From: Rhodobacterales bacterium RIFCSPHIGHO2_02_FULL_62_130
GTDB lineage: Bacteria; Pseudomonadota; Alphaproteobacteria; Rhodobacterales; Rhodobacteraceae
Direction of reading: 5' to 3'
Assembly: GCA_001828855.1 (NCBI GenBank)
Contig: MHZT01000034.1
Coordinates: forward strand, 310,001-374,000
Length of the DNA: 64,000 nucleotides
Shown: one piece after another, positions 1 through 64,000 of the stretch
How the letters are laid out: every line of letters starts with the position of its first letter
Numbering within the stretch: position 1 is the stretch's first letter
Notes under the pieces: generated by a model
The model's input: the letters and a program-made list of their open reading frames with translations, nothing else
The model's database searches: none
Told to the model about the DNA's origin: nothing
Made by a program: the position numbers and the translations under genes

Positions 1-861
1 GGTGAGTTCAGCATTACCGACGAGGCGCTGACCGAGATCATCCGCACCTATACCCGCGAAGCCGGTGTGCGGAACCTTGAGCGCGAGATTGCGAAACTCG
101 CCCGCAAGGCGGTGACGCAGATCGTGCAAAAGACCACCAAGACGGTGGAAGTCACCGAGGACAAGCTGGAAGGCTTCCTTGGCGTCAAACGCTATCGCTA
201 TGGTCTGGCCGAGGCGACGGATCAGGTCGGTGTGGTCACCGGACTGGCATGGACCTCAGTCGGCGGCGACCTGCTGCAGATCGAGGCGCTGCGTTTGCCG
301 GGCAAGGGCCGGATGAAGACAACCGGCAAGCTGGGCGATGTGATGAAGGAATCCATTGACGCTGCGGCGTCCTTTGTCCGCTCGATCAGCCCCGAATTGG
401 GGGTGAAGCCGCCGAAGTTCGAAACGATGGACATCCACGTTCACGTCCCCGATGGCGCGACCCCGAAAGACGGGCCTTCGGCGGGTCTGGCGATGGTGAC
501 GGCGATCGTGTCGGTTCTGACCGGGATTCCGGTGCGTAAAGACATCGCCATGACCGGTGAAGTGTCCTTGCGTGGCAATGCGATGGCGATTGGTGGGCTG
601 AAAGAAAAGCTGCTCGCGGCGCTGCGCGGCGGGATCAAGACGGTGTTTATCCCCGAAGAAAACGAAAAGGATCTGACCGAGATTCCCGATAACGTGAAGG
701 CCGGTCTGACCATCATTCCGGTGTCCAACGTGCGCGAAGTGCTGAAGCAGGCATTGGTGCGTCAGCCGGAACCCGTGGAATGGGATGAGGCCGCAGAAGA
801 GGCCGCCGCCGCTGCCCGTGCGCTGGCTGCGGGCAACGTGGCCTCACCCACCGCGCATTAA
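1..861 (+). CDS. lon: Lon protease, C-terminal part (cut by window edge)
   Basis: This is the C-terminal 286 residues of Lon, the ATP-dependent cytoplasmic serine protease that removes misfolded and short-lived regulatory proteins. The frame is open from base 1, so the start, the N-terminal substrate domain and most of the AAA+ ATPase lie outside the window. Visible are the end of the AAA+ lid (ending near the LGVKRYRY segment) and then the whole protease domain. It has the PKDGPSAGL motif, with the catalytic Ser codon at 478-480, and the GGLKEK motif that provides the Lys of the Ser-Lys dyad. The last 25 residues are Ala/Glu-rich. A hairpin terminator follows at once. Nothing looks damaged. 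Confidence 0.97.
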   Translation, partial: GEFSITDEALTEIIRTYTREAGVRNLEREIAKLARKAVTQIVQKTTKTVEVTEDKLEGFLGVKRYRYGLAEATDQVGVVTGLAWTSVGGDLLQIEALRLPGKGRMKTTGKLGDVMKESIDAAASFVRSISPELGVKPPKFETMDIHVHVPDGATPKDGPSAGLAMVTAIVSVLTGIPVRKDIAMTGEVSLRGNAMAIGGLKEKLLAALRGGIKTVFIPEENEKDLTEIPDNVKAGLTIIPVSNVREVLKQALVRQPEPVEWDEAAEEAAAAARALAAGNVASPTAH

Positions 862-878
862 GCGTTTGAAATCAGAAC

Positions 879-907
879 AAAAGGCGCATCCAGTGGCTGC
901 GCCTTTT
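879..907. terminator. Bidirectional terminator between lon and a convergent gene
   Basis: A perfect 10-bp stem (AAAAGGCGCA paired with TGCGCCTTTT) encloses a 9-base loop. It has A-run and T-run flanks on the two sides, so it can end transcripts from lon on the plus strand and from the small membrane protein gene on the minus strand. Confidence 0.85.
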
Positions 908-914
908 GCTTTGG

Positions 915-1340
915 TCAGTGGACGCGCCGCATGGTCAGGCCCAACTTGCCATAATCTACCGCCAGATAGCCCAGCGGCAGTTTGCGGATAGCAGTCGGAT
1001 GCATTACGGCCACATCCTGCGCCATCACACCCTCATAGACCGCAGAGTCACCGATATACCGGTAATGATACAGCGGCAGGCCAAGCCGCGTCGTGCCAAC
1101 CCGCACCACATCGGTTTTCAGCCGCGCATCGCTGGGCGAAACCGACTCGCCGCCCGAAGTCAAAGCGGCCGCAACCACCAGCAGCAAGAGCAACGGCACG
1201 ATCACACCCCCTGCCGAAGAGCTGGCGGCGGCCTCGATCACCTCAGGCTCCATGACCGGCTCGGCGACGCCTCCGGCAAGGCCGAAGCCGACAGAAAAGT
1301 GGATTGCAGCGGTGGAACAAAGAAGCAGGCGTTTCATCAT
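915..1340 (-). CDS. Small exported membrane protein with an S74-like C-terminal domain
   Basis: A 141-residue protein of unknown role. An N-terminal signal-like segment (about 1-22) is followed by a short linker containing AEPVMEPEV, then one strongly hydrophobic segment at about 45-61 (VIVPLLLLLVVAAAL). The C-terminal part (about 69-136) has the look of the peptidase S74 intramolecular chaperone found at the end of phage tail fibres and endosialidases: SDARLK, then LPLYHYRY, GVMAQDV, HPTA and LAVDYGKLG. Ser70 and Lys75 are five apart, the spacing I recall for the self-cleaving Ser-Lys dyad of that family. The first two thirds match the 64-residue protein at 2546-2740. The start follows a GGAGACA ribosome site. 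S74 assignment is from motif reading only. Confidence 0.8.
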   Translation of the reverse strand: MMKRLLLCSTAAIHFSVGFGLAGGVAEPVMEPEVIEAAASSSAGGVIVPLLLLLVVAAALTSGGESVSPSDARLKTDVVRVGTTRLGLPLYHYRYIGDSAVYEGVMAQDVAVMHPTAIRKLPLGYLAVDYGKLGLTMRRVH

Positions 1341-1415
1341 TGTCTCCGATTATGGTTGCACCGGCATCATGCGCCCGCGCGGTCTTTGCGTCAAAGCTGC
1401 ATTTGTCGCATAAAG

Positions 1416-1479
1416 TGACGCGGACTATCTTTTGTTTCTGACGCGGACAGTGCAGGCTGCCACAGTTTCCAATGTGGCA
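1416..1479 (+). promoter_or_regulatory. Direct repeat and leader hairpin upstream of the HU gene
   Basis: The decamer TGACGCGGAC occurs twice, at 1416-1425 and 1439-1448, 23 bases apart (about two helical turns). Just downstream a 7-bp inverted repeat, TGCCACA at 1458-1464 and TGTGGCA at 1473-1479, ends 22 bases before the HU start codon. The region lies between divergent genes, so the repeats could serve either. No function is known to me; protein binding or leader folding is inference. Confidence 0.45.
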
Positions 1480-1501
1480 ACAAACAGGGATAAGAAACGC
1501 G

Positions 1502-1912
1502 ATGGCAACGAAAAAGACGGCTCCAAAAGCGGGTGCAGCCAAGACAGCCAAACCCGAGGCCAAGCCGAAAGCCGCCCTATCGAATGTCGTGCCGATCGCG
1601 GCCGAGCCAAGCGCGGCAGCCGTAGCTGCCACGACCCTGCGCGTGCGCGATCTGGTTGATCGTGTGGCCGAGGCGACAGGTGCGAAAAAGAAAGATGCGC
1701 GCGAGATTGTCGAGGCCACGCTGGCCGCCCTTGGCACCGCGATTGACGCGGGCGATGTGCTAAATCTGCCGCCCCTTGGCAAGCTGCGGGTCAGCCGCGC
1801 GGCAAGCGGGGAAACGGGCGCGGCCACGTTGAAACTGCGTCGTGGCGGAACGGTGAAAGCCAATGAAAAAGCAGACAAAGAGGGTCTTGCAGAGGCCGGA
1901 GAAGACAGCTAA
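1502..1912 (+). CDS. HU family DNA-binding protein with long Ala/Lys N-terminal tail
   Basis: A 136-residue histone-like protein. Residues about 45-118 form an HU/IHF fold: LRVRDLVDRVAEATGAKKKDAREIVEATLAALGTAI in helical pieces, then NLPPLGKLRV and the arm region. The first 43 residues are low-complexity Ala/Lys/Pro (KTAPKAGAAKTAKPEAK type), like eukaryotic H1 tails and the tails seen in some alphaproteobacterial HU-like proteins. It would bind DNA without strict sequence and compact or bend it in the nucleoid. The ATG at 1502 is chosen because it opens the Lys-rich tail and has AGGGATAAG upstream; an in-frame ATG 30 bases earlier lacks this. The usual 90-residue HU is shorter, so this is not the canonical hupB. 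Confidence 0.88.
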   Translation: MATKKTAPKAGAAKTAKPEAKPKAALSNVVPIAAEPSAAAVAATTLRVRDLVDRVAEATGAKKKDAREIVEATLAALGTAIDAGDVLNLPPLGKLRVSRAASGETGAATLKLRRGGTVKANEKADKEGLAEAGEDS

Positions 1913-1925
1913 ACACCGCGCCAAC

Positions 1926-2000
1926 GGGAGATTAGCTCAGTGGTAGAGCGCTTCGTTCACATCGAAGATGTCAGGGGTTCAAATCCCTTATCTCCCACCA
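1926..2000 (+). tRNA. tRNA-Val (anticodon CAC)
   Basis: Seventy-five bases with a 7-bp acceptor stem (GGGAGAT/ATCTCCC), D arm with AGCTCAGTGGTAGAGC, anticodon stem CTTCG/CGAAG and loop TTCACAT, and T arm with GTTCAAATC. CCA is encoded. The anticodon CAC reads GUG valine codons. A second valine tRNA follows 100 bases on. Confidence 0.97.
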
Positions 2001-2007
2001 TCATTTC

Positions 2008-2038
2008 AAAAAGGCGTGCCAAACGGTGCGCCTTTTTT
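2008..2038 (+). terminator. Terminator after tRNA-Val(CAC)
   Basis: AAAAAGGCG ... CGCCTTTTTT forms a stem of about 9 bp, extended by GCC/GGT, with an AAAC-containing loop, and ends in a run of six T. It lies 8 bases after the CCA of the tRNA. Confidence 0.85.
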
Positions 2039-2100
2039 GATTGGGAAGGTCAGTTTCGGGCTTGAACCTTCCCCCTGTGCCGCGCTAAACGAAGCGTGTC

Positions 2101-2176
2101 GGGTGATTAGCTCAGTTGGTAGAGCGTCTCGTTTACACCGAGAATGTCGGGAGTTCGAGTCTCTCATCACCCACCA
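2101..2176 (+). tRNA. tRNA-Val (anticodon TAC)
   Basis: Seventy-six bases: acceptor stem GGGTGAT/ATCACCC, anticodon stem TCTCG/CGAGA with loop TTTACAC, T loop GTTCGAGTC and encoded CCA. Anticodon TAC decodes GUA and, by wobble, other valine codons. Together with the CAC gene upstream it forms a small valine tRNA cluster. Confidence 0.97.
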
Positions 2177-2469
2177 TGAAATCAAGGCCGTGCGCGACGA
2201 AGTTGATGCGACGGACTTGGGATACTCTTCCGCTATCTGACGGTTTCGGAGCGCAGCAAGGTGCAGCGCTATGTGCCGCAGTGGTGGCTGGGATGCGCGG
2301 TATCGAATCAATGCCCCTGCGGCAATCGCGGCTTGCGGACAGCCGGTGACGCCTTGACGCTTTTCGGGCAGGCTGGGGTGATAGGCAGTCAAATTCTGTA
2401 GGAACTGCAGCCATGTCGCAGTCTGACATCGACGGCAGGCTTGTCGGATAATATCGTGAACGAAATGGA
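2177..2469. other. Gene-free segment downstream of tRNA-Val
   Basis: About 290 bases with no gene I can support. One plus-strand frame is open for some 64 codons (about 2207-2401) and reads like ordinary coding composition, but it has no convincing start or ribosome site and no recognisable motif. Position directly 3' of a tRNA gene would suit the scar of an old integration, but no integrase, direct repeat of the tRNA end or mobile gene is visible. Confidence 0.4.
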
Positions 2470-2494
2470 AAAGACCGCCCGTCGGGCGGCCTTT
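2470..2494 (-). terminator. Terminator for the 64-residue membrane protein gene
   Basis: CCGCCC at 2475-2480 and GGGCGG at 2484-2489 form a stem with a GTC loop. On the minus strand it is followed by TCTTTT, so it best terminates the minus-strand gene that ends at 2546. Confidence 0.7.
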
Positions 2495-2545
2495 CGATCT
2501 GTGCCTTGCACATAGGTCCGGTGCGAATCCTATGCCCTGGCGCTT

Positions 2546-2740
2546 TTACCGGGGGTTGTTCGACGACAGCGCGGCCGCCAAAACCAACAGCAGCAGCAGC
2601 GGAACGATGATACCGCCAGCCGAGGACGAGGTTGCCGCAGCGACGACTTCCGGCTCCATCACCGGTTCTGCGATGCCGCCGGCAAAGGCGGAACCGGCGC
2701 AGAGGGTGGCTGCAAGGGCAAGGCCTGCAAGTTTCTTCAT
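2546..2740 (-). CDS. 64-residue exported membrane peptide, paralogue of 915-1340
   Basis: A very small protein: signal peptide (MKKLAGLALAATLCAGSAFA), then GGIAEPVMEPEV, a Ser/Ala linker SSSAGG and a C-terminal hydrophobic helix (IIVPLLLLLVLAAAL) ending SSNNPR. The block from GG to the end of the helix is nearly identical to the corresponding part of the larger protein at 915-1340, but the S74-like domain is absent. ATG at 2740 is chosen over an earlier in-frame ATG because it starts the signal peptide and has TTGGGGAGAT in front. If the signal is cleaved, the product is a short peptide anchored by one C-terminal helix. Function unknown. Confidence 0.8.
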   Translation of the reverse strand: MKKLAGLALAATLCAGSAFAGGIAEPVMEPEVVAAATSSSAGGIIVPLLLLLVLAAALSSNNPR

Positions 2741-2982
2741 GACTATCTCCCCAAAATGAGAAAGGAATTTGCGTGATCGCGGTCTTGACTGTCGCACAGG
2801 TTTGCTAACCCGCAAGCCTGACCTGCTGGGATTTTCATGTTAAGATTCGGAAGAGTTTTTTCTGCAACAGCCATTCGGGTGCAGAAGATTGGCCGTATCT
2901 GCAGAGTATCTGTGCGGGAAAGCGCCTTGTTCCATAGCCTTTATCGACCACATTAAACCTCAAGAGCATAAGGAACACCTGA

Positions 2983-3921
2983 ATGAGCTGGAACCCGATC
3001 CTCGACCCGTCCATCCCGATGGGCGACGCTATTGATGCCATCGAGACCGTTATTGTTGCCCGCGCCCGTGATCTGGGCGGGTTCGAGGTGCGGCGCGCGC
3101 TGCCCTCGGTCAAGAGGCAAATGGTCGGGCCGTTCATCTTCTTTGACCAGATGGGTCCGGCCGAATTCCTGACGGGGCAGGGTGTAGATGTACGCCCGCA
3201 CCCGCATATCGGTCTGGCCACAGTGACCTATCTTCTCAAGGGCAAGATGCACCATCGGGATTCGCTTGGCACCGATGCCTGGATCGAACCGGGCGAGGTG
3301 AATCTGATGCTGGCGGGGCGCGGCATCACCCATTCCGAGCGCACCGATGGCGCGGTGCGGCAGGCTCCGGCCAGCCTGTTCGGGTTGCAGACCTGGCTGG
3401 CGTTGCCCAAGGATCAGGAAGATTCCGCCGCCGATTTCCGCAACCTTGCCGCCGGGGCGCTGCCGGTTCTGGAGGGCGAGGGCAAGACGGTGCGGCTGAT
3501 TCTGGGCGATGCCTGGGGCGCGAAAGTGCCGATGCAACTGCCCTCGGAAACCTTTTACGCCGATGCCACCCTTGCCCCTCATGCCGCGATTCCTTTGCCG
3601 GATAATCATGAAGACAGAGGGGTTTACGTGATTTCCGGCGAGGTATCGCAGGGCGGGCAGGCCTATGGTGCAGGGACGATGCTGGTGTTTCGCCCCGGTG
3701 ATGCGATCTCGGTCAAGGCGGGGGGGCAGGGCGCGCGGATCATGCTGCTGGGCGGGGCGACGATGGATGGGCCGCGCCATATCTGGTGGAATTTCGTGGC
3801 CTCGTCGCAGGACCGTATCGAGGCCGCGAAAGAGGCATGGCGGGCCGGAGATTGGGCGCATGGGCGGTTCCAGCTGCCCCCCGGCGACCATGATGAATTC
3901 ATCCCCGCACCAGAACATTGA
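2983..3921 (+). CDS. Pirin family protein
   Basis: A 312-residue bicupin of the pirin family, cytoplasmic, with a metal site in the N-terminal cupin. The predicted ligands are His73 and His75 (motif PHPHIGLATVTYLLKG), His117 and Glu119 (GRGITHSE), in the same pattern as human pirin and E. coli YhhW. Some members have quercetin 2,3-dioxygenase activity; others act as redox-sensing partners, and the substrate here cannot be told. A C-terminal pirin domain (about 175-290) follows. Length is normal. It stands alone between an unrelated small gene and a tRNA pair. Confidence 0.93.
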   Translation: MSWNPILDPSIPMGDAIDAIETVIVARARDLGGFEVRRALPSVKRQMVGPFIFFDQMGPAEFLTGQGVDVRPHPHIGLATVTYLLKGKMHHRDSLGTDAWIEPGEVNLMLAGRGITHSERTDGAVRQAPASLFGLQTWLALPKDQEDSAADFRNLAAGALPVLEGEGKTVRLILGDAWGAKVPMQLPSETFYADATLAPHAAIPLPDNHEDRGVYVISGEVSQGGQAYGAGTMLVFRPGDAISVKAGGQGARIMLLGGATMDGPRHIWWNFVASSQDRIEAAKEAWRAGDWAHGRFQLPPGDHDEFIPAPEH

Positions 3922-4002
3922 AAAAGCAGCGGAACACGTCTTGACGCCGCCGGACCCCTTGCGTAATACCCCACCACACCCGGGCAACCGGGGGACAAAA
4001 GC

Positions 4003-4079
4003 GCGGTGGTAGCTCAGTTGGTTAGAGTACCGGCCTGTCACGCCGGGGGTCGCGGGTTCGAGCCCCGTCCACCGCGCCA
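4003..4079 (+). tRNA. tRNA-Asp (anticodon GTC), copy 1
   Basis: Seventy-seven bases: acceptor GCGGTGG/CCACCGC, D loop AGCTCAGTTGGTTAGAG, anticodon stem CCGGC/GCCGG with loop CTGTCAC, T loop GTTCGAGCC, encoded CCA. The sequence is identical to the second copy 109 bases downstream. Confidence 0.97.
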
Positions 4080-4111
4080 CTTGTCCCCAAGATGCCCGTG
4101 ATGTGAAAAGC

Positions 4112-4188
4112 GCGGTGGTAGCTCAGTTGGTTAGAGTACCGGCCTGTCACGCCGGGGGTCGCGGGTTCGAGCCCCGTCCACCGCGCCA
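4112..4188 (+). tRNA. tRNA-Asp (anticodon GTC), copy 2
   Basis: Identical to copy 1 over all 77 bases. The identity also covers the AAAAGC directly before it, which fits a recent tandem duplication of a unit of about 109 bases. Confidence 0.97.
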
Positions 4189-4249
4189 TTTCACTCATAT
4201 ACATTTTCCTGAATGTGATGTAGGGTCCGGCAAAACAACCGGAGCCATC

Positions 4250-4468
4250 ATGTCTATTATCGACCAGATCCCGCTGAATATTTTGATCATCGCCTGCCTG
4301 ACCCTTGGTCTGGCCCCGTTCCTGCCCGAGCCGCATATCTGGGAAAAGCTTAAGATGCTGGTGGCGGGAAATCTGGTGAAGCCGATCGATATCTTCGATC
4401 TGCTGATGCATGCAGCACCTTTCGCGGTGCTGGCCGCGAAACTGCTGCGCCGCGTCGTAACCGGTTAA
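4250..4468 (+). CDS. Small two-helix membrane protein
   Basis: Seventy-two residues with two hydrophobic segments, about 7-23 (IPLNILIIACLTLGLAP) and 52-67 (LLMHAAPFAVLAAKLL), joined by a loop with PHIWEKLKMLVAG. Such short proteins are common in Proteobacteria and are often auto-labelled RND transporter, although they are far too small to be one; I assign no function. ATG at 4250 has GGAGCC just upstream. The gene sits 61 bases after tRNA-Asp and faces a convergent acetyltransferase. Confidence 0.8.
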   Translation: MSIIDQIPLNILIIACLTLGLAPFLPEPHIWEKLKMLVAGNLVKPIDIFDLLMHAAPFAVLAAKLLRRVVTG

Positions 4469-4589
4469 GATCGCAGGCTTAATCGGGGAAATTGCAGCCA
4501 GATGCGCTGTATTTTCCCCGTAGCTTTGCCGTGGTGTATCCGTGACCACAGGCCAGCCCCGCCCGCGGCGTTAACCATAGCCCGCCGAA

Positions 4590-5033
4590 TCACAGCACCA
4601 GCCGATAGCGGATATGGCCGTCGTCCTGCACAAAGCTGTCATAAAGCCTGCGCGCGGTTTCATTGCTGGCATCGGTGTTCCAATAGAGCCGCTGCCAGCC
4701 CTGTCGCCGCGCCAGCGCGATCAGATCCTCGATCAGCGCCCGCCCCACACCACCGCCGCGCGCGGCAGGGTCCACGAACAGATCCTCCAGATAACAATCA
4801 TCGCCCATCACCCATGTCGAGGGATGATGCTGATGGATCGCAAAGCCCAGCACCCGATCCCCGTCCACCGCCAGCCGTGCCTTCAGCGCATTGGCAGGGT
4901 CCATCAGCCGCGCCCATGTGAACGCAGTCACCGCAGGGTCCAGAGTGACCTCGTAATAGGCCAGAAACCCGTCCCAAAGCCTGCGCCACGCCGACTCGTC
5001 CGCAGCCACGCAATCCCGTATCGTCAAGGCCAT
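4590..5033 (-). CDS. GNAT family N-acetyltransferase
   Basis: A 147-residue single-domain acetyltransferase. The acetyl-CoA pyrophosphate loop is ARGGGVGRAL at about 91-100, preceded by the strand YLEDLFVDP and followed by LYWNTDASNETARRLYDS, a layout typical of diamine/aminoglycoside-like GNAT enzymes. The acceptor cannot be deduced. The chosen ATG (5033) follows AAGGGGAAG; an in-frame ATG five codons earlier is the ATG at the end of an intergenic repeat (5044-5075). It is preceded on the same strand by the M20 dipeptidase gene, 83 bases away. Confidence 0.9.
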   Translation of the reverse strand: MALTIRDCVAADESAWRRLWDGFLAYYEVTLDPAVTAFTWARLMDPANALKARLAVDGDRVLGFAIHQHHPSTWVMGDDCYLEDLFVDPAARGGGVGRALIEDLIALARRQGWQRLYWNTDASNETARRLYDSFVQDDGHIRYRLVL

Positions 5034-5043
5034 CGCCTTCCCC

Positions 5044-5099
5044 TTCATCTTGGCAAAAATACTCTCGGGAGGGTTCGGGAGGGCAGACAGCCCTCCCGA
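5044..5099 (-). repeat. Stem-loop plus box element upstream of the acetyltransferase
   Basis: Read on the minus strand, a perfect 10-bp hairpin (TCGGGAGGGC/GCCCTCCCGA, 5075-5099, loop TGTCT) is followed by a box that contains GAGAGTATTTTTGCCAAGATGAA-like sequence (5044-5075). The box is intermediate between the two repeat types seen elsewhere in the window: it has the CCAAGATGAA end of one type and the TATTTTTGC centre of the other. The hairpin loop is the same as in the element after lpdA. Confidence 0.75.
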
Positions 5100-5116
5100 C
5101 GCCTGCCAAGCAGGCC

Positions 5117-6487
5117 TCAGGCCAGCCGCGCCAGCACCCTTGCCCATGACCGGATGCCCTTGTGGAAACATTCCAGATCATATTTCTCGTTCGGGGAGTG
5201 GATCTGGTCATCGTCACGGCCAAAGCCGATCAGCATGGCGTCCATATCGAGATAGGTCTTGAAATAGCCTGCAATCGGGATCGAGCCGCCGCAGCCGACA
5301 TAGGCAGCGGGGATGCCCCATTCCTCGGTCAGCGCGGCGCGGGCGGCCTCGAAGGCCGGATTGGCAATCGACATCACGCCTGCGGGGGAATTGCCGTGGC
5401 CGTCGAACTCGACGCGGCAATCGGCGGGAAGCTGGTCTTGCACCCATGTGCGGAAATGGTCGCGGATGGCGAAAGGGTCTTGCTCGCCCACAAGGCGGAA
5501 CGACACTTTGGCATGGGCTTCGGCGGGCAGAACGGTTTTGAAGCCGTCGCCGGTATAGCCGCCCCAGATGCCGTTGATCTCGGCGGTGGGGCGCGACCAG
5601 ATCATTTCCAAGGGCGTGCGGTCCTGCTCGCCTGCTGGCACGGACAGCCCGACATCGCCCAGAAATTTCGCATGGTCAAAGGCCAGCGATTGCCACTGGG
5701 CGCGGATCGTGTCGGGCAGTTCGGTGACGCCATCATAGAAATGCGGGATGGTGATGCGGCCTGTGGCATCGGTCATATTGGCAAGGATTTTCGACAGCAC
5801 GCGGATGGGGTTGGCCGCCGCCCCGCCATACATGCCCGAATGCAGGTCTTTGTTGGGGCCGTGGATGGTCAATTCCTCACCCAGCAACCCGCGCAGCATG
5901 GTGGTGATGGCGGGGGTGGTCGATTCGAACAGGCCGGTGTCACAGATCAGTGCGATGTCGGCGCGCAGTTCGGCGGCATTTTCCTGCATGAAGGGGATCA
6001 GGCTGGGCGAGCCGGATTCTTCCTCGCCCTCAAGGAAGATCGTCAGTTTGCCGGGCAGGCTGCCATGCACGGCTTTCCAGGCGCGGCAGGCCTCAAGGAA
6101 GGTCATCAACTGGCCCTTGTCATCCGCCGCCCCGCGCGCGCGGATGACGCGGCCTGCAGGGGTGTCCTGAATTTCGGGATCGAACGGATCACGGTCCCAC
6201 AGGGACAGCGGATCGACGGGCTGCACGTCATAATGGCCGTAGAACATCAGGTGCCGCTCACCTGTGCCGCCATGCGCCACCACCATCGGATGCCCCGGCG
6301 TGGGGCGGCTTGAGGCTTCGAACCCCAGCGCTTTCAGGTCTTCAACCAGCCAGTCGGCGGCGCGGGCGCAGTCGGGCTTGTAGGCGGGATCGGTGGAAAT
6401 CGACGGGATTCGCAAAAGCTCCAGCAGGCGCTCAAGCGCTTGCGGAAGGGTGTCGTCGATGCGGGTTAGAACGGCCTCGAGGGTCAT
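5117..6487 (-). CDS. M20 family dipeptidase
   Basis: A 456-residue zinc peptidase of the M20 family, close in layout to cytosolic non-specific dipeptidases/carnosinases. The metal and catalytic motifs are present: FYGHYDVQP (His85, Asp87), RGAADDKGQ (bridging Asp about 122) and EGEEESGS (catalytic Glu and ligand near 155-157). A dimerisation (lid) domain lies between about 190 and 310 and a last ligand in the C-terminal segment. It would cleave short peptides in the cytoplasm. ATG 6487 follows GGAGACACC. Length is normal for the group. Confidence 0.92.
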   Translation of the reverse strand: MTLEAVLTRIDDTLPQALERLLELLRIPSISTDPAYKPDCARAADWLVEDLKALGFEASSRPTPGHPMVVAHGGTGERHLMFYGHYDVQPVDPLSLWDRDPFDPEIQDTPAGRVIRARGAADDKGQLMTFLEACRAWKAVHGSLPGKLTIFLEGEEESGSPSLIPFMQENAAELRADIALICDTGLFESTTPAITTMLRGLLGEELTIHGPNKDLHSGMYGGAAANPIRVLSKILANMTDATGRITIPHFYDGVTELPDTIRAQWQSLAFDHAKFLGDVGLSVPAGEQDRTPLEMIWSRPTAEINGIWGGYTGDGFKTVLPAEAHAKVSFRLVGEQDPFAIRDHFRTWVQDQLPADCRVEFDGHGNSPAGVMSIANPAFEAARAALTEEWGIPAAYVGCGGSIPIAGYFKTYLDMDAMLIGFGRDDDQIHSPNEKYDLECFHKGIRSWARVLARLA

Positions 6488-6618
6488 GGTGTCTCCGATA
6501 CGGACCAGTCGTCAGATTGTGATTGGCGGGGCCAAGCCTAGCAGCAGGGTGGGGACTGTCCAGTCCGGCCCGATGCGGCTAGATTGCGCCACGATTCGAT
6601 ATGATAAGGAACGACGGA

Positions 6619-7017
6619 ATGCGGGCGATGATGGCAGCGGTTTTCGGGCTTGGGCTGATGGGCGGGATCGCCGCAGCGCAAGACGTGCTGACCGAAGTGG
6701 CGACTTTGGGCGGATCGACCGTGACGTTGCATGTGCATGGCTTTCTGTCCGAACAAGAACTGGCCACTTTGCGCGTGATCGGCACCAATGAAGAGGCGCT
6801 GAAGCTGTTCGTGGTCAGCGACAAGGGCCATGCCGCGATTGCGGTGTCGCCCGAGGATGGCTTTATCCGTGACGGCGCGCCTGTGGCATCGGCCATTGCA
6901 GTGGCTGATTTGCCGGATGCCGAAACCGCCAAGGCCGATGCGCTGGCCGCTTGCGACGCAGCGCGCAATGGGGCTTCGCCTTGTGTGATCTTGCTGCAGG
7001 TCAGCCCTGCAAGCTAG
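6619..7017 (+). CDS. Exported protein of unknown function
   Basis: A 132-residue protein with a cleavable signal peptide (MRAMMAAVFGLGLMGGIAAAQ) and no other membrane segment, so it is probably periplasmic. The mature part has alternating strands (TVTLHVHGFLSEQELATLRVI, LKLFVVSDKGHAAIAVSPEDG) and two Cys near the end (ALAACDAARNGASPCVILL) that could form a disulfide. I do not recognise a family. ATG 6619 is chosen over 6601 because AAGGA lies 8 bases upstream and the signal peptide then starts correctly. It precedes hemA but is separated from it by a terminator. Confidence 0.75.
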   Translation: MRAMMAAVFGLGLMGGIAAAQDVLTEVATLGGSTVTLHVHGFLSEQELATLRVIGTNEEALKLFVVSDKGHAAIAVSPEDGFIRDGAPVASAIAVADLPDAETAKADALAACDAARNGASPCVILLQVSPAS

Positions 7018-7040
7018 GTCAGGCGGAAAACCTGTCTTCG

Positions 7041-7063
7041 GGGGGCGACAATTCGCCCCCTTT
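7041..7063 (+). terminator. Terminator between the exported-protein gene and hemA
   Basis: GGGGGCGA and TTCGCCCCC form an 8-bp stem with a four-base loop, followed by TTTCG. It isolates hemA from the upstream gene. Confidence 0.75.
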
Positions 7064-7077
7064 CGCATTTGCCATGC

Positions 7078-7091
7078 TTGACCCACATCAA
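7078..7091 (+). promoter_or_regulatory. FNR-type box upstream of hemA
   Basis: TTGACCCACATCAA matches the FNR/FnrL pattern TTGA-N6-TCAA, centred about 60 bases before the hemA start. In Rhodobacter sphaeroides hemA is known to carry an FNR consensus and to respond to FnrL, so oxygen control of 5-aminolevulinate synthesis is likely here too. Confidence 0.8.
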
Positions 7092-7144
7092 GGCCGTCCG
7101 TTGCCCATACTGTCACAAGACCGGGCGCACGCAGGAGACCCGCT

Positions 7145-8368
7145 ATGAATTACGACGCCGCTTTGGATACCGCGATTGCCCGTCTGCATGACGAGGGCCG
7201 CTATCGCACCTTCATCGATATCGAGCGTCGCAAGGGCCATTTCCCGCAGGCGGTCTGGCGCAAGCCCGACGGGACAGAATCCGAGATCACCGTCTGGTGC
7301 GGCAATGATTATCTGGGCATGGGCCAGCATCCCGAAGTCTTGGCCGCAATGCACGAGGCGCTGGACGCCACCGGTGCAGGCTCGGGCGGGACGCGCAATA
7401 TTTCCGGCACCACGATCTACCACAAACAGCTTGAGGCCGAACTGGCCGATCTGCATGGCAAAGAGGCGGCGCTGGTTTTCACCTCGGCCTATATCGCCAA
7501 TGACGCCACGCTTTCGACGCTGCCGAAACTGTTCCCCGGTCTGATTATCTATTCCGACGCGCTGAACCATGCCTCGATGATCGAAGGTGTGAGGCGCAAT
7601 GGCGGGGCCAAGCGGATTTTCCGGCATAACGACGTGGCGCATCTGCGCGAGTTGCTGGCCGCAGATGATCCGGCCGCGCCCAAGCTGATCGCCTTTGAAT
7701 CGATCTATTCGATGGACGGCGATTTCGGCCCGATCAAGGCGATCTGCGATCTGGCGGACGAGTTCGGCGCGCTGACCTATATCGACGAAGTGCATGCCGT
7801 GGGCATGTATGGTCCGCGCGGGGCAGGGGTGGCGGAACGTGATGGCCAGATGGGCCGGATCGACATTATCAACGGCACTTTGGCCAAAGCTTACGGGGTG
7901 TTTGGCGGCTATATTGCTGCAAGTGCGAAGATGGTGGATGCGGTGCGGAGCTATGCGCCGGGCTTCATCTTTACCACCTCTTTGCCCCCCGCCGTGGCGG
8001 CCGGTGCGGCGGCTTCGGTGCGTATCCTGAAGACCGCGCAATACCTGCGGGACGAGCAGCAAAGCAATGCCCGCATCCTGAAGATGCGCCTGCGCGGTTT
8101 GGGCCTGCCGATCATCGATCATGGCTCGCATATTGTGCCTGTGCATGTGGGCGACCCTATCCATTGTAAGATGCTGTCCGATATGCTGTTGGAAAACTTT
8201 GGCATTTATGCCCAGCCGATCAACTTTCCGACCGTGCCGCGCGGCACCGAACGGCTGCGTTTCACGCCCTCGCCGGTGCATGATTCGGAGCAGATTGACA
8301 GACTTGTGAAGGCGATGGATGCGCTGTGGCGGCACTGTGCGCTGAATCGTGCCGAAGCCTCGGCGTAA
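7145..8368 (+). CDS. hemA: 5-aminolevulinate synthase
   Basis: A 407-residue PLP enzyme that condenses glycine and succinyl-CoA to 5-aminolevulinate, the first step of haem and bacteriochlorophyll synthesis by the Shemin route used in alphaproteobacteria. The sequence follows Rhodobacter HemA closely from end to end: [13 protein letters not shown] near the N-terminus, [24 protein letters not shown], the PLP-binding Asp in YIDEVHAVG and the Schiff-base Lys248 in [14 protein letters not shown]. The start has GGAGACCCGCT in front. It appears to be transcribed alone, behind a terminator and the FNR box. Confidence 0.98.
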
Positions 8369-8483
8369 ACCCCGTTCTGCACATGCAGAATCGCTTGCCC
8401 TATGTTAGCTTCTGCTCAATACGGAAAAGAATGAGTCGCCTAGATGCGGCTGGGGAATACGGGGCAGTAATGGGGCTTCATGC

Positions 8484-9677
8484 ATGATCGGGCGGAGGGC
8501 TAAAACTCCGGCGCCAGAACTCGACAAGCCCAAAGGGTTTGACGACTTCGATCTGCGTCTGGGCGACCTGATGCGCGGAGAACGGGCGACTTTGGGCAAA
8601 TCGCTGCTGGATGTGCAGCGCGAGTTGCGGATCAAGGCGACCTATATCGCGGCCATCGAAAACGCCGATGTCTCTGCCTTTGAAACCCCCGGTTTCATTG
8701 CGGGCAATGTGCGATCCTATGCGCGCTATCTGGGGATGGACCCGGATTGGGCCTTTGCGAAATTCTGCCGCGAGGCAGGGTTCGAAGTGGCGCATGGCAT
8801 GTCGGCTGCGGCCTCGTCGGCTTCGGTTGCGGCGGTGCGCGCGCGGCAGAATGCGGCGGAAGGCCGTGATCCGATTGCCAATCCGCATGTGTCCTTCATT
8901 CCGCGCGGTGAAAGCCTGTTTGCGCGTGTGGAACCGGGGGCTGTCGGGTCGCTTGCGGTTCTGGTCGCGTTGATCGGAGCGCTGGGATATGGCGGCTGGT
9001 CGGTGTTGCAGGAAGTGCAGCGCGTGCAACTGGCCCCGATTGAACAGGCCCCCGCCGTGGTGGCCGAGATTGATCCCTTGGGCAACGTCAAGGGCGACGC
9101 GCCCTTGGTGCGTTCCGCCCCCGAGGCTGTGGCCGATGCCGGTGCGGATGCGCTGGACCGGCTTTATCAGCCCGAGGCGCTGGATGTGCCGGTGCTGACC
9201 TCGCGCGATGGCCCGATTGCCGCGATTGATCCGCAACTGGCTCCGACGGGCGGTGTGGCTTTGGCCGCCGGCATTGATGCTGCCGTGGCCGAGGTTGCCG
9301 ATGACGCGGTGCAGGTTGTGGCAGAGGCCCCTGCCGGTGTCGAAGTGCTGGCGGTGCGCCCGTCCTGGGTGCGGGTGTCGGCGGCGGATGGCACGGTGCT
9401 GTTCGAAAAGATTCTGGATGCGGGCGAACGCTATGCCGTGCCGCCGCTGGAAGAGGCCGCGACCCTGCGCGCGGGCAATTCCGGTTCGATCTATTTCGTG
9501 GTGAACGGGCAGACCTTTGGCCCCGCCTCGCCCGGATCGCAGGTGGTGAAGAACCTTGCGCTGTCGGTCGATGCGGTCACCACGCAATATACCGTGGCCG
9601 ATCTGTCGGGCGATGCCGATCTGGCGCAATTTGTGAATGTGGCCGATGCCTCGGACCCTGCTGCCGTAACCGAGTAA
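8484..9677 (+). CDS. RodZ-like helix-turn-helix membrane protein (DUF4115)
   Basis: A 397-residue protein with RodZ architecture: a cytoplasmic Cro/C1-type helix-turn-helix of the HTH_25 kind (about 24-98; LGKSLLDVQRELRI, AAIENAD, FIAGNVRSYARYLG), one transmembrane helix at about 152-174, an acidic Ala-rich periplasmic linker, and a C-terminal DUF4115 domain (about 293-365; VRPSWVRVSAADG). RodZ links MreB filaments to the elongasome, so a role in cell shape is expected. The linker is long. The start is uncertain because no strong ribosome site is visible; an earlier ATG at 8470 leads to a stop at once. Confidence 0.85.
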   Translation: MIGRRAKTPAPELDKPKGFDDFDLRLGDLMRGERATLGKSLLDVQRELRIKATYIAAIENADVSAFETPGFIAGNVRSYARYLGMDPDWAFAKFCREAGFEVAHGMSAAASSASVAAVRARQNAAEGRDPIANPHVSFIPRGESLFARVEPGAVGSLAVLVALIGALGYGGWSVLQEVQRVQLAPIEQAPAVVAEIDPLGNVKGDAPLVRSAPEAVADAGADALDRLYQPEALDVPVLTSRDGPIAAIDPQLAPTGGVALAAGIDAAVAEVADDAVQVVAEAPAGVEVLAVRPSWVRVSAADGTVLFEKILDAGERYAVPPLEEAATLRAGNSGSIYFVVNGQTFGPASPGSQVVKNLALSVDAVTTQYTVADLSGDADLAQFVNVADASDPAAVTE

Positions 9678-9695
9678 GGTTGCCCAAGGCGGATG

Positions 9696-9727
9696 GGCTG
9701 TCTATCTAGCGGGTAGACAGCCGTTTT
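9696..9727 (+). terminator. Hairpin terminator between the RodZ-like gene and ispG
   Basis: GGCTGTCTA and TAGACAGCC form a perfect 9-bp stem around a 9-base loop, followed by GTTTT. It lies 12 bases upstream of the ispG start, so it could also act on ispG translation or partial read-through. Confidence 0.75.
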
Positions 9728-9739
9728 CGGAAAGCCAAT

Positions 9740-10858
9740 ATGACCCACAATCCCGTCCGCCCTTGGCGCAATATAGACCGCCGCGTTTCGCGCCAGATCC
9801 GTGTCGGCAAGGTGCTGGTCGGCGGTGATGCACCGATTTCGGTGCAGACCATGACGAACACGCTGACAACCGATGTGGCCGCGACGATTGAGCAGATTCA
9901 ACGCTGTGCGGTGGCGGGTGCGGATATTGTGCGCGTCTCGACACCGGATGAGGACAGCACGCGGGCGCTGCGCGAGATTGTGGCCGAAAGCCCTGTGCCG
10001 ATCGTGGCCGACATCCATTTCCACTACAAACGCGCGATTGAGGCGGCGCAGGCGGGGGCCGCCTGCCTGCGGATCAATCCGGGCAATATCGGCGATGCCA
10101 AACGTGTGCGCGAGGTGGTGCAGGCCGCAAAGGACCACGGCTGTTCGATCCGTATCGGCGTCAACGCGGGGTCTTTGGAAAAGCATCTGCTGGACAAATA
10201 TGGCGAACCTTGCCCCGATGCGATGGTGGAATCGGGGATGGATCATATCCGGCTGCTGCTGGACAATGATTTCCACGAGTTCAAAATCTCGGTCAAAGCG
10301 TCGGATGTGTTCATGGCGGCGGCGGCCTATCAGCAGCTTGCGATGGCGACCGATGCGCCGATCCATCTGGGGATCACAGAAGCAGGCGGGCTGGTCTCCG
10401 GCACGGTGAAATCGGCGATTGGCTTGGGGAATTTGCTGTGGGCGGGGATTGGCGATACGATCCGAGTCTCGCTGTCCGCCGATCCGGTCGAGGAAGTGAA
10501 GGTCGGCTTCGAGATCCTGAAATCGCTGGGTCTGCGCCATCGCGGGGTGACGATCATTTCCTGCCCCTCCTGCGCGCGGCAGGGGTTTGACGTGATCAAG
10601 ACCGTTGCGGCGCTGGAGGACCGTTTGGCCCATATCACCACCAGTCTAAGCCTGTCGATCATCGGCTGCGTTGTAAACGGCCCCGGCGAGGCGCTGATGA
10701 CCGATATCGGCTTTACGGGGGGCGGGGCTGGCTCGGGGATGGTTTATCTGGCGGGCAAGCAAAGCCACAAGCTTGGGAACGAGGCGATGGTGGATCACAT
10801 CGTCGAACTGGTCGAGAAGAAGGCTGCCGAGATTGAGGCGGCGGCGGAGCAGGTCTGA
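9740..10858 (+). CDS. ispG: 4-hydroxy-3-methylbut-2-enyl diphosphate synthase
   Basis: A 372-residue iron-sulfur enzyme of the non-mevalonate isoprenoid pathway; it reduces the cyclodiphosphate MEcPP to HMBPP. The N-terminal TIM barrel carries SVQTMTNT and [10 protein letters not shown]; the C-terminal domain holds the 4Fe-4S ligands Cys275 and Cys278 (SCPSCAR), Cys310 and Glu317 ([10 protein letters not shown]). It is the compact bacterial form without the plant insert. Isoprenoids feed ubiquinone, bactoprenol and, if present, carotenoids. Two REP-like elements follow the stop codon. Confidence 0.97.
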
Positions 10859-10885
10859 TCTGCCGCGCTTGGGGGCGGGTGGGGA

Positions 10886-10907
10886 GTCGGGGTGAACCCC
10901 GACCTAC
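10886..10907 (-). repeat. REP-like palindrome, GTCGGGG type, copy 1
   Basis: On the minus strand GTAG is followed by GTCGGGG-TTCA-CCCCGAC, a 7-bp perfect stem. Enterobacterial REP elements have the same plan (GTAG plus a hairpin with a TTCA-like loop). Twenty-eight bases after ispG. Confidence 0.75.
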
Positions 10908-10951
10908 TGGGCTGGCGGGAATGTTTGAGAATTGATGATGGGGCGCGGAGA

Positions 10952-10973
10952 GTCGGGGTGAACCCCGACCTAC
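10952..10973 (-). repeat. REP-like palindrome, GTCGGGG type, copy 2
   Basis: Identical to the copy at 10886-10907 over 22 bases and in the same orientation, 66 bases apart. On the plus strand it is preceded by GGAGA and followed by TTTTG. Confidence 0.75.
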
Positions 10974-10998
10974 TTTTGCCTTGCCGCCGGTGGGGGGA

Positions 10999-11030
10999 GC
11001 CTCCGGCGGGAGTATTTGGGCCAAGATGAA
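10999..11030 (+). repeat. 32-bp box element (GCCTCCGG...CCAAGATGAA)
   Basis: A complete copy of the window's commonest intergenic repeat: a small CTCC/GGAG stem followed by AGTATTTGGG and CCAAGATGAA. It stands between the REP pair and the convergent dsbA-like gene. Confidence 0.85.
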
Positions 11031-11073
11031 CCGGTAAAGGCCACGCCCGACCGGCAGGCGGGCGCAGCTTTGC

Positions 11074-11817
11074 TTAGCCGCGTTCGTCGGCGACGATCTG
11101 GCGCATGCCGTCCAGTGGCACGTAGCCGCGCAGCAGGGTGCCATCGACCACGAAGGTGGGTGTGCCGGAAATGTCCAGCTTGGCGGCCAGCGCATGATTG
11201 GCGGCGATGATCTGGGACACCTCGTCGCTGTTCATCCGGTCAAGCACAGGTTGCGGATCAAGCCCCAGATCGCTGGCAAGGCGGGCCAGCGTTTCGGCAT
11301 CGGGTGTGCCGCGCAGGGCGATCAGCCCGTCATGCGCCTGTTTGTAGGCCTCGGCCCCGTGCAACTGCTGCACCGCAATCGCAAAGCGGGCAGAGGCCAC
11401 CGACTCTTCGCCAAGGATCGGGTATTCCTTCAGCACGAAGCGGATGTTGCCATCGGATTTGACCAGTTCTTCGACCTCGGAATAGGCTTTGCGGCAATAG
11501 CCGCAGCGGTAGTCCATGAATTCGACCACGGTGATGTCGCCATCGGGATTGCCACCGACCCAAGAGACGCCATCGTTGAAGATCACGTCCTTGTTATCCG
11601 CCAGCATTTGCTGATCCCGTGCGGCGGCGGTTTGCGCCTCGCGCTCTTGCAGCACGCTCATGGCTTCGACCAGAACCTCGGGGTTTTCCAGAAGATAGGC
11701 GCGGATCTCTTCACGGAAGGCATCGCGTTCGATGTCGGTCATCTCGCCCAAGCCACCGGCGAAGGCGGTCGAGGCCAGCAAAAGGGCAGGGGCGGCAAGC
11801 AGGGTCGAAAGACGCAT
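11074..11817 (-). CDS. DsbA family thiol-disulfide protein
   Basis: A 247-residue periplasmic thioredoxin-fold protein. It has a signal peptide (MRLSTLLAAPALLLASTAFA), a charged coiled segment at about 25-72 (the N-terminal extension typical of Rhodobacterales members), then the thioredoxin domain with Cys105-Gly-Tyr-Cys108 after FMDYR and a cis-proline loop SGTPTFVVDG near the end. It should oxidise or isomerise disulfides in exported proteins. The helical insert (LHGAEAYKQAHDGLIALRG) is DsbA-like, closer to the BdbD/ScsC type than to DsbC. No partner DsbB is nearby. Confidence 0.92.
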   Translation of the reverse strand: MRLSTLLAAPALLLASTAFAGGLGEMTDIERDAFREEIRAYLLENPEVLVEAMSVLQEREAQTAAARDQQMLADNKDVIFNDGVSWVGGNPDGDITVVEFMDYRCGYCRKAYSEVEELVKSDGNIRFVLKEYPILGEESVASARFAIAVQQLHGAEAYKQAHDGLIALRGTPDAETLARLASDLGLDPQPVLDRMNSDEVSQIIAANHALAAKLDISGTPTFVVDGTLLRGYVPLDGMRQIVADERG

Positions 11818-11895
11818 CGGTAACCTCGGGTTCGGCGCGGTCTTGACGATCCTTGCGCGCGGGGGACTATGGGGCGGAACAATAGAGGCGGTGTG

Positions 11896-13044
11896 ATGGA
11901 TAGATCAAGGCGGGGTCAGGTTGATCCCTTCATTGTGATGGATGTTCTGGATCAGGCCCGCGCGCTGGAGGCGCAGGGGCGGTCGGTGATCCATATGGAG
12001 ATCGGCCAACCGGGAACGGGCGCACCTGCGGGGGCGCTGGCGGCTTTGGCGCGGGCCTTGCCCGATGATCCGATGGGTTATTCGGTGGCGCTGGGGTTGC
12101 CCGCGCTTCGGGCAGGAATCGCGGCGCTGTATAAGCGGTGGTATGGCGTCGATCTGGACCCCGCGCGGGTTGTGGTGACGGCCGGTTCCTCGGGGGCCTT
12201 CGTGCTGGCCTTCACAGCACTTTTCGATGCGGGCGCAAGGGTGGGTCTGGGCGAGCCGGGCTATCCCAGTTATCGGCAGATCCTGCGCGCGCTGTCGCTG
12301 ACGCCGGTGGGCCTGCCGACCTCGTTGGAAAACCGGTTGCAGCCTGTGCCTGCGGATTTTGCGGGGGTGGAACTGGACGGGCTGATCGTGGCCTCGCCGG
12401 GCAATCCTTCGGGGACGATGCTGGATCTGGCCGCGATGCGGGCGCTGATCGAGGCTTGTGCCGCGCGCGGGATTTCCTTCATCTCGGACGAGATCTACCA
12501 CGGGCTGCATTATGACGCGCCTGCGGTCACGGCGCTGCAGGTCAGCGATGATGTCTATGTGATCAACTCGTTCTCCAAGTATTTCAGCATGACCGGCTGG
12601 CGGGTGGGCTGGATGGTGGTGCCGCCTGATCATATCCGCACGGTGGAGCGGCTGGCGCAGAATATGTTCATCTGCCCGCCCCATGCCAGCCAGATCGCCG
12701 CACTGGCGGCGCTGGACTGCATCGATGAGTTGGAGGCCAACCGCGCCACCTATGCCGAGAACCGCAGCCTGATGCTGGAGGGGCTGCCGCGCGCTGGCTT
12801 TACCCGCATCGCGCCGCCTGACGGGGCGTTTTATATCTATGCCGATGTGTCGGAGTTGACGGAGGACTCGCTGGCCTTCGCGGGGGAAATCCTGCGCGGG
12901 GCGGGGGTGGCGGTGACGCCGGGGCTGGATTTCGACCATGTGCGCGGGCGGCAGACCTTGCGGTTTTCTTATGCAGGGGCGACGGCGGATGTGGCCGAGG
13001 GCTTGGCGCGGTTGACCGCCTTCATGGCGGGGCGGGCTGCATAG
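11896..13044 (+). CDS. PLP-dependent class I/II aminotransferase
   Basis: A 382-residue fold-type I aminotransferase. Asn170 (SPGNPSGT), Asp198 and Tyr201 (SDEIYHGL) and the Schiff-base Lys228 (NSFSKYFSMTGWRVGW) are in place. The sequence resembles aspartate/alanine-type enzymes; the amino donor cannot be fixed. ATG 11896 follows GAGGCGG. The amidase gene starts 33 bases after the stop, and the repeat that lies between supplies its start codon; amidase, PBP1A and prfB follow on the same strand. Confidence 0.92.
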   Translation: MDRSRRGQVDPFIVMDVLDQARALEAQGRSVIHMEIGQPGTGAPAGALAALARALPDDPMGYSVALGLPALRAGIAALYKRWYGVDLDPARVVVTAGSSGAFVLAFTALFDAGARVGLGEPGYPSYRQILRALSLTPVGLPTSLENRLQPVPADFAGVELDGLIVASPGNPSGTMLDLAAMRALIEACAARGISFISDEIYHGLHYDAPAVTALQVSDDVYVINSFSKYFSMTGWRVGWMVVPPDHIRTVERLAQNMFICPPHASQIAALAALDCIDELEANRATYAENRSLMLEGLPRAGFTRIAPPDGAFYIYADVSELTEDSLAFAGEILRGAGVAVTPGLDFDHVRGRQTLRFSYAGATADVAEGLARLTAFMAGRAA

Positions 13045-13050
13045 ATGTGC

Positions 13051-13082
13051 GCCTCCGGCGGGAGTATTTGGGCCAAGATGAA
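13051..13082 (+). repeat. Box element overlapping the amidase start codon
   Basis: A full 32-bp copy (GCCTCCGG at 13051, CCAAGATGAA at 13073-13082). Its ATG at 13078-13080 is the start codon of the amidase gene, so the whole leader between the aminotransferase stop and the amidase start is essentially this repeat. Confidence 0.88.
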
Positions 13083-14262
13083 AGCGGCTTTGCTGGTGCT
13101 TTGGGCGCTGTGGGCCTTGCCTGCGGCGGGGCAGGAATTGTCGGGGCTGGCGCGGCTGGATGCGGCGGCGTCGGAAATCGACGGCGGCGAGGTGACGCTG
13201 GCGCTGTCGCAGCCGGTGCCGTGGCGGGTGCGGGTGCTGGATGATCCTGCCCGCGTGGTGCTGGATTTCCGCGAGGTGGATTGGGCGGGCCTTGCGGCCA
13301 TGCCGCGCGACGGCGATGCGGTGATCGATCTGCGCGCGGGCGTCTTCCGTCCGGGCTGGTCGCGGCTGGTGCTGCTGCTGGCCGAGCCGATGCTGGTGGA
13401 TCAGGCCGAGATGGTGACGGGCGAAGGTGCGGCGCTGCACCTGTCTCTGCGCGCGGCGGATGCCGCCGAGTTTGCCGCCAAGGCCGCGCTGCCAGAGCCA
13501 CCGGAATGGTCCACGCCCAAGCTGGCGGAGCTGGCCGCACCCGCGCCGAAAGGCCAAGGCCCGCTGGTCGTGGTGCTGGACCCCGGCCACGGCGGGCTTG
13601 ATCCGGGGGCCGAGCGCGACGGGCAGACTGAGGCCGCTTTGATGCTGACCTTTGCGCGCGAATTGAAAGAACTGCTGGTGCGCGACGGGTCTTTCGCCGT
13701 GGTGATGACGCGTGAGGATGACACCTTCGTGCCGCTGGAAACCCGCATTTCCATCGCGCGGGCGGCGGGGGCGGGGGTGTTTGTCTCGCTGCATGCCGAT
13801 GCGATTGCGGAGGGCGAGGCGGTGGGGGCCACGGTTTACACGCTGGCCGAGGATGCAACGGACGAGGCGGCGGCGGCCTTGGCCGAGCGTCATGACCGCG
13901 ATGATCTGCTGGCGGGGGTTGATCTGACCGAACAGGATGATCTGGTGGCGACCGTGCTGATGGATATGGCGCGCACCGAAACCGCGCCGCGTATCGACCG
14001 GCTTGCGGCGGCCCTTGAGACCGAGATCAAGGCGCAAGGCTTGAAGATGCACCGCCACCCGCGCCAGCAGGCGGGGTTCTCGGTGCTGAAATCGCCCGAT
14101 ATTCCGTCGGTTCTGGTCGAGTTGGGGTTCCTGTCCTCGTCCCGCGATCTGGGGCGGTTGATGGATGTGGAGTGGCGGGCCAGAATGGCGGGGGCGCTGC
14201 GGGACGGGTTGAAATCATGGGCGGCCGAGGATGCGGCGCTGGATCAATTGCGCGCGCCCTGA
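13078..14262 (+). CDS. N-acetylmuramoyl-L-alanine amidase (AmiC type)
   Basis: A 394-residue cell-wall hydrolase that cuts the bond between N-acetylmuramic acid and the peptide stem, mainly at septa. It has a signal peptide (MKAALLVLWALWALPAAGQ), an AMIN domain (about 22-125) for envelope targeting, and an Amidase_3 catalytic domain with zinc ligands His171 (DPGHGG), Glu185 (GQTEA) and His239 (SLHAD) and catalytic Glu348 (SVLVELGFLS). The ATG at 13078 is the only one that opens a signal peptide. It precedes the PBP1A gene, so hydrolysis and synthesis of peptidoglycan are encoded side by side. Confidence 0.94.
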   Translation: MKAALLVLWALWALPAAGQELSGLARLDAAASEIDGGEVTLALSQPVPWRVRVLDDPARVVLDFREVDWAGLAAMPRDGDAVIDLRAGVFRPGWSRLVLLLAEPMLVDQAEMVTGEGAALHLSLRAADAAEFAAKAALPEPPEWSTPKLAELAAPAPKGQGPLVVVLDPGHGGLDPGAERDGQTEAALMLTFARELKELLVRDGSFAVVMTREDDTFVPLETRISIARAAGAGVFVSLHADAIAEGEAVGATVYTLAEDATDEAAAALAERHDRDDLLAGVDLTEQDDLVATVLMDMARTETAPRIDRLAAALETEIKAQGLKMHRHPRQQAGFSVLKSPDIPSVLVELGFLSSSRDLGRLMDVEWRARMAGALRDGLKSWAAEDAALDQLRAP

Positions 14263-14310
14263 CCTGCAGGCGATGCCTTGCCAGCCTTGGCGCAATCGCG
14301 CGCCAGTGTT

Positions 14311-14340
14311 TTGACCTTTGCGCGGCCATGCGTATATAAG
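14311..14340 (+). promoter_or_regulatory. Promoter upstream of the PBP1A gene
   Basis: TTGACC at 14311-14316 and TATATA at 14333-14338 (or TATAAG at 14335-14340) give a spacing of 16 or 18, a good sigma-70 match. The start codon lies about 30 bases on. The gene can thus be expressed apart from the amidase upstream. Confidence 0.6.
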
Positions 14341-14367
14341 GGGCCAAATTCGGCAGGGGTTTCAGGC

Positions 14368-16920
14368 GTGCTCAGGTTTATCGGGTCCTTCTTCGGGGCC
14401 ATCTTTACGGCAATCACGCTGGGCATCCTGTTCGGTGCGCTGACCATTGGCGCGATCTTCTGGATCTATTCGTCGGATTTGCCCAGCCATGAAAGTCTGG
14501 CGCAATATACCCCCCCCACCATCAGCCGGATCTATTCCGGCGAGGGGCGGATTATTGACGAATTCGCGCAGGAACGCCGTTTGTTCGTGCCGATCGAAGA
14601 TATGCCCGAGATGGTGAAACATGCGTTTGTCTCGGCGGAGGACAAGCATTTCTACACCCACAAGGGCTATGACGTGACTGGCATGGCGGCGGCGTTCCGT
14701 GATGCAATTGTGTCGCGCGGGGCGAATATGCGCGGGGCTTCGACCATCACCCAGCAGGTGATGAAGAACTTTTTGCTGGATGGCAGCCGGTCGGTAGAGC
14801 GTAAGGTCAAGGAGATCATCCTTGCCTCGCGGCTGGAGGAAACGCTGTCGAAGGACAAGATCCTTGAGCTGTATCTGAACGAGATTTTCCTTGGCCAGAA
14901 CTCTTACGGGGTGGCGGCTGCGGCGCAGACCTATTTCAACAAGTCGCTGGCCGAGCTGACACCTGCCGAGGCTGCCACGCTGGCCTCGATGCCGAAGGCC
15001 CCTTCGGATTATCACCCCGTCACTGCCAAGGAAAAGCTGACGGAACGGCGCAACTATGTGCTGAACGAGATGTTCCAGAACGGCTATATCGACGAGGCGA
15101 CCTATCAGGAAAACCGTGCAGCACCCCTGTTGTCGGTGCAGAACGGCGATTACCCGTCTTTCCGCAAGGCCTTGCCGCCGCGCGATTATTTCACCGATGA
15201 AATCCGGCGGCAGTTGTCGGGGACGTTTGGCGAGGAAGAATTCTTTGGCGGCGGTCTGACCATCCGCGCCACCGCCGAACCCGAAATGCAGGAACTGGCC
15301 GCGCGTGCGCTGCGGCGCGGTCTTGAGAAATACGACCGCAATCAGGGTGTCTGGCGCGGCACCGGCAAGACCCTGCCCGCCGATGTGCTGGGCGGTGACT
15401 GGCGTGCAGGTTTGGCCGAAGTGGTCGACCTGCCGCGTGATGTCGAAGGCTGGCATGCCGCCGTTGTGCTGGAACTGGGCGACGAGACGGCCACGCTGGG
15501 CATCGAAGGCATCACCGAAGGCGATACCACCCTGCCGGCCGAGGATGTGACTTGGGCGCGCAAAAAGCTGCCCGATGGCAAGCTGGCCAAGAAGGCGCGG
15601 GTGCCGTCTGATCTGGTTGAAGTGGGCGATGTTGTGATGGTGCGCGCCATCACCAAGGACGAAGATGGCAGCTTCGTGCGCTGGTCCTTGCGGCAGGTGC
15701 CAGAGGTGCAGGGCGGCTTCATGGCGATGGACGTGAACACCGGCCGCGTGATCGCGATGCAGGGCGGCTTCAGCTATCAGGCCTCGGTGTTCAACCGCGC
15801 GACGCAAGCCACGCGGCAGCCCGGGTCGTCGTTCAAACCCTTCGTCTATGCCGCGGCGCTGGATTCTGGCTTTACCCCCGCCACCATCGTCGTGGACGCC
15901 CCGATTGAGGTGCAGACGCCGCAGGGGCTGTGGACGCCGAAGAACGCCTCGAACAAGTTCTACGGGCCGACGCCGTTGCGGACAGGGATCGAGCAGTCGC
16001 GCAACCTGATGACGATCCGTATCGCGCAGGAAATCGGCATGGACACCGTTGCGGGCTATGCCGAGAAATTCGGGGTCTATAGCCCGATGAACACGTTCCT
16101 TGCCAACGCCTTGGGGGCGCAGGAAACCACGCTTTACAAGATGGTCGCCGCCTATGCCATGTTCGCCAATGGCGGCGAACGGGTGGAGCCGACGCTGGTG
16201 GACCGTGTGCAGGACCGCTACGGCAAAACCATCTACCGCCATGACCAGCGTAAATGCGAGGATTGCACCTCGCCGCGTCTGCCCGAAGGTGATGGCGTCA
16301 CCATCGATTCCAACCGCGAACGGGTGATGGATGCGATCACCGCCTATCAACTGACCTCGATGATGGAAGGCGTTGTGCAGCGCGGTTCCGGCACAGGTGT
16401 CAGACTCCCCGTGCCGGTGGCGGGCAAGACCGGCACCACCAATGACGCCAAGGACGTGTGGTTCATCGGCTATACCTCGAACATCGTGGCGGGCTGCTAC
16501 ATGGGCTTTGACCAGCCGCGCAGCCTTGGGGCAGGGGCCTTTGGCGGCACGCTGTGCGTTCCGATCTTTCAGGAGTTCATGGCCGAGGCGGTGAAGAAAT
16601 ACGGCGGCACCAAGTTCAAACTGCCGCCGGGCGGCTATTTCCAGAAGATCGACCGCTTTACCGGCGCGAAGCTTGGCCCCGATGCCACGGGCGACAACGT
16701 GATTTCGGAATATTTCCGCGAGGGCGAAGAAGTGCTGTTCGGTCTGGATGCGCTGGTGGATGGCGGCTTTGCGATGGGGTCGAACCTGCCGCTCTTTGCC
16801 TATGGCGAAACCGACAGCGGCACGGAACAGGTGGACACTGTGACCACCTCGGACGGCAGCACCAAATCCGTGCCGAAGAAGGCCGATTTCGGCACGCTGT
16901 CTTCGGGGGGGCTTTACTAG
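14368..16920 (+). CDS. mrcA: Penicillin-binding protein 1A, bifunctional
   Basis: An 850-residue class A penicillin-binding protein that both polymerises glycan strands and cross-links them outside the inner membrane. An N-terminal transmembrane helix (about 10-35) is followed by the GT51 transglycosylase with catalytic Glu91 (AEDKHFYTHKGYD), an OB-like insert (about 300-445) and the transpeptidase with SSFK (Ser487, Lys490), SRN (544-546) and KTGT (687-690). I chose the GTG at 14368, which has AGGGG upstream and starts just before the membrane helix; an earlier in-frame ATG (14278) lies before the promoter and inside the end region of the previous gene. Confidence 0.93.
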   Translation: MLRFIGSFFGAIFTAITLGILFGALTIGAIFWIYSSDLPSHESLAQYTPPTISRIYSGEGRIIDEFAQERRLFVPIEDMPEMVKHAFVSAEDKHFYTHKGYDVTGMAAAFRDAIVSRGANMRGASTITQQVMKNFLLDGSRSVERKVKEIILASRLEETLSKDKILELYLNEIFLGQNSYGVAAAAQTYFNKSLAELTPAEAATLASMPKAPSDYHPVTAKEKLTERRNYVLNEMFQNGYIDEATYQENRAAPLLSVQNGDYPSFRKALPPRDYFTDEIRRQLSGTFGEEEFFGGGLTIRATAEPEMQELAARALRRGLEKYDRNQGVWRGTGKTLPADVLGGDWRAGLAEVVDLPRDVEGWHAAVVLELGDETATLGIEGITEGDTTLPAEDVTWARKKLPDGKLAKKARVPSDLVEVGDVVMVRAITKDEDGSFVRWSLRQVPEVQGGFMAMDVNTGRVIAMQGGFSYQASVFNRATQATRQPGSSFKPFVYAAALDSGFTPATIVVDAPIEVQTPQGLWTPKNASNKFYGPTPLRTGIEQSRNLMTIRIAQEIGMDTVAGYAEKFGVYSPMNTFLANALGAQETTLYKMVAAYAMFANGGERVEPTLVDRVQDRYGKTIYRHDQRKCEDCTSPRLPEGDGVTIDSNRERVMDAITAYQLTSMMEGVVQRGSGTGVRLPVPVAGKTGTTNDAKDVWFIGYTSNIVAGCYMGFDQPRSLGAGAFGGTLCVPIFQEFMAEAVKKYGGTKFKLPPGGYFQKIDRFTGAKLGPDATGDNVISEYFREGEEVLFGLDALVDGGFAMGSNLPLFAYGETDSGTEQVDTVTTSDGSTKSVPKKADFGTLSSGGLY

Positions 16921-17008
16921 CTCGCCCTGCCGGCCTTGCCCACCCTTGCCCGCACCCGATCAAGACGCTATCACCCGCCCCTAGACCCGTTTCAAGAAAG
17001 CCTGACCC

Positions 17009-18136
17009 ATGCGCTCGGAAACCCAGAACAATGTGGATGCCATTGCCAAATCGCTGAAGCTGTTGGGGCAGCGGATGGATTGGGAAACGGCACCCCACCG
17101 TCTGGAAGAGTTCGACGCGATGATCGAACAGCCCGACCTGTGGAACGATCCGGCCAAGGCGCAAAAGCTGATGCGCGAGCGGCAGGGGCTGCTGGATCAG
17201 GTTTCGACCTACAAGCTGATCGATTCCGGGTTGCGCGACAATGTGGAACTGATCGAGTTGGGCGAGGCCGAGGGTGACGCCGAAATCGTGACCGAGGCCG
17301 AAACCGCGCTGAAGGCGTTGGTGGAACTGGCCGCCGCGAAGGAGCTTGAGGCGTTGCTGGATGGCGAGGCCGATGGCAACGACACCTTCCTTGAAATCAA
17401 CGCAGGCGCGGGCGGCACTGAATCCTGCGACTGGGCCAGCATGTTGGCGCGGATGTATGTCCGCTGGGCCGAGAAAAAGGGCTACAAGGTTGAACTGCAA
17501 TCGGAAACCGACGGGGACGAGGCGGGCATCCGCAGCGCCGCCTACAAGATTTCCGGCAAGAATGCCTATGGCTGGCTGAAATCGGAATCGGGCGTGCATC
17601 GTCTGGTCCGCATCAGCCCCTACGATTCCGCTGCGCGCCGCCATACCTCGTTCTCGTCAGTCTGGGTTTACCCGGTGGTTGACGACAATATCGAGATCGA
17701 CATTCCCGACCGCGATATCCGCATCGATACCTACCGGTCATCCGGTGCCGGTGGTCAGCACGTCAACACCACCGACTCGGCGGTGCGGATCACCCACTTG
17801 CCGACGAATATCGTGGTGACATCCTCGATGAAGTCGCAGCACCAGAACCGCGAGGCCTGTATGATCGCCCTGCGCGCACGGCTGTATCAGCTTGAGTTGG
17901 ACCGCCGCAATGCCGCCATCAACGCCCAGCACGAAAGCAAGGGTGATGCGGGCTGGGGCAACCAGATCCGCTCTTACGTGTTGCAGCCCTACCAGATGGT
18001 GAAGGATCTGCGGACGGGCGTGGAAACCTCGGACACCCAAGGCGTGCTGGATGGCGATCTGGACCGCTTTATGGCGGCAACGCTGGCGATGGACGTGGCG
18101 GGCAAAAGCCGCGCCGAGGCCAACGCCGAAGATTAA
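17009..18136 (+). CDS. prfB: Peptide chain release factor 2
   Basis: A 375-residue RF2 that releases the peptide at UGA and UAA. The peptidyl-release motif GGQ is at 248-250 and the stop-recognition tripeptide is SPY (203-205) instead of the E. coli SPF, as I recall for other alphaproteobacteria. The frame is continuous from ATG, so the programmed +1 frameshift used in many bacteria to autoregulate RF2 is absent. A 44-base run starting at the Gln codon of GGQ (17756-17799) is identical to prfA. It is the last gene of the aminotransferase-amidase-PBP1A run. Confidence 0.97.
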
Positions 18137-18223
18137 GGCCGCGCCCCGCTTTGGTGGGGCAAAAATACATCTTTTTCAAACCCGTATCCCCCGCTTAGGC
18201 TTGGCCCAAACGGGGGGAATGGA

Positions 18224-19003
18224 ATGAATACCAAAGCGGCCGACAGGCCCGAAGTGCTGCATGTCGAGTTTTCCGATCTGCGGGCGGCCCTGCGGGGGGG
18301 CTGGCGCGACTTTATCACCGCCCCGCATTACGGGCTGTTCTTTGCCTGCTTTTACGTGGTGGGCGGCTGGCTGATCTGGTGGGCCGTCACCGCCAAGGGG
18401 CAAATCTGGTGGACGCTGCCCGCCAGCGCCGGTTTCCCCATCCTTGGCCCCTTCATTGCCTGCGGCATGTATGAAATCTCGCGCCGGCTTGAGGCGGGCG
18501 AGGCGCTGGACCGGCGCCAGATATTCACCGTGATCTTCCGGCAGAAAGATCGGCAAATCCCGTCGATGGCAGCGGTGATCGTGGTGTTTTTCCTGTTCTG
18601 GAACTTCCTTGCCCATATGATTTTCGCGCTGTTTCTGGGCAATGCCACGATGACGAATGTGTCATCGTCGCTGGCGGTGTTTCTGACACCGGAGGGGTTG
18701 CTGATGCTGGCGGTCGGAACGGCGGTGGGGGCGGTGTTTGCGACGCTGCTGTTTGCGCTGACGGTGGTCAGCCTGCCGATGCTGCTGGAGCGCGAGGTGG
18801 ATTTTGTCACCGCGATGCTGACCTCATTCGCGGTTGTCACCGAAAGCCCCGTGGTGATGCTGTCATGGGGCGCATTGATCGGGGTGCTGTTGTTTGTCGG
18901 CATGTTGCCGGGGTTTCTGGGGCTGTTTGTTGTGCTGCCGCTGCTGGGCCATGCGACGTGGCATCTCTATCGCCATGCCATCGCATGGGAGTTGCCGGAG
19001 TAA
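18224..19003 (+). CDS. DUF2189 family inner-membrane protein
   Basis: A 259-residue integral membrane protein with about six hydrophobic segments (near 37-55, 62-82, 110-135, 155-185, 205-222 and 224-248). The conserved blocks LRAALRGGWRDF, GPFIACGMYEISRRLE and LPMLLEREVDFVTAMLTS are those of the DUF2189 family, whose members often sit near respiratory oxidase genes; no function is established. ATG 18224 follows GGGGGGAATGGA. A bidirectional terminator separates it from bactofilin. Confidence 0.9.
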   Translation: MNTKAADRPEVLHVEFSDLRAALRGGWRDFITAPHYGLFFACFYVVGGWLIWWAVTAKGQIWWTLPASAGFPILGPFIACGMYEISRRLEAGEALDRRQIFTVIFRQKDRQIPSMAAVIVVFFLFWNFLAHMIFALFLGNATMTNVSSSLAVFLTPEGLLMLAVGTAVGAVFATLLFALTVVSLPMLLEREVDFVTAMLTSFAVVTESPVVMLSWGALIGVLLFVGMLPGFLGLFVVLPLLGHATWHLYRHAIAWELPE

Positions 19004-19006
19004 TGC

Positions 19007-19040
19007 AAAACGGGCGCAGCCTTGCGGTTGCGCCCGTTCT
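19007..19040. terminator. Bidirectional terminator between DUF2189 and bactofilin genes
   Basis: ACGGGCGCA and TGCGCCCGT form a 9-bp perfect stem with A-run and T-containing flanks, placed between two convergent genes. Confidence 0.8.
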
Positions 19041-19058
19041 GGATGGCTGTAAAGCAGA

Positions 19059-19568
19059 TTACGCTTCGTCGGCGGCAGGCGCGGGGGCTGCCACACGCGA
19101 TTGCGCGATGGGCGCGCGGCCAACCGCAAGCGGGTCGTCCTGACGCTGCACCGAACCTTCGAAATGCGCGCCGGATTCGATGGCGATGGTCTTGTGGATG
19201 ATGTCGCCTTCGACGCGGGCGGTCGAGGTCAGACGCACTTTCAAGCCGCGCACCTTGCCGATCACGCGGCCATTGACCACGATATCGTCGGCCACGATCT
19301 CACCCCGGATGGTGGCGGTTTCGCCCACGGTCAGCAGATGCGCGCGGATGTCGCCTTCGACAGTGCCTTCCACCTGAATGTCGCCGGTGGTGCGCAGATT
19401 GCCCACCACGGTCAGGTCGGCAGACAACACCGAGGCCGCAACCTTGCCCTTGGGGGCCGAGGGGGTAAAGTCCATCGAGGGTTTGTTCACTGGGGCCTCC
19501 GGCGCCTTGGGTTTATCGGCTTCGCCGGGCTTGGCACCGGGCTCGTTGATGCGGCTCTTAGAAAACAT
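19059..19568 (-). CDS. Bactofilin (polymer-forming cytoskeletal protein)
   Basis: A 169-residue bactofilin. The central beta-helical core (about 45-140) shows the regular short repeats VVGNLRTTGDIQVEGTVEGDI, GETATIRGEIVADDIVVNG and ARVEGDII; it is flanked by Pro/Ala/Lys-rich disordered tails. Bactofilins polymerise without nucleotide and act as scaffolds for cell-wall enzymes. It overlaps the M23 peptidase gene by 11 bases (ATGTTTTCTAA carries its start and the peptidase stop), so the two are translationally coupled, the usual bactofilin-LmdC-type partnership. Confidence 0.95.
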   Translation of the reverse strand: MFSKSRINEPGAKPGEADKPKAPEAPVNKPSMDFTPSAPKGKVAASVLSADLTVVGNLRTTGDIQVEGTVEGDIRAHLLTVGETATIRGEIVADDIVVNGRVIGKVRGLKVRLTSTARVEGDIIHKTIAIESGAHFEGSVQRQDDPLAVGRAPIAQSRVAAPAPAADEA

Positions 19569-20898
19569 TTTTGGCTGCCTTTATGAAGGTCATCGGATTG
19601 ACGGCGGACCCGCCGATGCGGATCTCATAGTGAAGGTGAGTGCCGGTAGACCGGCCCGAGTTGCCCATATCACCGATCAGATCACCGCGCGACACTTTTT
19701 GTCCCACGTCAACCCTGATCTGCGCCAAATGGGCATAGCGCGTTTCGATACCGAAGGCGTGCTTGATCTTGATCAGGCGACCATAGCCGTTTTCCCAGTT
19801 GGCGTAGGTCACAACTCCGTCAGCGGTGGCATAGATCGGGCTGCCATAGGCCCCGGCAAAATCCTGCCCCTCGTGCTGCCGAAAGCCGCGCCCCATCGGA
19901 TCATTCCGGCCGCCAAAGCCCGATGTATAGCGGACAGCGGTGCGGACCGGCATGGTAAAGGGCGCCTTGAAGGCCGCGATGCGATACATGTTCATCTCGT
20001 CCAGCCCCGCCAGAATGGCGTTGGCACGAATTTCCTCGGCCGAAGGCTGCTGGCCTTTGGTGGACAGAACGATCGGAGTCAGAGGGCCGCCCTGACCGGA
20101 GTAGCCCTTGCGGACCTGATCCAACAGCGTATCCGGCGACAGGCCTGCATCTTCGAACATCTTGGACAGCGGCTCGACCGAGACGGTCAAGGCTTCTTCC
20201 AACTGGGTGAAAATCACGTCGTTGCGGGTTTCAAGCGCGCGCTTTTCGGTGGCGATCTGTTCGGCGCGTTCGGCGGCCTTTGCGGCGGCGCCTTCCATCT
20301 GGTCGCGTTCCACCGCTGTGGAGCCAAGCGCCGAGGTCAGGATTTCCAGCGTGGCGACAGTATCTTCGGCGCGACCGGCTTCGGTGTGGCTGGCCCCTGC
20401 CTGTTCGTTCAGCGCCACGGTGACGCGCGCGGCTTCGTTGCGGGCCTCGTCGCGTTCCTTGATGGTGCGGCGCAGGGTGTTCTGGATCACGTCGATGCCG
20501 GTTTCCAGCTCGCGCCGACGGTCTTCGGAACTGAGCAAGCGCGCCTGCATCTGCGCCACCTGCGCCAAGGCAAGGTTAAAGCGTTCCTGCGCGCGCACGG
20601 CCTCTTCGACCCGCAGGTCGCGGTCATCCGACAGCGCGTTCAGCCGTTCCTCATACAAGGCCTGCTGGCGCTGCACCTGTTCGCGCGATGATCCCGCCGA
20701 GATCGAATCAAGCAACAGAATCGCGGTGGCCAGCACCATCCACGCCAAGGACAGCCCGCCGACCACAACAGCCACGGCCTGCGTGGCGGGGCGCAGGCGG
20801 ATAAAGCGGGTGTCGGTATCGGACTTCAGAAACAGCCGCTGCTCGGGGAAATATCCCTCAAGCACCGTGTTGATCCGAAAGGCAAGCCGCGTCAGCAA
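19558..20898 (-). CDS. M23 family metalloendopeptidase with coiled coil
   Basis: A 446-residue envelope protein: a short cytoplasmic N-terminus, a transmembrane helix (about 40-64), a long periplasmic coiled coil (about 70-235) and a C-terminal LytM/M23 domain. Zinc ligands His342 and Asp346 (RQHEGQDFAGA), His390 (RYAHL) and His423 (HLHYE) are all present, so it should be an active peptidoglycan endopeptidase and not a degenerate EnvC-like activator. The cytoplasmic N-terminus is the part that bactofilins are known to bind in related systems. It is the first gene of the pair with bactofilin. Confidence 0.94.
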   Translation of the reverse strand: MLTRLAFRINTVLEGYFPEQRLFLKSDTDTRFIRLRPATQAVAVVVGGLSLAWMVLATAILLLDSISAGSSREQVQRQQALYEERLNALSDDRDLRVEEAVRAQERFNLALAQVAQMQARLLSSEDRRRELETGIDVIQNTLRRTIKERDEARNEAARVTVALNEQAGASHTEAGRAEDTVATLEILTSALGSTAVERDQMEGAAAKAAERAEQIATEKRALETRNDVIFTQLEEALTVSVEPLSKMFEDAGLSPDTLLDQVRKGYSGQGGPLTPIVLSTKGQQPSAEEIRANAILAGLDEMNMYRIAAFKAPFTMPVRTAVRYTSGFGGRNDPMGRGFRQHEGQDFAGAYGSPIYATADGVVTYANWENGYGRLIKIKHAFGIETRYAHLAQIRVDVGQKVSRGDLIGDMGNSGRSTGTHLHYEIRIGGSAVNPMTFIKAAKNVF

Positions 20899-21040
20899 GG
20901 GTCAGACATCCGTTCCGCATTGGGGCCGCAGTCCGGCCGTGCTGTCCTGTCGATCAGGTTGCATCTACCTAGCCAGCGGTCGTCACGCTCGCAACAAATT
21001 TGACCGGATGGTGCGGAGGGGCGGGCGGAAACCGGCCCAT

Positions 21041-21060
21041 ATCGGCAAAATCTCGCCGAT
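21041..21060 (-). terminator. Possible terminator after the DUF455 gene
   Basis: ATCGGC and GCCGAT pair around an eight-base loop just beyond the DUF455 stop codon. There is no long T-run, so strength is doubtful. Confidence 0.4.
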
Positions 21061-21074
21061 CGGGGGCAAGAGCG

Positions 21075-21926
21075 TCACGCGCTGCGGTCGGTGTCGCGAC
21101 CGGACGGTTCGACCAGAGGCCAGTAGAAATCGGGCGGCATGCCAGCGTCGGCACGCTTTTCGGTGTTGAAAGGCGGTTTCAAGCCGCCGTGGAAATAGCG
21201 CCGCACAAGGCTGTGGAACACCTCTTTGGGGTCGGTCCCGTCGCGCCCGCACAGCCAGTTGAACCATTTCGATCCATAGGCCACGTGGCTGACCTCTTCA
21301 GCATAGATCACGTTCAGCGCGGCCAGCGCCTGCGCCTCACCCGCCTTGGCGAACAATTCGATCATGCCGGGGGTGACATCCAGCCCGCGCGCCTCAAGCA
21401 CCATTGGCACCACGGCAAGGCGTCCATGCAGGTCGGCGGCGGTGTCTTCGGCGGCCTGCCACATGAAGGCATGGGCGGGCATGGCACCGTAATGGCTGCC
21501 TAGCGCTTCAAGACAATCGCAGATCAGGTTGAAATGCTTGGATTCTTCATCCGCAGCCTTCACCCAGTCGTCATAGAAGCCCATAGGCATCGGCTGATCG
21601 GTAAAGCGCGCGATGATGTCCCAGTGCAGATCAACCGCGTTCAACTCGATATGGGCCACGGCATGCAGCAGGGCGATGCGGCCCGTGGGCGATCCGGGGC
21701 GGCGGCGCGGCACCTCGCGCGGGGGCAGAAGATCGGGTTTGGCGGGGCGCGACGGGCGGTCGGGCGGGGCGCATTGGCCCACGACCAAGGGCGCACCCGC
21801 CGCCCGCGCGGCAAACCACGTGGCGGCATGGGCATGTGACAGGGCCGTTTTCGCCCGCCCGTCGGCGGTCGTCAGCACCTGCACCGCCATTTCCGCCAGC
21901 GTCAGATTTGCCAGCGTTTGCGTCAC
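21075..21926 (-). CDS. DUF455 family ferritin-like protein
   Basis: A 283-residue protein with four-helix ferritin-like character. Candidate di-metal ligands occur as paired Glu/His motifs: HAVAHIELNAVDLHWD, AADEESKHF and AEEVSHVAYG. The family is widespread and related to the MiaE/rubrerythrin-like group, but no reaction has been established that I know of. Its start overlaps the Bcp stop by four bases (ATGA), so it is co-translated with a peroxiredoxin, which suggests a link to oxidative stress. Confidence 0.9.
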   Translation of the reverse strand: MTQTLANLTLAEMAVQVLTTADGRAKTALSHAHAATWFAARAAGAPLVVGQCAPPDRPSRPAKPDLLPPREVPRRRPGSPTGRIALLHAVAHIELNAVDLHWDIIARFTDQPMPMGFYDDWVKAADEESKHFNLICDCLEALGSHYGAMPAHAFMWQAAEDTAADLHGRLAVVPMVLEARGLDVTPGMIELFAKAGEAQALAALNVIYAEEVSHVAYGSKWFNWLCGRDGTDPKEVFHSLVRRYFHGGLKPPFNTEKRADAGMPPDFYWPLVEPSGRDTDRSA

Positions 21927-22384
21927 AGCGCGCGGACCGCGGCCAGAACCTCGTCAGCGTGGCCCTTGACCGAGACCTTGTTCCACACCCGCGCCACGAC
22001 GCCTGCGCCGTCGATCAGCACGGTGGTGCGTTCGATCCCCATGTAGGTCTTGCCATACATGCTTTTCTCAAGCCACACCCCGTAATCCTCGCAGGTGCTG
22101 CCGCCTTCGTCCGAGGCCAGCACAATCGACAACCCGTGCTTTTTGCAGAACTTGTCATGCGCCTTGACGGAATCCTTCGACAGTCCGATCACGGTGGCCC
22201 CTGCGGCAGTGAAATCGGCCAGACGGGCGGTGAAATCCTGCGCCTCAAGGGTGCAGCCGGGGGTGTCGTCCTTGGGGTAGAAATACAGCACCACCTTGCC
22301 GGGCCGCAGGTCGGACAGGGTGACGGTGCCGCCGCCATCGCGGGGCAGGGTGAAATCGGGGGCGATCTGGCCTTGGGTGATCAT
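21923..22384 (-). CDS. bcp: Thioredoxin-dependent peroxiredoxin (Bcp/PrxQ)
   Basis: A 153-residue peroxiredoxin that reduces hydrogen peroxide and organic peroxides in the cytoplasm. The active site is DDTPGCTLEAQDF with peroxidatic Cys44; the Cys five residues on that serves as resolving cysteine in E. coli Bcp is Ala/Gln here, but Cys80 and Cys98 are available. YFYPKDDTPGCT and the C-terminal ERTTVLIDGAG are typical. First gene of a two-gene unit with DUF455; the upstream region is shared with the divergent AsmA-like gene. Confidence 0.95.
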   Translation of the reverse strand: MITQGQIAPDFTLPRDGGGTVTLSDLRPGKVVLYFYPKDDTPGCTLEAQDFTARLADFTAAGATVIGLSKDSVKAHDKFCKKHGLSIVLASDEGGSTCEDYGVWLEKSMYGKTYMGIERTTVLIDGAGVVARVWNKVSVKGHADEVLAAVRAL

Positions 22385-22400
22385 GGGCGGCTCCTTGCCA

Positions 22401-22454
22401 TTGTGGTCACAACCCTTTGTGATCTAGTTGCCTTCAGGCAAAGATAAAGGCAAC
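22401..22454. promoter_or_regulatory. Inverted repeats between divergent bcp and AsmA-like genes
   Basis: TTGTGGTCACAA (22401-22412) has 5-bp arms, and GTTGCCTT (22427-22434) pairs with AAGGCAAC (22447-22454). Both are within the 119-base divergent intergenic region and could be operators or leader structure. I cannot match either to a known regulator. Confidence 0.35.
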
Positions 22455-22503
22455 CCCGACAAAGGCTTTGGTCTTGGGGATCGGCCTTCGGCAAGGAGCG
22501 GGA

Positions 22504-25500
22504 ATGACGCGGCAGGACGACACCAGAGGCAGCGCGGCTATGCCGGCGACTTTGGCCGACGGGTCCGGCCCTGACAGCGTTGCATCTGCCAGCCCCAGCA
22601 AGGCCGCGCTGCGCCGCGCACGCAGGCGCAACCGCTCGGGGCTTGGGGCGCGGCTGTTCCTGCTGTTGCTGGCGGTCGTGCTGGTGGTGACGGCGATCGG
22701 GCTGTCGGGCAAGCCGATCAGCCTGCCCGTCTGGGCGGTGGCCGAGATCGAGACGCGCATCAACCGCAGCCTTGCGACCGCATTGCCGGACCAGTCGATT
22801 GCGATGGGCGGCGTCGATGTGATGCTGGACAGCGATTGGGTGCCGCGCTTGCGGCTGGAGGATGTGCGGCTGCTGAAAGCAGGCGGGCAATCCTTGGTGA
22901 CATTGCCCGATCTGCGGCTGACGCTGGATGCGGGGGCATTGCTGCGGGGCAAGGTAAGGCCGACAAGCCTGCGGCTGATCGGGGCGCGGCTGACCGTGGT
23001 GCGTGACCGCGATGGCCATTTCGATCTGTCGCTGGGGGCGGGAAAGATGCCCGCGATCACCAGCTTTGCCCAAGTGTTCAACCTTGCCGATCTGGCCTTT
23101 GCCACACCGCTTGCCGCCAGCCTGTCAACCATCGAGGCCGAGGCGCTGACCATCACCCTGCAAGACCTGCGCGCGGGCAAGACATGGGAGGTGGGTGATG
23201 GCCGCTTTGCCCTGACCAACCGGCCCGATCAGCTTGCAGCCGAGTTGGGCCTGTCCTTGGTGGCGGGCGGGGCGGCTCCGGCGCAGGCGGTGCTGACGGT
23301 GGTGTCCGACAAGGGCCGCGACACCGCGCGCCTGTCGGCCACCATCAACGGTGTGGCCGCACAGGATCTTGCCTCGCAGGTGGCAGCACTGGGCTGGCTT
23401 GGCGTGCTGGACGCGCCCATCTCGGGGCGGGTTTCGACGACGCTGGGGGCCGGCGGCGTCACAGCGATGGAGGCGCGTCTGGACATCGGCGCAGGCGCCT
23501 TGCAGCCGCAGGCCGAGGCCCGTCCCATCGCCTTTGACCGCGCCGCCATTGCGCTGACCTATGATCCGGCGCAGGGGCGGATCAAGCTGACCGATCTGTC
23601 GGTGGAAAGCCCGTCGCTGCGGGTGACGGCCTCGGGCCACAGCTATCTGGTGCGCGCCGATGGCAGCCGGATCACCGGCACTCTGGTGGGGGAACTGCCC
23701 GCCGCCTATCTGACCCAGATCAGCTTTTCGCAGGTGATGATCGACCCCGAAGGCCTGTTTCAGGAACCTGTGCGCTTTTCCTCCGGCGCGCTGGATGTGC
23801 GGATGCGGCTTGCGCCCTTTGTTCTGGACATCGGGCAGTTGTCGCTGGCCGAAGACAGCCGCCGCCTGACCGCCTCGGGCAAGATCGGGGCCGATGCCAA
23901 GGGCTGGACGGCGGCCATTGATCTGGCGCTGAACCAGATTCAAAGCGACCGGCTGCTGGCGTTGTGGCCGGTGACGCTGCGGCCCAACACGCGCGGCTGG
24001 CTGGCCAGAAACGTGCAGCAGGGCAAGATCTTTGACGTCGAGGCGGCGCTGCGGATCGAACCGGGGCAAGAGCCGCGCCTGCATCTGGGCTACAGCTTTG
24101 CCAATGCCGATGTGACCTTTCTGGCCACATTGCCGCCCGTGCAGGCAGGCTATGGCTATAGCACAATCGACGGGCCGACATATACAATGGTGCTGACCCG
24201 CGGCACGGTGGTGCCACCGCAAGGGGGGCCAATCGACATGGCAGGCTCGGTGTTCAAGGTGCCGGACATCACCCGCAAACCCGCGATGGCCGAGATCACG
24301 CTTCGCACCTCCAGCAGCCTGACGGCCGCCCTGTCCTTGTTGGACCAACCCCCGTTCCGCTTTTTGCAGAAAGCCGAGCGTCCCGTCGATCTGGGGCAGG
24401 GTGAAGCGCGGCTGGTCACGGAATTGTCGCTGCCTTTGCAAAAGAAAGTGGCGGTCAAGGATGTGACCTATTTTGCCAGTGGCACAGTCAGCAACTTCCA
24501 ATCCGATATTCTGGTGCCGGGTCGGGTGATCCGCGCCCCCAGCCTGACCGTCTCGGCAGATACCAAGGGCATGGCGATTTCGGGGCAGGGACAGATCGGG
24601 CAGGTGCCGTTCGACGTGACCTTCAGTCAGGGTTTCGGGGCCGAAGCCAATGGCAGATCCCGCATCGAGGGCAGCGTCACCCTAAGCCAGACCACTGCCG
24701 AGGAATTCGGTCTGGGCCTGCCCGCGGGCATGGTTTCGGGCGAAGGGCAGGGGCAGGTGGTGATCGAACTTGCCCGCGACGCACCGGGCAAGCTGTCTTT
24801 GGTGTCCGATCTGAACCGCATTGGCCTGTCGATCCCCGAGGTCGGTTGGTCAAAACCCGCAGCCAGCCGTGGAACCCTGCGTGCCGAAGTCAGCTTGGGT
24901 CCGGTGCCGCGCGTTGACCGGCTGGAGCTGCAGGCCGCCGGACTCGAGGCCAAAGGCTCTGTCACCATGCGCGCGGCGGGCGGGCTTGATCTGGCGCGAT
25001 TTGAACGGGTGACACTGGATGGCTGGCTGGATGGCGCGGTTGAGATCAAGGGCCGCGGTGCGGGCAAGGATGTGGCGCTGGCAGTGACGGGGGGCAGCGT
25101 CGATATGCGGCGGATGCCCGATGCCTCGGCGCGCAAATCCTCGGGGCGGGGTGGCGTGCCGATCTCATTGCGGCTGGACCGGCTGCGCGTCACCGACAGC
25201 ATCAGCTTTGACGGCTTTGCGGGCGAGTTCAGCCAGAGCGGTGGGCTGCACGGCGATTTCACCGCAAGTCTGAACGGTCAGGCCCCGCTGCGCGGCACGG
25301 TGGTGCCATCGCCCCAAGGCAGCGCGGTGCGGCTTTCGGCAAATGACGCAGGGGCCACGCTGGCGGCGGCGGGGGTGTTTTCCTCGGCGCGCGGCGGGGC
25401 GCTGGAATTGCAGCTGACCCCGCGTGATGCCAATGGCACCTATGACGGCATTGCCAAACTGACCAATATCCGCGTGAAAAACGCCTCGGTGCTGGCCGAG

Positions 25501-25914
25501 TTGCTGAATGCGGTTTCGGTGGTGGGCTTGCTGGAGCAGTTGAACGGTGCCGGCATCGTGTTCAATCAGGCCGAGGCCGAATTTCTGCTGACCCCTGCGG
25601 CGGTGCAGGTCCAGCGCGGGTCTGCCATCGGGGCCTCCTTGGGGGTTTCGATGGCGGGCGTCTATCAAAGCGGCAGCGGTGCCTTGGCGATGCAGGGCGT
25701 CGTCTCTCCGATCTATTTGCTGAACGGCATCGGCGCGATGTTCACGCGGCGCGGCGAAGGCGTATTCGGCTTCAACTACGCCTTGCGCGGCACGGCGGAT
25801 GATCCACAGGTCGAGGTGAACCCGCTGTCGATCCTGACACCGGGGATGTTCCGCGAGATTTTCCGCGCGCCGCCCCCGGTTCTGGCCCCCGAAACGCAAG
25901 GAAATGGCGGATGA
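22504..25914 (+). CDS. Large AsmA-like (YhdP/TamB-related) envelope protein
   Basis: A 1136-residue protein with a basic, disordered cytoplasmic N-terminus, one membrane helix (about 50-68) and a very long periplasmic part rich in beta repeats. The start of the periplasmic part ([30 protein letters not shown]) and the C-terminal AsmA-like region ([23 protein letters not shown] in pieces, then [13 protein letters not shown]) are those of YhdP/DUF3971 proteins. The family forms bridge-like channels that carry phospholipids to the outer membrane in enteric bacteria; that role is inferred here. ATG 22504 follows AAGGAGCGGGA. It overlaps queA by four bases. Confidence 0.9.
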
Positions 25915-26951
25915 AACTGTCCGATTTCGATTTTGACCTGCCCGAAGACCGTATCGCCACAAGGCCCGCCAACCCGCGGCCTTCGGCGCGGTTGCTGCTG
26001 GCCGAAGGCGACGTAATCACGGACGCGCATGTGCGCGACCTGATCGACATCTTTCGCGCCGGTGATCGGCTGGTGCTGAACAACACCCGCGTCATTCCGG
26101 CGCGGTTGTTTGGCACCCGCGCGCGGGGGGAGGCGGTGGCAAAGGTGGAAATCACCTTGCTGGAGCCGCAGGCGCAGGGCTGGCGGGCGCTGGCCAAGCC
26201 GCTGCGAAAGGTGCATCCGGGCGAGGTGATCCGCTTTTCCGATCAGCTTTCCGCCACAGTCGCGGCCAAATCTGAAACCGACCTGACGCTGGCCTTCAAC
26301 CTGACCGGCGATGATTTCGACGCAGCCCTGAACGCCGCAGGTGCGATGCCGCTGCCGCCCTATATCGCCGCCAAACGCGCTGCGGATGAACAGGACAAGA
26401 CCGATTACCAGACCGTCTTTGCCCGCCATGCGGGGGCCGTCGCTGCCCCCACGGCCTCGCTGCACTTTGACGAGGCACTGTTGCAGGCGCTTGCGGCCAA
26501 GGGTGTGCAGTTCACAGAAGTGACGCTGCATGTCGGCGCCGGCACCTTCCTGCCGGTCAAGGTTGAAGACGTCACCACCCACAAGATGCATGCCGAATGG
26601 GGCGAGGTAACGCCACAGGCCGCCACCGAGATCAACGCCACCCGCAGCGCCGGCGGCCGCGTCATCCCCGTCGGCACCACCGCCCTGCGCCTGATCGAAT
26701 CCGCCGCGCGATCAGGGCAGGTAGAGCCATGCTCCGGTCCTACCGACATTTTCATCTATCCCGGCTTCCGTTTCATGGTCACAGACGCCCTGATGACCAA
26801 CTTCCACTTACCGAAATCGACCCTGCTGATGCTGGTTTCGGCCCTGATGGGCAAAGACCGGATGGACCGCATCTACGCCCATGCCCTGCGCGAGGGCTAC
26901 CGCTTCTTCTCCTACGGCGACGCCTCGCTGCTGATCCCGCAGGGTGCGTGA
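25911..26951 (+). CDS. queA: S-adenosylmethionine:tRNA ribosyltransferase-isomerase
   Basis: A 346-residue enzyme that transfers and isomerises the ribosyl group of SAM onto 7-aminomethyl-7-deazaguanine in tRNA, giving epoxyqueuosine at the wobble position of Tyr, His, Asn and Asp tRNAs. Typical blocks are [16 protein letters not shown] at the start, [25 protein letters not shown] and FIYPGFRF...[16 protein letters not shown]. The ATGA overlap couples it to the AsmA-like gene. Its last codons and stop (GGT GCG TGA) lie inside a REP-like palindrome. Confidence 0.97.
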
Positions 26952-26966
26952 AATCACGCACCCTAC
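26943..26966 (-). repeat. REP-like palindrome overlapping the queA stop
   Basis: On the minus strand GTAG is followed by GGTGCGTGA and TCACGCACC, a perfect 9-bp stem. The plus-strand left arm encodes the last two residues and stop codon of queA, and the hairpin could also end its transcript. Confidence 0.8.
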
Positions 26967-26985
26967 CCCAAGCCGCAAATGGGCT

Positions 26986-27017
26986 TTCATCTTGGCCCAA
27001 ATACTCCCGCCGGAGGC
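26986..27017 (-). repeat. 32-bp box element, minus orientation
   Basis: Exact copy in reverse of the sequence at 27119-27150 (reads TTCATCTTGG ... GCCGGAGGC on the plus strand). Confidence 0.88.
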
Positions 27018-27075
27018 TCCGGCAGGCGGCCATGACGCCACGCCCGCAGGATCTTCGCAGGCGGCGCGGTCAGGG

Positions 27076-27100
27076 GTAGGGTGCGTGCTTGCCACGCACC
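27076..27100 (+). repeat. REP-like palindrome, plus orientation
   Basis: GTAG, then GGTGCGTG and CACGCACC around the loop CTTGC. Opposite orientation to the copy at the end of queA. Confidence 0.8.
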
Positions 27101-27118
27101 GCCGCTGCAAGGGCTGGT

Positions 27119-27150
27119 GCCTCCGGCGGGAGTATTTGGGCCAAGATGAA
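27119..27150 (+). repeat. 32-bp box element, plus orientation
   Basis: Full copy identical to 10999-11030. Its ATG opens only an eight-codon frame here. Confidence 0.88.
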
Positions 27151-27254
27151 ACGCAAAACCGAAGGCTGACGTGTGCTGGCGGCGGCGTGTCGATAACGGG
27201 CAGTGTTTGTGGTCGAACCTTGCTATGCTGCCGCCAAATCACGGAGTTAGACAA

Positions 27255-28481
27255 ATGCTGAAAGTCCTTGCCCATTCCTGGCCACTGCTGCTTGGCGTGA
27301 TGCTGTTGATGGTGGGCAACGGGGTGCAGGGGTCTTTGCTGGGCATTCGCGGGGCCTATGAGGGGTTCACCACCTTTCAGTTGTCGGTGATCATGTCGGC
27401 CTATTTTCTGGGCTTTCTGGGCGGGTCGCGGCTGGCGCCCGAGATGATCCGGCGGGTGGGTCATGTGCGGGTGTTCTCGGCGTTGGGGTCTTTGATCTCG
27501 GCGGTGCTGATCCTGTATCCGATGGTGCTGGACTGGACGGCCTGGGCGTTGTTCCGCGTGCTGATCGGGTTCTGCTTTTCCGGCATCTACGTCACCGCCG
27601 AAAGCTGGTTGAACAACACCGCCAGCAACGAGACGCGCGGGCAGGCGCTTTCGGCCTATATGATCGTGCAGATGCTGGGGATCATTGCCAGCCAAGGCCT
27701 GTTGGCTATGGGCGACCCCGAGGGGTTCGGGCTTTTCATCATTCCCTCGGTGCTGGTGTCTTTGGCCTTCATGCCGATCCTTCTGGCCGACACGCCTGCA
27801 CCCACCTTTGATTCCGTCAAGGCGATGAGTTTCGTGCAATTGTTCCGCACCTCGCCTTTGGGCTGTGCGGGGATGTTGCTGACGGGCGGGGTGTTTTCGG
27901 CGATGTTCGGGATGGCCTCGGTCTATGGGGCGATGTCGGCGATGACGCTGGGGCAGATCGCGGCCTTTGTGGCGGCGATGTATGTGGGCGGGCTGGTGCT
28001 GCAATATCCCATCGGCTGGCTGTCGGACCGGATGGACCGTCGCGCGCTGATCCTGTGGATGGCGGCGGCGGGGGCGGGGGTCATGGCGGTGGCGGCGCTG
28101 ATCCCGTTGCCCTTCCTGCTTGAGGTGGTGGTGGCGATGCTGCTTGGGGGCATCATCAACCCGCTTTATTCGCTGTTGATCGCGCTGACCAATGACCATT
28201 TGCAGAAAGAGGACATGCCGGGGGCCTCGGCGGGGTTGATCTTTCTGAACGGGTTCGGCGCGATTTTCGGGCCGCTGGTGGCGGGCTGGCTGATGGGGGT
28301 GATCGGGCCGAAGGGCTATTTCGTGATCATCGGGATATTCTTCGGGGCGCTGGCGCTTTATGCCGCCTATCGCATCACCCGCCGCGCCAGCCCCGTCCAT
28401 TCGGGCAGCTATGCCGGCCTGTCTCCGACCGCATCATCGGTGGCTGTGGGGGCGGTTCTGACTGACGAGACCCGGCGCTGA
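27255..28481 (+). CDS. MFS transporter (YcaD-like)
   Basis: A 408-residue major facilitator with twelve hydrophobic segments and a cytoplasmic tail. The signature between helices 2 and 3 is GSRLAPEMIRRVGHVRVF, that between 8 and 9 is GWLSDRMDRRALIL. The pattern (FRVLIGFCFSGIYVTAESWLNN in pieces, PLYSLLIALTNDHL) is that of the YcaD group, whose substrates are unknown. ATG 27255 follows CGGAGTTAGAC. It lies downstream of a repeat mosaic and is followed 63 bases on by a DUF924 gene. Confidence 0.9.
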   Translation: MLKVLAHSWPLLLGVMLLMVGNGVQGSLLGIRGAYEGFTTFQLSVIMSAYFLGFLGGSRLAPEMIRRVGHVRVFSALGSLISAVLILYPMVLDWTAWALFRVLIGFCFSGIYVTAESWLNNTASNETRGQALSAYMIVQMLGIIASQGLLAMGDPEGFGLFIIPSVLVSLAFMPILLADTPAPTFDSVKAMSFVQLFRTSPLGCAGMLLTGGVFSAMFGMASVYGAMSAMTLGQIAAFVAAMYVGGLVLQYPIGWLSDRMDRRALILWMAAAGAGVMAVAALIPLPFLLEVVVAMLLGGIINPLYSLLIALTNDHLQKEDMPGASAGLIFLNGFGAIFGPLVAGWLMGVIGPKGYFVIIGIFFGALALYAAYRITRRASPVHSGSYAGLSPTASSVAVGAVLTDETRR

Positions 28482-28544
28482 AAGCTTCCAAAGCGGTTGC
28501 GGTGCGGGCCTGAACCTGCCACCCTGCCGCAAAGTGGAGGTGCC

Positions 28545-29132
28545 ATGTCTGACCCGATCGAGATCCTTGACTTCTGGCTGGGCGAGGTTGGCCCGCAGGG
28601 CTGGTACGCGGCCGGAGAGGCGCTGGACGCCGATATCCGCGACCGTTTTCTGGATGTCTGGACCGCCGCGCATGAGGGCGGGCTGGAGCATTGGGTCGAC
28701 GGCACGGTCGGCACGCTGGCCTATCTGATCCTGTGTGACCAGCTTTCGCGCAACATGCATCGCGGGGATGCGCGCGCCTTTGCCACCGATGCGCGGGCGC
28801 TGGCGGCGGCCAAGCGCGCGGTGGCCGAGGGCTGGGATATGGGCGCGCCGGAACCCGAGCGGCAATTTTTCTACATGCCCTATGAACATTCCGAAGATTC
28901 GGACGATCAGGCGCTTGCGGTGGCCTTGCTGACCGAACGGCTTGGGTCCGACCCCGAGATGGCGTTGCATGCCCGCGCACATCAGGCGGTGATCGCGCGC
29001 TTTGGCCGGTTTCCGACACGGAACGCGGCTTTGGGGCGTGCCTCGACCCCCGAGGAAGAGGGCTATCTGGCCGACGGGGGCTATATGGCCGTTGTTGCCG
29101 CACTAAAATCTAGCCATGCAACCAGTGCATAG
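28545..29132 (+). CDS. DUF924 family protein
   Basis: A 195-residue all-helical, TPR-like protein. Hallmarks are ILDFWLG near the N-terminus, LILCDQLSRNMHRGDARAFATD, FFYMPYEHSE and the closing RFPTRNAALGR. The family is common in Proteobacteria and often stands next to lpdA or pyruvate dehydrogenase genes in Rhodobacterales, as here, but no activity has been shown that I know of. The start has a strong GGAGG 6 bases upstream. Confidence 0.93.
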   Translation: MSDPIEILDFWLGEVGPQGWYAAGEALDADIRDRFLDVWTAAHEGGLEHWVDGTVGTLAYLILCDQLSRNMHRGDARAFATDARALAAAKRAVAEGWDMGAPEPERQFFYMPYEHSEDSDDQALAVALLTERLGSDPEMALHARAHQAVIARFGRFPTRNAALGRASTPEEEGYLADGGYMAVVAALKSSHATSA

Positions 29133-29165
29133 GCCTGCGGCAATGCCAGCGTTGCTTGGGTTTGA

Positions 29166-29191
29166 AAACTAGTTTAATGGCAAACTACTTT
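29166..29191 (+). promoter_or_regulatory. Repeated palindromic motif upstream of lpdA
   Basis: AAACTAGTTT (29166-29175, a perfect palindrome) and AAACTACTTT (29182-29191) lie 16 bases apart, ending 16 bases before the lpdA ATG. The position suits an operator or promoter element; no regulator is assigned. Confidence 0.35.
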
Positions 29192-29207
29192 TTCTGAGGA
29201 GGGAAAG

Positions 29208-30602
29208 ATGGCTGCCCAGAACTTCGATGTGATTGTGATCGGTGCCGGACCGGGTGGCTATGTGGCCGCGATCCGTGCCTCGCAGCTTGGCCTGAAAGTG
29301 GCCATTGTCGAGCGGGAAAATCTGGGCGGGATCTGCCTGAACTGGGGCTGCATTCCCACCAAAGCGCTTTTGAGAAGTGCCGAGGTGTTCCACCTGATGC
29401 ACCGCGCCAAGGAATTCGGCCTGTCGGTGTCCGGCGCTGCCTTTGATCTGGGTGCGGTTGTCGCGCGGTCGCGCGGCGTGGCCAAGCAGCTGTCGGGCGG
29501 CATCGGCCATCTGATGAAAAAGAACAAGGTCACGGTGTTCATGGGGGCGGCGACGCTGCCACGCGCGGGCGCTGTTTCGGTGAAAACCGACAAGGGTGTC
29601 GAGGAGCTGACCGCCAAGTCGATCATCCTTGCCACCGGCGCGCGGGCGCGCGAGTTGCCGGGGCTTGAGGCGGATGGCGATCTGGTCTGGACCTACCGCC
29701 ATGCGCTGCAACCGGTGCGGATGCCGAAAAAGCTGCTGGTGATCGGTTCCGGTGCCATCGGGATCGAATTTGCGTCTTTCTTCAACACATTGGGCGCGGA
29801 TACCACCGTGGTCGAGGTGATGGACCGCGTGCTGCCGGTGGAAGATGCCGAGGTTTCGGCCTTTGCCAAGAAGGCCTTCGTCAAGCAGGGCATGAAGATT
29901 CTGGAAAAGACCACGGTCAAGAAGCTGGATCGGTCTCCCGGTAAGGTCGTCGCACATCTGGAAGATGCCAAAGGCACCACGACCGCCGAATTTGATACCG
30001 TGATTTCCGCCGTGGGCATCGTCGGCAATGTCGAAGGGCTGGGGCTTGAGGCTTTGGGCGTCAAGATCGACCGGACCCATGTCGTGACCGATGAATTCTG
30101 CCGCACCGGTGTGCCGGGGCTTTATGCCATCGGCGACATCGCGGGCGCGCCTTGGCTGGCACACAAGGCATCCCATGAGGGCGTGATGGTGGCCGAGTTG
30201 ATCGCGGGCGGCCATCCGCATCCGATCAAGCCGAACTCGATCGCCGGTTGCACCTATTGCCACCCGCAGGTGGCGTCGGTGGGCCTGACCGAGGCCAAGG
30301 CGAAAGAGGCGGGGCATGAGGTGAAGGTGGGCCGCTTCCCCTTCATCGGCAATGGCAAGGCGATTGCTTTGGGTGAGGCAGAGGGCTTTATCAAGACCGT
30401 GTTCGATGCGAAAACCGGCGAGCTTTTGGGCGCGCATATGATCGGGGCGGAAGTGACGGAGCTGATTCAGGGCTATGTCATCGGGCGGTCTTTGGAGACC
30501 ACGGAAGAAGACCTGATGAACACGGTATTCCCGCATCCGACGCTTTCGGAAATGATGCACGAGTCGGTTCTGGACGCTTACGGGCGCGCGCTGCATATCT
30601 GA
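29208..30602 (+). CDS. lpdA: Dihydrolipoyl dehydrogenase (E3)
   Basis: A 464-residue flavoprotein that reoxidises dihydrolipoyl groups of 2-oxo acid dehydrogenase complexes with NAD. The FAD motif GAGPGGYVAAIRA, the redox disulfide Cys43-Cys48 (GGICLNWGCIP), the NAD-binding GSGAIGIEFASFF and the active-site His443-Glu448 pair (HPTLSE) are all present. It belongs to the lineage associated with pyruvate dehydrogenase, but the E1 and E2 genes are not in the window. GAGGAGGGAAAG precedes the ATG. A striking set of three hairpins follows the stop. Confidence 0.97.
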   Translation: MAAQNFDVIVIGAGPGGYVAAIRASQLGLKVAIVERENLGGICLNWGCIPTKALLRSAEVFHLMHRAKEFGLSVSGAAFDLGAVVARSRGVAKQLSGGIGHLMKKNKVTVFMGAATLPRAGAVSVKTDKGVEELTAKSIILATGARARELPGLEADGDLVWTYRHALQPVRMPKKLLVIGSGAIGIEFASFFNTLGADTTVVEVMDRVLPVEDAEVSAFAKKAFVKQGMKILEKTTVKKLDRSPGKVVAHLEDAKGTTTAEFDTVISAVGIVGNVEGLGLEALGVKIDRTHVVTDEFCRTGVPGLYAIGDIAGAPWLAHKASHEGVMVAELIAGGHPHPIKPNSIAGCTYCHPQVASVGLTEAKAKEAGHEVKVGRFPFIGNGKAIALGEAEGFIKTVFDAKTGELLGAHMIGAEVTELIQGYVIGRSLETTEEDLMNTVFPHPTLSEMMHESVLDAYGRALHI

Positions 30603-30605
30603 GGC

Positions 30606-30704
30606 AAGATTTTTCTGCGAAAAATCTTTGGGGGCTGTCTGCCCCCAAAGCCCCAATTTCGATGAAATTGGGGCTACCCCCGAGGATATTTTTGCGAAGA
30701 GGAT
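30606..30704 (+). repeat. Three consecutive hairpins plus box element after lpdA
   Basis: Three perfect stems follow each other: AAGATTTTTC/GAAAAATCTT (30606-30628), TTTGGGGGC/GCCCCCAAA with loop TGTCT (30627-30649), and a 12-bp stem AGCCCCAATTTC/GAAATTGGGGCT (30649-30675). The box CCCCCGAGGATATTTTTGC...GAAGAGGAT (30676-30704) comes directly after and ends seven bases before the next gene. The hairpins probably terminate lpdA transcription. Confidence 0.8.
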
Positions 30705-30710
30705 CAAGGG

Positions 30711-31874
30711 ATGCGCGCGGCTTTGACGGTTGTGGTGCTTTGGGCCGCGGGGCTTGGGGCTGCGGCGCAGTTTGGCAAGATTTCCGTTTTGTATGAGGCG
30801 CTTGGGGCGGCCTATGCGGATTATGCAGGCTTTGGCATCGGGCTGATGGTGTCGATTGTCGGCATGGTCGGGCTGGTGTTCGGCACCACGGCGGGGCTGC
30901 TGGTGGCGCGGATCGGGCCAAGGCGGGCGATTTTGGCGGCGCTGCTGCTGGGGGCGGGGGTGTCTATGGTGCAGGCGCTGTTTCCGCCCTATCCGGTGAT
31001 GATGCTGACTCGCGTTCTGGAGGGGGTGTCGCATCTGGCCATCGTTGTAGTGGGCCCGACCGCGATTGCGGGAGTGACGTCTGCGCGGCATCAGGGGCTG
31101 GCGATGACGCTGTGGTCATCGTTCTTTGGCGTGACCTATGCGGCGCTGGCCTGGTTTGCGCCTGCGCTGGTTGCGGCGCAGGGGGCGGGGGCGCTGTTTG
31201 TGGCGCATGGGGTCTGGATGCTGGTCTGTCTGGCGGTGTTGTGGGTCTTGTTGCCGGTGGACCCTGTGCATGCGCCCGTGACGGGGCGGGGCAACCTGCT
31301 CGCACAGCATGCGGCGATCTATGCCTCGCCCTATCTGGCCGCGCCTGCGATGGGGTTTGTCTGCTACACGGTGACCTATGTGGCGGTGCTGACGCTGCTG
31401 CCCGCTGCGGTGACGACCGGTTGGGGCGGCTTTGTCGCTGTGGCGATGCCGCTGGTGTCGATTGCGGTCTCATTGACGCTGGGGGTGTGGTTGCTGTCGC
31501 GGATGCAGGCTTACCGGCTGGTGCAGGCAGGCTTTGCGGTGGCGATTATGGCGGCCCTTGGTCTGTGGCTGGTGTGGGGGCAGGGTGCGCGCGAGGCGGG
31601 CTTTGCCCTGCTGCTGGCCGCCGCCTTGGGTGTGGTGCAGGGGGCGAGTTTTGCCAGTCTTGCCCAGATCAACCCGACACCCGAGGATCGCGCGCGGGGG
31701 GCAGGGGCCATCGCGCAACTTGGCAATCTTGGCACTACCACCGGCACCCCGCTGTTGGCGATGATTCTGGCCAAGAGCGGGGCGACGGGGCTTGCGGCGT
31801 TTCTGATCGGCTTTTCGGCCTTGGGGATTGTGATCCATGCCCTGCAGGCACGGCGTAGAGCCGCGCGGACTTAG
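30711..31874 (+). CDS. MFS transporter
   Basis: A 387-residue major facilitator with about twelve membrane helices. Motif A between helices 2 and 3 is GLLVARIGPRRAIL; helix 5 region reads SSFFGVTYAALAWF. No close functional group is recognised. It ends four bases inside the convergent rhodanese gene, so there is no terminator between them. The start follows AAGGG, directly after a repeat box. Confidence 0.88.
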   Translation: MRAALTVVVLWAAGLGAAAQFGKISVLYEALGAAYADYAGFGIGLMVSIVGMVGLVFGTTAGLLVARIGPRRAILAALLLGAGVSMVQALFPPYPVMMLTRVLEGVSHLAIVVVGPTAIAGVTSARHQGLAMTLWSSFFGVTYAALAWFAPALVAAQGAGALFVAHGVWMLVCLAVLWVLLPVDPVHAPVTGRGNLLAQHAAIYASPYLAAPAMGFVCYTVTYVAVLTLLPAAVTTGWGGFVAVAMPLVSIAVSLTLGVWLLSRMQAYRLVQAGFAVAIMAALGLWLVWGQGAREAGFALLLAAALGVVQGASFASLAQINPTPEDRARGAGAIAQLGNLGTTTGTPLLAMILAKSGATGLAAFLIGFSALGIVIHALQARRRAART

Positions 31875-32197
31875 GCGACGGGACCGCCCGCGCTGACCCA
31901 ATCGCCAAAGCCGCCGATGTTATGCGCCTCATAGCCCATGCGTTGCAGGGTTTGCGTGGCCATGCCGGCGCGGCCACCGACGGCGCAATAGACCGCAATC
32001 GGCTTGCCTTGGCCAAGGCGGGCGTCAAAATCCGGTCCCTGCGGATTGGCCTTCATCACCAGCGTCGCCAGCGGAATATGCAGCGCGCCCTTGGCGATCC
32101 CCGAGGATTTCACCTCGGCGGCTTCGCGCACATCGATCACGGTGATCTTGCCAGCGGCAGCGTGTTGGATGGCATCATAAGCGGTCAGTTTGGTCAT
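31871..32197 (-). CDS. Rhodanese-like sulfurtransferase
   Basis: A 108-residue single-domain rhodanese, probably cytoplasmic. The catalytic Cys71 lies in [12 protein letters not shown], and the substrate-side [10 protein letters not shown] and ALHIPLATL blocks are normal. It would carry persulfide sulfur during sulfide or thiosulfate handling. The promoter holds an ATTC-N8-GAAT operator of the type bound by the sulfide-responsive repressors SqrR/BigR, which fits that role. GGAGAGAAACC precedes the ATG. Confidence 0.92.
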
Positions 32198-32228
32198 GGC
32201 GGTTTCTCTCCATAGCTAGGTTGGTCTA

Positions 32229-32256
32229 TATATATTCGAATAATAGAATATGTAAA
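32229..32256 (-). promoter_or_regulatory. Rhodanese promoter with SqrR/BigR-type operator
   Basis: On the minus strand TTTACA (32256-32251) and TATATA (32234-32229) form a promoter with 16-base spacing. Between them lies the perfect inverted repeat ATATTC-N8-GAATAT (32232-32251). ATTC-N8-GAAT is the operator pattern described for SqrR of Rhodobacter capsulatus and similar for BigR. A bound repressor would block polymerase. The repressor gene is not in the window. Confidence 0.75.
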
Positions 32257-32277
32257 GACCCTTCAGAAAAGGTTTTT

Positions 32278-32292
32278 GTTCATACTTCGTTC
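32278..32292 (+). promoter_or_regulatory. LexA (SOS) box upstream of uvrA
   Basis: GTTCATACTTCGTTC is an exact GTTC-N7-GTTC direct repeat, the LexA box of Rhodobacter and other alphaproteobacteria. It ends 63 bases before the uvrA start. Confidence 0.88.
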
Positions 32293-32355
32293 ACAGTTTC
32301 TGGTTGGAGACTCAGCGAATTCGCCCTATCTCTGGCGTCGCAAGTGGGGTGGGTC

Positions 32356-35220
32356 ATGGCCGAGCAGAAGTTCATCGAAGTGCGCGGCGCGCGCGAGCAT
32401 AACCTGAAATCGGTCGATGTGGATATTCCGCGCGATCAGTTGGTGGTGATCACGGGGCTGTCGGGGTCTGGCAAATCCAGTCTGGCCTTTGATACGATCT
32501 ATGCTGAAGGCCAGCGCCGCTATGTCGAAAGCCTATCGGCCTATGCACGGCAATTCCTTGATATGATGGGGAAACCTGATGTGGATCACATCAGCGGGTT
32601 GTCCCCTGCGATTTCGATTGAACAGAAGACCACCTCGAAAAACCCGCGTTCTACCGTTGGCACGGTGACCGAGATCTACGACTATCTGCGCCTGCTGTTT
32701 GCGCGTGTCGGCACGCCGTTCAGCCCTGCGACGGGTTTGCCGATCACGGCGATGCAGGTGCAGGATATGGTGGATGCGGTGATGGCGATGCCCGAGGGCA
32801 GCCGCGCCTATCTGCTGGCTCCGATTATTCGCGACCGGAAGGGCGAGTATAAGAAAGAGTTTCTCGATCTGCGAAAGCAGGGCTTCCAGCGTGTCAAGGT
32901 CAACGGCGAGTTCTATGAACTGGAAGAACCCCCCGTTCTGGACAAGAAATTCCGCCACAATATCGACGTGGTGGTGGACCGGATCGTGGTGCGCGAGGGG
33001 TTGGAAACGCGGCTTGCCGACAGCTTTCGCACTGCGTTGAATTTGGCCGATGGCATTGCGGTGATTGAGACCGCGCCTGCCGAGGGCGACCCCGAACGCA
33101 TCACCTATTCCGAGAAATTCGCCTGTCCGGTCAGCGGCTTCACCATCGCCGAGATCGAGCCGCGGCTGTTCTCGTTCAACGCGCCCTTCGGGGCCTGTCC
33201 TGTCTGTGATGGCTTGGGGATGGAGTTGTTCTTTGACGAACGACTTGTGGTGCCGGACCAAAGCCTGACCCTGCTGGGCGGGGCGCTTGCGCCTTGGGCG
33301 AAATCGAAAAGCCCCTATTTCACCCAGACCATCGAAGCGATTGCCAAGCATTACCAGTTTGACAAAAAGACCAAGTGGAAAGACCTGCCCGACAAGGTGA
33401 AAGAGGTGTTCCTGCGCGGCTCTGGCGGCGAGGAGATTGCCTTCCGCTATGACGAGGGCGGGCGGATCTATCAGGTCTCCCGCGTGTTCGAAGGCGTGAT
33501 CCCCAATATGGAACGCCGCTACCGCGAGACCGACTCAGCATGGTCGCGCGAGGAGATGGAGCGGTTCCAGAACAATCGGCCTTGTGGCTCTTGCGGCGGC
33601 TTCCGCCTGAAACCCGAGGCGCTTGCGGTGAAGATCGCGGGTCTCCATGTCGGCCAAGTGGTGAAGATGTCGATTGCCGAGGCGTTTGACTGGATCGCCA
33701 CGGTGCCTGCCAGCCTGACCAACCAGAAGAACGAAATTGCCAAAGCGATCCTCAAGGAAATCCGCGAACGTCTTGGATTCCTTGTGAATGTGGGCCTGAA
33801 CTATCTGACACTTTCGCGCAACGCAGGCACGCTGTCTGGCGGGGAATCGCAGCGGATTCGGCTTGCCAGCCAGATTGGGTCGGGTCTGACGGGGGTTTTG
33901 TATGTGCTGGACGAACCCAGCATCGGGCTGCACCAGCGTGACAATGACCGCCTGTTGACCACGCTGAAAAACCTGCGCGATGCGGGCAATACGGTGTTGG
34001 TGGTGGAGCATGACGAGGATGCGATCCGCGAGGCGGATTATGTCTTTGACATGGGGCCGGGGGCGGGGGTGCATGGCGGCAGGGTGGTCAGCCACGGCAC
34101 GCCTGCGGAAGTGGCCGCCGATCCGGTCTCGCTGACGGGGCAGTATCTTTCCGGCGCGCGCGAGATTGCGGTGCCGAAGGTGCGCCGCAAGGGCAATGGC
34201 AAGAAGCTGACCGTGGTGGGGGCGACGGGGAACAACCTGAAAAACGTCACCGCCGAGTTCCCCTTGGGCAAGTTTGTCTGCGTGACGGGCGTGTCGGGCG
34301 GGGGCAAATCGACGCTGACGATTGAAACCCTGTTCAAGACCGCCGCCTCCCGCCTGAACGGCGCACATGAGACGCCGGCACCTTGCGAGACGATCAAGGG
34401 GTTTGAACATCTGGACAAGGTGATCGACATTGACCAGCGCGCGATTGGCCGCACACCTCGGTCAAACCCTGCGACCTATACGGGGGCCTTCACGCCGATC
34501 CGCGACTGGTTCGCGGGCCTACCCGAGGCCAAAGCGCGCGGCTATCTGGCGGGGCGGTTCTCGTTCAACGTCAAGGGCGGGCGCTGCGAGGCCTGTCAGG
34601 GCGACGGTGTGTTGAAGATCGAGATGAACTTCCTGCCGGATGTCTATGTGACCTGCGAGACCTGCAAGGGCCACAGATACAACCGTGAGACCTTGGAAAT
34701 AAAGTTCAAGAACAAAAGCATAGCGGATGTTCTTGATATGACCTGCGAAGAGGCGCAGGTGTTTTTTCAGGCGGTGCCAAGTATCCGCGAAAAGATGGAC
34801 GCGCTGTGTCAGGTGGGCTTGGGCTATATCAAGGTTGGCCAGCAGGCCACCACGCTTTCGGGCGGCGAGGCGCAGCGGGTTAAGCTGTCAAAGGAACTCT
34901 CGCGCCGCGCGACGGGGCGGACGCTTTATATCTTGGATGAGCCGACCACTGGCCTGCACTTTGAAGACGTGCGGAAGTTGCTGGAGGTGCTGCACGAGTT
35001 GGTCGATCAGGGCAATACGGTCGTGGTGATCGAGCATAATCTGGACGTGGTGAAAACCGCCGACTGGGTGATCGACATCGGTCCCGAGGGCGGCGATGGC
35101 GGCGGCGAGATTCTGGTGGTGGGGACGCCCGAGGATATCGTGAAAGAACCCCGCAGCCACACCGGGCATTACCTGAAGGACCTGTTGAACCCGCGCCGCC
35201 GCGAAACCGAACAAGACTAG
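32356..35220 (+). CDS. uvrA: Excinuclease ABC subunit A
   Basis: A 954-residue tandem ABC ATPase that finds bulky DNA lesions and loads UvrB for nucleotide excision repair. The first Walker A is GLSGSGKSS near residue 32, the second GVSGGGKST near 645; both signature motifs ([12 protein letters not shown] and [12 protein letters not shown]) and the zinc-finger cysteines ([28 protein letters not shown]) are present. The ATG at 32356 starts the usual [17 protein letters not shown]; the frame is open further up but that part overlaps the SOS box and divergent promoter. The last base of its stop codon begins a REP-like palindrome. Confidence 0.98.
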
Positions 35221-35244
35221 GTGCGTGACAAGCACGCACCCTAC
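35220..35244 (-). repeat. REP-like palindrome at the uvrA stop
   Basis: On the minus strand GTAG is followed by GGTGCGTG...CACGCACC with loop CTTGT. It abuts uvrA: the G of the TAG stop is its first base. Confidence 0.8.
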
Positions 35245-35253
35245 CCTTGGCGT

Positions 35254-35336
35254 TTCATCTTGGCCTAAATACTCCCCTCGGAGCGTCCTGCAGCAGCGGC
35301 AAGAGCCTCCGGCGGGGATATTTAGGAACAGATGAA
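35254..35336. repeat. Inverted pair of box elements between uvrA and DUF2892 gene
   Basis: A minus copy (35254-35285) and a plus copy (35305-35336) of the 32-bp box face each other with a 19-base gap and can fold into one long imperfect hairpin. They lie between convergent genes and may act as a bidirectional terminator. Confidence 0.82.
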
Positions 35337-35341
35337 GCCGC

Positions 35342-35551
35342 TCAGGCCTTTTTCATCGGGCAGGTCGAGACGCCGAGGATAGAATAGAGCGGGCAATACC
35401 CCAGTGCGCCGGTCAGCAGCGGCACAATGCCGATCAGTTTGGCATAATGCCAGAAGCCTGTTCCCTGATCGACATAGAACCAGATCAGCAGGGCGAGGCC
35501 GACAAACACGCGGAGGGCGCGGTCCACGGTGCCTTCATTGGTCTTGAACAT
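35342..35551 (-). CDS. DUF2892 family two-helix membrane protein
   Basis: Sixty-nine residues with the DUF2892 pattern: NEGTVDRALRVFVG, a first membrane helix (about 14-28), a second (about 37-60, LIGIVPLLTGALGYCPLYSILG) and the ending CPMKKA. The same domain forms the membrane anchor of the rhodanese YgaP in E. coli, and stand-alone copies are often found with sulfur or nitrosative-stress genes. Two Cys (GYCP and TCPM) could bind metal or sulfur. A Crp/Fnr regulator gene lies upstream on the same strand. Confidence 0.9.
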   Translation of the reverse strand: MFKTNEGTVDRALRVFVGLALLIWFYVDQGTGFWHYAKLIGIVPLLTGALGYCPLYSILGVSTCPMKKA

Positions 35552-35625
35552 GGCGGTTTCCTTTACCTGTTTGCGAGGGTTTTCCCCTTCGTGCAGGAAA
35601 GGTAGCGGTTTGGCATTGTGGCGTC

Positions 35626-35640
35626 TGTGATCAGGTCACA
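35626..35640. promoter_or_regulatory. CRP/FNR-like palindrome upstream of the DUF2892 gene
   Basis: TGTGATCAGGTCACA has TGTGA and TCACA half-sites, but five bases apart where E. coli CRP sites have six. It overlaps the stop codon of the Crp/Fnr gene and lies 75 bases before the DUF2892 start. Binding by that regulator is inference. Confidence 0.4.
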
Positions 35641-36275
35641 TTGGCGGCCAGTTGCAGCGCGGCCGGATCAAGTATCCGCACGGTGCCGCGATCGGTTTCC
35701 ACCCAACCGGCGCGGTGGAACATATCAAGCCGTCGGGTGACCACCTCGCGGGCTGATCCGATCCGTGCGGCGAGTTCGGCTTGGGTGGCATGGACGGTGC
35801 CATCCTCGGCCAGATCCAGCAGGGCCGCAGCCAGACGGCTTTCGATCCGGCCAAAGGCCACACGTTCCAACAGCCGCGTCACATCCTGCATCCGCCGGGC
35901 AAAGGCCTGCATGACAAAGCCGCGAAAGCCGGATTCTTCATCCATCAGCGACAGGAACAGCGACCTTGGGATCATCACCATACGGGTCTCGATGGCGGTG
36001 ATTGCCTCGCCGGAATAAGGCTCATCCGCCATCAGGCCCAGCGTGGTCTGCACGCAGGATTGCCCCGGCTCGACGGTATAGAGCAGGATCTCGCGCCCGG
36101 AGGGGCCGGTCAGATGCACATCGATGCGGCCTTGGTCCACCATGACAAAGCCCTGTGCCGGGTCGCCGGCGCGAAACAGCACCACACCTTTGGGCAGGGT
36201 TTGCACCGGCAGGGCGGCAAGCCGCGACCGGCTGCGGGGGGAAAGTGCTGCGATCTGGCAGGTCCAATCACTCAT
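35631..36275 (-). CDS. Crp/Fnr family transcriptional regulator
   Basis: A 214-residue regulator: a cyclic-nucleotide-binding-like beta roll (about 15-115; FRAGDPAQGFVMVDQGRIDVHL) and a C-terminal winged helix with recognition helix TQAELAARIGSAREVVTRRLD. The four-cysteine 4Fe-4S cluster motif of FNR is absent; only Cys6 and Cys about 71 remain, so it is not an oxygen sensor of the FNR type. ATG 36275 is chosen because it begins MSDWTCQIAAL, the usual start in such proteins, though the ribosome site is weak. The neighbouring DUF2892 gene is a likely target. Confidence 0.88.
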   Translation of the reverse strand: MSDWTCQIAALSPRSRSRLAALPVQTLPKGVVLFRAGDPAQGFVMVDQGRIDVHLTGPSGREILLYTVEPGQSCVQTTLGLMADEPYSGEAITAIETRMVMIPRSLFLSLMDEESGFRGFVMQAFARRMQDVTRLLERVAFGRIESRLAAALLDLAEDGTVHATQAELAARIGSAREVVTRRLDMFHRAGWVETDRGTVRILDPAALQLAANVT

Positions 36276-36312
36276 GCCGCAAGGGGACAACGCAGGCCCC
36301 GGAAAGGCAAGC

Positions 36313-36340
36313 AAAAAGGGCCGCGCGATGCGCGGCCCTT
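36313..36340 (-). terminator. Terminator of mmsA
   Basis: GGGCCGCGC and GCGCGGCCC form a 9-bp stem with a GAT loop. On the minus strand it is followed by five T, 22 bases after the mmsA stop codon. Confidence 0.88.
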
Positions 36341-36362
36341 TGCGGTGGCTGTAACCGAAAGC

Positions 36363-37862
36363 TTAGTCCATCGGCTTGAAGTTCAGGCTTGCGCCCTCTT
36401 TCATGCCCGAGGGCCAGCGCGAAGTGATGGTCTTGGTGCGGGTGTAGAAGCGGAAGCTGTCCGGCCCGTGCTGGTTCAGGTCGCCGAACGAGGATTTCTT
36501 CCAGCCGCCGAAGGTGTGATAGGCCAGCGGCACCGGAATTGGCACGTTGATGCCGATCATGCCGACGTTGATGCGGTTGGCGAAATCGCGGGCGGTGTCA
36601 CCGTCGCGGGTATAGATCGCGGTGCCGTTGCCGTATTCGTGGTCCATCGCCATGCCGATAGCGTCTTCATAGGTCTTGGCGCGCACCATCGACAGCACGG
36701 GGCCGAAGATTTCCTTGCGGTAGATGTCCATATCGGTCGTCACATGGTCGAACAGATGCGGGCCGACGAAGAAGCCGTCCTCATAGCCCTGCAATTTGAA
36801 ATCGCGGCCATCGACGACCAGATTTGCACCCTGCGCCACGCCGGATTCGATCAGTTTCAGGATATTGGCCTTGGCAGCACCGGTCACGACGGGGCCGTAA
36901 TCGACATCGTTGCCAGCGGTATAGGGGCCGACCTTCAGCTTTTCGATGCGCGGGATCAGGCGTTCGACCAGCGCGTTGGCGGTTGCCTCGCCCACCGGAA
37001 CGGCCACGGAAATCGCCATGCAGCGTTCGCCAGCAGCACCATAACCTGCACCCACCAGCGCATCGGCGGCCTGATCAAGATCGGCGTCGGGCATGATGAT
37101 CATGTGGTTCTTGGCGCCGCCAAAGCACTGCACGCGCTTGCCGGTGGCGGTGCCGCGCGCGTAGATATATTGCGCGATCGGGGTCGAGCCGACAAAGCCG
37201 ATGCCCGAGATGATCTCGTTATCAAGGATCGCATCGACCGATTCCTTGTCGCCGTTGATGACCTGCAGCACACCATCGGGCAGGCCGGCCTCTTTCATCA
37301 GGGCGGCCAGCATCAGCGGCACGGTCGGCGCGCGCTCGGACGGCTTCAGGATAAAGGCGTTGCCGCAAGCCAGCGCCGGACCCATTTTCCACATCGGGAT
37401 CATGGCGGGGAAGTTGAACGGGGTGATCCCTGCGGCCACGCCGATGGGCTGGCGCATGGAATACATATCAATGCCCGGACCGGCGCTATCGGTGAACTCG
37501 CCCTTCAACAGGTGCGGTGCGCCGATGCAGAATTCGATCACTTCCAGACCGCGCTGGATGTCGCCCTTGGCGTCGGGGATGGTCTTGCCATGTTCAGACG
37601 ACAGCGCCTCGGCCAGCTTGTCCATGTCGCGGTTCAGAAGGCGCACCATCTCCATCATCACGCGCGCACGGCGCTGCGGGTTGGTGGCGCCCCATTTGAC
37701 CTGCGCCTTGGCGGCGTCAGCGGTGGCGGCGTCAAGCTCTGCCTTGGTGGCCAGCGCCACACGGGCCTGCACTTCGCCGGTGGCGGGGTTGAACACATCG
37801 GCAAACTTGCCCGAGGTGCCTGCAACCAGCTTGCCGTTGATCCAGTGACCGATCTCTTTCAT
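36363..37862 (-). CDS. mmsA: CoA-acylating methylmalonate-semialdehyde dehydrogenase
   Basis: A 499-residue aldehyde dehydrogenase that converts methylmalonate or malonate semialdehyde with CoA and NAD to propionyl-CoA or acetyl-CoA. It serves valine breakdown and is also the last step (IolA) of inositol breakdown, for which an operon lies 3 kb away. Visible are NFPAMIPMWK, the cofactor region GFVGSTPIAQYIY and catalytic Cys281 (GERCMA). ATG 37862 follows AAGGGAGAG; the open frame upstream is chance. A LysR-type gene diverges from it. Confidence 0.94.
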   Translation of the reverse strand: MKEIGHWINGKLVAGTSGKFADVFNPATGEVQARVALATKAELDAATADAAKAQVKWGATNPQRRARVMMEMVRLLNRDMDKLAEALSSEHGKTIPDAKGDIQRGLEVIEFCIGAPHLLKGEFTDSAGPGIDMYSMRQPIGVAAGITPFNFPAMIPMWKMGPALACGNAFILKPSERAPTVPLMLAALMKEAGLPDGVLQVINGDKESVDAILDNEIISGIGFVGSTPIAQYIYARGTATGKRVQCFGGAKNHMIIMPDADLDQAADALVGAGYGAAGERCMAISVAVPVGEATANALVERLIPRIEKLKVGPYTAGNDVDYGPVVTGAAKANILKLIESGVAQGANLVVDGRDFKLQGYEDGFFVGPHLFDHVTTDMDIYRKEIFGPVLSMVRAKTYEDAIGMAMDHEYGNGTAIYTRDGDTARDFANRINVGMIGINVPIPVPLAYHTFGGWKKSSFGDLNQHGPDSFRFYTRTKTITSRWPSGMKEGASLNFKPMD

Positions 37863-37963
37863 GGTATCTCTCCCTTGAGTTGGCAGCAGAATAGCCTTGC
37901 GAAAATGCCAAGAACAGCGGCAAGATTTCAAATAGGTTTTGCGTTTTTGCAAAGGCGGGCGGA

Positions 37964-38860
37964 ATGGATTGGGATGATCTGCGGGTGTTTCTGGCGGTGG
38001 CGCGCAGCGAAAGCCTGTCGGGAGCGGGGCGGCGGCTGAAAATCGATCCGGCCACGGTGGGGCGGCGCATTGCACGGCTGGAAGATGCGGTAGGATCGCG
38101 CCTTTTCACCAAAACCCCGCAAGGCTACGCGCTGACCGAGGAAGGCACCCGATTACTGGCCCATGCCGAACGCGCCGAAGCAGCGGTGGATGGGGCATCT
38201 GAGGCCTTGTCAGGGCCAGAGGGGCTGACAGGCCAGATCCGCATCGGTGCGCCGGACGGTTGTGCGAATTACCTGTTGCCTCAGGTGCTGGCGCGGATAT
38301 GCGACGCCAATCCGGGGCTTGAGGTGCAGATCGTCGCCCTGCCGCGCGTGTTCAACCTGTCGCGGCGCGAGGCCGATATGGCGATTGCGGTGTCGCGTCC
38401 CGAGGCGGGGCGGCTGACGGTGCAAAAGCTGACGGATTACCATCTGCACCTTGCCGCAAGCCAAGACTATCTGGCAATGCATCCGCCAATCACTGCCCCC
38501 GCCGATCTTAAGGCGCACCGGATGATCGGTTATATCCCCGACATGATCTTTGACAAAGAGTTGGACTATCTGACCGAGATCGGGGCTACGGCGCCGCCCT
38601 TGGCCTCCAATTCCGTCTCGGTGCAGTTGAATTTTCTGCGCCACGGGGCAGGAGTGGGGGTGGTGCATGATTTTGCGCTGCCTTCCGCGCCTGAATTGCA
38701 GCGCATCATCCCCGAGCAAATCCACCTGACCCGCGCCTTCTGGCTGATCCGCCATGCCGATGACGGGCGGGTAGACCGGCTGAACCGCTTTGCCACCCAG
38801 CTTGTTGCGGGTGCGCGCGCCGAGATGGTGCGGCTTGAGTCGCAGTTGCCCCTTCCGTGA
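37964..38860 (+). CDS. LysR family transcriptional regulator
   Basis: A 298-residue LysR-type regulator with an N-terminal winged helix (about 3-60; DDLRVFLAVARSESLSGAGRRL in pieces) and a C-terminal effector-binding domain (about 90-290). It diverges from mmsA across 101 bases, the usual arrangement for a regulator and its target, so control of mmsA is likely. The 101-base gap holds CTTGC/GCAAG and TTTTGC repeats that could be part of the binding site. The effector is unknown. Confidence 0.92.
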   Translation: MDWDDLRVFLAVARSESLSGAGRRLKIDPATVGRRIARLEDAVGSRLFTKTPQGYALTEEGTRLLAHAERAEAAVDGASEALSGPEGLTGQIRIGAPDGCANYLLPQVLARICDANPGLEVQIVALPRVFNLSRREADMAIAVSRPEAGRLTVQKLTDYHLHLAASQDYLAMHPPITAPADLKAHRMIGYIPDMIFDKELDYLTEIGATAPPLASNSVSVQLNFLRHGAGVGVVHDFALPSAPELQRIIPEQIHLTRAFWLIRHADDGRVDRLNRFATQLVAGARAEMVRLESQLPLP

Positions 38861-38942
38861 AACAATCGCAAAGCAATCAACGGAATGCTTGACAGAATCT
38901 TGCGCGCGTCCGACCCTTTGCCTGACCTAGAGGGAGGTTGCC

Positions 38943-39377
38943 ATGCTTGTAAGCCAAATCCTGAAGTCCAAATCCGATGACGGGGTCGTCACTGTTCCGC
39001 CCGGAACCACCATCGCCCGCGCGGCCGAGGTGTTGTCCTCGCGGCGGATCGGGGCGGTTGTGGTGTCCATTGACGGCAAGCGTCTTGGCGGGATCATCTC
39101 CGAGCGTGACGTCGTGCGCGAGTTGGGCCGCCGTGGCCCGGGCTGCATGTCTGAAACCGTCGATAGCATCATGACCGCGCGCGTGATCACCTGCGTGCGC
39201 GGCGATACGGCGGATTCTGTGCTGCAAAAGATGACCGACGGGCGGTTCCGTCATATTCCGGTGGTCGAGGGCGACGAGATGATCGGGCTGATTTCCATCG
39301 GGGATGTGGTGAAAGTCCGGCTGATGGAATTGACCTCGGAAAAAGACGCGCTGGAAGGCATGATCAAAGGGTTCTAG
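38943..39377 (+). CDS. CBS-domain protein
   Basis: A 144-residue protein made of two CBS motifs (about 8-65 and 76-130: AAEVLSSRRIGAVVV, GIISERDVVREL, TARVITCVRGDTADSVLQ, HIPVVEGDEMIGLISIGDVV). Such stand-alone pairs bind adenosine nucleotides and act as energy sensors; some relatives stimulate IMP dehydrogenase or thioredoxin. The partner is unknown. TTGACA lies 50 bases upstream and AGAGGGAGG before the ATG. Confidence 0.93.
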   Translation: MLVSQILKSKSDDGVVTVPPGTTIARAAEVLSSRRIGAVVVSIDGKRLGGIISERDVVRELGRRGPGCMSETVDSIMTARVITCVRGDTADSVLQKMTDGRFRHIPVVEGDEMIGLISIGDVVKVRLMELTSEKDALEGMIKGF

Positions 39378-39417
39378 CCCGCCTGTTCCGGCCCATGCCG
39401 GCACGGCGGGCTGCGTT
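39376..39417 (+). terminator. Terminator after the CBS gene
   Basis: AGCCCGCC and GGCGGGCT form an 8-bp outer stem that contains an inner CCGG...CCGG stem, followed by GCGTTTTC. It begins with the A of the stop codon. Confidence 0.75.
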
Positions 39418-39480
39418 TTCGCGCTTGCATAGGCGCGCGCAATATTGTTGCGTGCGCCTAGTCTTTCGGCAGGAGTCCAC

Positions 39481-39978
39481 ATGCGTATCGGCCTTTATCC
39501 CGGCACTTTTGATCCGATCACGCTGGGTCATATCGACATCATCCAACGTGCGATGGCGCTGGTGGACCGTCTGGTGATTGGCGTGGCGATCAACCGCGAC
39601 AAAGGACCGGCCTTTTCGTTGGAAGAACGTGTCGCCATGGTCGAGGCCGAATGCGCGCCGATCATGGCCAGAACCGGCGGCGAGATTCTGGTGCATCCGT
39701 TCGAAAACCTGCTGATCGATTGCGCCCGTGATGTGGGGGCATCGGTGATCGTGCGCGGGTTGCGGGCGGTTGCGGATTTTGAGTATGAATTCCAGATGGT
39801 TGGCATGAACCGTGCTCTGGATGCTTCGATCGAGACGGTGTTCATGATGGCTGATGCGCGGCGGCAGGCGATTGCCTCAAAGCTGGTGAAAGAGATTGCG
39901 CGTCTGGGGGGGGATGTGTCGAAATTCGTGACACCCCCTGTAGAAGCGGCGCTGAAGGCGCGATATGCCAAGGCCTGA
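39481..39978 (+). CDS. coaD: Phosphopantetheine adenylyltransferase
   Basis: A 165-residue enzyme that joins AMP from ATP to 4'-phosphopantetheine to make dephospho-CoA, the fourth step of CoA synthesis. The nucleotidyltransferase motif is YPGTFDPITLGHIDII at the N-terminus, and the second motif VIVRGLRAVADFEYEFQM and ISSKLVKEIA-like region (here IASKLVKEIARLGG) follow. ATG 39481 has GCAGGAG in front. Length is normal. Confidence 0.96.
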   Translation: MRIGLYPGTFDPITLGHIDIIQRAMALVDRLVIGVAINRDKGPAFSLEERVAMVEAECAPIMARTGGEILVHPFENLLIDCARDVGASVIVRGLRAVADFEYEFQMVGMNRALDASIETVFMMADARRQAIASKLVKEIARLGGDVSKFVTPPVEAALKARYAKA

Positions 39979-39990
39979 TCGCATTTGTGT

Positions 39991-40006
39991 TGGAATATTT
40001 GTTCCA
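39991..40006. promoter_or_regulatory. IolR-type operator upstream of the rpiR-family gene
   Basis: TGGAATATTTGTTCCA contains GGAA-N6-TTCC with 5-bp arms, 43 bases before the regulator start. The same motif precedes iolC. GGAA-N6-TTCC is the motif reported for the RpiR-family repressor IolR of Sinorhizobium, so autoregulation is likely. Confidence 0.75.
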
Positions 40007-40048
40007 GACTGTTAGCCTGACAGCCAGCCCCTCGGTCAAGAGACATTT

Positions 40049-40891
40049 ATGGACGCCGCAGACCAGATCCTTCCCGACGCCCCGCGTGGCGCGGCACCCC
40101 TGACCGTCGAGGAATTCCGCGACCGGCTGGCCGAGATTACCGATGATCTGCCGCGCCGCTTGCGTCAATGCGCCGATTTTATCGCCGCCAATACCGACCG
40201 GATCGCGGTTTCCACCGTTGCCGAACTGGCCGCCGGGGCCGAAGTGCCGCCCTCAGCCCTGATGCGGTTTTGTCAGATTCTGGGCTTTTCCGGCTTTTCC
40301 GAAATGCAAAAGCTGTTCCGCGAGGCCTATGCGCCGGGCTTTCCCGATTATTCCACCCGCCTGAAAAATCTGAAAAACGGCGGGGCGGGCAGCCCCTCGG
40401 CGCTGTTGGGCGAATTTATCGAAGCAGGGCGTCTGTCGCTTGAGGCTTTGGCGAAATCCGCCGACGAGGCCGCGCTTGCCCATGCGGTGCAGGTGCTGTC
40501 GGGCGCAGCCACGGTGCATGTGGTGGGCCTGCGTCGCGCTTTTCCGGTGGCCACCTATCTGGCCTATGTCTTTGAAAAAATGTCGGTTCCCGCGATGCTG
40601 CATGACGGGGTAGGCAAGCTGGATCACCGCTTTGCCCTGCGTCCGGGCGATGCGGTTCTGGCGATCACCTTCGCCCCCTATTCCGAGGAAACCATCGCCC
40701 TGGCACAAGACGCGCATGATCGCGGCTTGCCAGTCGTGGCGCTGACGGATCGGTTGACCAGCCCATTGGCCCGCACTGCCGATGCCATCCTGACGGTGCC
40801 AGAAGTTGATTTTGGTGCCTTCCGGTCTTTGTCCGCAACCATTGCGATGGCGATTGCTTTGGCGGTTGCGGTTGGTTCTGCGCGGGACTGA
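40049..40891 (+). CDS. RpiR/MurR family regulator of inositol catabolism
   Basis: A 280-residue regulator with an N-terminal helix-turn-helix (about 22-98; DRIAVSTVAELAAGAEVPPSALMRFC in pieces) and a C-terminal SIS sugar-phosphate-binding domain (about 130-260; VHVVGLRRAFPVATYLAY, ITFAPYSEETI). It is the first gene of the inositol cluster and both it and iolC have GGAA-N6-TTCC palindromes in front, so it is very probably the IolR-type repressor, released by a phosphorylated pathway intermediate. Confidence 0.9.
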   Translation: MDAADQILPDAPRGAAPLTVEEFRDRLAEITDDLPRRLRQCADFIAANTDRIAVSTVAELAAGAEVPPSALMRFCQILGFSGFSEMQKLFREAYAPGFPDYSTRLKNLKNGGAGSPSALLGEFIEAGRLSLEALAKSADEAALAHAVQVLSGAATVHVVGLRRAFPVATYLAYVFEKMSVPAMLHDGVGKLDHRFALRPGDAVLAITFAPYSEETIALAQDAHDRGLPVVALTDRLTSPLARTADAILTVPEVDFGAFRSLSATIAMAIALAVAVGSARD

Positions 40892-40918
40892 AGAAAACAC
40901 TTTTGCTTTTGCGAAAAA

Positions 40919-40934
40919 TGGAATAAATATTCCA
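40919..40934. promoter_or_regulatory. IolR-type operator upstream of iolC
   Basis: TGGAATAAATATTCCA is a palindrome with two 7-bp arms and matches the upstream site in the form TGGAATA-N2-TRTTCCA. It lies 60 bases before the iolC start. Confidence 0.78.
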
Positions 40935-40993
40935 AAACGCGGGTGGTGCTGAGTCTTGCCACCCCAGACCCCGGATTTTCGCAGGAGAAGCAG

Positions 40994-42901
40994 ATGAAGA
41001 CGCTCGACGTGATCACCATCGGACGATCTTCGGTCGACCTTTACGGCGCGCAGGTGGGCGGCCGTCTGGAAGACATGGGGTCGTTCCAGAAATACATTGG
41101 CGGCAGCCCCACCAATATGGCGGCAGGCATGGCGCGGCTAGGTCTGAAATCGGCGCTGATCACGCGGGTTGGCGACGAACATATGGGCCGCTTTATCCGC
41201 GAAGAATTGGCCCGCGAAGGTGTAAACGTTGATGGCGTGAAAACCGACGCAGAACGTCTGACCGCGCTTGTGCTGCTGGGCATCCGTGACGAACATCAGT
41301 TTCCGCTGATTTTCTACCGCGAAAACTGCGCCGATATGGCGCTGTGCGAGGATGACATTGCAGAGGATTTCATCGCATCGTCGCGCTCGGTGATTGCCAC
41401 AGGCACGCATCTGTCGCATCCGCGCACCGAAGCCGCCGTGCTGAAGGCGCTGCAACTGGCGCGCAAACATGGCGCGCAAACCGCGCTGGATATCGACTAT
41501 CGCCCGAATCTTTGGGGTCTGGCGGGGCATGGCGATGGAGAGTCGCGGTTCATCGAATCCGCAGCCGTTACCGCTAAACTGCAGGCCAGCCTGCATTATT
41601 TCGACCTGATCGTCGGCACCGAAGAGGAATTCCACATCGCCGGTGGCTCTACCGATACCATCACCGCCCTGCGCGCTGTGCGGGCGGTGTCCAAGGCGAC
41701 GCTGGTGTGCAAGCGCGGCGCGATGGGGGCTGTGGCCTTTACAGGCGACGTGCCGGACAGCCTTGACGATGGCCAGACCGGCCCCGGTTTCCCGATCGAG
41801 GTGTTCAACGTGCTGGGCGCGGGCGACGGGTTCATGTCGGGCCTGACCAAGGGCTGGCTGGATGGCGAGCCTTGGCCGGTGGCGCTGAAATATGCCAATG
41901 CCTGCGGTGCCTTCGCGGTTTCCCGCCACGGCTGCACCCCCGCCTATCCGTCGCTGGCCGAGCTGCAATTCTTCCTTGCCCGTGGCGTGGTGACGCCCGC
42001 GCTGCGGAAGGATGCGGATCTGGAGCAGATCCATTGGTCCACAAACCGCCGCAAGCAATGGTCCTCGGTGCGTGCCTTTGCCTTTGATCACCGCAGCCAG
42101 CTTGAGGATGTGGCGGGCGCCACGCCCGAAAAGATAGGGCGTTTCAAAGAGTTGTGCCTTGATGCGACGCTGGCGGTTTCCCAAGGCCGCGAAGGCTTTG
42201 GCATCCTCTGCGATAACCGTCTGGGCAAATCGGCCTTGCACCGCGCTTCGGGGAAGGGGTTGTGGATCGGGCGTCCTGTAGAATGGCCCGGCTCGCGCCC
42301 GCTGACGCTTGAACCCGAAATCGGCCCCGATTACGGCGGGCTTTCGGAATGGGCGCTGGAAAACGTGGTCAAGGTGCTGTGCTTCTGCCACCCCGATGAC
42401 CAGCCCGAAATGCAGGCCGCGCAAGAGGCCACGATCACCCGGCTATTCCATGCCTGCCGGCGTAACCGCTTGGAAATGCTGCTAGAAATCATCCCCTCCA
42501 AGGTGAGTGCGGTGGATGACGCCACTACCGCCAAGCTGATCAGCCGCTTTTATGACATCGGCATCTACCCCGACTGGTGGAAGCTGGAGCCGATGCAGAC
42601 GAACGCCGCTTGGGCTGCGACCTGCGATGCGATTCAGTCGCGTGATCCCCATGTGCAGGGCATTGTCGTGCTGGGGCTGGGGCAATCCGAGGCCGAACTG
42701 GCCTCGTCCTTCCGGCTGGCGGCGCACTATCCGCTGGTCAAGGGCTTTGCCGTGGGCCGCACCATTCATGGCGATATGGGCCGCGCATGGATGGCGGGCG
42801 AGGTTGATGATGCCACCGCAATCGCTACCATGGCCGACAATTTCCGCCGCCTTGTCACCGTCTGGGACGAGGCACGCGCCGCAGCAGGAGTATCCGTATG
42901 A
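40994..42901 (+). CDS. iolC: 5-dehydro-2-deoxygluconokinase fused to DUF2090
   Basis: A 635-residue two-domain protein. The N-terminal half (about 1-320) is a PfkB kinase: GRSSVDLYG, KYIGGSPTNMAAGMARLG and the catalytic VLGAGDGFMSGL; it phosphorylates 2-deoxy-5-keto-D-gluconate. The C-terminal half (about 330-635) is a DUF2090 domain (FAFDHRSQLEDVA, GLGQSE, GFAVGRTIHGDM), a TIM-barrel related to class I aldolases, which may carry out the following aldol cleavage to malonate semialdehyde. This fusion is usual in alphaproteobacterial inositol clusters. It overlaps iolD by four bases. AGGAGAAGC precedes the start. Confidence 0.95.
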   Translation: MKTLDVITIGRSSVDLYGAQVGGRLEDMGSFQKYIGGSPTNMAAGMARLGLKSALITRVGDEHMGRFIREELAREGVNVDGVKTDAERLTALVLLGIRDEHQFPLIFYRENCADMALCEDDIAEDFIASSRSVIATGTHLSHPRTEAAVLKALQLARKHGAQTALDIDYRPNLWGLAGHGDGESRFIESAAVTAKLQASLHYFDLIVGTEEEFHIAGGSTDTITALRAVRAVSKATLVCKRGAMGAVAFTGDVPDSLDDGQTGPGFPIEVFNVLGAGDGFMSGLTKGWLDGEPWPVALKYANACGAFAVSRHGCTPAYPSLAELQFFLARGVVTPALRKDADLEQIHWSTNRRKQWSSVRAFAFDHRSQLEDVAGATPEKIGRFKELCLDATLAVSQGREGFGILCDNRLGKSALHRASGKGLWIGRPVEWPGSRPLTLEPEIGPDYGGLSEWALENVVKVLCFCHPDDQPEMQAAQEATITRLFHACRRNRLEMLLEIIPSKVSAVDDATTAKLISRFYDIGIYPDWWKLEPMQTNAAWAATCDAIQSRDPHVQGIVVLGLGQSEAELASSFRLAAHYPLVKGFAVGRTIHGDMGRAWMAGEVDDATAIATMADNFRRLVTVWDEARAAAGVSV

Positions 42902-44724
42902 CCACGATCCGTTTGACCGCAGCGCAGGCGATGGTGCGCTGGCTTTCCGTGCAGATGACAGATGAGGGTGACCGTTTCATCGAAGGCATCTGGGCGATTT
43001 TCGGACACGGCAACGTGGCTGGCATCGGCGAGGCGCTGCACGCCCATCGCGACGTGTTCCCGACATGGCGCGGCCATAACGAACAGACCATGGCGCACAC
43101 GGCGATTGCCTATGCCAAGGCCTCGAAGCGGCGTCGCGCGATGGCGGTGACGACATCCATCGGGCCGGGGGCACTGAACGTGGTCACGGCGGCGGCACTG
43201 GCGCATGTGAACCGCCTGCCGGTGCTGATCATTCCGGGCGATGTCTTTGCCAACCGCGCGCCCGATCCGGTGCTGCAACAGATTGAAGACTGGGGCGATG
43301 GCACGGTGTCCGCCAATGACGCCTTCAAACCCGTCAGCCGCTATTTCGACCGCATCACGCGGCCCGAGCAGATTTTGACGGCGCTGCCGCGTGCGCTGCG
43401 GGTGATGACCGATCCCGCCGAATGCGGCCCCGTGACGCTGGCCTTCTGTCAGGACGTGCAGGCCGAGGCCTATGATTATCCTGAGTCTTTCTTTACGCCA
43501 AAGGTCTGGAAGATCCGCCGACCCGAAGCCGATGCGGACGAGTTGGCCGCAGCGATTGCGCTGATCAAATCCGCGAAAGCGCCTGTGATCGTCGCCGGTG
43601 GCGGGGTGATCTATTCGCAGGCCGAGGCCGATCTGGCGGCCTGTGCCACAGCGCACAACATTCCCGTGGTCGAGACGCAGGGCGGCAAATCCGCGCTCGA
43701 TTTCGACCATGCGCTGAACTTCGGCCCCGTGGGTGTGACGGGGGCAGCTAGCGCGAATACCGTCTGTGAAAATGCCGATCTGGTCATCGGCGTCGGCACG
43801 CGGTTTCAGGATTTTACCACGGGGTCTTGGTCGCTGTTCAAGAACCCCGACCGCAAGATCTTGTCGATCAACGTCGCGGCTTATGATGCCTACAAACATG
43901 GCGCGACAAACCTCGTGTCAGATGCGAAGGTCGCGCTGCAAGCCATTGGAAAGGCGTTAGGAAGTCAGAAATTTGCCGCAATTCCCGCGCTGCAAGCCGA
44001 CTGGGCTGCGGCTACGGCTGCGGTGAAGGCAAAACCGATCCATGACAATGCCTTGCCGACCGATGCTCAGGTAATTGGTGCGGTGCAGCGGGCTTCGACC
44101 AAGGCCACGGTCGTCATGAGTGCGGCTGGCACCATGCCGGGAGAGCTTCACAAGATATGGGATGCGCCGATGGGCGGCTATCACATGGAATACGGCTTTT
44201 CTTGCATGGGCTATGAAATCGCGGGGGCCATGGGCATCAAGCTGGCGCGGCCCGATGCGGATGTGGTCTGCATGGTGGGCGATGGCAGCTATATGATGGC
44301 GAACTCGGAGCTGGCGACCGCCGTCATGATGGGCGTGCCTTTCACTGTGGTGCTGACCGATAACCGTGGTTACGGCTGCATCAACCGGCTGCAAAAGGGC
44401 ACGGGCGGGGCGGGGTTCAACAACCTGCTGGACGACAGCTATCATGTGAACCCAAGCCATATCGACTTTGCCGCCCATGCGGGCAGTATGGGCGCGCGGG
44501 CGCTGAAAGTGGCTACGATTGCGGAACTTGAGGCAGCACTGGCCGAAGCCAAGGGCGCGAAGATCCCGACCGTGATCGTGATCGACACCGATCCCTGGCC
44601 CTCGACCGAGGCGGGCGGCACTTGGTGGGACGTGGCGGTGCCAGAGGTCTCGACGCGCGCCGAAGTGAACACAGCCCACGCCAATTACCAGAAAAACACG
44701 CAAAACCAGCGTCTTGCTGACTGA
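42898..44724 (+). CDS. iolD: 3D-(3,5/4)-trihydroxycyclohexane-1,2-dione hydrolase
   Basis: A 608-residue thiamine-diphosphate enzyme that opens the inositol ring, turning the trihydroxycyclohexanedione into 5-deoxyglucuronate. Three ThDP-family domains are seen: the N-terminal Pyr domain with the catalytic Glu region ([17 protein letters not shown]), the central domain ([13 protein letters not shown]) and the C-terminal PP domain with the diphosphate/Mg motif [16 protein letters not shown]...LTDN. Start codon overlaps the iolC stop (ATGA). Confidence 0.96.
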
Positions 44725-44737
44725 TCCCGAGGATAGA

Positions 44738-45634
44738 ATGATTACCTACGGCACCAACCCGATTGCATGGACCAATGACGACGACCGCAGCCTTGGCGCG
44801 CATATCAGCTTTGAGCAATGCCTGAACGAAACCGCGCAGATCGGTTTTGATGGCATTGAAAAGGGCCATAAATTTCCGACCACGGTGGCGGGGCTGAAAG
44901 AGGTCCTTGACCCGCGCGGGCTGAAATTCGTCTCGGGCTGGCATTCGACCAACCTGCTTGTGAACGATCTGGAGACCGAAAAGGCTGCGATGCAGCCGTT
45001 TCTGGACGTGCTGAAAGGTATGGGCTGCAAGGTTATCATCGTCTGCGAGACCTCGAACGCGATCCACGGAGCGGATGATATGGCGGTGAACGACCGCCCG
45101 CGTCTGAAGGATGCCGAATGGAAGGCCTTCGGCGCGGGGATCGAGGCGCTGGCGGCCTATTCAGCCGCCCAAGGCATCACGCTGGTTTACCATCACCACA
45201 TGGGCACCATCGTGGAAACCGAGTGGGAGATTGACCGCTTGATGGCCGAAACCGGCCCGCATACCCATCTTCTGCTGGACACCGGCCATTGCTATTTCGG
45301 CGGCGGCGATCCGGTGCGGCTGGCGAAAAAGCACATGGGTCGTGTGCGCCATATCCACGCCAAGAACGTGCGCCCTGCGGTGATGAAAGACGTGCGCGAG
45401 TTGGGGCTTTCCTTCCTTGAGGGCGTGCGGCGCGGGGTATTCACGGTTCCGGGCGATGCCGAAGGGGCGGTGGATTTCGTGGGCGTTCTGGAGATCGCGG
45501 CGCTGCATGGCTATCAGGGCTGGCTGGTGATCGAGGCCGAGCAAGACCCCTCGGTGCGCAATCCGCTGGAATATCAGTCGATGGGGCTGCGCAGTCTGAA
45601 GGCTTTTGCCAAACGGGCAGGGTTGGACAAGTGA
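44738..45634 (+). CDS. iolE: Myo-inosose-2 dehydratase
   Basis: A 298-residue TIM-barrel enzyme of the xylose-isomerase-like superfamily. It dehydrates scyllo-inosose (2-keto-myo-inositol) to the cyclohexanedione that iolD uses. Metal-site segments are visible: [32 protein letters not shown] and [13 protein letters not shown] 44738 starts [15 protein letters not shown], the usual IolE opening, with GAGGATAG upstream. It lies 13 bases after iolD. Confidence 0.96.
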
Positions 45635-45645
45635 CATCTGGCGGA

Positions 45646-45696
45646 GCGGGGGTTTCACACCCCCGCGCCCCCGTGGGATATTTATGCGAAGAGGAT
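45646..45696 (+). repeat. Hairpin plus box element between iolE and iolB
   Basis: GCGGGGGT and ACCCCCGC (45646-45666) form an 8-bp hairpin; the box CCCCCGTGGGATATTTATGC...GAAGAGGAT (45668-45696) follows directly. The box supplies the AAGAGG in front of the iolB start. The order hairpin then box is the same as after lpdA. Confidence 0.8.
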
Positions 45697-45706
45697 GAGC
45701 GGAACC

Positions 45707-46522
45707 ATGTCCAAGTTACTGCGGAAGCCTGTGGGGACCTCGGGCAAGGTGCATGACGTCACGCCGGAAAACGCCGGTTGGGGTTATGTGGGCTTCGGGC
45801 TTTACCGGCTGAAGGCGGGGGAGCGCGCGGCAGAGGCTACGGGCGAGACCGAGGTTATTCTGGTTCTGGTCGAGGGGAAGGCACAGATCACGGCGGCGGG
45901 GCAGGATTGGGGTGTTCTGGGCGACCGGATGGATGTGTTCGAAAAGACGCCGCCGCATTGCCTGTATGTGCCGAACGGGCAGGATTGGGCGGCGGTGGCG
46001 ACCACCGATTGCACGCTGGCGGTCTGCGCGGCCCCCGGCAAGGGCGGGCATAAGGCCGCACGTCTGGGGCCGGATGGGATTACCCTGACCCAGCGTGGCA
46101 CGGGGGCGAACACCCGTTTTGTCAACAACATCGCCATGGAGGCGCTGGATGTGGCCGACAGCCTGCTTGTGACCGAAGTGTTTACGCCGCAGGGGAATTG
46201 GTCGTCCTACCCCAGCCACCGCCATGACGAGGACGACTTTCCGCGCATGACCTATCTGGAGGAAACCTATTACCACCGGCTGAACCCCGAGCAGGGTTTT
46301 GGTTTCCAGCGGGTCTATACCGAAGACGGGTCTTTGGACGAATCCATGGCCGTGAAGTCGCATGATGTGGTGCTGGTGCCCAAGGGCCACCATCCCTGCG
46401 GTGCGCCCTATGGCTATGAGATGTATTATCTGAATGTGATGGCCGGTCCGCGCCGCAACTGGCGCTTTGCGAATGACCCTGATCACGACTGGATCTACCG
46501 GCGCGACAACCCGCAGACTTGA
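45707..46522 (+). CDS. iolB: 5-deoxy-glucuronate isomerase
   Basis: A 271-residue bicupin that isomerises 5-deoxyglucuronate to 2-deoxy-5-keto-gluconate, the substrate of IolC. The C-terminal cupin has the metal motif YPSHRHDEDDFPRMTYLEETYYHRLNP (in pieces: SHRHDED, LEETYYHR) and HHPCGAPYGYEMYYLNVMAG. ATG 45707 begins MSKLLRKPVGTSGKVHDVTP as in relatives; another ATG 12 bases earlier is the end of the repeat. iolB completes the set, although iolG (inositol dehydrogenase) and a transporter are not in the window. Confidence 0.95.
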   Translation: MSKLLRKPVGTSGKVHDVTPENAGWGYVGFGLYRLKAGERAAEATGETEVILVLVEGKAQITAAGQDWGVLGDRMDVFEKTPPHCLYVPNGQDWAAVATTDCTLAVCAAPGKGGHKAARLGPDGITLTQRGTGANTRFVNNIAMEALDVADSLLVTEVFTPQGNWSSYPSHRHDEDDFPRMTYLEETYYHRLNPEQGFGFQRVYTEDGSLDESMAVKSHDVVLVPKGHHPCGAPYGYEMYYLNVMAGPRRNWRFANDPDHDWIYRRDNPQT

Positions 46523-46536
46523 ACCCCTCTCGCCGC

Positions 46537-46908
46537 CTAGCCCATTTGCAAAAGTGTCAGGCGGCGGCCGGGGCCAAGGGCGCGCAGCTCTGTCTCGACC
46601 AGTCTGGGGTTGGGCAGCTTTGGGCAAAGCACGGTTATCTCTCCGGCAAAACCGAGCATTTGCAGGCGTTCGATCACCGCAAAGGCATCCTGTCTGGCCC
46701 CGAACAGCGCACAGATCACCCGATCCGGCATGGTTTCGGCCAACAGACCGGCTGTCAGGGCATCAAGCGCGACACTGCTGATCAGGCCCGCCTCCGTGCG
46801 GCTGATGCCAGTGGCTGTTGCGCCCAGATCAATACAAAGCAGGGTCTCCGAAGCTTTGGCGCTTTGGGGGCCGGGCAGGGGCAGGGGAAAGGGGGTGCTG
46901 CTGCTCAT
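46537..46908 (-). CDS. Uncharacterised 123-residue protein convergent to iolB
   Basis: A small soluble protein that I do not recognise. After a Pro-rich start (SSSTPFPLPLPGPQS) it has a strand-helix pattern like a receiver or NTPase-like fold: TLLCIDLGATATGISRTEAGL, ALLAETMPDRVICALFGARQDAFAVIERLQMLGFAGEITVLCPKLPNP in pieces, then LVETELRALGPGRRLTLL. The order VICALFG ... IERLQMLGFAGEITVLCP resembles a response-regulator receiver domain lacking the phospho-acceptor. No good ribosome site is seen at ATG 46908. Codon use is coding-like. It lies back to back with phoR. Confidence 0.6.
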   Translation of the reverse strand: MSSSTPFPLPLPGPQSAKASETLLCIDLGATATGISRTEAGLISSVALDALTAGLLAETMPDRVICALFGARQDAFAVIERLQMLGFAGEITVLCPKLPNPRLVETELRALGPGRRLTLLQMG

Positions 46909-46938
46909 GCTGGGTCTCGGAGGATGTGCCGGTGGGCG

Positions 46939-46956
46939 CTGACGGAAAACTGTTAC
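46939..46956 (+). promoter_or_regulatory. Pho box upstream of phoR
   Basis: CTGACGG-AAAA-CTGTTAC fits the Pho box layout of two 7-base repeats 4 bases apart (consensus CTGTCAT). The second half is exact to the middle repeat at pstS. It lies 135 bases before phoR. Confidence 0.55.
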
Positions 46957-47091
46957 AACTTTTAGGGTATAAGGCCGCGCCACTTTTCGCGCTTTGGTTA
47001 AAACGTATCGTTGGCAATGCCACAAGCCAGAAATGCCTAGGGCTTTGACAAGGCTTGGGTTAAGTGGCGCAGATGCATCGTTGAGGCCATC

Positions 47092-48120
47092 ATGGATCAA
47101 ACCCGTTCTGTCTCGCTTTTGTTGGCGGCAATCCCGCTGCCCTGCGTGTTGATCGCGCCGGATGACAAGGTGCTGGCCGCCAATCCGCCCGCAGTGGCGC
47201 TGTTCGGCGCTGCGGCCCTGGGGCGGCATTTCGGATTGACCTTCCGGCAACCCGATCTTCTGGCCGCGATTGCGGCGGCGCAGCGGGGGGAAAACCCTTC
47301 GCCCTTGCGGCAGGTGCGGCCCGGCCCGTCACAGGACAGCGTTTACGAGGTGACGGTGACGGCGGTGCCGCATGGTGTGCTGCTGGCGTTTCAGGATTTG
47401 TCGGCGCTGACCCAGATGGACCAGATGCGCCGCGATTTCGTGGCCAATGTCAGCCATGAATTGCGGACGCCGCTGACCGCCCTGCTGGGATTCATCGAGA
47501 CTCTGCGCGGCCCTGCGCGGGACGATGCCGCCGCGCGCGAGCGGTTTCTGGGGATCATGGCGACCGAGGCCGAGCGGATGAACAGGCTTGTGCGCGATCT
47601 GTTGCACCTGAGCAGGGTCGAGGCGGAAGAACGGATTGCGCCCGAGGGCAAGCTTGATCTGGGCGGCGTGGCGCGCACCGTGGCGGCGATGTTTGCCGAA
47701 ACCGCAGCGGCGGCGGGGGTGAGAATTGTCATCGAAGGGGCGGATGCGCCCTTGATGATACGGGCCGACCGCGACCAGATGGTGCAGGTTCTGTCCAACC
47801 TGATCGAGAATGCGGTGAAATACGGCAGCCCCGCCGGAGGGCAGGTGACCGTCAGCTTCGCGCGAATCAACACCGCCCTTGGGCCAAAGCTGCAATTGAC
47901 GGTGGCCGATCAGGGCGAGGGCATCGACCCGCTGCATCTGCCGCGACTCACCGAACGATTCTACCGTGTGGACGGGCATCGGTCGCGGCAAATGGGCGGC
48001 ACGGGGCTGGGATTGGCGATTGTAAAACATATCGTCAGCCGCCACCGCGGGCGGCTCCAGATTGAAAGCGAGGCCGGAAAAGGCAGTCGTTTCAACGTGA
48101 TATTGCCAATTTCCGGCTAG
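47092..48120 (+). CDS. phoR: Phosphate regulon sensor histidine kinase PhoR
   Basis: A 342-residue kinase with an N-terminal PAS-like domain (about 10-100), a HisKA domain with phospho-acceptor His122 (VSHELRTPLTALLGF) and a HATPase_c domain (NLIENAVKYG, VADQGEGI, GGTGLGLAIVKHI). Unlike E. coli PhoR there is no clear transmembrane pair before the PAS domain; only the weak hydrophobic stretch SLLLAAIPLPCVLIA (7-22). It would phosphorylate PhoB and report phosphate status through PstSCAB-PhoU. It is the first gene of the pho cluster. Confidence 0.93.
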   Translation: MDQTRSVSLLLAAIPLPCVLIAPDDKVLAANPPAVALFGAAALGRHFGLTFRQPDLLAAIAAAQRGENPSPLRQVRPGPSQDSVYEVTVTAVPHGVLLAFQDLSALTQMDQMRRDFVANVSHELRTPLTALLGFIETLRGPARDDAAARERFLGIMATEAERMNRLVRDLLHLSRVEAEERIAPEGKLDLGGVARTVAAMFAETAAAAGVRIVIEGADAPLMIRADRDQMVQVLSNLIENAVKYGSPAGGQVTVSFARINTALGPKLQLTVADQGEGIDPLHLPRLTERFYRVDGHRSRQMGGTGLGLAIVKHIVSRHRGRLQIESEAGKGSRFNVILPISG

Positions 48121-48177
48121 GTCCGGCGGGATGGTCCCCCGGTGTATACTGGGGCGAAAATTCACCGGAACGGTGCT

Positions 48178-48206
48178 ATGTCATGGTTCTGTTACAATAC
48201 TGTCGC
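48178..48206 (+). promoter_or_regulatory. Tandem Pho boxes upstream of pstS
   Basis: Three 7-base units repeat every 11 bases: ATGTCAT (48178), CTGTTAC (48189) and CTGTCGC (48200), with spacers GGTT and AATA. This is the direct-repeat pattern bound by PhoB. It ends 83 bases before the pstS start. Confidence 0.82.
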
Positions 48207-48289
48207 AAAACCTTGTGTAACGGTCCCTAAACGGGCCAAGACGAAAGGCCAGACGGGCGTTTCGCATCGACACAGACAGGAGAGACTCA

Positions 48290-49345
48290 ATGTCCCTGAC
48301 CAAACTTGCCACTTCGACGCTGGCGATCCTTGCCGCCTCGACCATCGCTGCTTCTGCGCGCGACCAGGTTCAGATCACCGGTTCGTCGACCGTGCTGCCC
48401 TATGCCACCATCGTGGCCGAAGCCTTTGGCGAAAACTTCGATTTCGCGACGCCGGTTGTTGAAGGCGGCGGTTCGGGTGCTGGCCGCAAGAAGCTGTGCG
48501 AAGGCGTGGGCGAGAACACCGTTGATATCGCCAACTCTTCGTCGCGCATTTCGCAAGGCGATCTGGATCTCTGCGCCACCAACGGCGTGGGCGAAGTCAT
48601 GGAAGTCCGTATCGGCTATGATGGCATCGTGTTTGCATCCGACATCGCTGGCCCGGCCTTCGCGCTGACTCCGGCTGACGTTTACGGCGCGCTGGCAGGC
48701 AAAGTTGCCAAGGACGGCGCTTTGGTTGACAACGCGGCCGCCCAGTGGTCCGAAGTGAACGCTGCTCTGCCCGCGCAGAACATCATGGTTTTCATCCCCG
48801 GCACCAAGCACGGCACGCGTGAAGTGTTCGACACCAAAGTGATCGTCGAAGGCTGCAAGGCAACCGGCGCTTATGATCTGTTCCTTGCCACCGCCGAAGG
48901 CGCTGACGACAAGGAAAAGAAAACCGCTGCCGAGAAAGCCTGCAACGAGCTTCGCACCGACGGCAAGTCGATCGACGTTGACGGCGACTACACCGAAACG
49001 CTGGCCCGCATTGATGCGGACAAGAACGGCGTGGGCGTGTTCGGCCTGTCCTTCTACCAGAACAACACCGACAAGCTTCAGGTCGCAACCATGAACGGCA
49101 TCGTGCCGACCGTGGAAACCATCGCGGCCGGTGACTATCCGGTGTCGCGTCCGCTGTATTTCTACGTCAAGAAAGCGCATATCGGCGTGATCCCCGGCCT
49201 GAAGGAATACATCGAGTTCTTCGTGTCCGACGAAATGGCAGGCCCGGATGGCCCGCTGGCAGAATACGGTCTGGTTTCCGATCCGGAACTGGCCGCAACG
49301 CAAGCCGCAGTTGCCGCCGAAACCCCGATGGGTCCGCTGGAATAA
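48290..49345 (+). CDS. pstS: Phosphate-binding periplasmic protein PstS
   Basis: A 351-residue periplasmic phosphate receptor. A signal peptide (about 1-23, ending ASA) is followed by the phosphate-binding segments QITGSSTVLPY, EGGGSGAGRKKLCEG, IANSSSRIS and FIPGTKHGTREVF. It belongs to the larger alphaproteobacterial PstS group that carries an additional ATAEGADDKEKKTAAEKAC-type segment (about 200-222) and two Cys that may pair. CAGGAGAG precedes the ATG. A strong hairpin separates it from pstC. Confidence 0.95.
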   Translation: MSLTKLATSTLAILAASTIAASARDQVQITGSSTVLPYATIVAEAFGENFDFATPVVEGGGSGAGRKKLCEGVGENTVDIANSSSRISQGDLDLCATNGVGEVMEVRIGYDGIVFASDIAGPAFALTPADVYGALAGKVAKDGALVDNAAAQWSEVNAALPAQNIMVFIPGTKHGTREVFDTKVIVEGCKATGAYDLFLATAEGADDKEKKTAAEKACNELRTDGKSIDVDGDYTETLARIDADKNGVGVFGLSFYQNNTDKLQVATMNGIVPTVETIAAGDYPVSRPLYFYVKKAHIGVIPGLKEYIEFFVSDEMAGPDGPLAEYGLVSDPELAATQAAVAAETPMGPLE

Positions 49346-49355
49346 TCCAAATCAC

Positions 49356-49380
49356 GCGGGGGGCAGCATTTGCCCCCCGC
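49356..49380 (+). terminator. Attenuator-like hairpin between pstS and pstC
   Basis: GCGGGGGGCA and TGCCCCCCGC form a perfect 10-bp stem with loop GCATT, 10 bases after the pstS stop, with no T-run. Such a structure can protect the pstS message or lower expression of the downstream permease genes. Confidence 0.7.
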
Positions 49381-49403
49381 AGCCTTCATGACGGAAAGAC
49401 CTG

Positions 49404-50864
49404 ATGTCGGTTTCCCTGCTGCTTCTTGCTATTGCCCTGCTGGCCCTGATCGGTTTCGGTCTTGCGCGCCGCCGGGCTTTGTCCTCTGCCGGGGGCAACC
49501 CGCGCGAATTGCACTCGCTGCCCGGTTATTATGGCTGGCATGGGGCGCTGATGACGGCTTTGCCCGCGCTGGCCGGATTGTTGATCTGGCTGCTGGTGCA
49601 GCCCGTCCTGATCGAGCGCAGCGTTTCCGCGCATTTTCCCGCCGATATGATTGCCGCCGACAGCTCGCTTGCCTTGACCATGGCCGATGTGCGGCGCGTG
49701 GCAGGCGGGATCGATGTGGCACTGACCGCAGGCGCAATGAAGACCGATGATGCGGGCCGCATCACCACCGATCTGGCGCAGGTGCGCGACACGCTCAAGG
49801 CCGTAGGGGTTGCCCTCGGGTCTGACGTGACGACCGAAGTGCTGGCCGCCGCGCAGGATTACCGCCGCTTGGCCGCGCTTGGTGCCACCGGACGCGCGCT
49901 TCTGGTGCTGGTGCTGGCGATTGCAGGCATGGCGCTTGCCATCCGCGCCACCGACAAGGACTTCCGCGCCCGTAACCGTGTCGAGCAAGTCACCTTGGGC
50001 GCGCTGATGCTGTCCTCGTCTATCGCCATCCTGACCACCTTGGGCATCATCGCCTCGATGCTGACCGAGACCTTCCATTTCTTCGAAGCCTATCCGATCG
50101 CGGATTTCTTCTTTGGCCTCACATGGTCGCCAAACTTCAAGGGTGACTCGCAACTGGGCATTCTGCCGCTGATCTGGGGAACGCTGTATATCAGCCTTGT
50201 CTCGATGCTGGTGGCGGTTCCTTTGGGCCTGTTTGCCGCGATCTATCTGGCCGAATACGCCTCGGCCCGCGCCCGCGCCTGGATCAAGCCGCTGATCGAG
50301 TTGATCGCGGGCATCCCGACCGTTGTGTTCGGCCTGTTCGCCCTTGTCACCGTCGGCCCGTTCCTGCGCGATTACATCGCCTCGCCGATGGGCTGGGGGG
50401 ATAGCGGATCGTCGGTGATGACCGCCGGCCTTGTGATCGGTATCCTGAACATTCCCTTCATTTCGTCGCTGTCCGACGACATCATCAACGCCGTGCCGCA
50501 ATCGTTGCGCGATGGCTCGCTGGCAATCGGCGCGACCAAATCCGAAACCGTGCGTCAGGTTGTGCTTCCGGCGGCATTGCCGGGCATCATGGGCGCGGTG
50601 TTGATGGCCGCAAGCCGTGCCATCGGCGAGACGATGATCGTCTCGATGGGGGCTGGGGCCGCCGCGCGGCTTGATCTGAACCCGTTCGAAGCGATGACCA
50701 CCATAACGGTGAAAATCGTCAGCCAGTTGACCGGAGACACCGATTTCGGATCGCCTGAAACACTGGTCGCCTTTGCCCTTGGCATGACGCTGTTCGTCAT
50801 CACCCTTGGCCTGAATATCCTAGCCCTCGCCATCGTGCGTAAATACCGCGAGCAATACGAATGA
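49404..50864 (+). CDS. pstC: Phosphate ABC transporter permease PstC
   Basis: A 486-residue inner-membrane permease, longer than the 320-residue E. coli protein. Two extra N-terminal helices (about 1-20 and 48-68) and a periplasmic domain of about 90 residues precede the six-helix permease core. The core has the EAA-like loop DDIINAVPQSLRDGSLAIGATKSETVRQVVLPAALPGI (in pieces: PQSLRDGSLAIGATKSE, LPAALPGIMG). The long form is normal in alphaproteobacteria. It overlaps pstA by four bases. Confidence 0.94.
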   Translation: MSVSLLLLAIALLALIGFGLARRRALSSAGGNPRELHSLPGYYGWHGALMTALPALAGLLIWLLVQPVLIERSVSAHFPADMIAADSSLALTMADVRRVAGGIDVALTAGAMKTDDAGRITTDLAQVRDTLKAVGVALGSDVTTEVLAAAQDYRRLAALGATGRALLVLVLAIAGMALAIRATDKDFRARNRVEQVTLGALMLSSSIAILTTLGIIASMLTETFHFFEAYPIADFFFGLTWSPNFKGDSQLGILPLIWGTLYISLVSMLVAVPLGLFAAIYLAEYASARARAWIKPLIELIAGIPTVVFGLFALVTVGPFLRDYIASPMGWGDSGSSVMTAGLVIGILNIPFISSLSDDIINAVPQSLRDGSLAIGATKSETVRQVVLPAALPGIMGAVLMAASRAIGETMIVSMGAGAAARLDLNPFEAMTTITVKIVSQLTGDTDFGSPETLVAFALGMTLFVITLGLNILALAIVRKYREQYE

Positions 50865-52189
50865 CCGATACCCCCAAATCCGGCTCGATCTTTACGCAGA
50901 CCGGGCTGATGGCCAAACGCAACGCTTCGGAAAAGCGCTTTCGCTTTTACGGGCTGGTGGCGGTGGTGGCATCGCTGATGATGCTTGCCTTCATCCTGTT
51001 CACCATCTTTTCGGCGGGGCTGTCGTCGTTCCGGCAGACCACCGTGACTTTTTCACTGGAACTGACCGAAGCAAAGCTTGACCCCAAGGGCGGGCGTGAT
51101 CCGGCAAAACTGGCCAAGGTCACCACGGTTGGCTATAACAAGCTGATCGGCACAGGCTTTGCCGCCGCGATCAAGGAACACGGCATCGAGATCGAAGGCC
51201 TGACCGACAAAGACGCCGCCGGTTTCCTGTCGGACGAGGCCGCCGCAAACCTGCGCGACCGCGTGCTGGCCGACCCCACGCTGATCGGCCAAACGGTTGA
51301 AATCAACGCGCTGGTGATGGGCCGCATTGACGGCTTCATGAAGGGGCGGGTGACGGCAGAATCCGCCGCCAACGATTCCAACATCTCGGCCGAGCAACTC
51401 GCGCTGGCCAAGGCGCTGGACGACAAGGGCCTGCTGCATCTTTCGTTCAACCCCGCCTTCATCACCGGCACCGATGCATCCGACACCCGCCCCGAAGCGG
51501 CCGGTCTGGGCGTGGCCATCCTTGGTTCGGCCTATATGATGCTGCTGGTGATCGTGCTGGCGCTGCCCGTCGGCGTCGCGGCCTCAATCTACCTTGAGGA
51601 ATTTGCGCCGAAGAACAAGCTGACCGATCTGATCGAGGTTAATATCTCGAACTTGGCTGCAGTGCCGTCGATTGTCTTCGGTATCCTTGGCCTTGCGATC
51701 TTCATCAACTTTGCCGGACTGCCGCAATCTTCGTCGCTGGTCGGCGCGTTGGTGCTGTCGCTGATGACGCTGCCGACCATCATCATTGCCACCCGTGCCA
51801 GCCTCAAGGCCGTGCCGCCTTCGATCCGCGATGCGGCGCTGGGGGTGGGGGCATCCAAGATGCAGACCACCTTCCACCACGTCCTGCCGCTGGCGATCCC
51901 AGGCATCCTGACCGGCGCTATCATCGGCCTTGCGCGGGCGCTTGGTGAAACCGCGCCGCTGCTGCTGATCGGCATGGTGGCCTTTGTGCGCGAATACCCC
52001 GGCGCACCTCCGGCTGGCTTTTCCGACCCTGCCTCGGCGCTGCCGGTGCAGATCTACCAATGGACCCAGCGGTCCGACCCGGCCTTTGTCGAGCGTGCCT
52101 CGGGCGCGATCATCGTTCTGCTGGTGTTCCTGCTGGTGATGAACACAACCGCAATCCTACTGCGCCGCCGTTTTGAGCGGCGCTGGTAA
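50861..52189 (+). CDS. pstA: Phosphate ABC transporter permease PstA
   Basis: A 442-residue permease. The first membrane helix (about 32-54) is followed by a periplasmic DUF3333-type domain of about 150 residues ([18 protein letters not shown] to [11 protein letters not shown]), found in alphaproteobacterial PstA, then the permease core with the coupling loop [18 protein letters not shown] and [11 protein letters not shown]. It pairs with PstC to form the channel. The pstB start overlaps its stop codon (TAATG). Confidence 0.94.
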
Positions 52190-52200
52190 TGGGGACGCAC

Positions 52201-52998
52201 ATGAATGACATGCGAATAGTGGAGAGGCTCGTGGAGACTCAAGGCAACAAGATCTCGGCCCGCGCGGTGCAGGTGCATTATGGCACATCGCACGCGATCA
52301 AGGATGTCGATGTTGATATTCTGGACAAGACCGTGACCGCCTTTATCGGCCCCTCGGGATGCGGCAAATCAACCTTCCTGCGCTGCCTGAACCGGATGAA
52401 CGACACGATTGCCGCCTGCAAAGTGACCGGCAAGATCACGCTGGACGGGGAAGACATCTACGACGCCCGCGTCGATCCGGTGCAACTGCGTGCCAAGGTC
52501 GGCATGGTGTTCCAGAAGCCGAACCCGTTTCCGAAATCGATCTATGACAACGTGGCTTACGGCCCCAAAATCCACGGGCTGACGCGCTCCAAGGCCGAAC
52601 TCGACGAGATCGTGGAAAGCTGCCTTCGCAAAGCCGCGCTGTGGAATGAGGTCAAGGATCGCCTGACTGCTCCCGGCACCGGCCTGTCGGGCGGCCAGCA
52701 ACAGCGCCTGTGCATCGCCCGCGCGATTGCCACCTCGCCCGAAGTGCTGCTGATGGACGAACCCTGCTCGGCGCTTGACCCCATCGCCACGGCGCAGGTC
52801 GAAGAGCTGATCGACGAATTGCGCGACCAGTTTTCGGTGGTAATTGTCACCCACTCGATGCAGCAGGCCGCCCGCGTGTCGCAGCGCACCGCGTTTTTCC
52901 ACCTTGGGAACCTGGTCGAATACGGCGAAACCGGACAGATTTTCACCAATCCGCGCGATCCCCGCACGGAATCCTATATTTCCGGCCGGATCGGCTGA
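52201..52998 (+). CDS. pstB: Phosphate ABC transporter ATPase PstB
   Basis: A 265-residue ABC ATPase that powers phosphate uptake. Walker A is GPSGCGKST, the signature [16 protein letters not shown], Walker [14 protein letters not shown] and the switch His VTHSM; the Q-loop is [19 protein letters not shown]. Two starts are possible: ATG 52201, preceded by GGGGACGC and giving [10 protein letters not shown], which I prefer, or ATG 52189, which overlaps the pstA stop codon and would add four residues. Confidence 0.95.
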
Positions 52999-53009
52999 CG
53001 GAGACAGAT

Positions 53010-53717
53010 ATGCTCAACGAACCCCATATTGCGCGCGCCTTTGACCGCGATCTTGAGGCCGTGCAGGCCATGATCATGCGGATGGGTGGCCTGGTCGAGG
53101 CGGCACTCTCCGATGCCGCAACGGCCCTTGAGACGCAGGATAACGTTCTGGCGGAAAAGGTCCGTCTGGGCGATGCCGCGATTGACGCACTGGAAGATCA
53201 GGTCAATTCCGAATGCGCCCGCGTGATTGCGCTGCGCTCGCCTACGGCAACCGACCTTCGCACCGTGCTGACCGTGATGAAAATCGCCTCCGGCCTTGAA
53301 CGCTGTGGCGACTATGCCAAGAATCTGGCCAAACGCGCGATCGTGCTGAACACCATGACCCCGATCGAAGGGGCGGCCTTTTCGATCAAGCGCATGTCGC
53401 GCCTTGTGGGCCTGTTGCTGAAAGACGCGCTGGACGCCTTCATCGCCCGCGATGCGGCTTTGGCCGAGGATGTGCGCCAGCGCGACAAGGAAGTCGATCA
53501 GCTTTACAATTCGATTTTCCGTGTCTTCCTGACCCATATGATGGAAGACCCGCGCAATATCTCGGCCTGCATGCACCTGCATTTCATCGCCAAGAACATC
53601 GAGCGTGTGGGTGACCACGCCACCGGCATTGCCGAGCAGGTGATCTATCTGGCCACCGGTGCCTTGCCCGACGAAGCACGCCCGAAGTCCGACGTGCTGT
53701 CGGAAGGTCAAATCTGA
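53010..53717 (+). CDS. phoU: Phosphate signalling regulator PhoU
   Basis: A 235-residue protein of two similar three-helix bundles (about 15-115 and 118-220) with the metal-binding motifs ERCGDYAKNLAKR and ERVGDHATGIAEQ. It links PstSCAB to PhoR, keeping PhoR in phosphatase mode when phosphate is ample. Its start is 9 bases after pstB and its stop overlaps the phoB start (TGATG). Confidence 0.96.
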   Translation: MLNEPHIARAFDRDLEAVQAMIMRMGGLVEAALSDAATALETQDNVLAEKVRLGDAAIDALEDQVNSECARVIALRSPTATDLRTVLTVMKIASGLERCGDYAKNLAKRAIVLNTMTPIEGAAFSIKRMSRLVGLLLKDALDAFIARDAALAEDVRQRDKEVDQLYNSIFRVFLTHMMEDPRNISACMHLHFIAKNIERVGDHATGIAEQVIYLATGALPDEARPKSDVLSEGQI

Positions 53718-54406
53718 TGAGCGCGGATCGTCCCCTTGTGCTACTGGTCGAAGACGAACCGGCACAGCGCGAGGTTCTGTCCTATAACCTGACGGCCGAA
53801 GGCTTCGAGGTCATGGTTGCCAGCAATGGCGACGAGGCACTTGAGGCCGTGGCGGAAACCGCGCCCGATCTGATCCTGCTGGACTGGATGATGCCGCATG
53901 TCTCGGGGATCGAGGTTTGCCGCCGCTTGAAGGCACGGCCCGAAACCCGTGGCATCCCGATCATCATGCTGTCGGCGCGGTCCGAAGAGGTGGACAAGGT
54001 GCGCGGGCTGGAAACCGGTGCGGATGATTATGTGATCAAGCCCTATTCCGTGGTCGAGTTGATGGCCCGCCTGCGCGCCCAGTTGCGCCGTGTGCGGCCC
54101 TCGACTGCGGGGATCGTGCTGGAATGGTCCGACATCCGGCTCGACCCTGAAACCCACCGCGTCTACCGTGGCGACAAGGTGCTGAAACTGGGGCCGACCG
54201 AGTTCCGCCTGCTGACCACCTTTATGGAAAAGCCGGGCCGCGTGTTTTCGCGCGAATTGCTGCTGGACCGCGTCTGGGGGCGCGACATCTACGTCGATAC
54301 CCGCACTGTCGATGTCCATATCGGCCGCTTGCGCAAATCGCTTTGCGCCTTTGGCGGTGAAGACGTGCTGCGCACCGTGCGCGGCGCGGGCTACGCGCTT
54401 GGGTAA
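53717..54406 (+). CDS. phoB: Phosphate regulon response regulator PhoB
   Basis: A 229-residue OmpR-type regulator: receiver domain with phospho-acceptor Asp56 (LILLDWMMP), acidic pocket VEDEP and IKPYS, then a winged helix (about 130-228; LGPTEFRLLTTFMEKPGRVFSRELLLDRVWG in pieces, VDVHIGRLRKSL). It activates the pho regulon by binding Pho boxes such as those before pstS. Last gene of the cluster. Confidence 0.97.
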   Translation: MSADRPLVLLVEDEPAQREVLSYNLTAEGFEVMVASNGDEALEAVAETAPDLILLDWMMPHVSGIEVCRRLKARPETRGIPIIMLSARSEEVDKVRGLETGADDYVIKPYSVVELMARLRAQLRRVRPSTAGIVLEWSDIRLDPETHRVYRGDKVLKLGPTEFRLLTTFMEKPGRVFSRELLLDRVWGRDIYVDTRTVDVHIGRLRKSLCAFGGEDVLRTVRGAGYALG

Positions 54407-54416
54407 GACGTGCTCG

Positions 54417-54441
54417 GAAAAGGGTCCGGTGGGCCCTTTTC
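54417..54441 (+). terminator. Terminator of the pho cluster
   Basis: GAAAAGGG/CCCTTTTC extended by TCC/GGG gives an 11-bp stem with loop GGT, 11 bases after phoB. A second short hairpin (CCCCGCG/CGCGGGG) follows at about 54450-54467. Confidence 0.85.
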
Positions 54442-54485
54442 AGCGTCGAACGCCCCGCGCGTCGCGGGGCTGGGAATTGCGTCCG

Positions 54486-54568
54486 TTCATCTTGGTCTAA
54501 ATACTCCCGCCGGAGGCTCCCTGCATTTGCGTCAGAGCCTCCGGCGGGGATATTTAAGAACAGATGAA
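54486..54568. repeat. Inverted pair of box elements between phoB and nucleoside hydrolase genes
   Basis: A minus copy (54486-54517) and a plus copy (54537-54568) of the box form an inverted repeat whose arms extend over about 34 bases. Divergence between the arms is limited to the inner part of the box (TTGGTCTAAAT against ATTTAAGAACAG). It ends three bases before the stop codon of the nucleoside hydrolase gene. Confidence 0.85.
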
Positions 54569-54571
54569 TGG

Positions 54572-55519
54572 TTAGAGCCGTGCCAGTCGTTCGGTGAGCA
54601 GGTCGAAAAAGCCGTCGGCATCGACTGAGCCTATGAACAGCGCATTGGCGGGGCGGTTGGTGACGCCCCACCAGTCCGCGACGGTCATGCCAAGGGTCAG
54701 GTCTGACTGGGTTTCGATTTCCACGTTGATATGGCGGCCTTTGAACAGATCGGGGCGGATCAGGTAGGCGATCACGGTCGGGTCATGCAGCGGGCCACCG
54801 TCGCTGCCGTATTTCTCCATATCGAAGCGTTCAAAGAAATCCGCCCATTCTGCGGCGACGCGACCGACTTCGGTGTTCAACCCGCGAAAGGCTTCAACGC
54901 GGGCGCGGGTGGTCAGCACCTTGTGGGTGACATCCAGCGGCATCACCACCAGCGGCACGCCGGATTTGAACACGATTTCAGCGGCTTCGGGATCGACGTA
55001 GATGTTGAATTCGGCGGCGGGGGTGATGTTGCCGACCTCGAAATAGGCGCCGCCCATCAGCACGATCTGCTGCACGCGGCCCACCACATCGGGGGCTTGC
55101 AGGAAGGCTTGCGCGATATTGGTCAGGGGACCAAGCGGGCAGAGCGTGACGGTGTGGGCAGGCTCGCGCCGCAGGGTTTCGATGATGAACTCGACGCCGT
55201 GCTGGGTTTGCAGGGGCATGGTCGGCGCTGGCAGGTCGGGGCCGTCGAGGCCGGTTTTGCCGTGGACATGTTCTGCTGTGACCAACTTGCGTTTCAGCGG
55301 GCGGTCGCAACCGGCGAAAATCTTGGTTGCCGTCTTGCCAGACAGTTCCACAATCTTGCGGCTGTTCAGTTCCGTCAGCGGCAGCGGCACGTTTCCGGCC
55401 ACGGCGACCACGCCAAGCACGTCAAGGTCCTCGGGCGAGGCGAGGGCCAGCAGGATCGCAAAGGCGTCGTCCTGTCCGGGGTCGGTGTCGATGATGATCT
55501 TGCGCGGGCTGTGGGTCAT
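54572..55519 (-). CDS. Nucleoside hydrolase (IunH family)
   Basis: A 315-residue enzyme that hydrolyses the N-glycosidic bond of ribonucleosides. The calcium-binding motif is IIIDTDPGQDDAFA (Asp11, Asp15, Asp18 region), the substrate side chains lie in FNIYVDPEAAEIVF, and the catalytic His region is GPLHDPTVIAYL near residue 240. The group prefers pyrimidine or inosine/uridine nucleosides; the exact substrate cannot be read. It has no transporter next to it and is separated from the iron-type binding protein gene by 95 bases. Confidence 0.94.
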   Translation of the reverse strand: MTHSPRKIIIDTDPGQDDAFAILLALASPEDLDVLGVVAVAGNVPLPLTELNSRKIVELSGKTATKIFAGCDRPLKRKLVTAEHVHGKTGLDGPDLPAPTMPLQTQHGVEFIIETLRREPAHTVTLCPLGPLTNIAQAFLQAPDVVGRVQQIVLMGGAYFEVGNITPAAEFNIYVDPEAAEIVFKSGVPLVVMPLDVTHKVLTTRARVEAFRGLNTEVGRVAAEWADFFERFDMEKYGSDGGPLHDPTVIAYLIRPDLFKGRHINVEIETQSDLTLGMTVADWWGVTNRPANALFIGSVDADGFFDLLTERLARL

Positions 55520-55614
55520 GGGGTGGCTCCTGTTGCCCGCCCAAGAAACGACAGCCCGCGCGATTTGTCCATCCGGTCAAACGTGAAGATTTGGCCGGTC
55601 AAACGCAGATCAGA

Positions 55615-56619
55615 TCAGCCGTCGAAATCGACTTCCTCGATCAGTTTCAGCGCGGCCGGACGTTGGGCGGCCACATCCGCCAGCGGCAGGCTGTCGGCCG
55701 TGAACGCACCCCAGCTTTTCACCAGTTCCGAACGTTCGACGCCAGCCTTCACGGGGAATTCGTGGTTGGTCTCGGCATAGATTTTCTGGGCGGCGTCCGT
55801 TGACAGCCATTCCATCAGTTTCAGCGCGGCGTCATGGTTCGGGGCGGCCTTGGTCATGGCGATGCCCGAGACGTTCATATGCGTGCCGCTGTTTTCGAAC
55901 TGCGGGAACACGATCCGCACCGAGTTTGCCCATTCGGTCTGCTCGGGGTCAGCCAGCATCTGCCCCATGTAATAGGTGTTGCCCACCGCGATGTCGCACT
56001 CGCCTGCCCAGATCGCCTTGACCTGATCACGGTCGCCGCCGTCGGGTTTGCGCGCAAGGTTGGCCTTCACGCCTTCCAACCAAGCCTTTGTATAGTCCGC
56101 GTCATGGTGCGCCAGCACGGCTGCTGTCAGCGCCACGTTATAGTCATTGGTGCCGGAACGGGTGCAGATGCGGCCCTTCCACTTGTCCGAGGCAAGGTCT
56201 TCGTAGGTGGTCACCTCACCATCCTTCACGCGGTCCTTGCTGGCATAGACGATCCGGGCGCGGGTGGTCAGGCCGAACCACTGGTTGCCCGGATCGCGGT
56301 ATTCGGCGGGAATATTGGCGTTCAGGATGTCGGATTGAACGGGTTGGGTCACGCCTGCGTCCACCACCTGCATCAGGCGGGCCACATCGACCGTCAGCAC
56401 CAGATCGGCGGGCGAACGATCACCCTCGGCCACCAGACGCTCGGCCATGCCCTTGTCAACGAAGGCCACGTTCACCGCGATACCGGTTTCGGCGGTAAAG
56501 GCATCCAGCAGCGGCTGGATCAGTTCGGGCTGGCGGTGCGAGTAGATGTTCACCTCATCGGCGAAGGCGGGCAGGGCGGTCGAGGCCATGGCAAGGGCGA
56601 TCAGGGAAAGGCGTGTCAT
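55615..56619 (-). CDS. Iron(III)-type ABC transporter substrate-binding protein
   Basis: A 334-residue periplasmic binding protein of the FbpA/FutA class. A signal peptide (MTRLSLIALAMASTALPAFA) precedes EVNIYSHRQPELIQPLLDAF. Candidate iron ligands are His in YSHRQ, Tyr in the TTRARIVYAS region, and the adjacent tyrosines of VGNTYYMGQML, typical for ferric-ion binding. The permease and ATPase genes are not adjacent. ATG 56619 follows AGGACTCAACAG. The promoter lies under a perfect 16-bp inverted repeat, which suggests tight, probably iron-dependent control. Confidence 0.92.
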   Translation of the reverse strand: MTRLSLIALAMASTALPAFADEVNIYSHRQPELIQPLLDAFTAETGIAVNVAFVDKGMAERLVAEGDRSPADLVLTVDVARLMQVVDAGVTQPVQSDILNANIPAEYRDPGNQWFGLTTRARIVYASKDRVKDGEVTTYEDLASDKWKGRICTRSGTNDYNVALTAAVLAHHDADYTKAWLEGVKANLARKPDGGDRDQVKAIWAGECDIAVGNTYYMGQMLADPEQTEWANSVRIVFPQFENSGTHMNVSGIAMTKAAPNHDAALKLMEWLSTDAAQKIYAETNHEFPVKAGVERSELVKSWGAFTADSLPLADVAAQRPAALKLIEEVDFDG

Positions 56620-56652
56620 CTGTTGAGTCCTTTTGTCGGAAATCTTGCGGCT

Positions 56653-56698
56653 GTTAAACATGAGTCTTTTAGTCAGGTCAATACCTGACTAAAAGACT
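56653..56698 (-). promoter_or_regulatory. Promoter with 16-bp perfect inverted repeat
   Basis: Arms AGTCTTTTAGTCAGGT (56663-56678) and ACCTGACTAAAAGACT (56683-56698) are exact complements around CAAT. On the minus strand TTGACC (56681-56676) in its centre and TTTAAC (56658-56653) make a promoter with a 17-base spacer. An operator covering the -35 is the simplest reading; the regulator is not identified, though an iron-responsive repressor of Rhodobacterales is plausible. Confidence 0.7.
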
Positions 56699-56719
56699 TT
56701 GGAAAATTTCCACACGGTC

Positions 56720-57559
56720 TCAGCCCTTCAAAACCGCCTTCTCCTCGGCCTTGGCGCGGTTCCACAGCGCGTCCATTTCCTCAAGATCGCTTTGGTCGGG
56801 GGTTTTACCGTCCTCTGCCAGCCAGTCCTCGATCCGGCCAAATCGGCGGGTGAATTTGGCGTTGGCGCTTCGCAGGGCGGCTTCGGGATCAACCTTCAGG
56901 TGCCGCGCAAGGTTGGCCATGACGAACATCAGATCGCCGAATTCCTCGACCACCTCGGCTTCGGTCAGGGCTTCACGGGCTTCGACAAGTTCGGCGGCTT
57001 CTTCGGCGATCTTGGCCACCACCTCATCCGTCGAAGGCCAGTCGAACCCCATACGGGCGGCGCGCTTTTGCAGCTTTACCGCGCGGGTCAGGGCGGGCAG
57101 GCCAAGCGCCACCCCGTCCAGCACCCGTGCTGGCCCGCGCTCTGCCGCCTTGATCTTTTCCCAGTCGGCGGTCTGCTGTTCGGCGGATTTGTCACGGCTG
57201 TCGGTGCCGAACACATGCGGATGCCGCGCAACCATCTTGTCGGAAATCGCCCGCACCACGGCGTCAAAGCCGAAAAGCCCCGCCTCTTCGGCCATTTGCG
57301 CGTGATAGACCACCTGCAACAGCAGATCGCCCAGTTCGGATGGCAACTCGTCCCAAGCCTTGCGCGCGATGGCATCGGCCACCTCATGCGCCTCTTCGAT
57401 CGTGTAGGGCACGATGCTGGCAAAGTCCTGCTCGATGTCCCACGGGCAGCCCGTCTGCCGGTCCCGCAGCCGCCGCATGATCTCGCGCAACCGGTCGATC
57501 CCGCCATCAGGGTCACGCACAAGTTGATCGGAGGCGGCGTCAGAATGGGGCAGGGGCAT
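56720..57559 (-). CDS. mazG: Nucleoside triphosphate pyrophosphohydrolase MazG
   Basis: A 279-residue, two-domain MazG. Each half has the all-alpha NTP-PPase pattern; in the first, RQTGCPWDIEQDF, YTIEEAHEVADAI and ELGDLLLQVVYHAQ, in the second, KIAEEAAELVEA and EEFGDLMFVMANLARH. It hydrolyses NTPs to NMP and pyrophosphate and protects against damaged nucleotides. ATG 57559 has AAGGGAACGG upstream; an in-frame ATG five codons earlier lacks a ribosome site. Confidence 0.95.
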   Translation of the reverse strand: MPLPHSDAASDQLVRDPDGGIDRLREIMRRLRDRQTGCPWDIEQDFASIVPYTIEEAHEVADAIARKAWDELPSELGDLLLQVVYHAQMAEEAGLFGFDAVVRAISDKMVARHPHVFGTDSRDKSAEQQTADWEKIKAAERGPARVLDGVALGLPALTRAVKLQKRAARMGFDWPSTDEVVAKIAEEAAELVEAREALTEAEVVEEFGDLMFVMANLARHLKVDPEAALRSANAKFTRRFGRIEDWLAEDGKTPDQSDLEEMDALWNRAKAEEKAVLKG

Positions 57560-57613
57560 TGCCGTTCCCTTCAAGATAAGATTTGATCAAAGGCAAGCAG
57601 TCAGGAGACTCCC

Positions 57614-58777
57614 ATGCCCGTTCTCAACCGTATCGCCGCTTATGCCGAAGAAATGAAGGGCTGGCGCCAGCATTTGCACGCGAATCCGGAACTCGCCTTC
57701 GAATGTCATAACACCGCCGCCTTCATCGCCGACCGCCTGCGCGAGATCGGCGTGGACGAGATTCACACCGGCATCGCCAAGACCGGTATCGTCGCGATCA
57801 TCAACGGCAGCGCCGAAGGCCCGACCATCGGCCTGCGCGCCGATATGGACGCGCTGCCGATCGAGGAAATCACCGGCAAGGACTATGCCTCGACCATCCC
57901 CGGCAAGATGCATGCCTGCGGCCATGACGGCCATGTGACCATGCTGCTGGGGGCCGCGAAATATCTGGCCGAGACGCGGCGCTTTGCGGGGCGGGTGGCG
58001 CTGCTGTTCCAACCTGCCGAGGAGGACGGCGGCGGCGGTCAGGTCATGGTGCAGGAAGGCGTCATGGACCGTTTTGACATCAAACAGGTTTACGGTATCC
58101 ACAACGCGCCCAACATCCCCTTCGGCCATTTCCAGACCACGCCGGGGGCGCTGATGGCCTCGGTCGATACGGCCTTTGTCTATATCACCGGCAAGGGCGG
58201 CCATGGCGCCACGCCGCATGATTGCGTCGATCCGGTGGTGGCGGTGGTCGGCATGGTGCAAGCCCTGCAGACCATCATCCCGCGCAATATCTATGCCTTG
58301 GATGAGGCGGTGCTGTCTGTCACGCAAATCCACACCGGCACGGCGTCGAACATCATCCCCGAAGAGGCGATGTTCTGCGCCACCATCCGTTGCTTCAAAC
58401 CCGACGTACGGGCGATGCTGAAAAAACGCTTCTACGAGATCGTCGAAGGCCATGCCGCCGCCTTCAACGTCACCGCGCGGATCGATTACGACTGGGGATA
58501 CCCTGCCACCATCAACCACCCCGACGAGGCCGCCTTTGCCACCGAAGTCGCCGCCGAGGTCGTTGGTCCCGATGCGGTCGACGGCAACTCCAACCGTGAA
58601 ATGGGGTCCGAGGATTTCTCCTACATGCTTGAGGCCCGCCCCGGTGCCTATCTCTTTATGGGAACCGGTCCCGGCGCGGGGTTGCACCACGCCGCCTTTG
58701 ACTTCAACGATGAGGCCGCCCCCGTGGGCGCGTCCTTCTTCGCCAGACTGGTCGAACGCGCGCAGCCTTTGCCGTAA
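57614..58777 (+). CDS. M20 family amidohydrolase (hippurate hydrolase/aminoacylase type)
   Basis: A 387-residue metal-dependent amidohydrolase of the M20D subfamily. Typical motifs: WRQHLHANPELAFE, GLRADMDALPI, MHACGHDGH (Cys102, His104), PAEEDGGGG (Glu136/137), GKGGHGATPH and the final GAGLHHAAFDFND. Such enzymes remove acyl groups from amino acids (aminoacylase, hippuricase). It diverges from mazG across 54 bases and is not obviously part of an operon. Confidence 0.93.
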   Translation: MPVLNRIAAYAEEMKGWRQHLHANPELAFECHNTAAFIADRLREIGVDEIHTGIAKTGIVAIINGSAEGPTIGLRADMDALPIEEITGKDYASTIPGKMHACGHDGHVTMLLGAAKYLAETRRFAGRVALLFQPAEEDGGGGQVMVQEGVMDRFDIKQVYGIHNAPNIPFGHFQTTPGALMASVDTAFVYITGKGGHGATPHDCVDPVVAVVGMVQALQTIIPRNIYALDEAVLSVTQIHTGTASNIIPEEAMFCATIRCFKPDVRAMLKKRFYEIVEGHAAAFNVTARIDYDWGYPATINHPDEAAFATEVAAEVVGPDAVDGNSNREMGSEDFSYMLEARPGAYLFMGTGPGAGLHHAAFDFNDEAAPVGASFFARLVERAQPLP

Positions 58778-58840
58778 TCTGCCGCAAGACAGCGCGCTGA
58801 ACCCGCGTTAGCATGGGTGGCACCTGACAGGAGTTCGCCC

Positions 58841-59245
58841 ATGTTCCGCGCAGCCTTTGCCCTATGCCTGCTTGCCAGCCCCGTGCTGGCAAATGAATTC
58901 GTGCAGTTCCATTCGCCCTCGGGCAATATCCACTGCGCCATCTCGACGGGCGAATGGAACAACGCGCGCTGTGATATTTTCGAATATACCCCCAGCTTTC
59001 GTATTCAGCCGAATTGGTGCGAGTTTGACTGGGGCGGTTCCTTCTCGGTCGATCTGGACAGCCGCAAGGGCGAGGTCGCCTGCGTCTCGGATACCGTCGC
59101 CAACGAGGACGGGCTAGAGCTGGACTATGGAAAAACCCTGTCCTTGGGCGGGTTTAGCTGCACCTCCGAGAAAACCGGCATGACCTGTACCAACCCCGCA
59201 GGCCACGGTTTTACCATCGCCAAGGCAAGACAGAAAATCTACTGA
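58841..59245 (+). CDS. Small secreted Cys-rich protein (DUF6636-like)
   Basis: A 134-residue protein with a signal peptide (MFRAAFALCLLASPVLA) and six cysteines in the mature part, enough for three disulfides. The pattern FHSPSGNIHCAIS ... CVSDT ... LDYGKTLSLGGFSC ... GMTCTNPAGHGFTIA resembles the DUF6636 family of small exported proteins, function unknown; the family name is from memory. ATG 58841 has CAGGAG eight bases upstream and starts the signal peptide. Confidence 0.82.
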   Translation: MFRAAFALCLLASPVLANEFVQFHSPSGNIHCAISTGEWNNARCDIFEYTPSFRIQPNWCEFDWGGSFSVDLDSRKGEVACVSDTVANEDGLELDYGKTLSLGGFSCTSEKTGMTCTNPAGHGFTIAKARQKIY

Positions 59246-59322
59246 CAGCATTTGATCAAAAATATCTGGCATTTTGGGCCGGTTTGGCTATGGTCGGGGT
59301 GGATATTGAATGGAGATTCAAA

Positions 59323-60711
59323 ATGACCGGCCTGCCCAATACCTCCGCCTTCGATCTGGATCGCGCCCATGTGCTGCACCCTTGGGCCAATTTCGGCCCG
59401 TTCGAGACCGAAGGCTCGCTGGTGATCACGCGCGGGCAGGGGGCCAAACTGTGGGATGCCGAGGGGCGGGAATATTTCGATGCGGTGGGGGGGATGTGGT
59501 GCACAAACATCGGCCTTGGCCGCCGCGAGATGGCGGATGCAATTGCCGAACAGGCCGAGAGGCTGGCCTTCTCCAATACCTTCGTCGATATGACCAACGA
59601 CCCTTCGGCGCGTCTGGCGGGCAAGCTGGCGGAACTTGCGCCCGGTGATCTGAACCGCGTGCATTTCACCACCGGAGGGTCAACGGCAGTGGATACGGCG
59701 GTGCGGGTGGTCAGCTATTACCACCATGCGCGCGGCAACCCTGACAAAACCGACATCGTTGCGCGGGAAAATTCCTACCACGGCTCGACTTACCTCACGC
59801 AATCGGTGGGCAAGCGCAACGGCGACCGGATCGAGGAGTTTCGCTACAAAACCGACGGCATCCACCACCTAAGCTGCCCCAACCCCTACCGCCGCCCCGA
59901 CTGGATGAGCGAGGCGCAGTTCTGCGATCACCTGATCGCCGAGTTCGAGGCGCTGATCGCAAAGGTCGGTGCCGACCGCATCGGCGGATTTATCGCGGAA
60001 CCGATTCAGGCCTCGGGCGGGATCATCATCCCCCCCGAAGGCTATCTGCGCCGGATGTGGGAGGTTTGCCAGCGCCACGACATTCTGTTCATCGCGGATG
60101 AGGTGGTGACCGCCTTTGGCCGCATCGGCCACTGGTTCGCCAGCCTGTCCGAATTCGGCGTGCAACCCGACATGATCACATCGGCCAAAGGCCTGACCTC
60201 CGGCTACCTGCCGCTGGGCGCGCTGATCCTGTCCGACCGGATCTGGGCCGCAATGGCGACAGGCGGTCACCGCTGGTTCACCACGGGCCTGACCTATTCC
60301 GGCCATCCGGTCTCTTGTGCCGCTGGCCTGAAGAATATCGAGATCATGGAACGCGAGGGCCTGCTGGAAAACACCACCAAGGTTGGAACCTATTTCCAGT
60401 CCCGTCTCAAGGCTTTGGAAACCCTCCCCCTCGTCGGAAACGTGCGCGGGCGTGGCCTGATGCTCTGCGTGGAAAGTGTGGCCAATCAGACCACCAAAGA
60501 GCTGCTGCCCGATTGGGTGAACGAATCCAAACGCATCTCGAACGTGGCCGAATCCCTCGGCCTGATCGTGCGGCCCATCGGCCATCTGAACGTGATGTCC
60601 CCGCCCCTGATCATCACCGAAAGCGATGTCGATTTCATCGCCGAAACACTGGAAACCGCAATCCGTCGCGTCACCGACGATCTGACGCGCGAAGGCATCC
60701 GCTTGGGCTGA
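59323..60711 (+). CDS. Class III omega-aminotransferase
   Basis: A 462-residue PLP enzyme. Asp259 (LFIADEVVTAFGRIG) and the Schiff-base Lys289 (TSAKGLTSGYLPLGAL) are present, with the phosphate loop TTGGSTAVDTAVR. Relatives act on taurine, beta-alanine or putrescine with pyruvate as acceptor. The agmatinase gene downstream suggests a role in putrescine breakdown, but a 337-base repeat region separates them. ATG 59323 has TGGAGATTC upstream. Confidence 0.9.
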   Translation: MTGLPNTSAFDLDRAHVLHPWANFGPFETEGSLVITRGQGAKLWDAEGREYFDAVGGMWCTNIGLGRREMADAIAEQAERLAFSNTFVDMTNDPSARLAGKLAELAPGDLNRVHFTTGGSTAVDTAVRVVSYYHHARGNPDKTDIVARENSYHGSTYLTQSVGKRNGDRIEEFRYKTDGIHHLSCPNPYRRPDWMSEAQFCDHLIAEFEALIAKVGADRIGGFIAEPIQASGGIIIPPEGYLRRMWEVCQRHDILFIADEVVTAFGRIGHWFASLSEFGVQPDMITSAKGLTSGYLPLGALILSDRIWAAMATGGHRWFTTGLTYSGHPVSCAAGLKNIEIMEREGLLENTTKVGTYFQSRLKALETLPLVGNVRGRGLMLCVESVANQTTKELLPDWVNESKRISNVAESLGLIVRPIGHLNVMSPPLIITESDVDFIAETLETAIRRVTDDLTREGIRLG

Positions 60712-60721
60712 CCCCGCGAAG

Positions 60722-60747
60722 GGTGCGTGCAAAGCACGCCACCCTAC
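60722..60747 (-). repeat. REP-like palindrome after the aminotransferase
   Basis: On the minus strand GTAG is followed by GGTGGCGTGCTTTGCACGCACC, a stem of 8 bp with one bulged G. Confidence 0.75.
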
Positions 60748-60803
60748 CCTTCGGGGCGACACATGCGCCCGGCTCCAAGGGTCTGCGCCTGCCAAAGCGC
60801 GGG

Positions 60804-60876
60804 GCCTCCGGCGGGAGTATTTGGGCCAAGATGAAGCCGCGCGTTTCATCTTGGCGCAAATACTCCCCGCGGAGCG
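60804..60876. repeat. Inverted pair of box elements
   Basis: Plus copy 60804-60835 (identical to 10999-11030) and minus copy 60845-60876, 9 bases apart, with the CCAAGATGAA ends facing each other. This is the opposite arrangement to the pairs at 35254 and 54486, where the GC-rich ends face. Confidence 0.85.
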
Positions 60877-60914
60877 CCCCGCAGGTCCACCCCGCAACCC
60901 GTTCTGGATAGGGG

Positions 60915-60938
60915 GTAGGGTGCGTGATTTCACGCACC
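60915..60938 (+). repeat. REP-like palindrome upstream of agmatinase
   Basis: GTAG, then GGTGCGTGA and TCACGCACC with loop TT; the exact reverse complement of the element at the end of queA. Confidence 0.8.
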
Positions 60939-61048
60939 GCACGGCTTGACAGGATTGCTGCGGTCGCGTCCTTTAGCAGCACCGGATCCGCGCGTCTCCG
61001 GCCCGCTTACGGGAAAAAGACGTCAGCGTGAAAATCCCCGAGAATTCC

Positions 61049-62014
61049 ATGGCCCTAGAAGATGCCAAATCCGAAGTCGATACCGCTTTCACCCGCAAAG
61101 GCCTGCGCGGCTATGCGTTCGAGAACGCTTTTGCCGGTGCCACCTCATTCCTGCGCCGCACCTATACCAAGGACCTGACCGGCGTTGATCTGGCTATCAC
61201 CGGCGTGGCCTTTGATCAGGCGGTGACGCACCGCACCGGCACGCGCTTTGGCCCCCGCGCCATCCGCGAGGCTTCCAGCCTGCAGCCCTATGATCCGCCC
61301 TATGGCTGGCCCACCAACCCGCTTGAGGACATGTCTGTCATCGACTACGGCGATCTGGCGTTCGACTATGCCAAGACTGCAGATTTCCCCGAAACCCTGA
61401 CCGCCCATATCCGCCACATCCTGTCGGCGGGGGCAGGCACTGTCACCCTTGGCGGTGATCACTACATCACCTTTCCGATCCTCAAGGCCTATGCCGAGAA
61501 ATTTGGCCCGCTTGGCGTGATCCATTTCGACGCCCATTCGGACCTCTGGCCCGATGACGATCTGACCCGCATCGACCACGGCACCATGATGTACAAGGCG
61601 GTCAAGCAAGGCTATGTCGATCCCAAACGCTCGGTCCAGATCGGCATCCGCACCACGACCGAGGATTATCTCGGCGTCCATGTCATCGACGCGCGCGAGG
61701 TGCATGAGAATGGCACCGCCGCCGCTGTCGCCAAGGCCAAGGATATTGTGGGCGATCAGCCGACCTATCTGACCTTCGACATCGACGCACTGGATCCGTC
61801 GGTAGCCCCCGGCACCGGCACGCCGGTCTGGGGTGGCCTTCATTCCTGGCAAGCCGCCGCCATGCTGCGTGATCTGGCTGGCATCAACATGGTCGGCGGC
61901 GATATTGTCGAGGTCTCGCCCCCCTATGACACCACAGGGGCCACCGCCATCGCAGGCGCGCATGTCGCCTATGAGCTGATCTGCCTCTACCACTGGGCCA
62001 AGACCCAACGATGA
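61049..62014 (+). CDS. speB: Agmatinase
   Basis: A 321-residue ureohydrolase that converts agmatine to putrescine and urea. The binuclear manganese ligands are in GGDHYITFP, HFDAHSDLW and TFDIDALDPSVAPGTGTPVWGG (in pieces: DIDALDPS), as expected. I chose ATG 61049, giving MALEDAKSEVDTAF, the usual start in Rhodobacterales; a GTG seven codons earlier is possible. The following DUF1499 gene overlaps by four bases. Confidence 0.93.
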   Translation: MALEDAKSEVDTAFTRKGLRGYAFENAFAGATSFLRRTYTKDLTGVDLAITGVAFDQAVTHRTGTRFGPRAIREASSLQPYDPPYGWPTNPLEDMSVIDYGDLAFDYAKTADFPETLTAHIRHILSAGAGTVTLGGDHYITFPILKAYAEKFGPLGVIHFDAHSDLWPDDDLTRIDHGTMMYKAVKQGYVDPKRSVQIGIRTTTEDYLGVHVIDAREVHENGTAAAVAKAKDIVGDQPTYLTFDIDALDPSVAPGTGTPVWGGLHSWQAAAMLRDLAGINMVGGDIVEVSPPYDTTGATAIAGAHVAYELICLYHWAKTQR

Positions 62015-62433
62015 TGAAACCCATAAGCCTCGCCGTCCTGATCGCTTTGGCGGGGCTTATGGCCTATGTCCGGTTTGCCCCCGTCACCGCCGCCCTGTGG
62101 CATATCGATCTGACCAGCCGCCCCGCGCCCGTGACAACGCCCAGCCCCGATAGGGTCACGCAGCTGCGAAACGGAGCCTATACCGACACCACCGCTTCGC
62201 TCGCCAGAATTGACGCCGTCGCCCTTGCCACCCCGCGCACCCGCCGTATCGCCGGTACTTCCGCCGAGGGTCGCATCACCTATGAAACCCGCAGCCTGAT
62301 CTGGGGCTTTCCTGATTACACCACCGCGCAATCCACGCCCCAAGGCACCCTGATCTTCGCCCGCCAGCGCTTTGGCGGCAATGACTGGGGCGTCAACGCC
62401 GCCCGCCTGCGCGACTGGTTGGCCAAGCTCTGA
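62011..62433 (+). CDS. DUF1499 family membrane-anchored protein
   Basis: A 140-residue protein with one N-terminal hydrophobic helix (about 5-22) and a periplasmic DUF1499 domain. Hallmarks are TPRTRRIAGTSAEGRITYETRSLIWGFPDYTT (in pieces: YETRSLIWGFPDY) and the C-terminal LIFARQRFGGNDWGVNAARLRDWL. Function unknown; the family is common in alphaproteobacteria. The start overlaps the agmatinase stop (ATGA), so it is translated with speB. Confidence 0.9.
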   Translation: MMKPISLAVLIALAGLMAYVRFAPVTAALWHIDLTSRPAPVTTPSPDRVTQLRNGAYTDTTASLARIDAVALATPRTRRIAGTSAEGRITYETRSLIWGFPDYTTAQSTPQGTLIFARQRFGGNDWGVNAARLRDWLAKL

Positions 62434-62445
62434 CCGCTTCCCCCG

Positions 62446-62495
62446 ATCCTCTTCGCAAAAATATCCTCGGGGGTCCGGGGGGAGAAGCCCCCCGG
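62446..62495 (-). repeat. Hairpin plus box element between DUF1499 gene and prfA
   Basis: Read on the minus strand, an 8-bp hairpin CCGGGGGG/CCCCCCGG (62475-62495) is followed by the box CCCCCGAGGATATTTTTGC...GAAGAGGAT (62446-62474). The box is identical to that after lpdA over its last 29 bases, but points away from the next gene. Confidence 0.8.
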
Positions 62496-62541
62496 CGGCA
62501 GCCCCTTGACCAACCCTTCGCAATTCTTCAAACCCGCGCGC

Positions 62542-63597
62542 ATGGTTCCGTTAGAAAAACTCGCCCAGATCACCCAGCGTTTCGAGTTTCTCGAAGCCAA
62601 GCTCAATGCCGGTGCATCGCCCGCTGAAATCGCCACGCTCAGCCGTGAATATTCCGATCTGAAGCCCGTGGCCGATGAAATCGCCGCCTATCGCCGCGCG
62701 CTGGATGATCTGGCCGAGGCCGAGATTATGCTGGCCGATCCGGAAATGCGAAGCTTGGCCGAGGATGAACTGCCCGCCCTCAAGGCTCGCATCCCTGAGA
62801 TGGAGGCACGGCTGCAACTGGCGCTCTTGCCGAAAGACGCGGCTGATGCGCGCCCTGCGATCCTTGAAATCCGCCCCGGCACCGGTGGCGATGAGGCGGC
62901 TCTGTTCGCGGCAGACCTGTTGCGGATGTATCAGCGCTATGCCGAGAAAATGGGCTGGAGCTTTGAAATCCTTGAACAACAAGACAGCGAGCTTGGCGGG
63001 ATCAAGGACGTCTCTGTCCATATCCAAGGTGAAGGCGTCTTTGCGAAACTGAAATTCGAATCCGGCGTTCATCGCGTGCAGCGCGTGCCGGAAACCGAGG
63101 CTCAGGGACGCGTGCATACCTCTGCCGCTACTGTGGCCGTTCTGCCCGAGGCGGAAGAGGTTGATCTGCAAATCCCCGCCTCTGACATCCGCATTGATAC
63201 CATGCGCGCGTCAGGGGCAGGGGGGCAGCACGTCAACACCACCGACTCGGCGGTGCGGATCACCCACTTACCGACAGGCATCATCGTGACATCGGCGCAG
63301 AAATCGCAGCACCGCAACCGCGAGATGGCGATGCAAGTGCTGCGCGCACGGCTGTATGATCTGGAGCGCGCCCGTGTTGATGACGCCCGCGCGGCGGACC
63401 GCAAGGCGCAGGTCGGCTCGGGCGATCGGTCGGAACGCATCCGCACCTATAACTTCCCGCAAGGCCGCATGACCGACCACCGCATCAACCTGACGCTCTA
63501 TTCTTTGGGCCAAGTGATGCAGGGCGATCTGGGCGAGGTGATCGACGCGCTGGTGGCCCACGATCAAGCCACCAAGCTGGCCGAGATGGAAGGATGA
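62542..63597 (+). CDS. prfA: Peptide chain release factor 1
   Basis: A 351-residue RF1 that releases the peptide at UAG and UAA. The GGQ motif is at 227-229 and the stop-recognition tripeptide PxT reads PET (183-185; E. coli has PAT). ATG 62542, giving [21 protein letters not shown], is the usual start although no clear ribosome site is seen; a TTG twelve codons earlier is possible. From the Gln codon of GGQ, 44 bases (63226-63269) are identical to prfB. It overlaps prmC by four bases. Confidence 0.96.
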
Positions 63598-64000
63598 TCC
63601 CCAAGCCCGTGACGGCGGCCGAGGCCCTGCGGGCCGCCCTGCCGCGCCTGCAGGCCGCAGGCATTGAAACCGCCGCCCGCGATGCCCGTGTGCTTTTGGC
63701 CCATGCGATGGGCATTGCCGCCGACCGGCTGACCCTGCATCTGCCCGATCCGCTGACCGATCAGGCGCAAGCCGCCTATGGCGCTGCCATTACCGCCCGC
63801 ATGCAGCATCAGCCCGTCGCCCAGATCACCGGTCAGCGCCTGTTCTGGGGCCGCAGCTTTCACGTCACCCATGACACGCTGGACCCGCGCCCCGAAACCG
63901 AAATCCTTGTGGCCGAGGCGCTGTCGCGGCCCTTCCTCAAAGTGCTGGATCTAGGCACCGGAACCGGCTGTATCCTGCTGTCCTGCCTTGCCGATATGCC
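63594..64000 (+). CDS. prmC: Release factor glutamine methyltransferase, N-terminal part (cut by window edge)
   Basis: The first 135 codons of PrmC/HemK, which N5-methylates the GGQ glutamine of both release factors. The N-terminal helical domain ([34 protein letters not shown] in pieces) and the start of the methyltransferase domain with [12 protein letters not shown] and the SAM loop [13 protein letters not shown] are visible. The NPPY motif lies beyond the window. ATG overlaps the prfA stop codon, coupling enzyme and substrate. Confidence 0.95.

What the first reader, a model, noticed from the sequence alone, without database searches (positions are those of the whole stretch)
17756..63370. 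Forty-four identical bases in prfA and prfB starting at the GGQ glutamine: gene conversion?
Seen: prfB 17756-17799 and prfA 63226-63269 match at every base, third codon positions included, for about 15 codons; after one mismatch five more bases match. The leucine codon at the end is TTG in one and TTA in the other, both rare in this GC-rich genome where CTG is standard, and further on both use ACA for Thr and share CTGCGCGCACGGCTGTAT. Known: RF1 and RF2 are ancient paralogues that share this peptide but need not share codons. Inference: a recent or recurrent conversion event copied the catalytic GGQ-domain segment from one gene to the other, 45 kb apart.
Basis: partly seen in the sequence, partly recalled or inferred. 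Interest (0 to 1): 0.7.

Follow-up and report, generated by a model that had tools for sequence, protein, structure and literature searches.

The report
Release-factor genes once shared a segment
The 44 identical letters in the two translation-termination genes are mostly what an identical protein stretch plus shared codon preferences would give, but a few codons further on the genomes of this bacterial family examined here carry the same rare one-codon deletion in both genes, which points to an ancient copying of part of one gene into the other.

Summary
In detail: prfB 17756-17799 and prfA 63226-63269 match at 44 of 44 bases. Recent conversion is not needed to explain it. Among 102 family genomes, prfA-prfB runs of 44 or more occur in 2 of 102 same-genome pairs and 5 of 204 nearest-relative pairs. 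The 42-base core is the commonest prfB string at this site (9 of 102). A GENECONV-like silent-site test gives global p 0.36. A tail of near-identical pairs (8 of 102) keeps some recent conversion possible. All readable Rhodobacteraceae RF1 (102 of 102) and RF2 (101 of 101) examined share a one-codon deletion and a TSSEKSQH-like loop; so do 79 of 79 RF2 from other database records. Other alphaproteobacteria have it in some RF1 (2 of 53; 21 of 30 in one order) but in no RF2 examined (0 of 56; 0 of 30). Best reading: RF1-to-RF2 conversion of part of domain 3 in the family's ancestor, a third case of a kind published for Bacteroidia and Chloroflexi (PMC4530459). Trees favour it without rejecting the alternative.

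The parts
17009..18136 (+). prfB, peptide chain release factor 2 (375 aa)
   Evidence: ORF; TIGR00020 490 bits against a cut-off of 370
62542..63597 (+). prfA, peptide chain release factor 1 (351 aa from the ATG; the mechanical ORF starts at 62506)
   Evidence: ORF; TIGR00019 484 bits against a cut-off of 423
17756..17799 (+). 44-nt tract identical to prfA 63226-63269, starting at the Gln codon of GGQ
63226..63269 (+). 44-nt tract identical to prfB 17756-17799
17819..17842 (+). prfB loop TSSMKSQH with the one-codon deletion (placed after the first T) that is otherwise an RF1 character
   Evidence: coordinates counted from the Gln codon at 17756
63289..63312 (+). prfA loop TSAQKSQH with the same one-codon deletion
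   Evidence: coordinates counted from the Gln codon at 63226
17768..17833 (+). inferred ancestrally converted segment of prfB (codons +4 to +25 after the GGQ Gln; outer limits about 17735-17854)
   Evidence: RF1-like residues T at +4, TSS and K at +25, with RF2-like residues outside; boundaries inferred
17870..17887 (+). second shared block CTGCGCGCACGGCTGTAT (also at 63340-63357)
   Evidence: genus variants
17767..17818 (+). possible mRNA hairpin covering the synonymously conserved stretch of prfB (weak, mainly genus-level)
   Evidence: not kept in P. ferrugineus; no covariation at its two wobble-wobble pairs

Best explanation
There are two layers. (1) In the ancestor of Rhodobacteraceae a piece of RF1 (prfA) coding for part of domain 3, at least codons +21 to +25 and probably +4 to +25 after the GGQ glutamine, was copied over the matching piece of RF2 (prfB). 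This gave both proteins the same shortened loop (TSSEKSQH type) and helped make the peptide [14 protein letters not shown] identical in both; that domain does the same job in both factors (PMC4530459). (2) The 44 identical bases in this genome are the later product of that identical peptide plus codon preferences shared by site and by clade, not of a recent copying event. Shown: the shared deletion and its distribution, and the similar frequency of long runs in nearest-relative pairs. Inferred: the copying event itself, its direction and its boundaries, and the cause of the codon preferences.
For: Layer 1. The deletion is in RF1 102 of 102 and RF2 101 of 101 readable Rhodobacteraceae genomes (one further RF2, G008, ends at a contig end and reads IVVTSS), and in 79 of 79 RF2 of the records. 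It is in RF2 of 0 of 56 genomes of other alphaproteobacterial families and 0 of 30 genomes of G211's order. It is in RF1 of 2 of 53 genomes of other families (G205, G211, both with IVVTSSEKSQH) and 21 of 30 of that order, G211 counted in both. RF1 and RF2 tract peptides are identical in 88 of 102 Rhodobacteraceae but 2 of 53 other genomes. Rhodobacteraceae RF2 is closer to its own RF1 than to other RF2 in 7 of 29 windows, all between -18 and +45 codons. On 48 aligned columns the best RF1-to-RF2 tree is 14.7 log units better than the RF1|RF2 split and 31.3 better than RF2-to-RF1. Layer 2.
Against: The AU test does not reject the RF1|RF2 split (p 0.14 and 0.22; 0.26). In fast searches with 38 sequences the split had p 0.091 over -10 to +36 and 0.039 over 0 to +36; a narrower conversion tree (Rhodobacteraceae RF1 and RF2 alone as a clade) was 3.7 units worse than the split over the first segment and 8.2 better over the second. 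A parametric bootstrap with fast searches was uninformative: 41 of 60 simulations reached the observed value, which was itself negative. Searches were incomplete: an unconstrained search ended below a constrained one. The converted piece may be as short as five codons. Within G211's order the RF1 deletion is patchy (f62 0 of 8, f61 3 of 4), so its history in RF1 is not simple. Against layer 2: same-genome pairs with 13 or 14 of 14 equal codons are 8 of 102, against 6 of 204 nearest-relative pairs, 1.64 expected after matching and 0.74-1.57 in the codon model (P at most 0.0001); matches are clumped in the tract (dispersion 1.79 against 1.14 for cross pairs; 14 genomes in the upper tail against 5.4, p 0.0013).
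Confidence: 0.75

Rival explanations
1. Recent prfB-to-prfA conversion in this lineage copied the 44-base tract.
For: This genome's prfA is the only 1 of 102 prfA with the exact 42-mer that is commonest in prfB. Pairwise silent-site p is 0.006, and with all polymorphic sites this pair is significant globally. At Ser, Ala, His and Pro (+7, +8, +13, +15) it carries the commonest genus prfB codon, which fewer than half of the genus prfA carry (TCG 4, GCG 5, CAC 5, CCG 2 of 12, this genome included).
Against: Same-genome runs of 44 or more: 2 of 102; nearest-relative pairs 5 of 204. Silent-site global p 0.36, with three cross pairs (G004A-G005B, G000A-G009B, G000A-G003B) having lower pairwise p; in the all-sites version this prfA is as significant with the prfB of other genomes. 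All four GAGG wobble bases just upstream differ, and prfA-specific residues remain on both sides. The genes are only 52% identical, the only other run of 12 or more being 18, so there is little homology for recombination (recalled argument).
Confidence: 0.12
2. The deletion and the TSSEK loop arose independently in RF2 of Rhodobacteraceae by convergence under selection (for example to fit a changed ribosome or the methylase of the GGQ glutamine).
For: The AU test does not reject the RF1|RF2 split; the loop is short; deletion-bearing RF1 shows that the loop tolerates shortening.
Against: No RF2 examined outside the family has the deletion (0 of 56 and 0 of 30), so it is rare. The same position, the same length and the same residues as in the RF1 of the same genomes would all have to recur, and the tract peptide became identical as well (88 of 102 against 2 of 53).
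Confidence: 0.15
3. Conversion in domain 3 has continued at a low rate across the family up to the present.
For: Same-genome synonymous identity exceeds that with the three nearest relatives by 0.0165 +/- 0.0062 per codon in -57 to +75 (0.0263 +/- 0.0085 in -57 to -1) but by 0.003 +/- 0.0076 in the N-terminal part. Overdispersion and a heavy tail in the tract. G170 shares a rare GTT in both genes, also has a 44-base run, and its own pair is globally significant in the all-sites test.
Against: Much of the excess is shared with nearest relatives, hence clade codon preference; in the tract itself the remainder is 0.0175 +/- 0.0126. Runs of 36 or more are 5 of 102 within and 8 of 204 in nearest-relative pairs. 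In the silent-site test G170's pair has global p 0.40.
Confidence: 0.25
4. The prfB tract is held by selection on an mRNA hairpin in this genus, and prfA matched it by chance.
For: Genus prfB synonymous identity in the tract is 0.84 against 0.60 over the gene, and the best 14-codon window is unusual (p 0.0006). Folding z is -1.75 to -2.99 in 12 of 12 genus prfB against synonymous shuffles, the lowest of 60 windows in 11 genomes; Rhodobacter capsulatus has z -2.43 and -1.93.
Against: Pseudorhodobacter ferrugineus prfB does not keep it (z -0.39). In 90 other genera the mean z there is only -0.47 to -0.72, and the two wobble-wobble pairs of the stem show no covariation. The genus sequences are related by descent, so their z values are not independent.
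Confidence: 0.1

Closest known systems
RF1-RF2 gene conversion of domain 3 in Bacteroidia and Chloroflexi (Ishikawa, Kamikawa and Inagaki 2015, PMC4530459; seen: outline with abstract, part 1 of 2 of Results and Discussion, and passages)
   Same: Same gene pair, same domain around GGQ, a lineage-specific length change shared by both paralogues, and the rest of each gene kept in its own family. Direction RF1-to-RF2 as in their Chloroflexi case.
   Different: Another lineage (Rhodobacteraceae; 'alphaproteobacteria' and 'Rhodobacter' have 0 occurrences in that paper's main text), a one-codon deletion instead of a longer motif, a shorter probable segment, and weaker tree support here.
tufA/tufB conversion (Salmonella, PMC5485169; wider concerted evolution, PMC6053082; passages seen in both)
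   Same: Non-reciprocal copying between translation-factor paralogues on one chromosome.
   Different: tufA and tufB are 1185 nt long with 12 differences; prfA and prfB are 52% identical, and no recent event is shown here.
Codon choice selected at conserved sites for translational accuracy (recalled concept; seen as a search listing with abstract starts only)
   Same: Invariant residues use preferred codons, so paralogues with the same peptide share codons.
   Different: Here only the pattern is shown; selection for accuracy was not tested.

Membership tests
RF1-RF2 domain-3 conversion (kind of Ishikawa 2015) | Derived length change and motif shared by both paralogues of one clade and absent from RF2 elsewhere | tested here: met
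   RF1 102/102, RF2 101/101 readable; RF2 of other alphaproteobacterial families 0/56 and of G211's order 0/30; RF2 beyond Alphaproteobacteria not surveyed
RF1-RF2 domain-3 conversion (kind of Ishikawa 2015) | Located in domain 3 next to GGQ, rest of the gene in its own paralogue family | tested here: met
   Window identities; HMM scores; that this is domain 3 is taken from PMC4530459 and the GGQ position
RF1-RF2 domain-3 conversion (kind of Ishikawa 2015) | Likelihood test on the segment rejects the RF1|RF2 split | tested here: inconclusive
   Delta lnL +14.7 for RF1-to-RF2 but AU p 0.14 and 0.22 for the split, 0.26; 0.091 and 0.039 in two fast analyses; parametric bootstrap uninformative
RF1-RF2 domain-3 conversion (kind of Ishikawa 2015) | Direction can be polarised | tested here: met
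   Motif in RF1 but not in RF2 of G205 and of G211's order; tree RF2-to-RF1 31.3 log units worse than the best, AU p 0.051
Recent gene conversion of the 44-nt tract | Longer identical silent stretch within the genome than expected after correction for all pairs | tested here: not met
   Silent sites: global p 0.36, pairwise 0.006. With all polymorphic sites the pair passes, but so does this prfA with the prfB of six other genomes
Recent gene conversion of the 44-nt tract | Same-genome identity exceeds identity with nearest relatives | tested here: inconclusive
   Runs of 44 or more 2/102 against 5/204, and tract excess 0.0175 +/- 0.0126 speak against; 13 or more of 14 codons 8/102 against 6/204 speaks for
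RF1 and RF2 | NCBIfam models above cut-off | tested here: met

The most novel reading that the evidence does not exclude
Domain 3 of RF1 and RF2 behaves as one shared module in alphaproteobacteria: an ancestral RF1-to-RF2 transfer in Rhodobacteraceae, possibly an earlier RF2-to-RF1 transfer of the [10 protein letters not shown] half in the neighbouring order, and occasional short conversions that continue today, of which the 44-base tract here and the one in G170 are examples.
Probability: 0.2. Interest if true: 0.7.

Novelty: new member of a known kind. Interest (0 to 1): 0.45.

Why it matters
RF1 and RF2 are commonly treated as ancient paralogues that evolve apart. A third lineage with exchange in the catalytic domain would support the 2015 proposal that this domain is interchangeable and that exchanges are overlooked. 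It would warn against reading RF trees, or RF1/RF2 co-evolution, from domain 3, and it gives a clean one-codon marker for the transfer that any genome collection can check. The codon part is a caution: long identical DNA runs between old paralogues can arise from an identical peptide and shared codon preference.

Tried and rejected
Recent conversion from codon statistics: overall codon usage made the tract look extreme (6e-6), but site-specific and nearest-relative comparisons removed most of that, not the tail of 13-of-14 pairs. A permutation of pairings was significant inside and outside the tract alike, in the genus and in the other genera, so it largely measures genome codon usage. A region-by-region model with fitted strength of genome preference still left a larger excess in the GGQ domain than in the N-terminal part; nearest relatives account for much of it.

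RNA hairpin in prfB: pursued and left as a weak rival.

Fast tree searches were too noisy for a parametric bootstrap. One search failed (key error); searches ran into the time limit, 77 with no output and 79 after three likelihoods.

Rows dropped before counts: of 109 genomes with both genes, 7 of other families (G013-G019) were left out of the 102 pairs; G006, G012 and G020 lacked a mate. Of 149 family genomes searched, 90 of other genera were read with both genes; the rest were not fetched because of caps. Of the 15 genomes of the genus, 12 had both genes. G008 was left out of the GENECONV-like test and of the folds (prfB cut by a contig end). The other-family sets (53 RF1, 56 RF2) are nearly all one genome per family; G020 and G171 share a family. 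For G211's order, 30 RF1 and 30 RF2 were read out of 41 genomes searched in each, not all from the same genomes.

Literature: searches listed no report of this exchange in Rhodobacterales; only the open-licence library was searched.
Full report
Observation. The 44-base identity is real and in the stated places. prfB is 17009-18136 and prfA 62542-63597, each over its NCBIfam cut-off. Over 1038 aligned bases the two genes are 52% identical, and the only runs of 12 or more are this one (44) and the 18-base block at 17870/63340. Among the 80 records kept the prfB best matched is that of Pseudorhodobacter ferrugineus (89% identical protein); records very near the window may be left out there.

Relatives. 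I aligned prfA and prfB codon by codon in 102 genomes of the family: 12 of the genus and 90 other genera, out of 149 family genomes searched. Each tract codon is the commonest or a common codon at its site in both genes. In the genus the prfB tract is nearly frozen at synonymous sites (0.83 pairwise identity against 0.59 outside), while the prfA tract is not (0.62 against 0.59).

Is it conversion of the tract? Same-genome pairs share 14 of 14 tract codons in 1 of 102; cross-genome pairs do in 13 of 10302, and 8 of those 13 involve this genome's prfA with the prfB of another genome, four of them from other genera. Against nearest relatives only, runs of 44 or more are 2 of 102 within and 5 of 204 across; runs of 36 or more are 5 of 102 and 8 of 204; runs of 30 or more are 11 of 102 and 14 of 204. 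The exact 42-mer is the commonest prfB string (9 of 102), is found in 4 of 79 prfB (P. ferrugineus, two Rhodobacter capsulatus, a Leisingera), and among 102 prfA only here. A GENECONV-like permutation on silent codons for 11 genomes of the genus gives p 0.006 for this pair and 0.36 globally; three cross pairs have lower pairwise p. With all polymorphic sites this pair is significant globally, but so is this prfA with the prfB of six other genomes (G001, G002, G003, G004, G009, G170), which suggests that a shared string, not a private copy, drives the result; G170's own pair is significant there as well.

What speaks for some recent conversion. Pairs with 13 or 14 of 14 codons equal are 8 of 102 within, against 6 of 204 nearest-relative pairs, 1.64 expected from pairs matched for overall similarity and 0.74-1.57 in a model of site preference and own codon usage (P at most 0.0001). 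Matches are overdispersed in the tract (1.79 against 1.14; 14 genomes in the upper tail against 5.4). With own codon usage estimated outside each region and its strength fitted, the same-genome excess over cross pairs is 0.046-0.061 per codon in the three regions from -57 to +75, against 0.027 in the N-terminal and 0.025 in the C-terminal part. Much of this is shared with nearest relatives. What remains over the three nearest is 0.0165 +/- 0.0062 per codon in the domain, 0.0263 +/- 0.0085 in -57 to -1, 0.0175 +/- 0.0126 in the tract and 0.003 +/- 0.0076 in the N-terminal part. I count this as a hint of continuing conversion, not as evidence for this tract.

The older event. About seven codons after the tract both proteins of this genome have a shortened loop (RF2 [14 protein letters not shown]1 [12 protein letters not shown]). 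The deletion is in 102 of 102 RF1 and 101 of 101 readable RF2 of the family, and in 79 of 79 RF2 of the records. In genomes of other alphaproteobacterial families it is in 2 of 53 RF1 and 0 of 56 RF2. In the order of one of those two (G211) it is in 21 of 30 RF1, G211 included, and 0 of 30 RF2. These 30 and 30 are what was read out of 41 genomes searched in each call. All 41 genomes sampled from the window's order belong to its own family. The motif is thus an RF1 character shared with other lineages and, in the RF2 examined, found only in Rhodobacteraceae. That points to a transfer from RF1 to RF2 on the stem of the family. RF2 residue +4 fits: T in 94 of 102 Rhodobacteraceae RF2 and in 9 of 56 other RF2.

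Extent. Rhodobacteraceae RF2 is closer to its own RF1 than to RF2 of other families in 7 of 29 windows, all between -18 and +45 (16 Rhodobacteraceae and 51 other genomes). RF2 has Y or F at -8 in 88 of 90 other genera and 12 of 12 of the genus, and the RF1-like Met in 2 of 90; it is RF2-like again from about +33. So the transferred piece probably lies within about -7 to +32 and includes at least +21 to +25.

Tree test. With 62 sequences and 48 columns, the best tree with Rhodobacteraceae RF2 among RF1 is 14.7 log units better than the RF1|RF2 split and 31.3 better than the reverse direction. The AU test rejects neither at 0.05 (split 0.14 and 0.22 for two searches; reverse 0.051); the split had 0.26 and a reverse tree from a fast search 0.02. 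In fast analyses of 38 sequences the split had 0.091 over -10 to +36 and 0.039 over 0 to +36, while a narrower conversion tree was 3.7 units worse than the split in the first and 8.2 better in the second. A bootstrap with fast searches was not informative, and searches were incomplete. The case therefore rests on the indel and its distribution, not on the tree.

Comparison with what is known. RF1-RF2 conversion of nearly all of domain 3 is published for Bacteroidia (RF2 to RF1) and Chloroflexi (RF1 to RF2), with shared length motifs as the first clue, and the authors suspected that further cases were overlooked (PMC4530459; outline with abstract, part 1 of its Results and Discussion, and passages seen). 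In that paper's main text 'alphaproteobacteria' and 'Rhodobacter' do not occur. Searches listed no paper on this exchange in this lineage. I file the finding as a new member of that kind, with the likelihood criterion inconclusive.

Side lead. The synonymously conserved stretch of prfB folds well in 12 of 12 genus sequences tested (z -1.75 to -2.99), and the window just there is the lowest of 60. Rhodobacter capsulatus keeps it (z -2.43, -1.93), P. ferrugineus does not (-0.39); in 90 other genera the mean z is only -0.47 to -0.72, and the two wobble-wobble pairs show no covariation. I do not rely on it.

One membership row (same-genome against nearest-relative identity) was changed from not met to inconclusive because the 13-of-14 tail speaks for conversion.

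Noticed in passing
window 4003-4079 and 4112-4188: Two tRNA-Asp (gtc) genes in tandem, inside an 83-nt identical direct repeat; ordinary.
   Followed up: yes
window 10999-11030, and copies starting 13051, 27119 and 60804: A 32-nt sequence present four times on the + strand (CCTCCGGCGGGAGTATTTGGGCC type); function not studied.
   Followed up: no
loci L458-L487 (RF1 of the order of G211): RF1 there comes in two types: GPGGQSVNTT without the loop deletion and GAGGQHVN(K/T)T with it; the K form is RF2-like, possibly a further exchange in the other direction or a retained old state.
   Followed up: partly
prfB of two of the 90 other genera read: Two RF2 have the RF1-like Met at -8 instead of Tyr or Phe; they could mark further exchange and were not looked at.
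   Followed up: no
prfA and prfB of G000, G001, G004, G005, G007, G009; G078: The two genes lie about 45-51 kb apart on one contig in six genus genomes, and under 2 kb apart in G078 of another genus.
   Followed up: no
window 17870-17887 and 63340-63357: The LRARLY block is identical in both genes with the rare Ala codon GCA; same-genome 6 of 6 codons equal in 1 of 102 genomes, this one; RF2 of sister species varies K/R and A/S at this place.
   Followed up: partly
Rhodobacter capsulatus prfB (L259, L267): 63 bases from the GGQ Gln are identical to this genome's prfB (21 of 21 codons), while other synonymous codons agree at 63-66%.
   Followed up: partly
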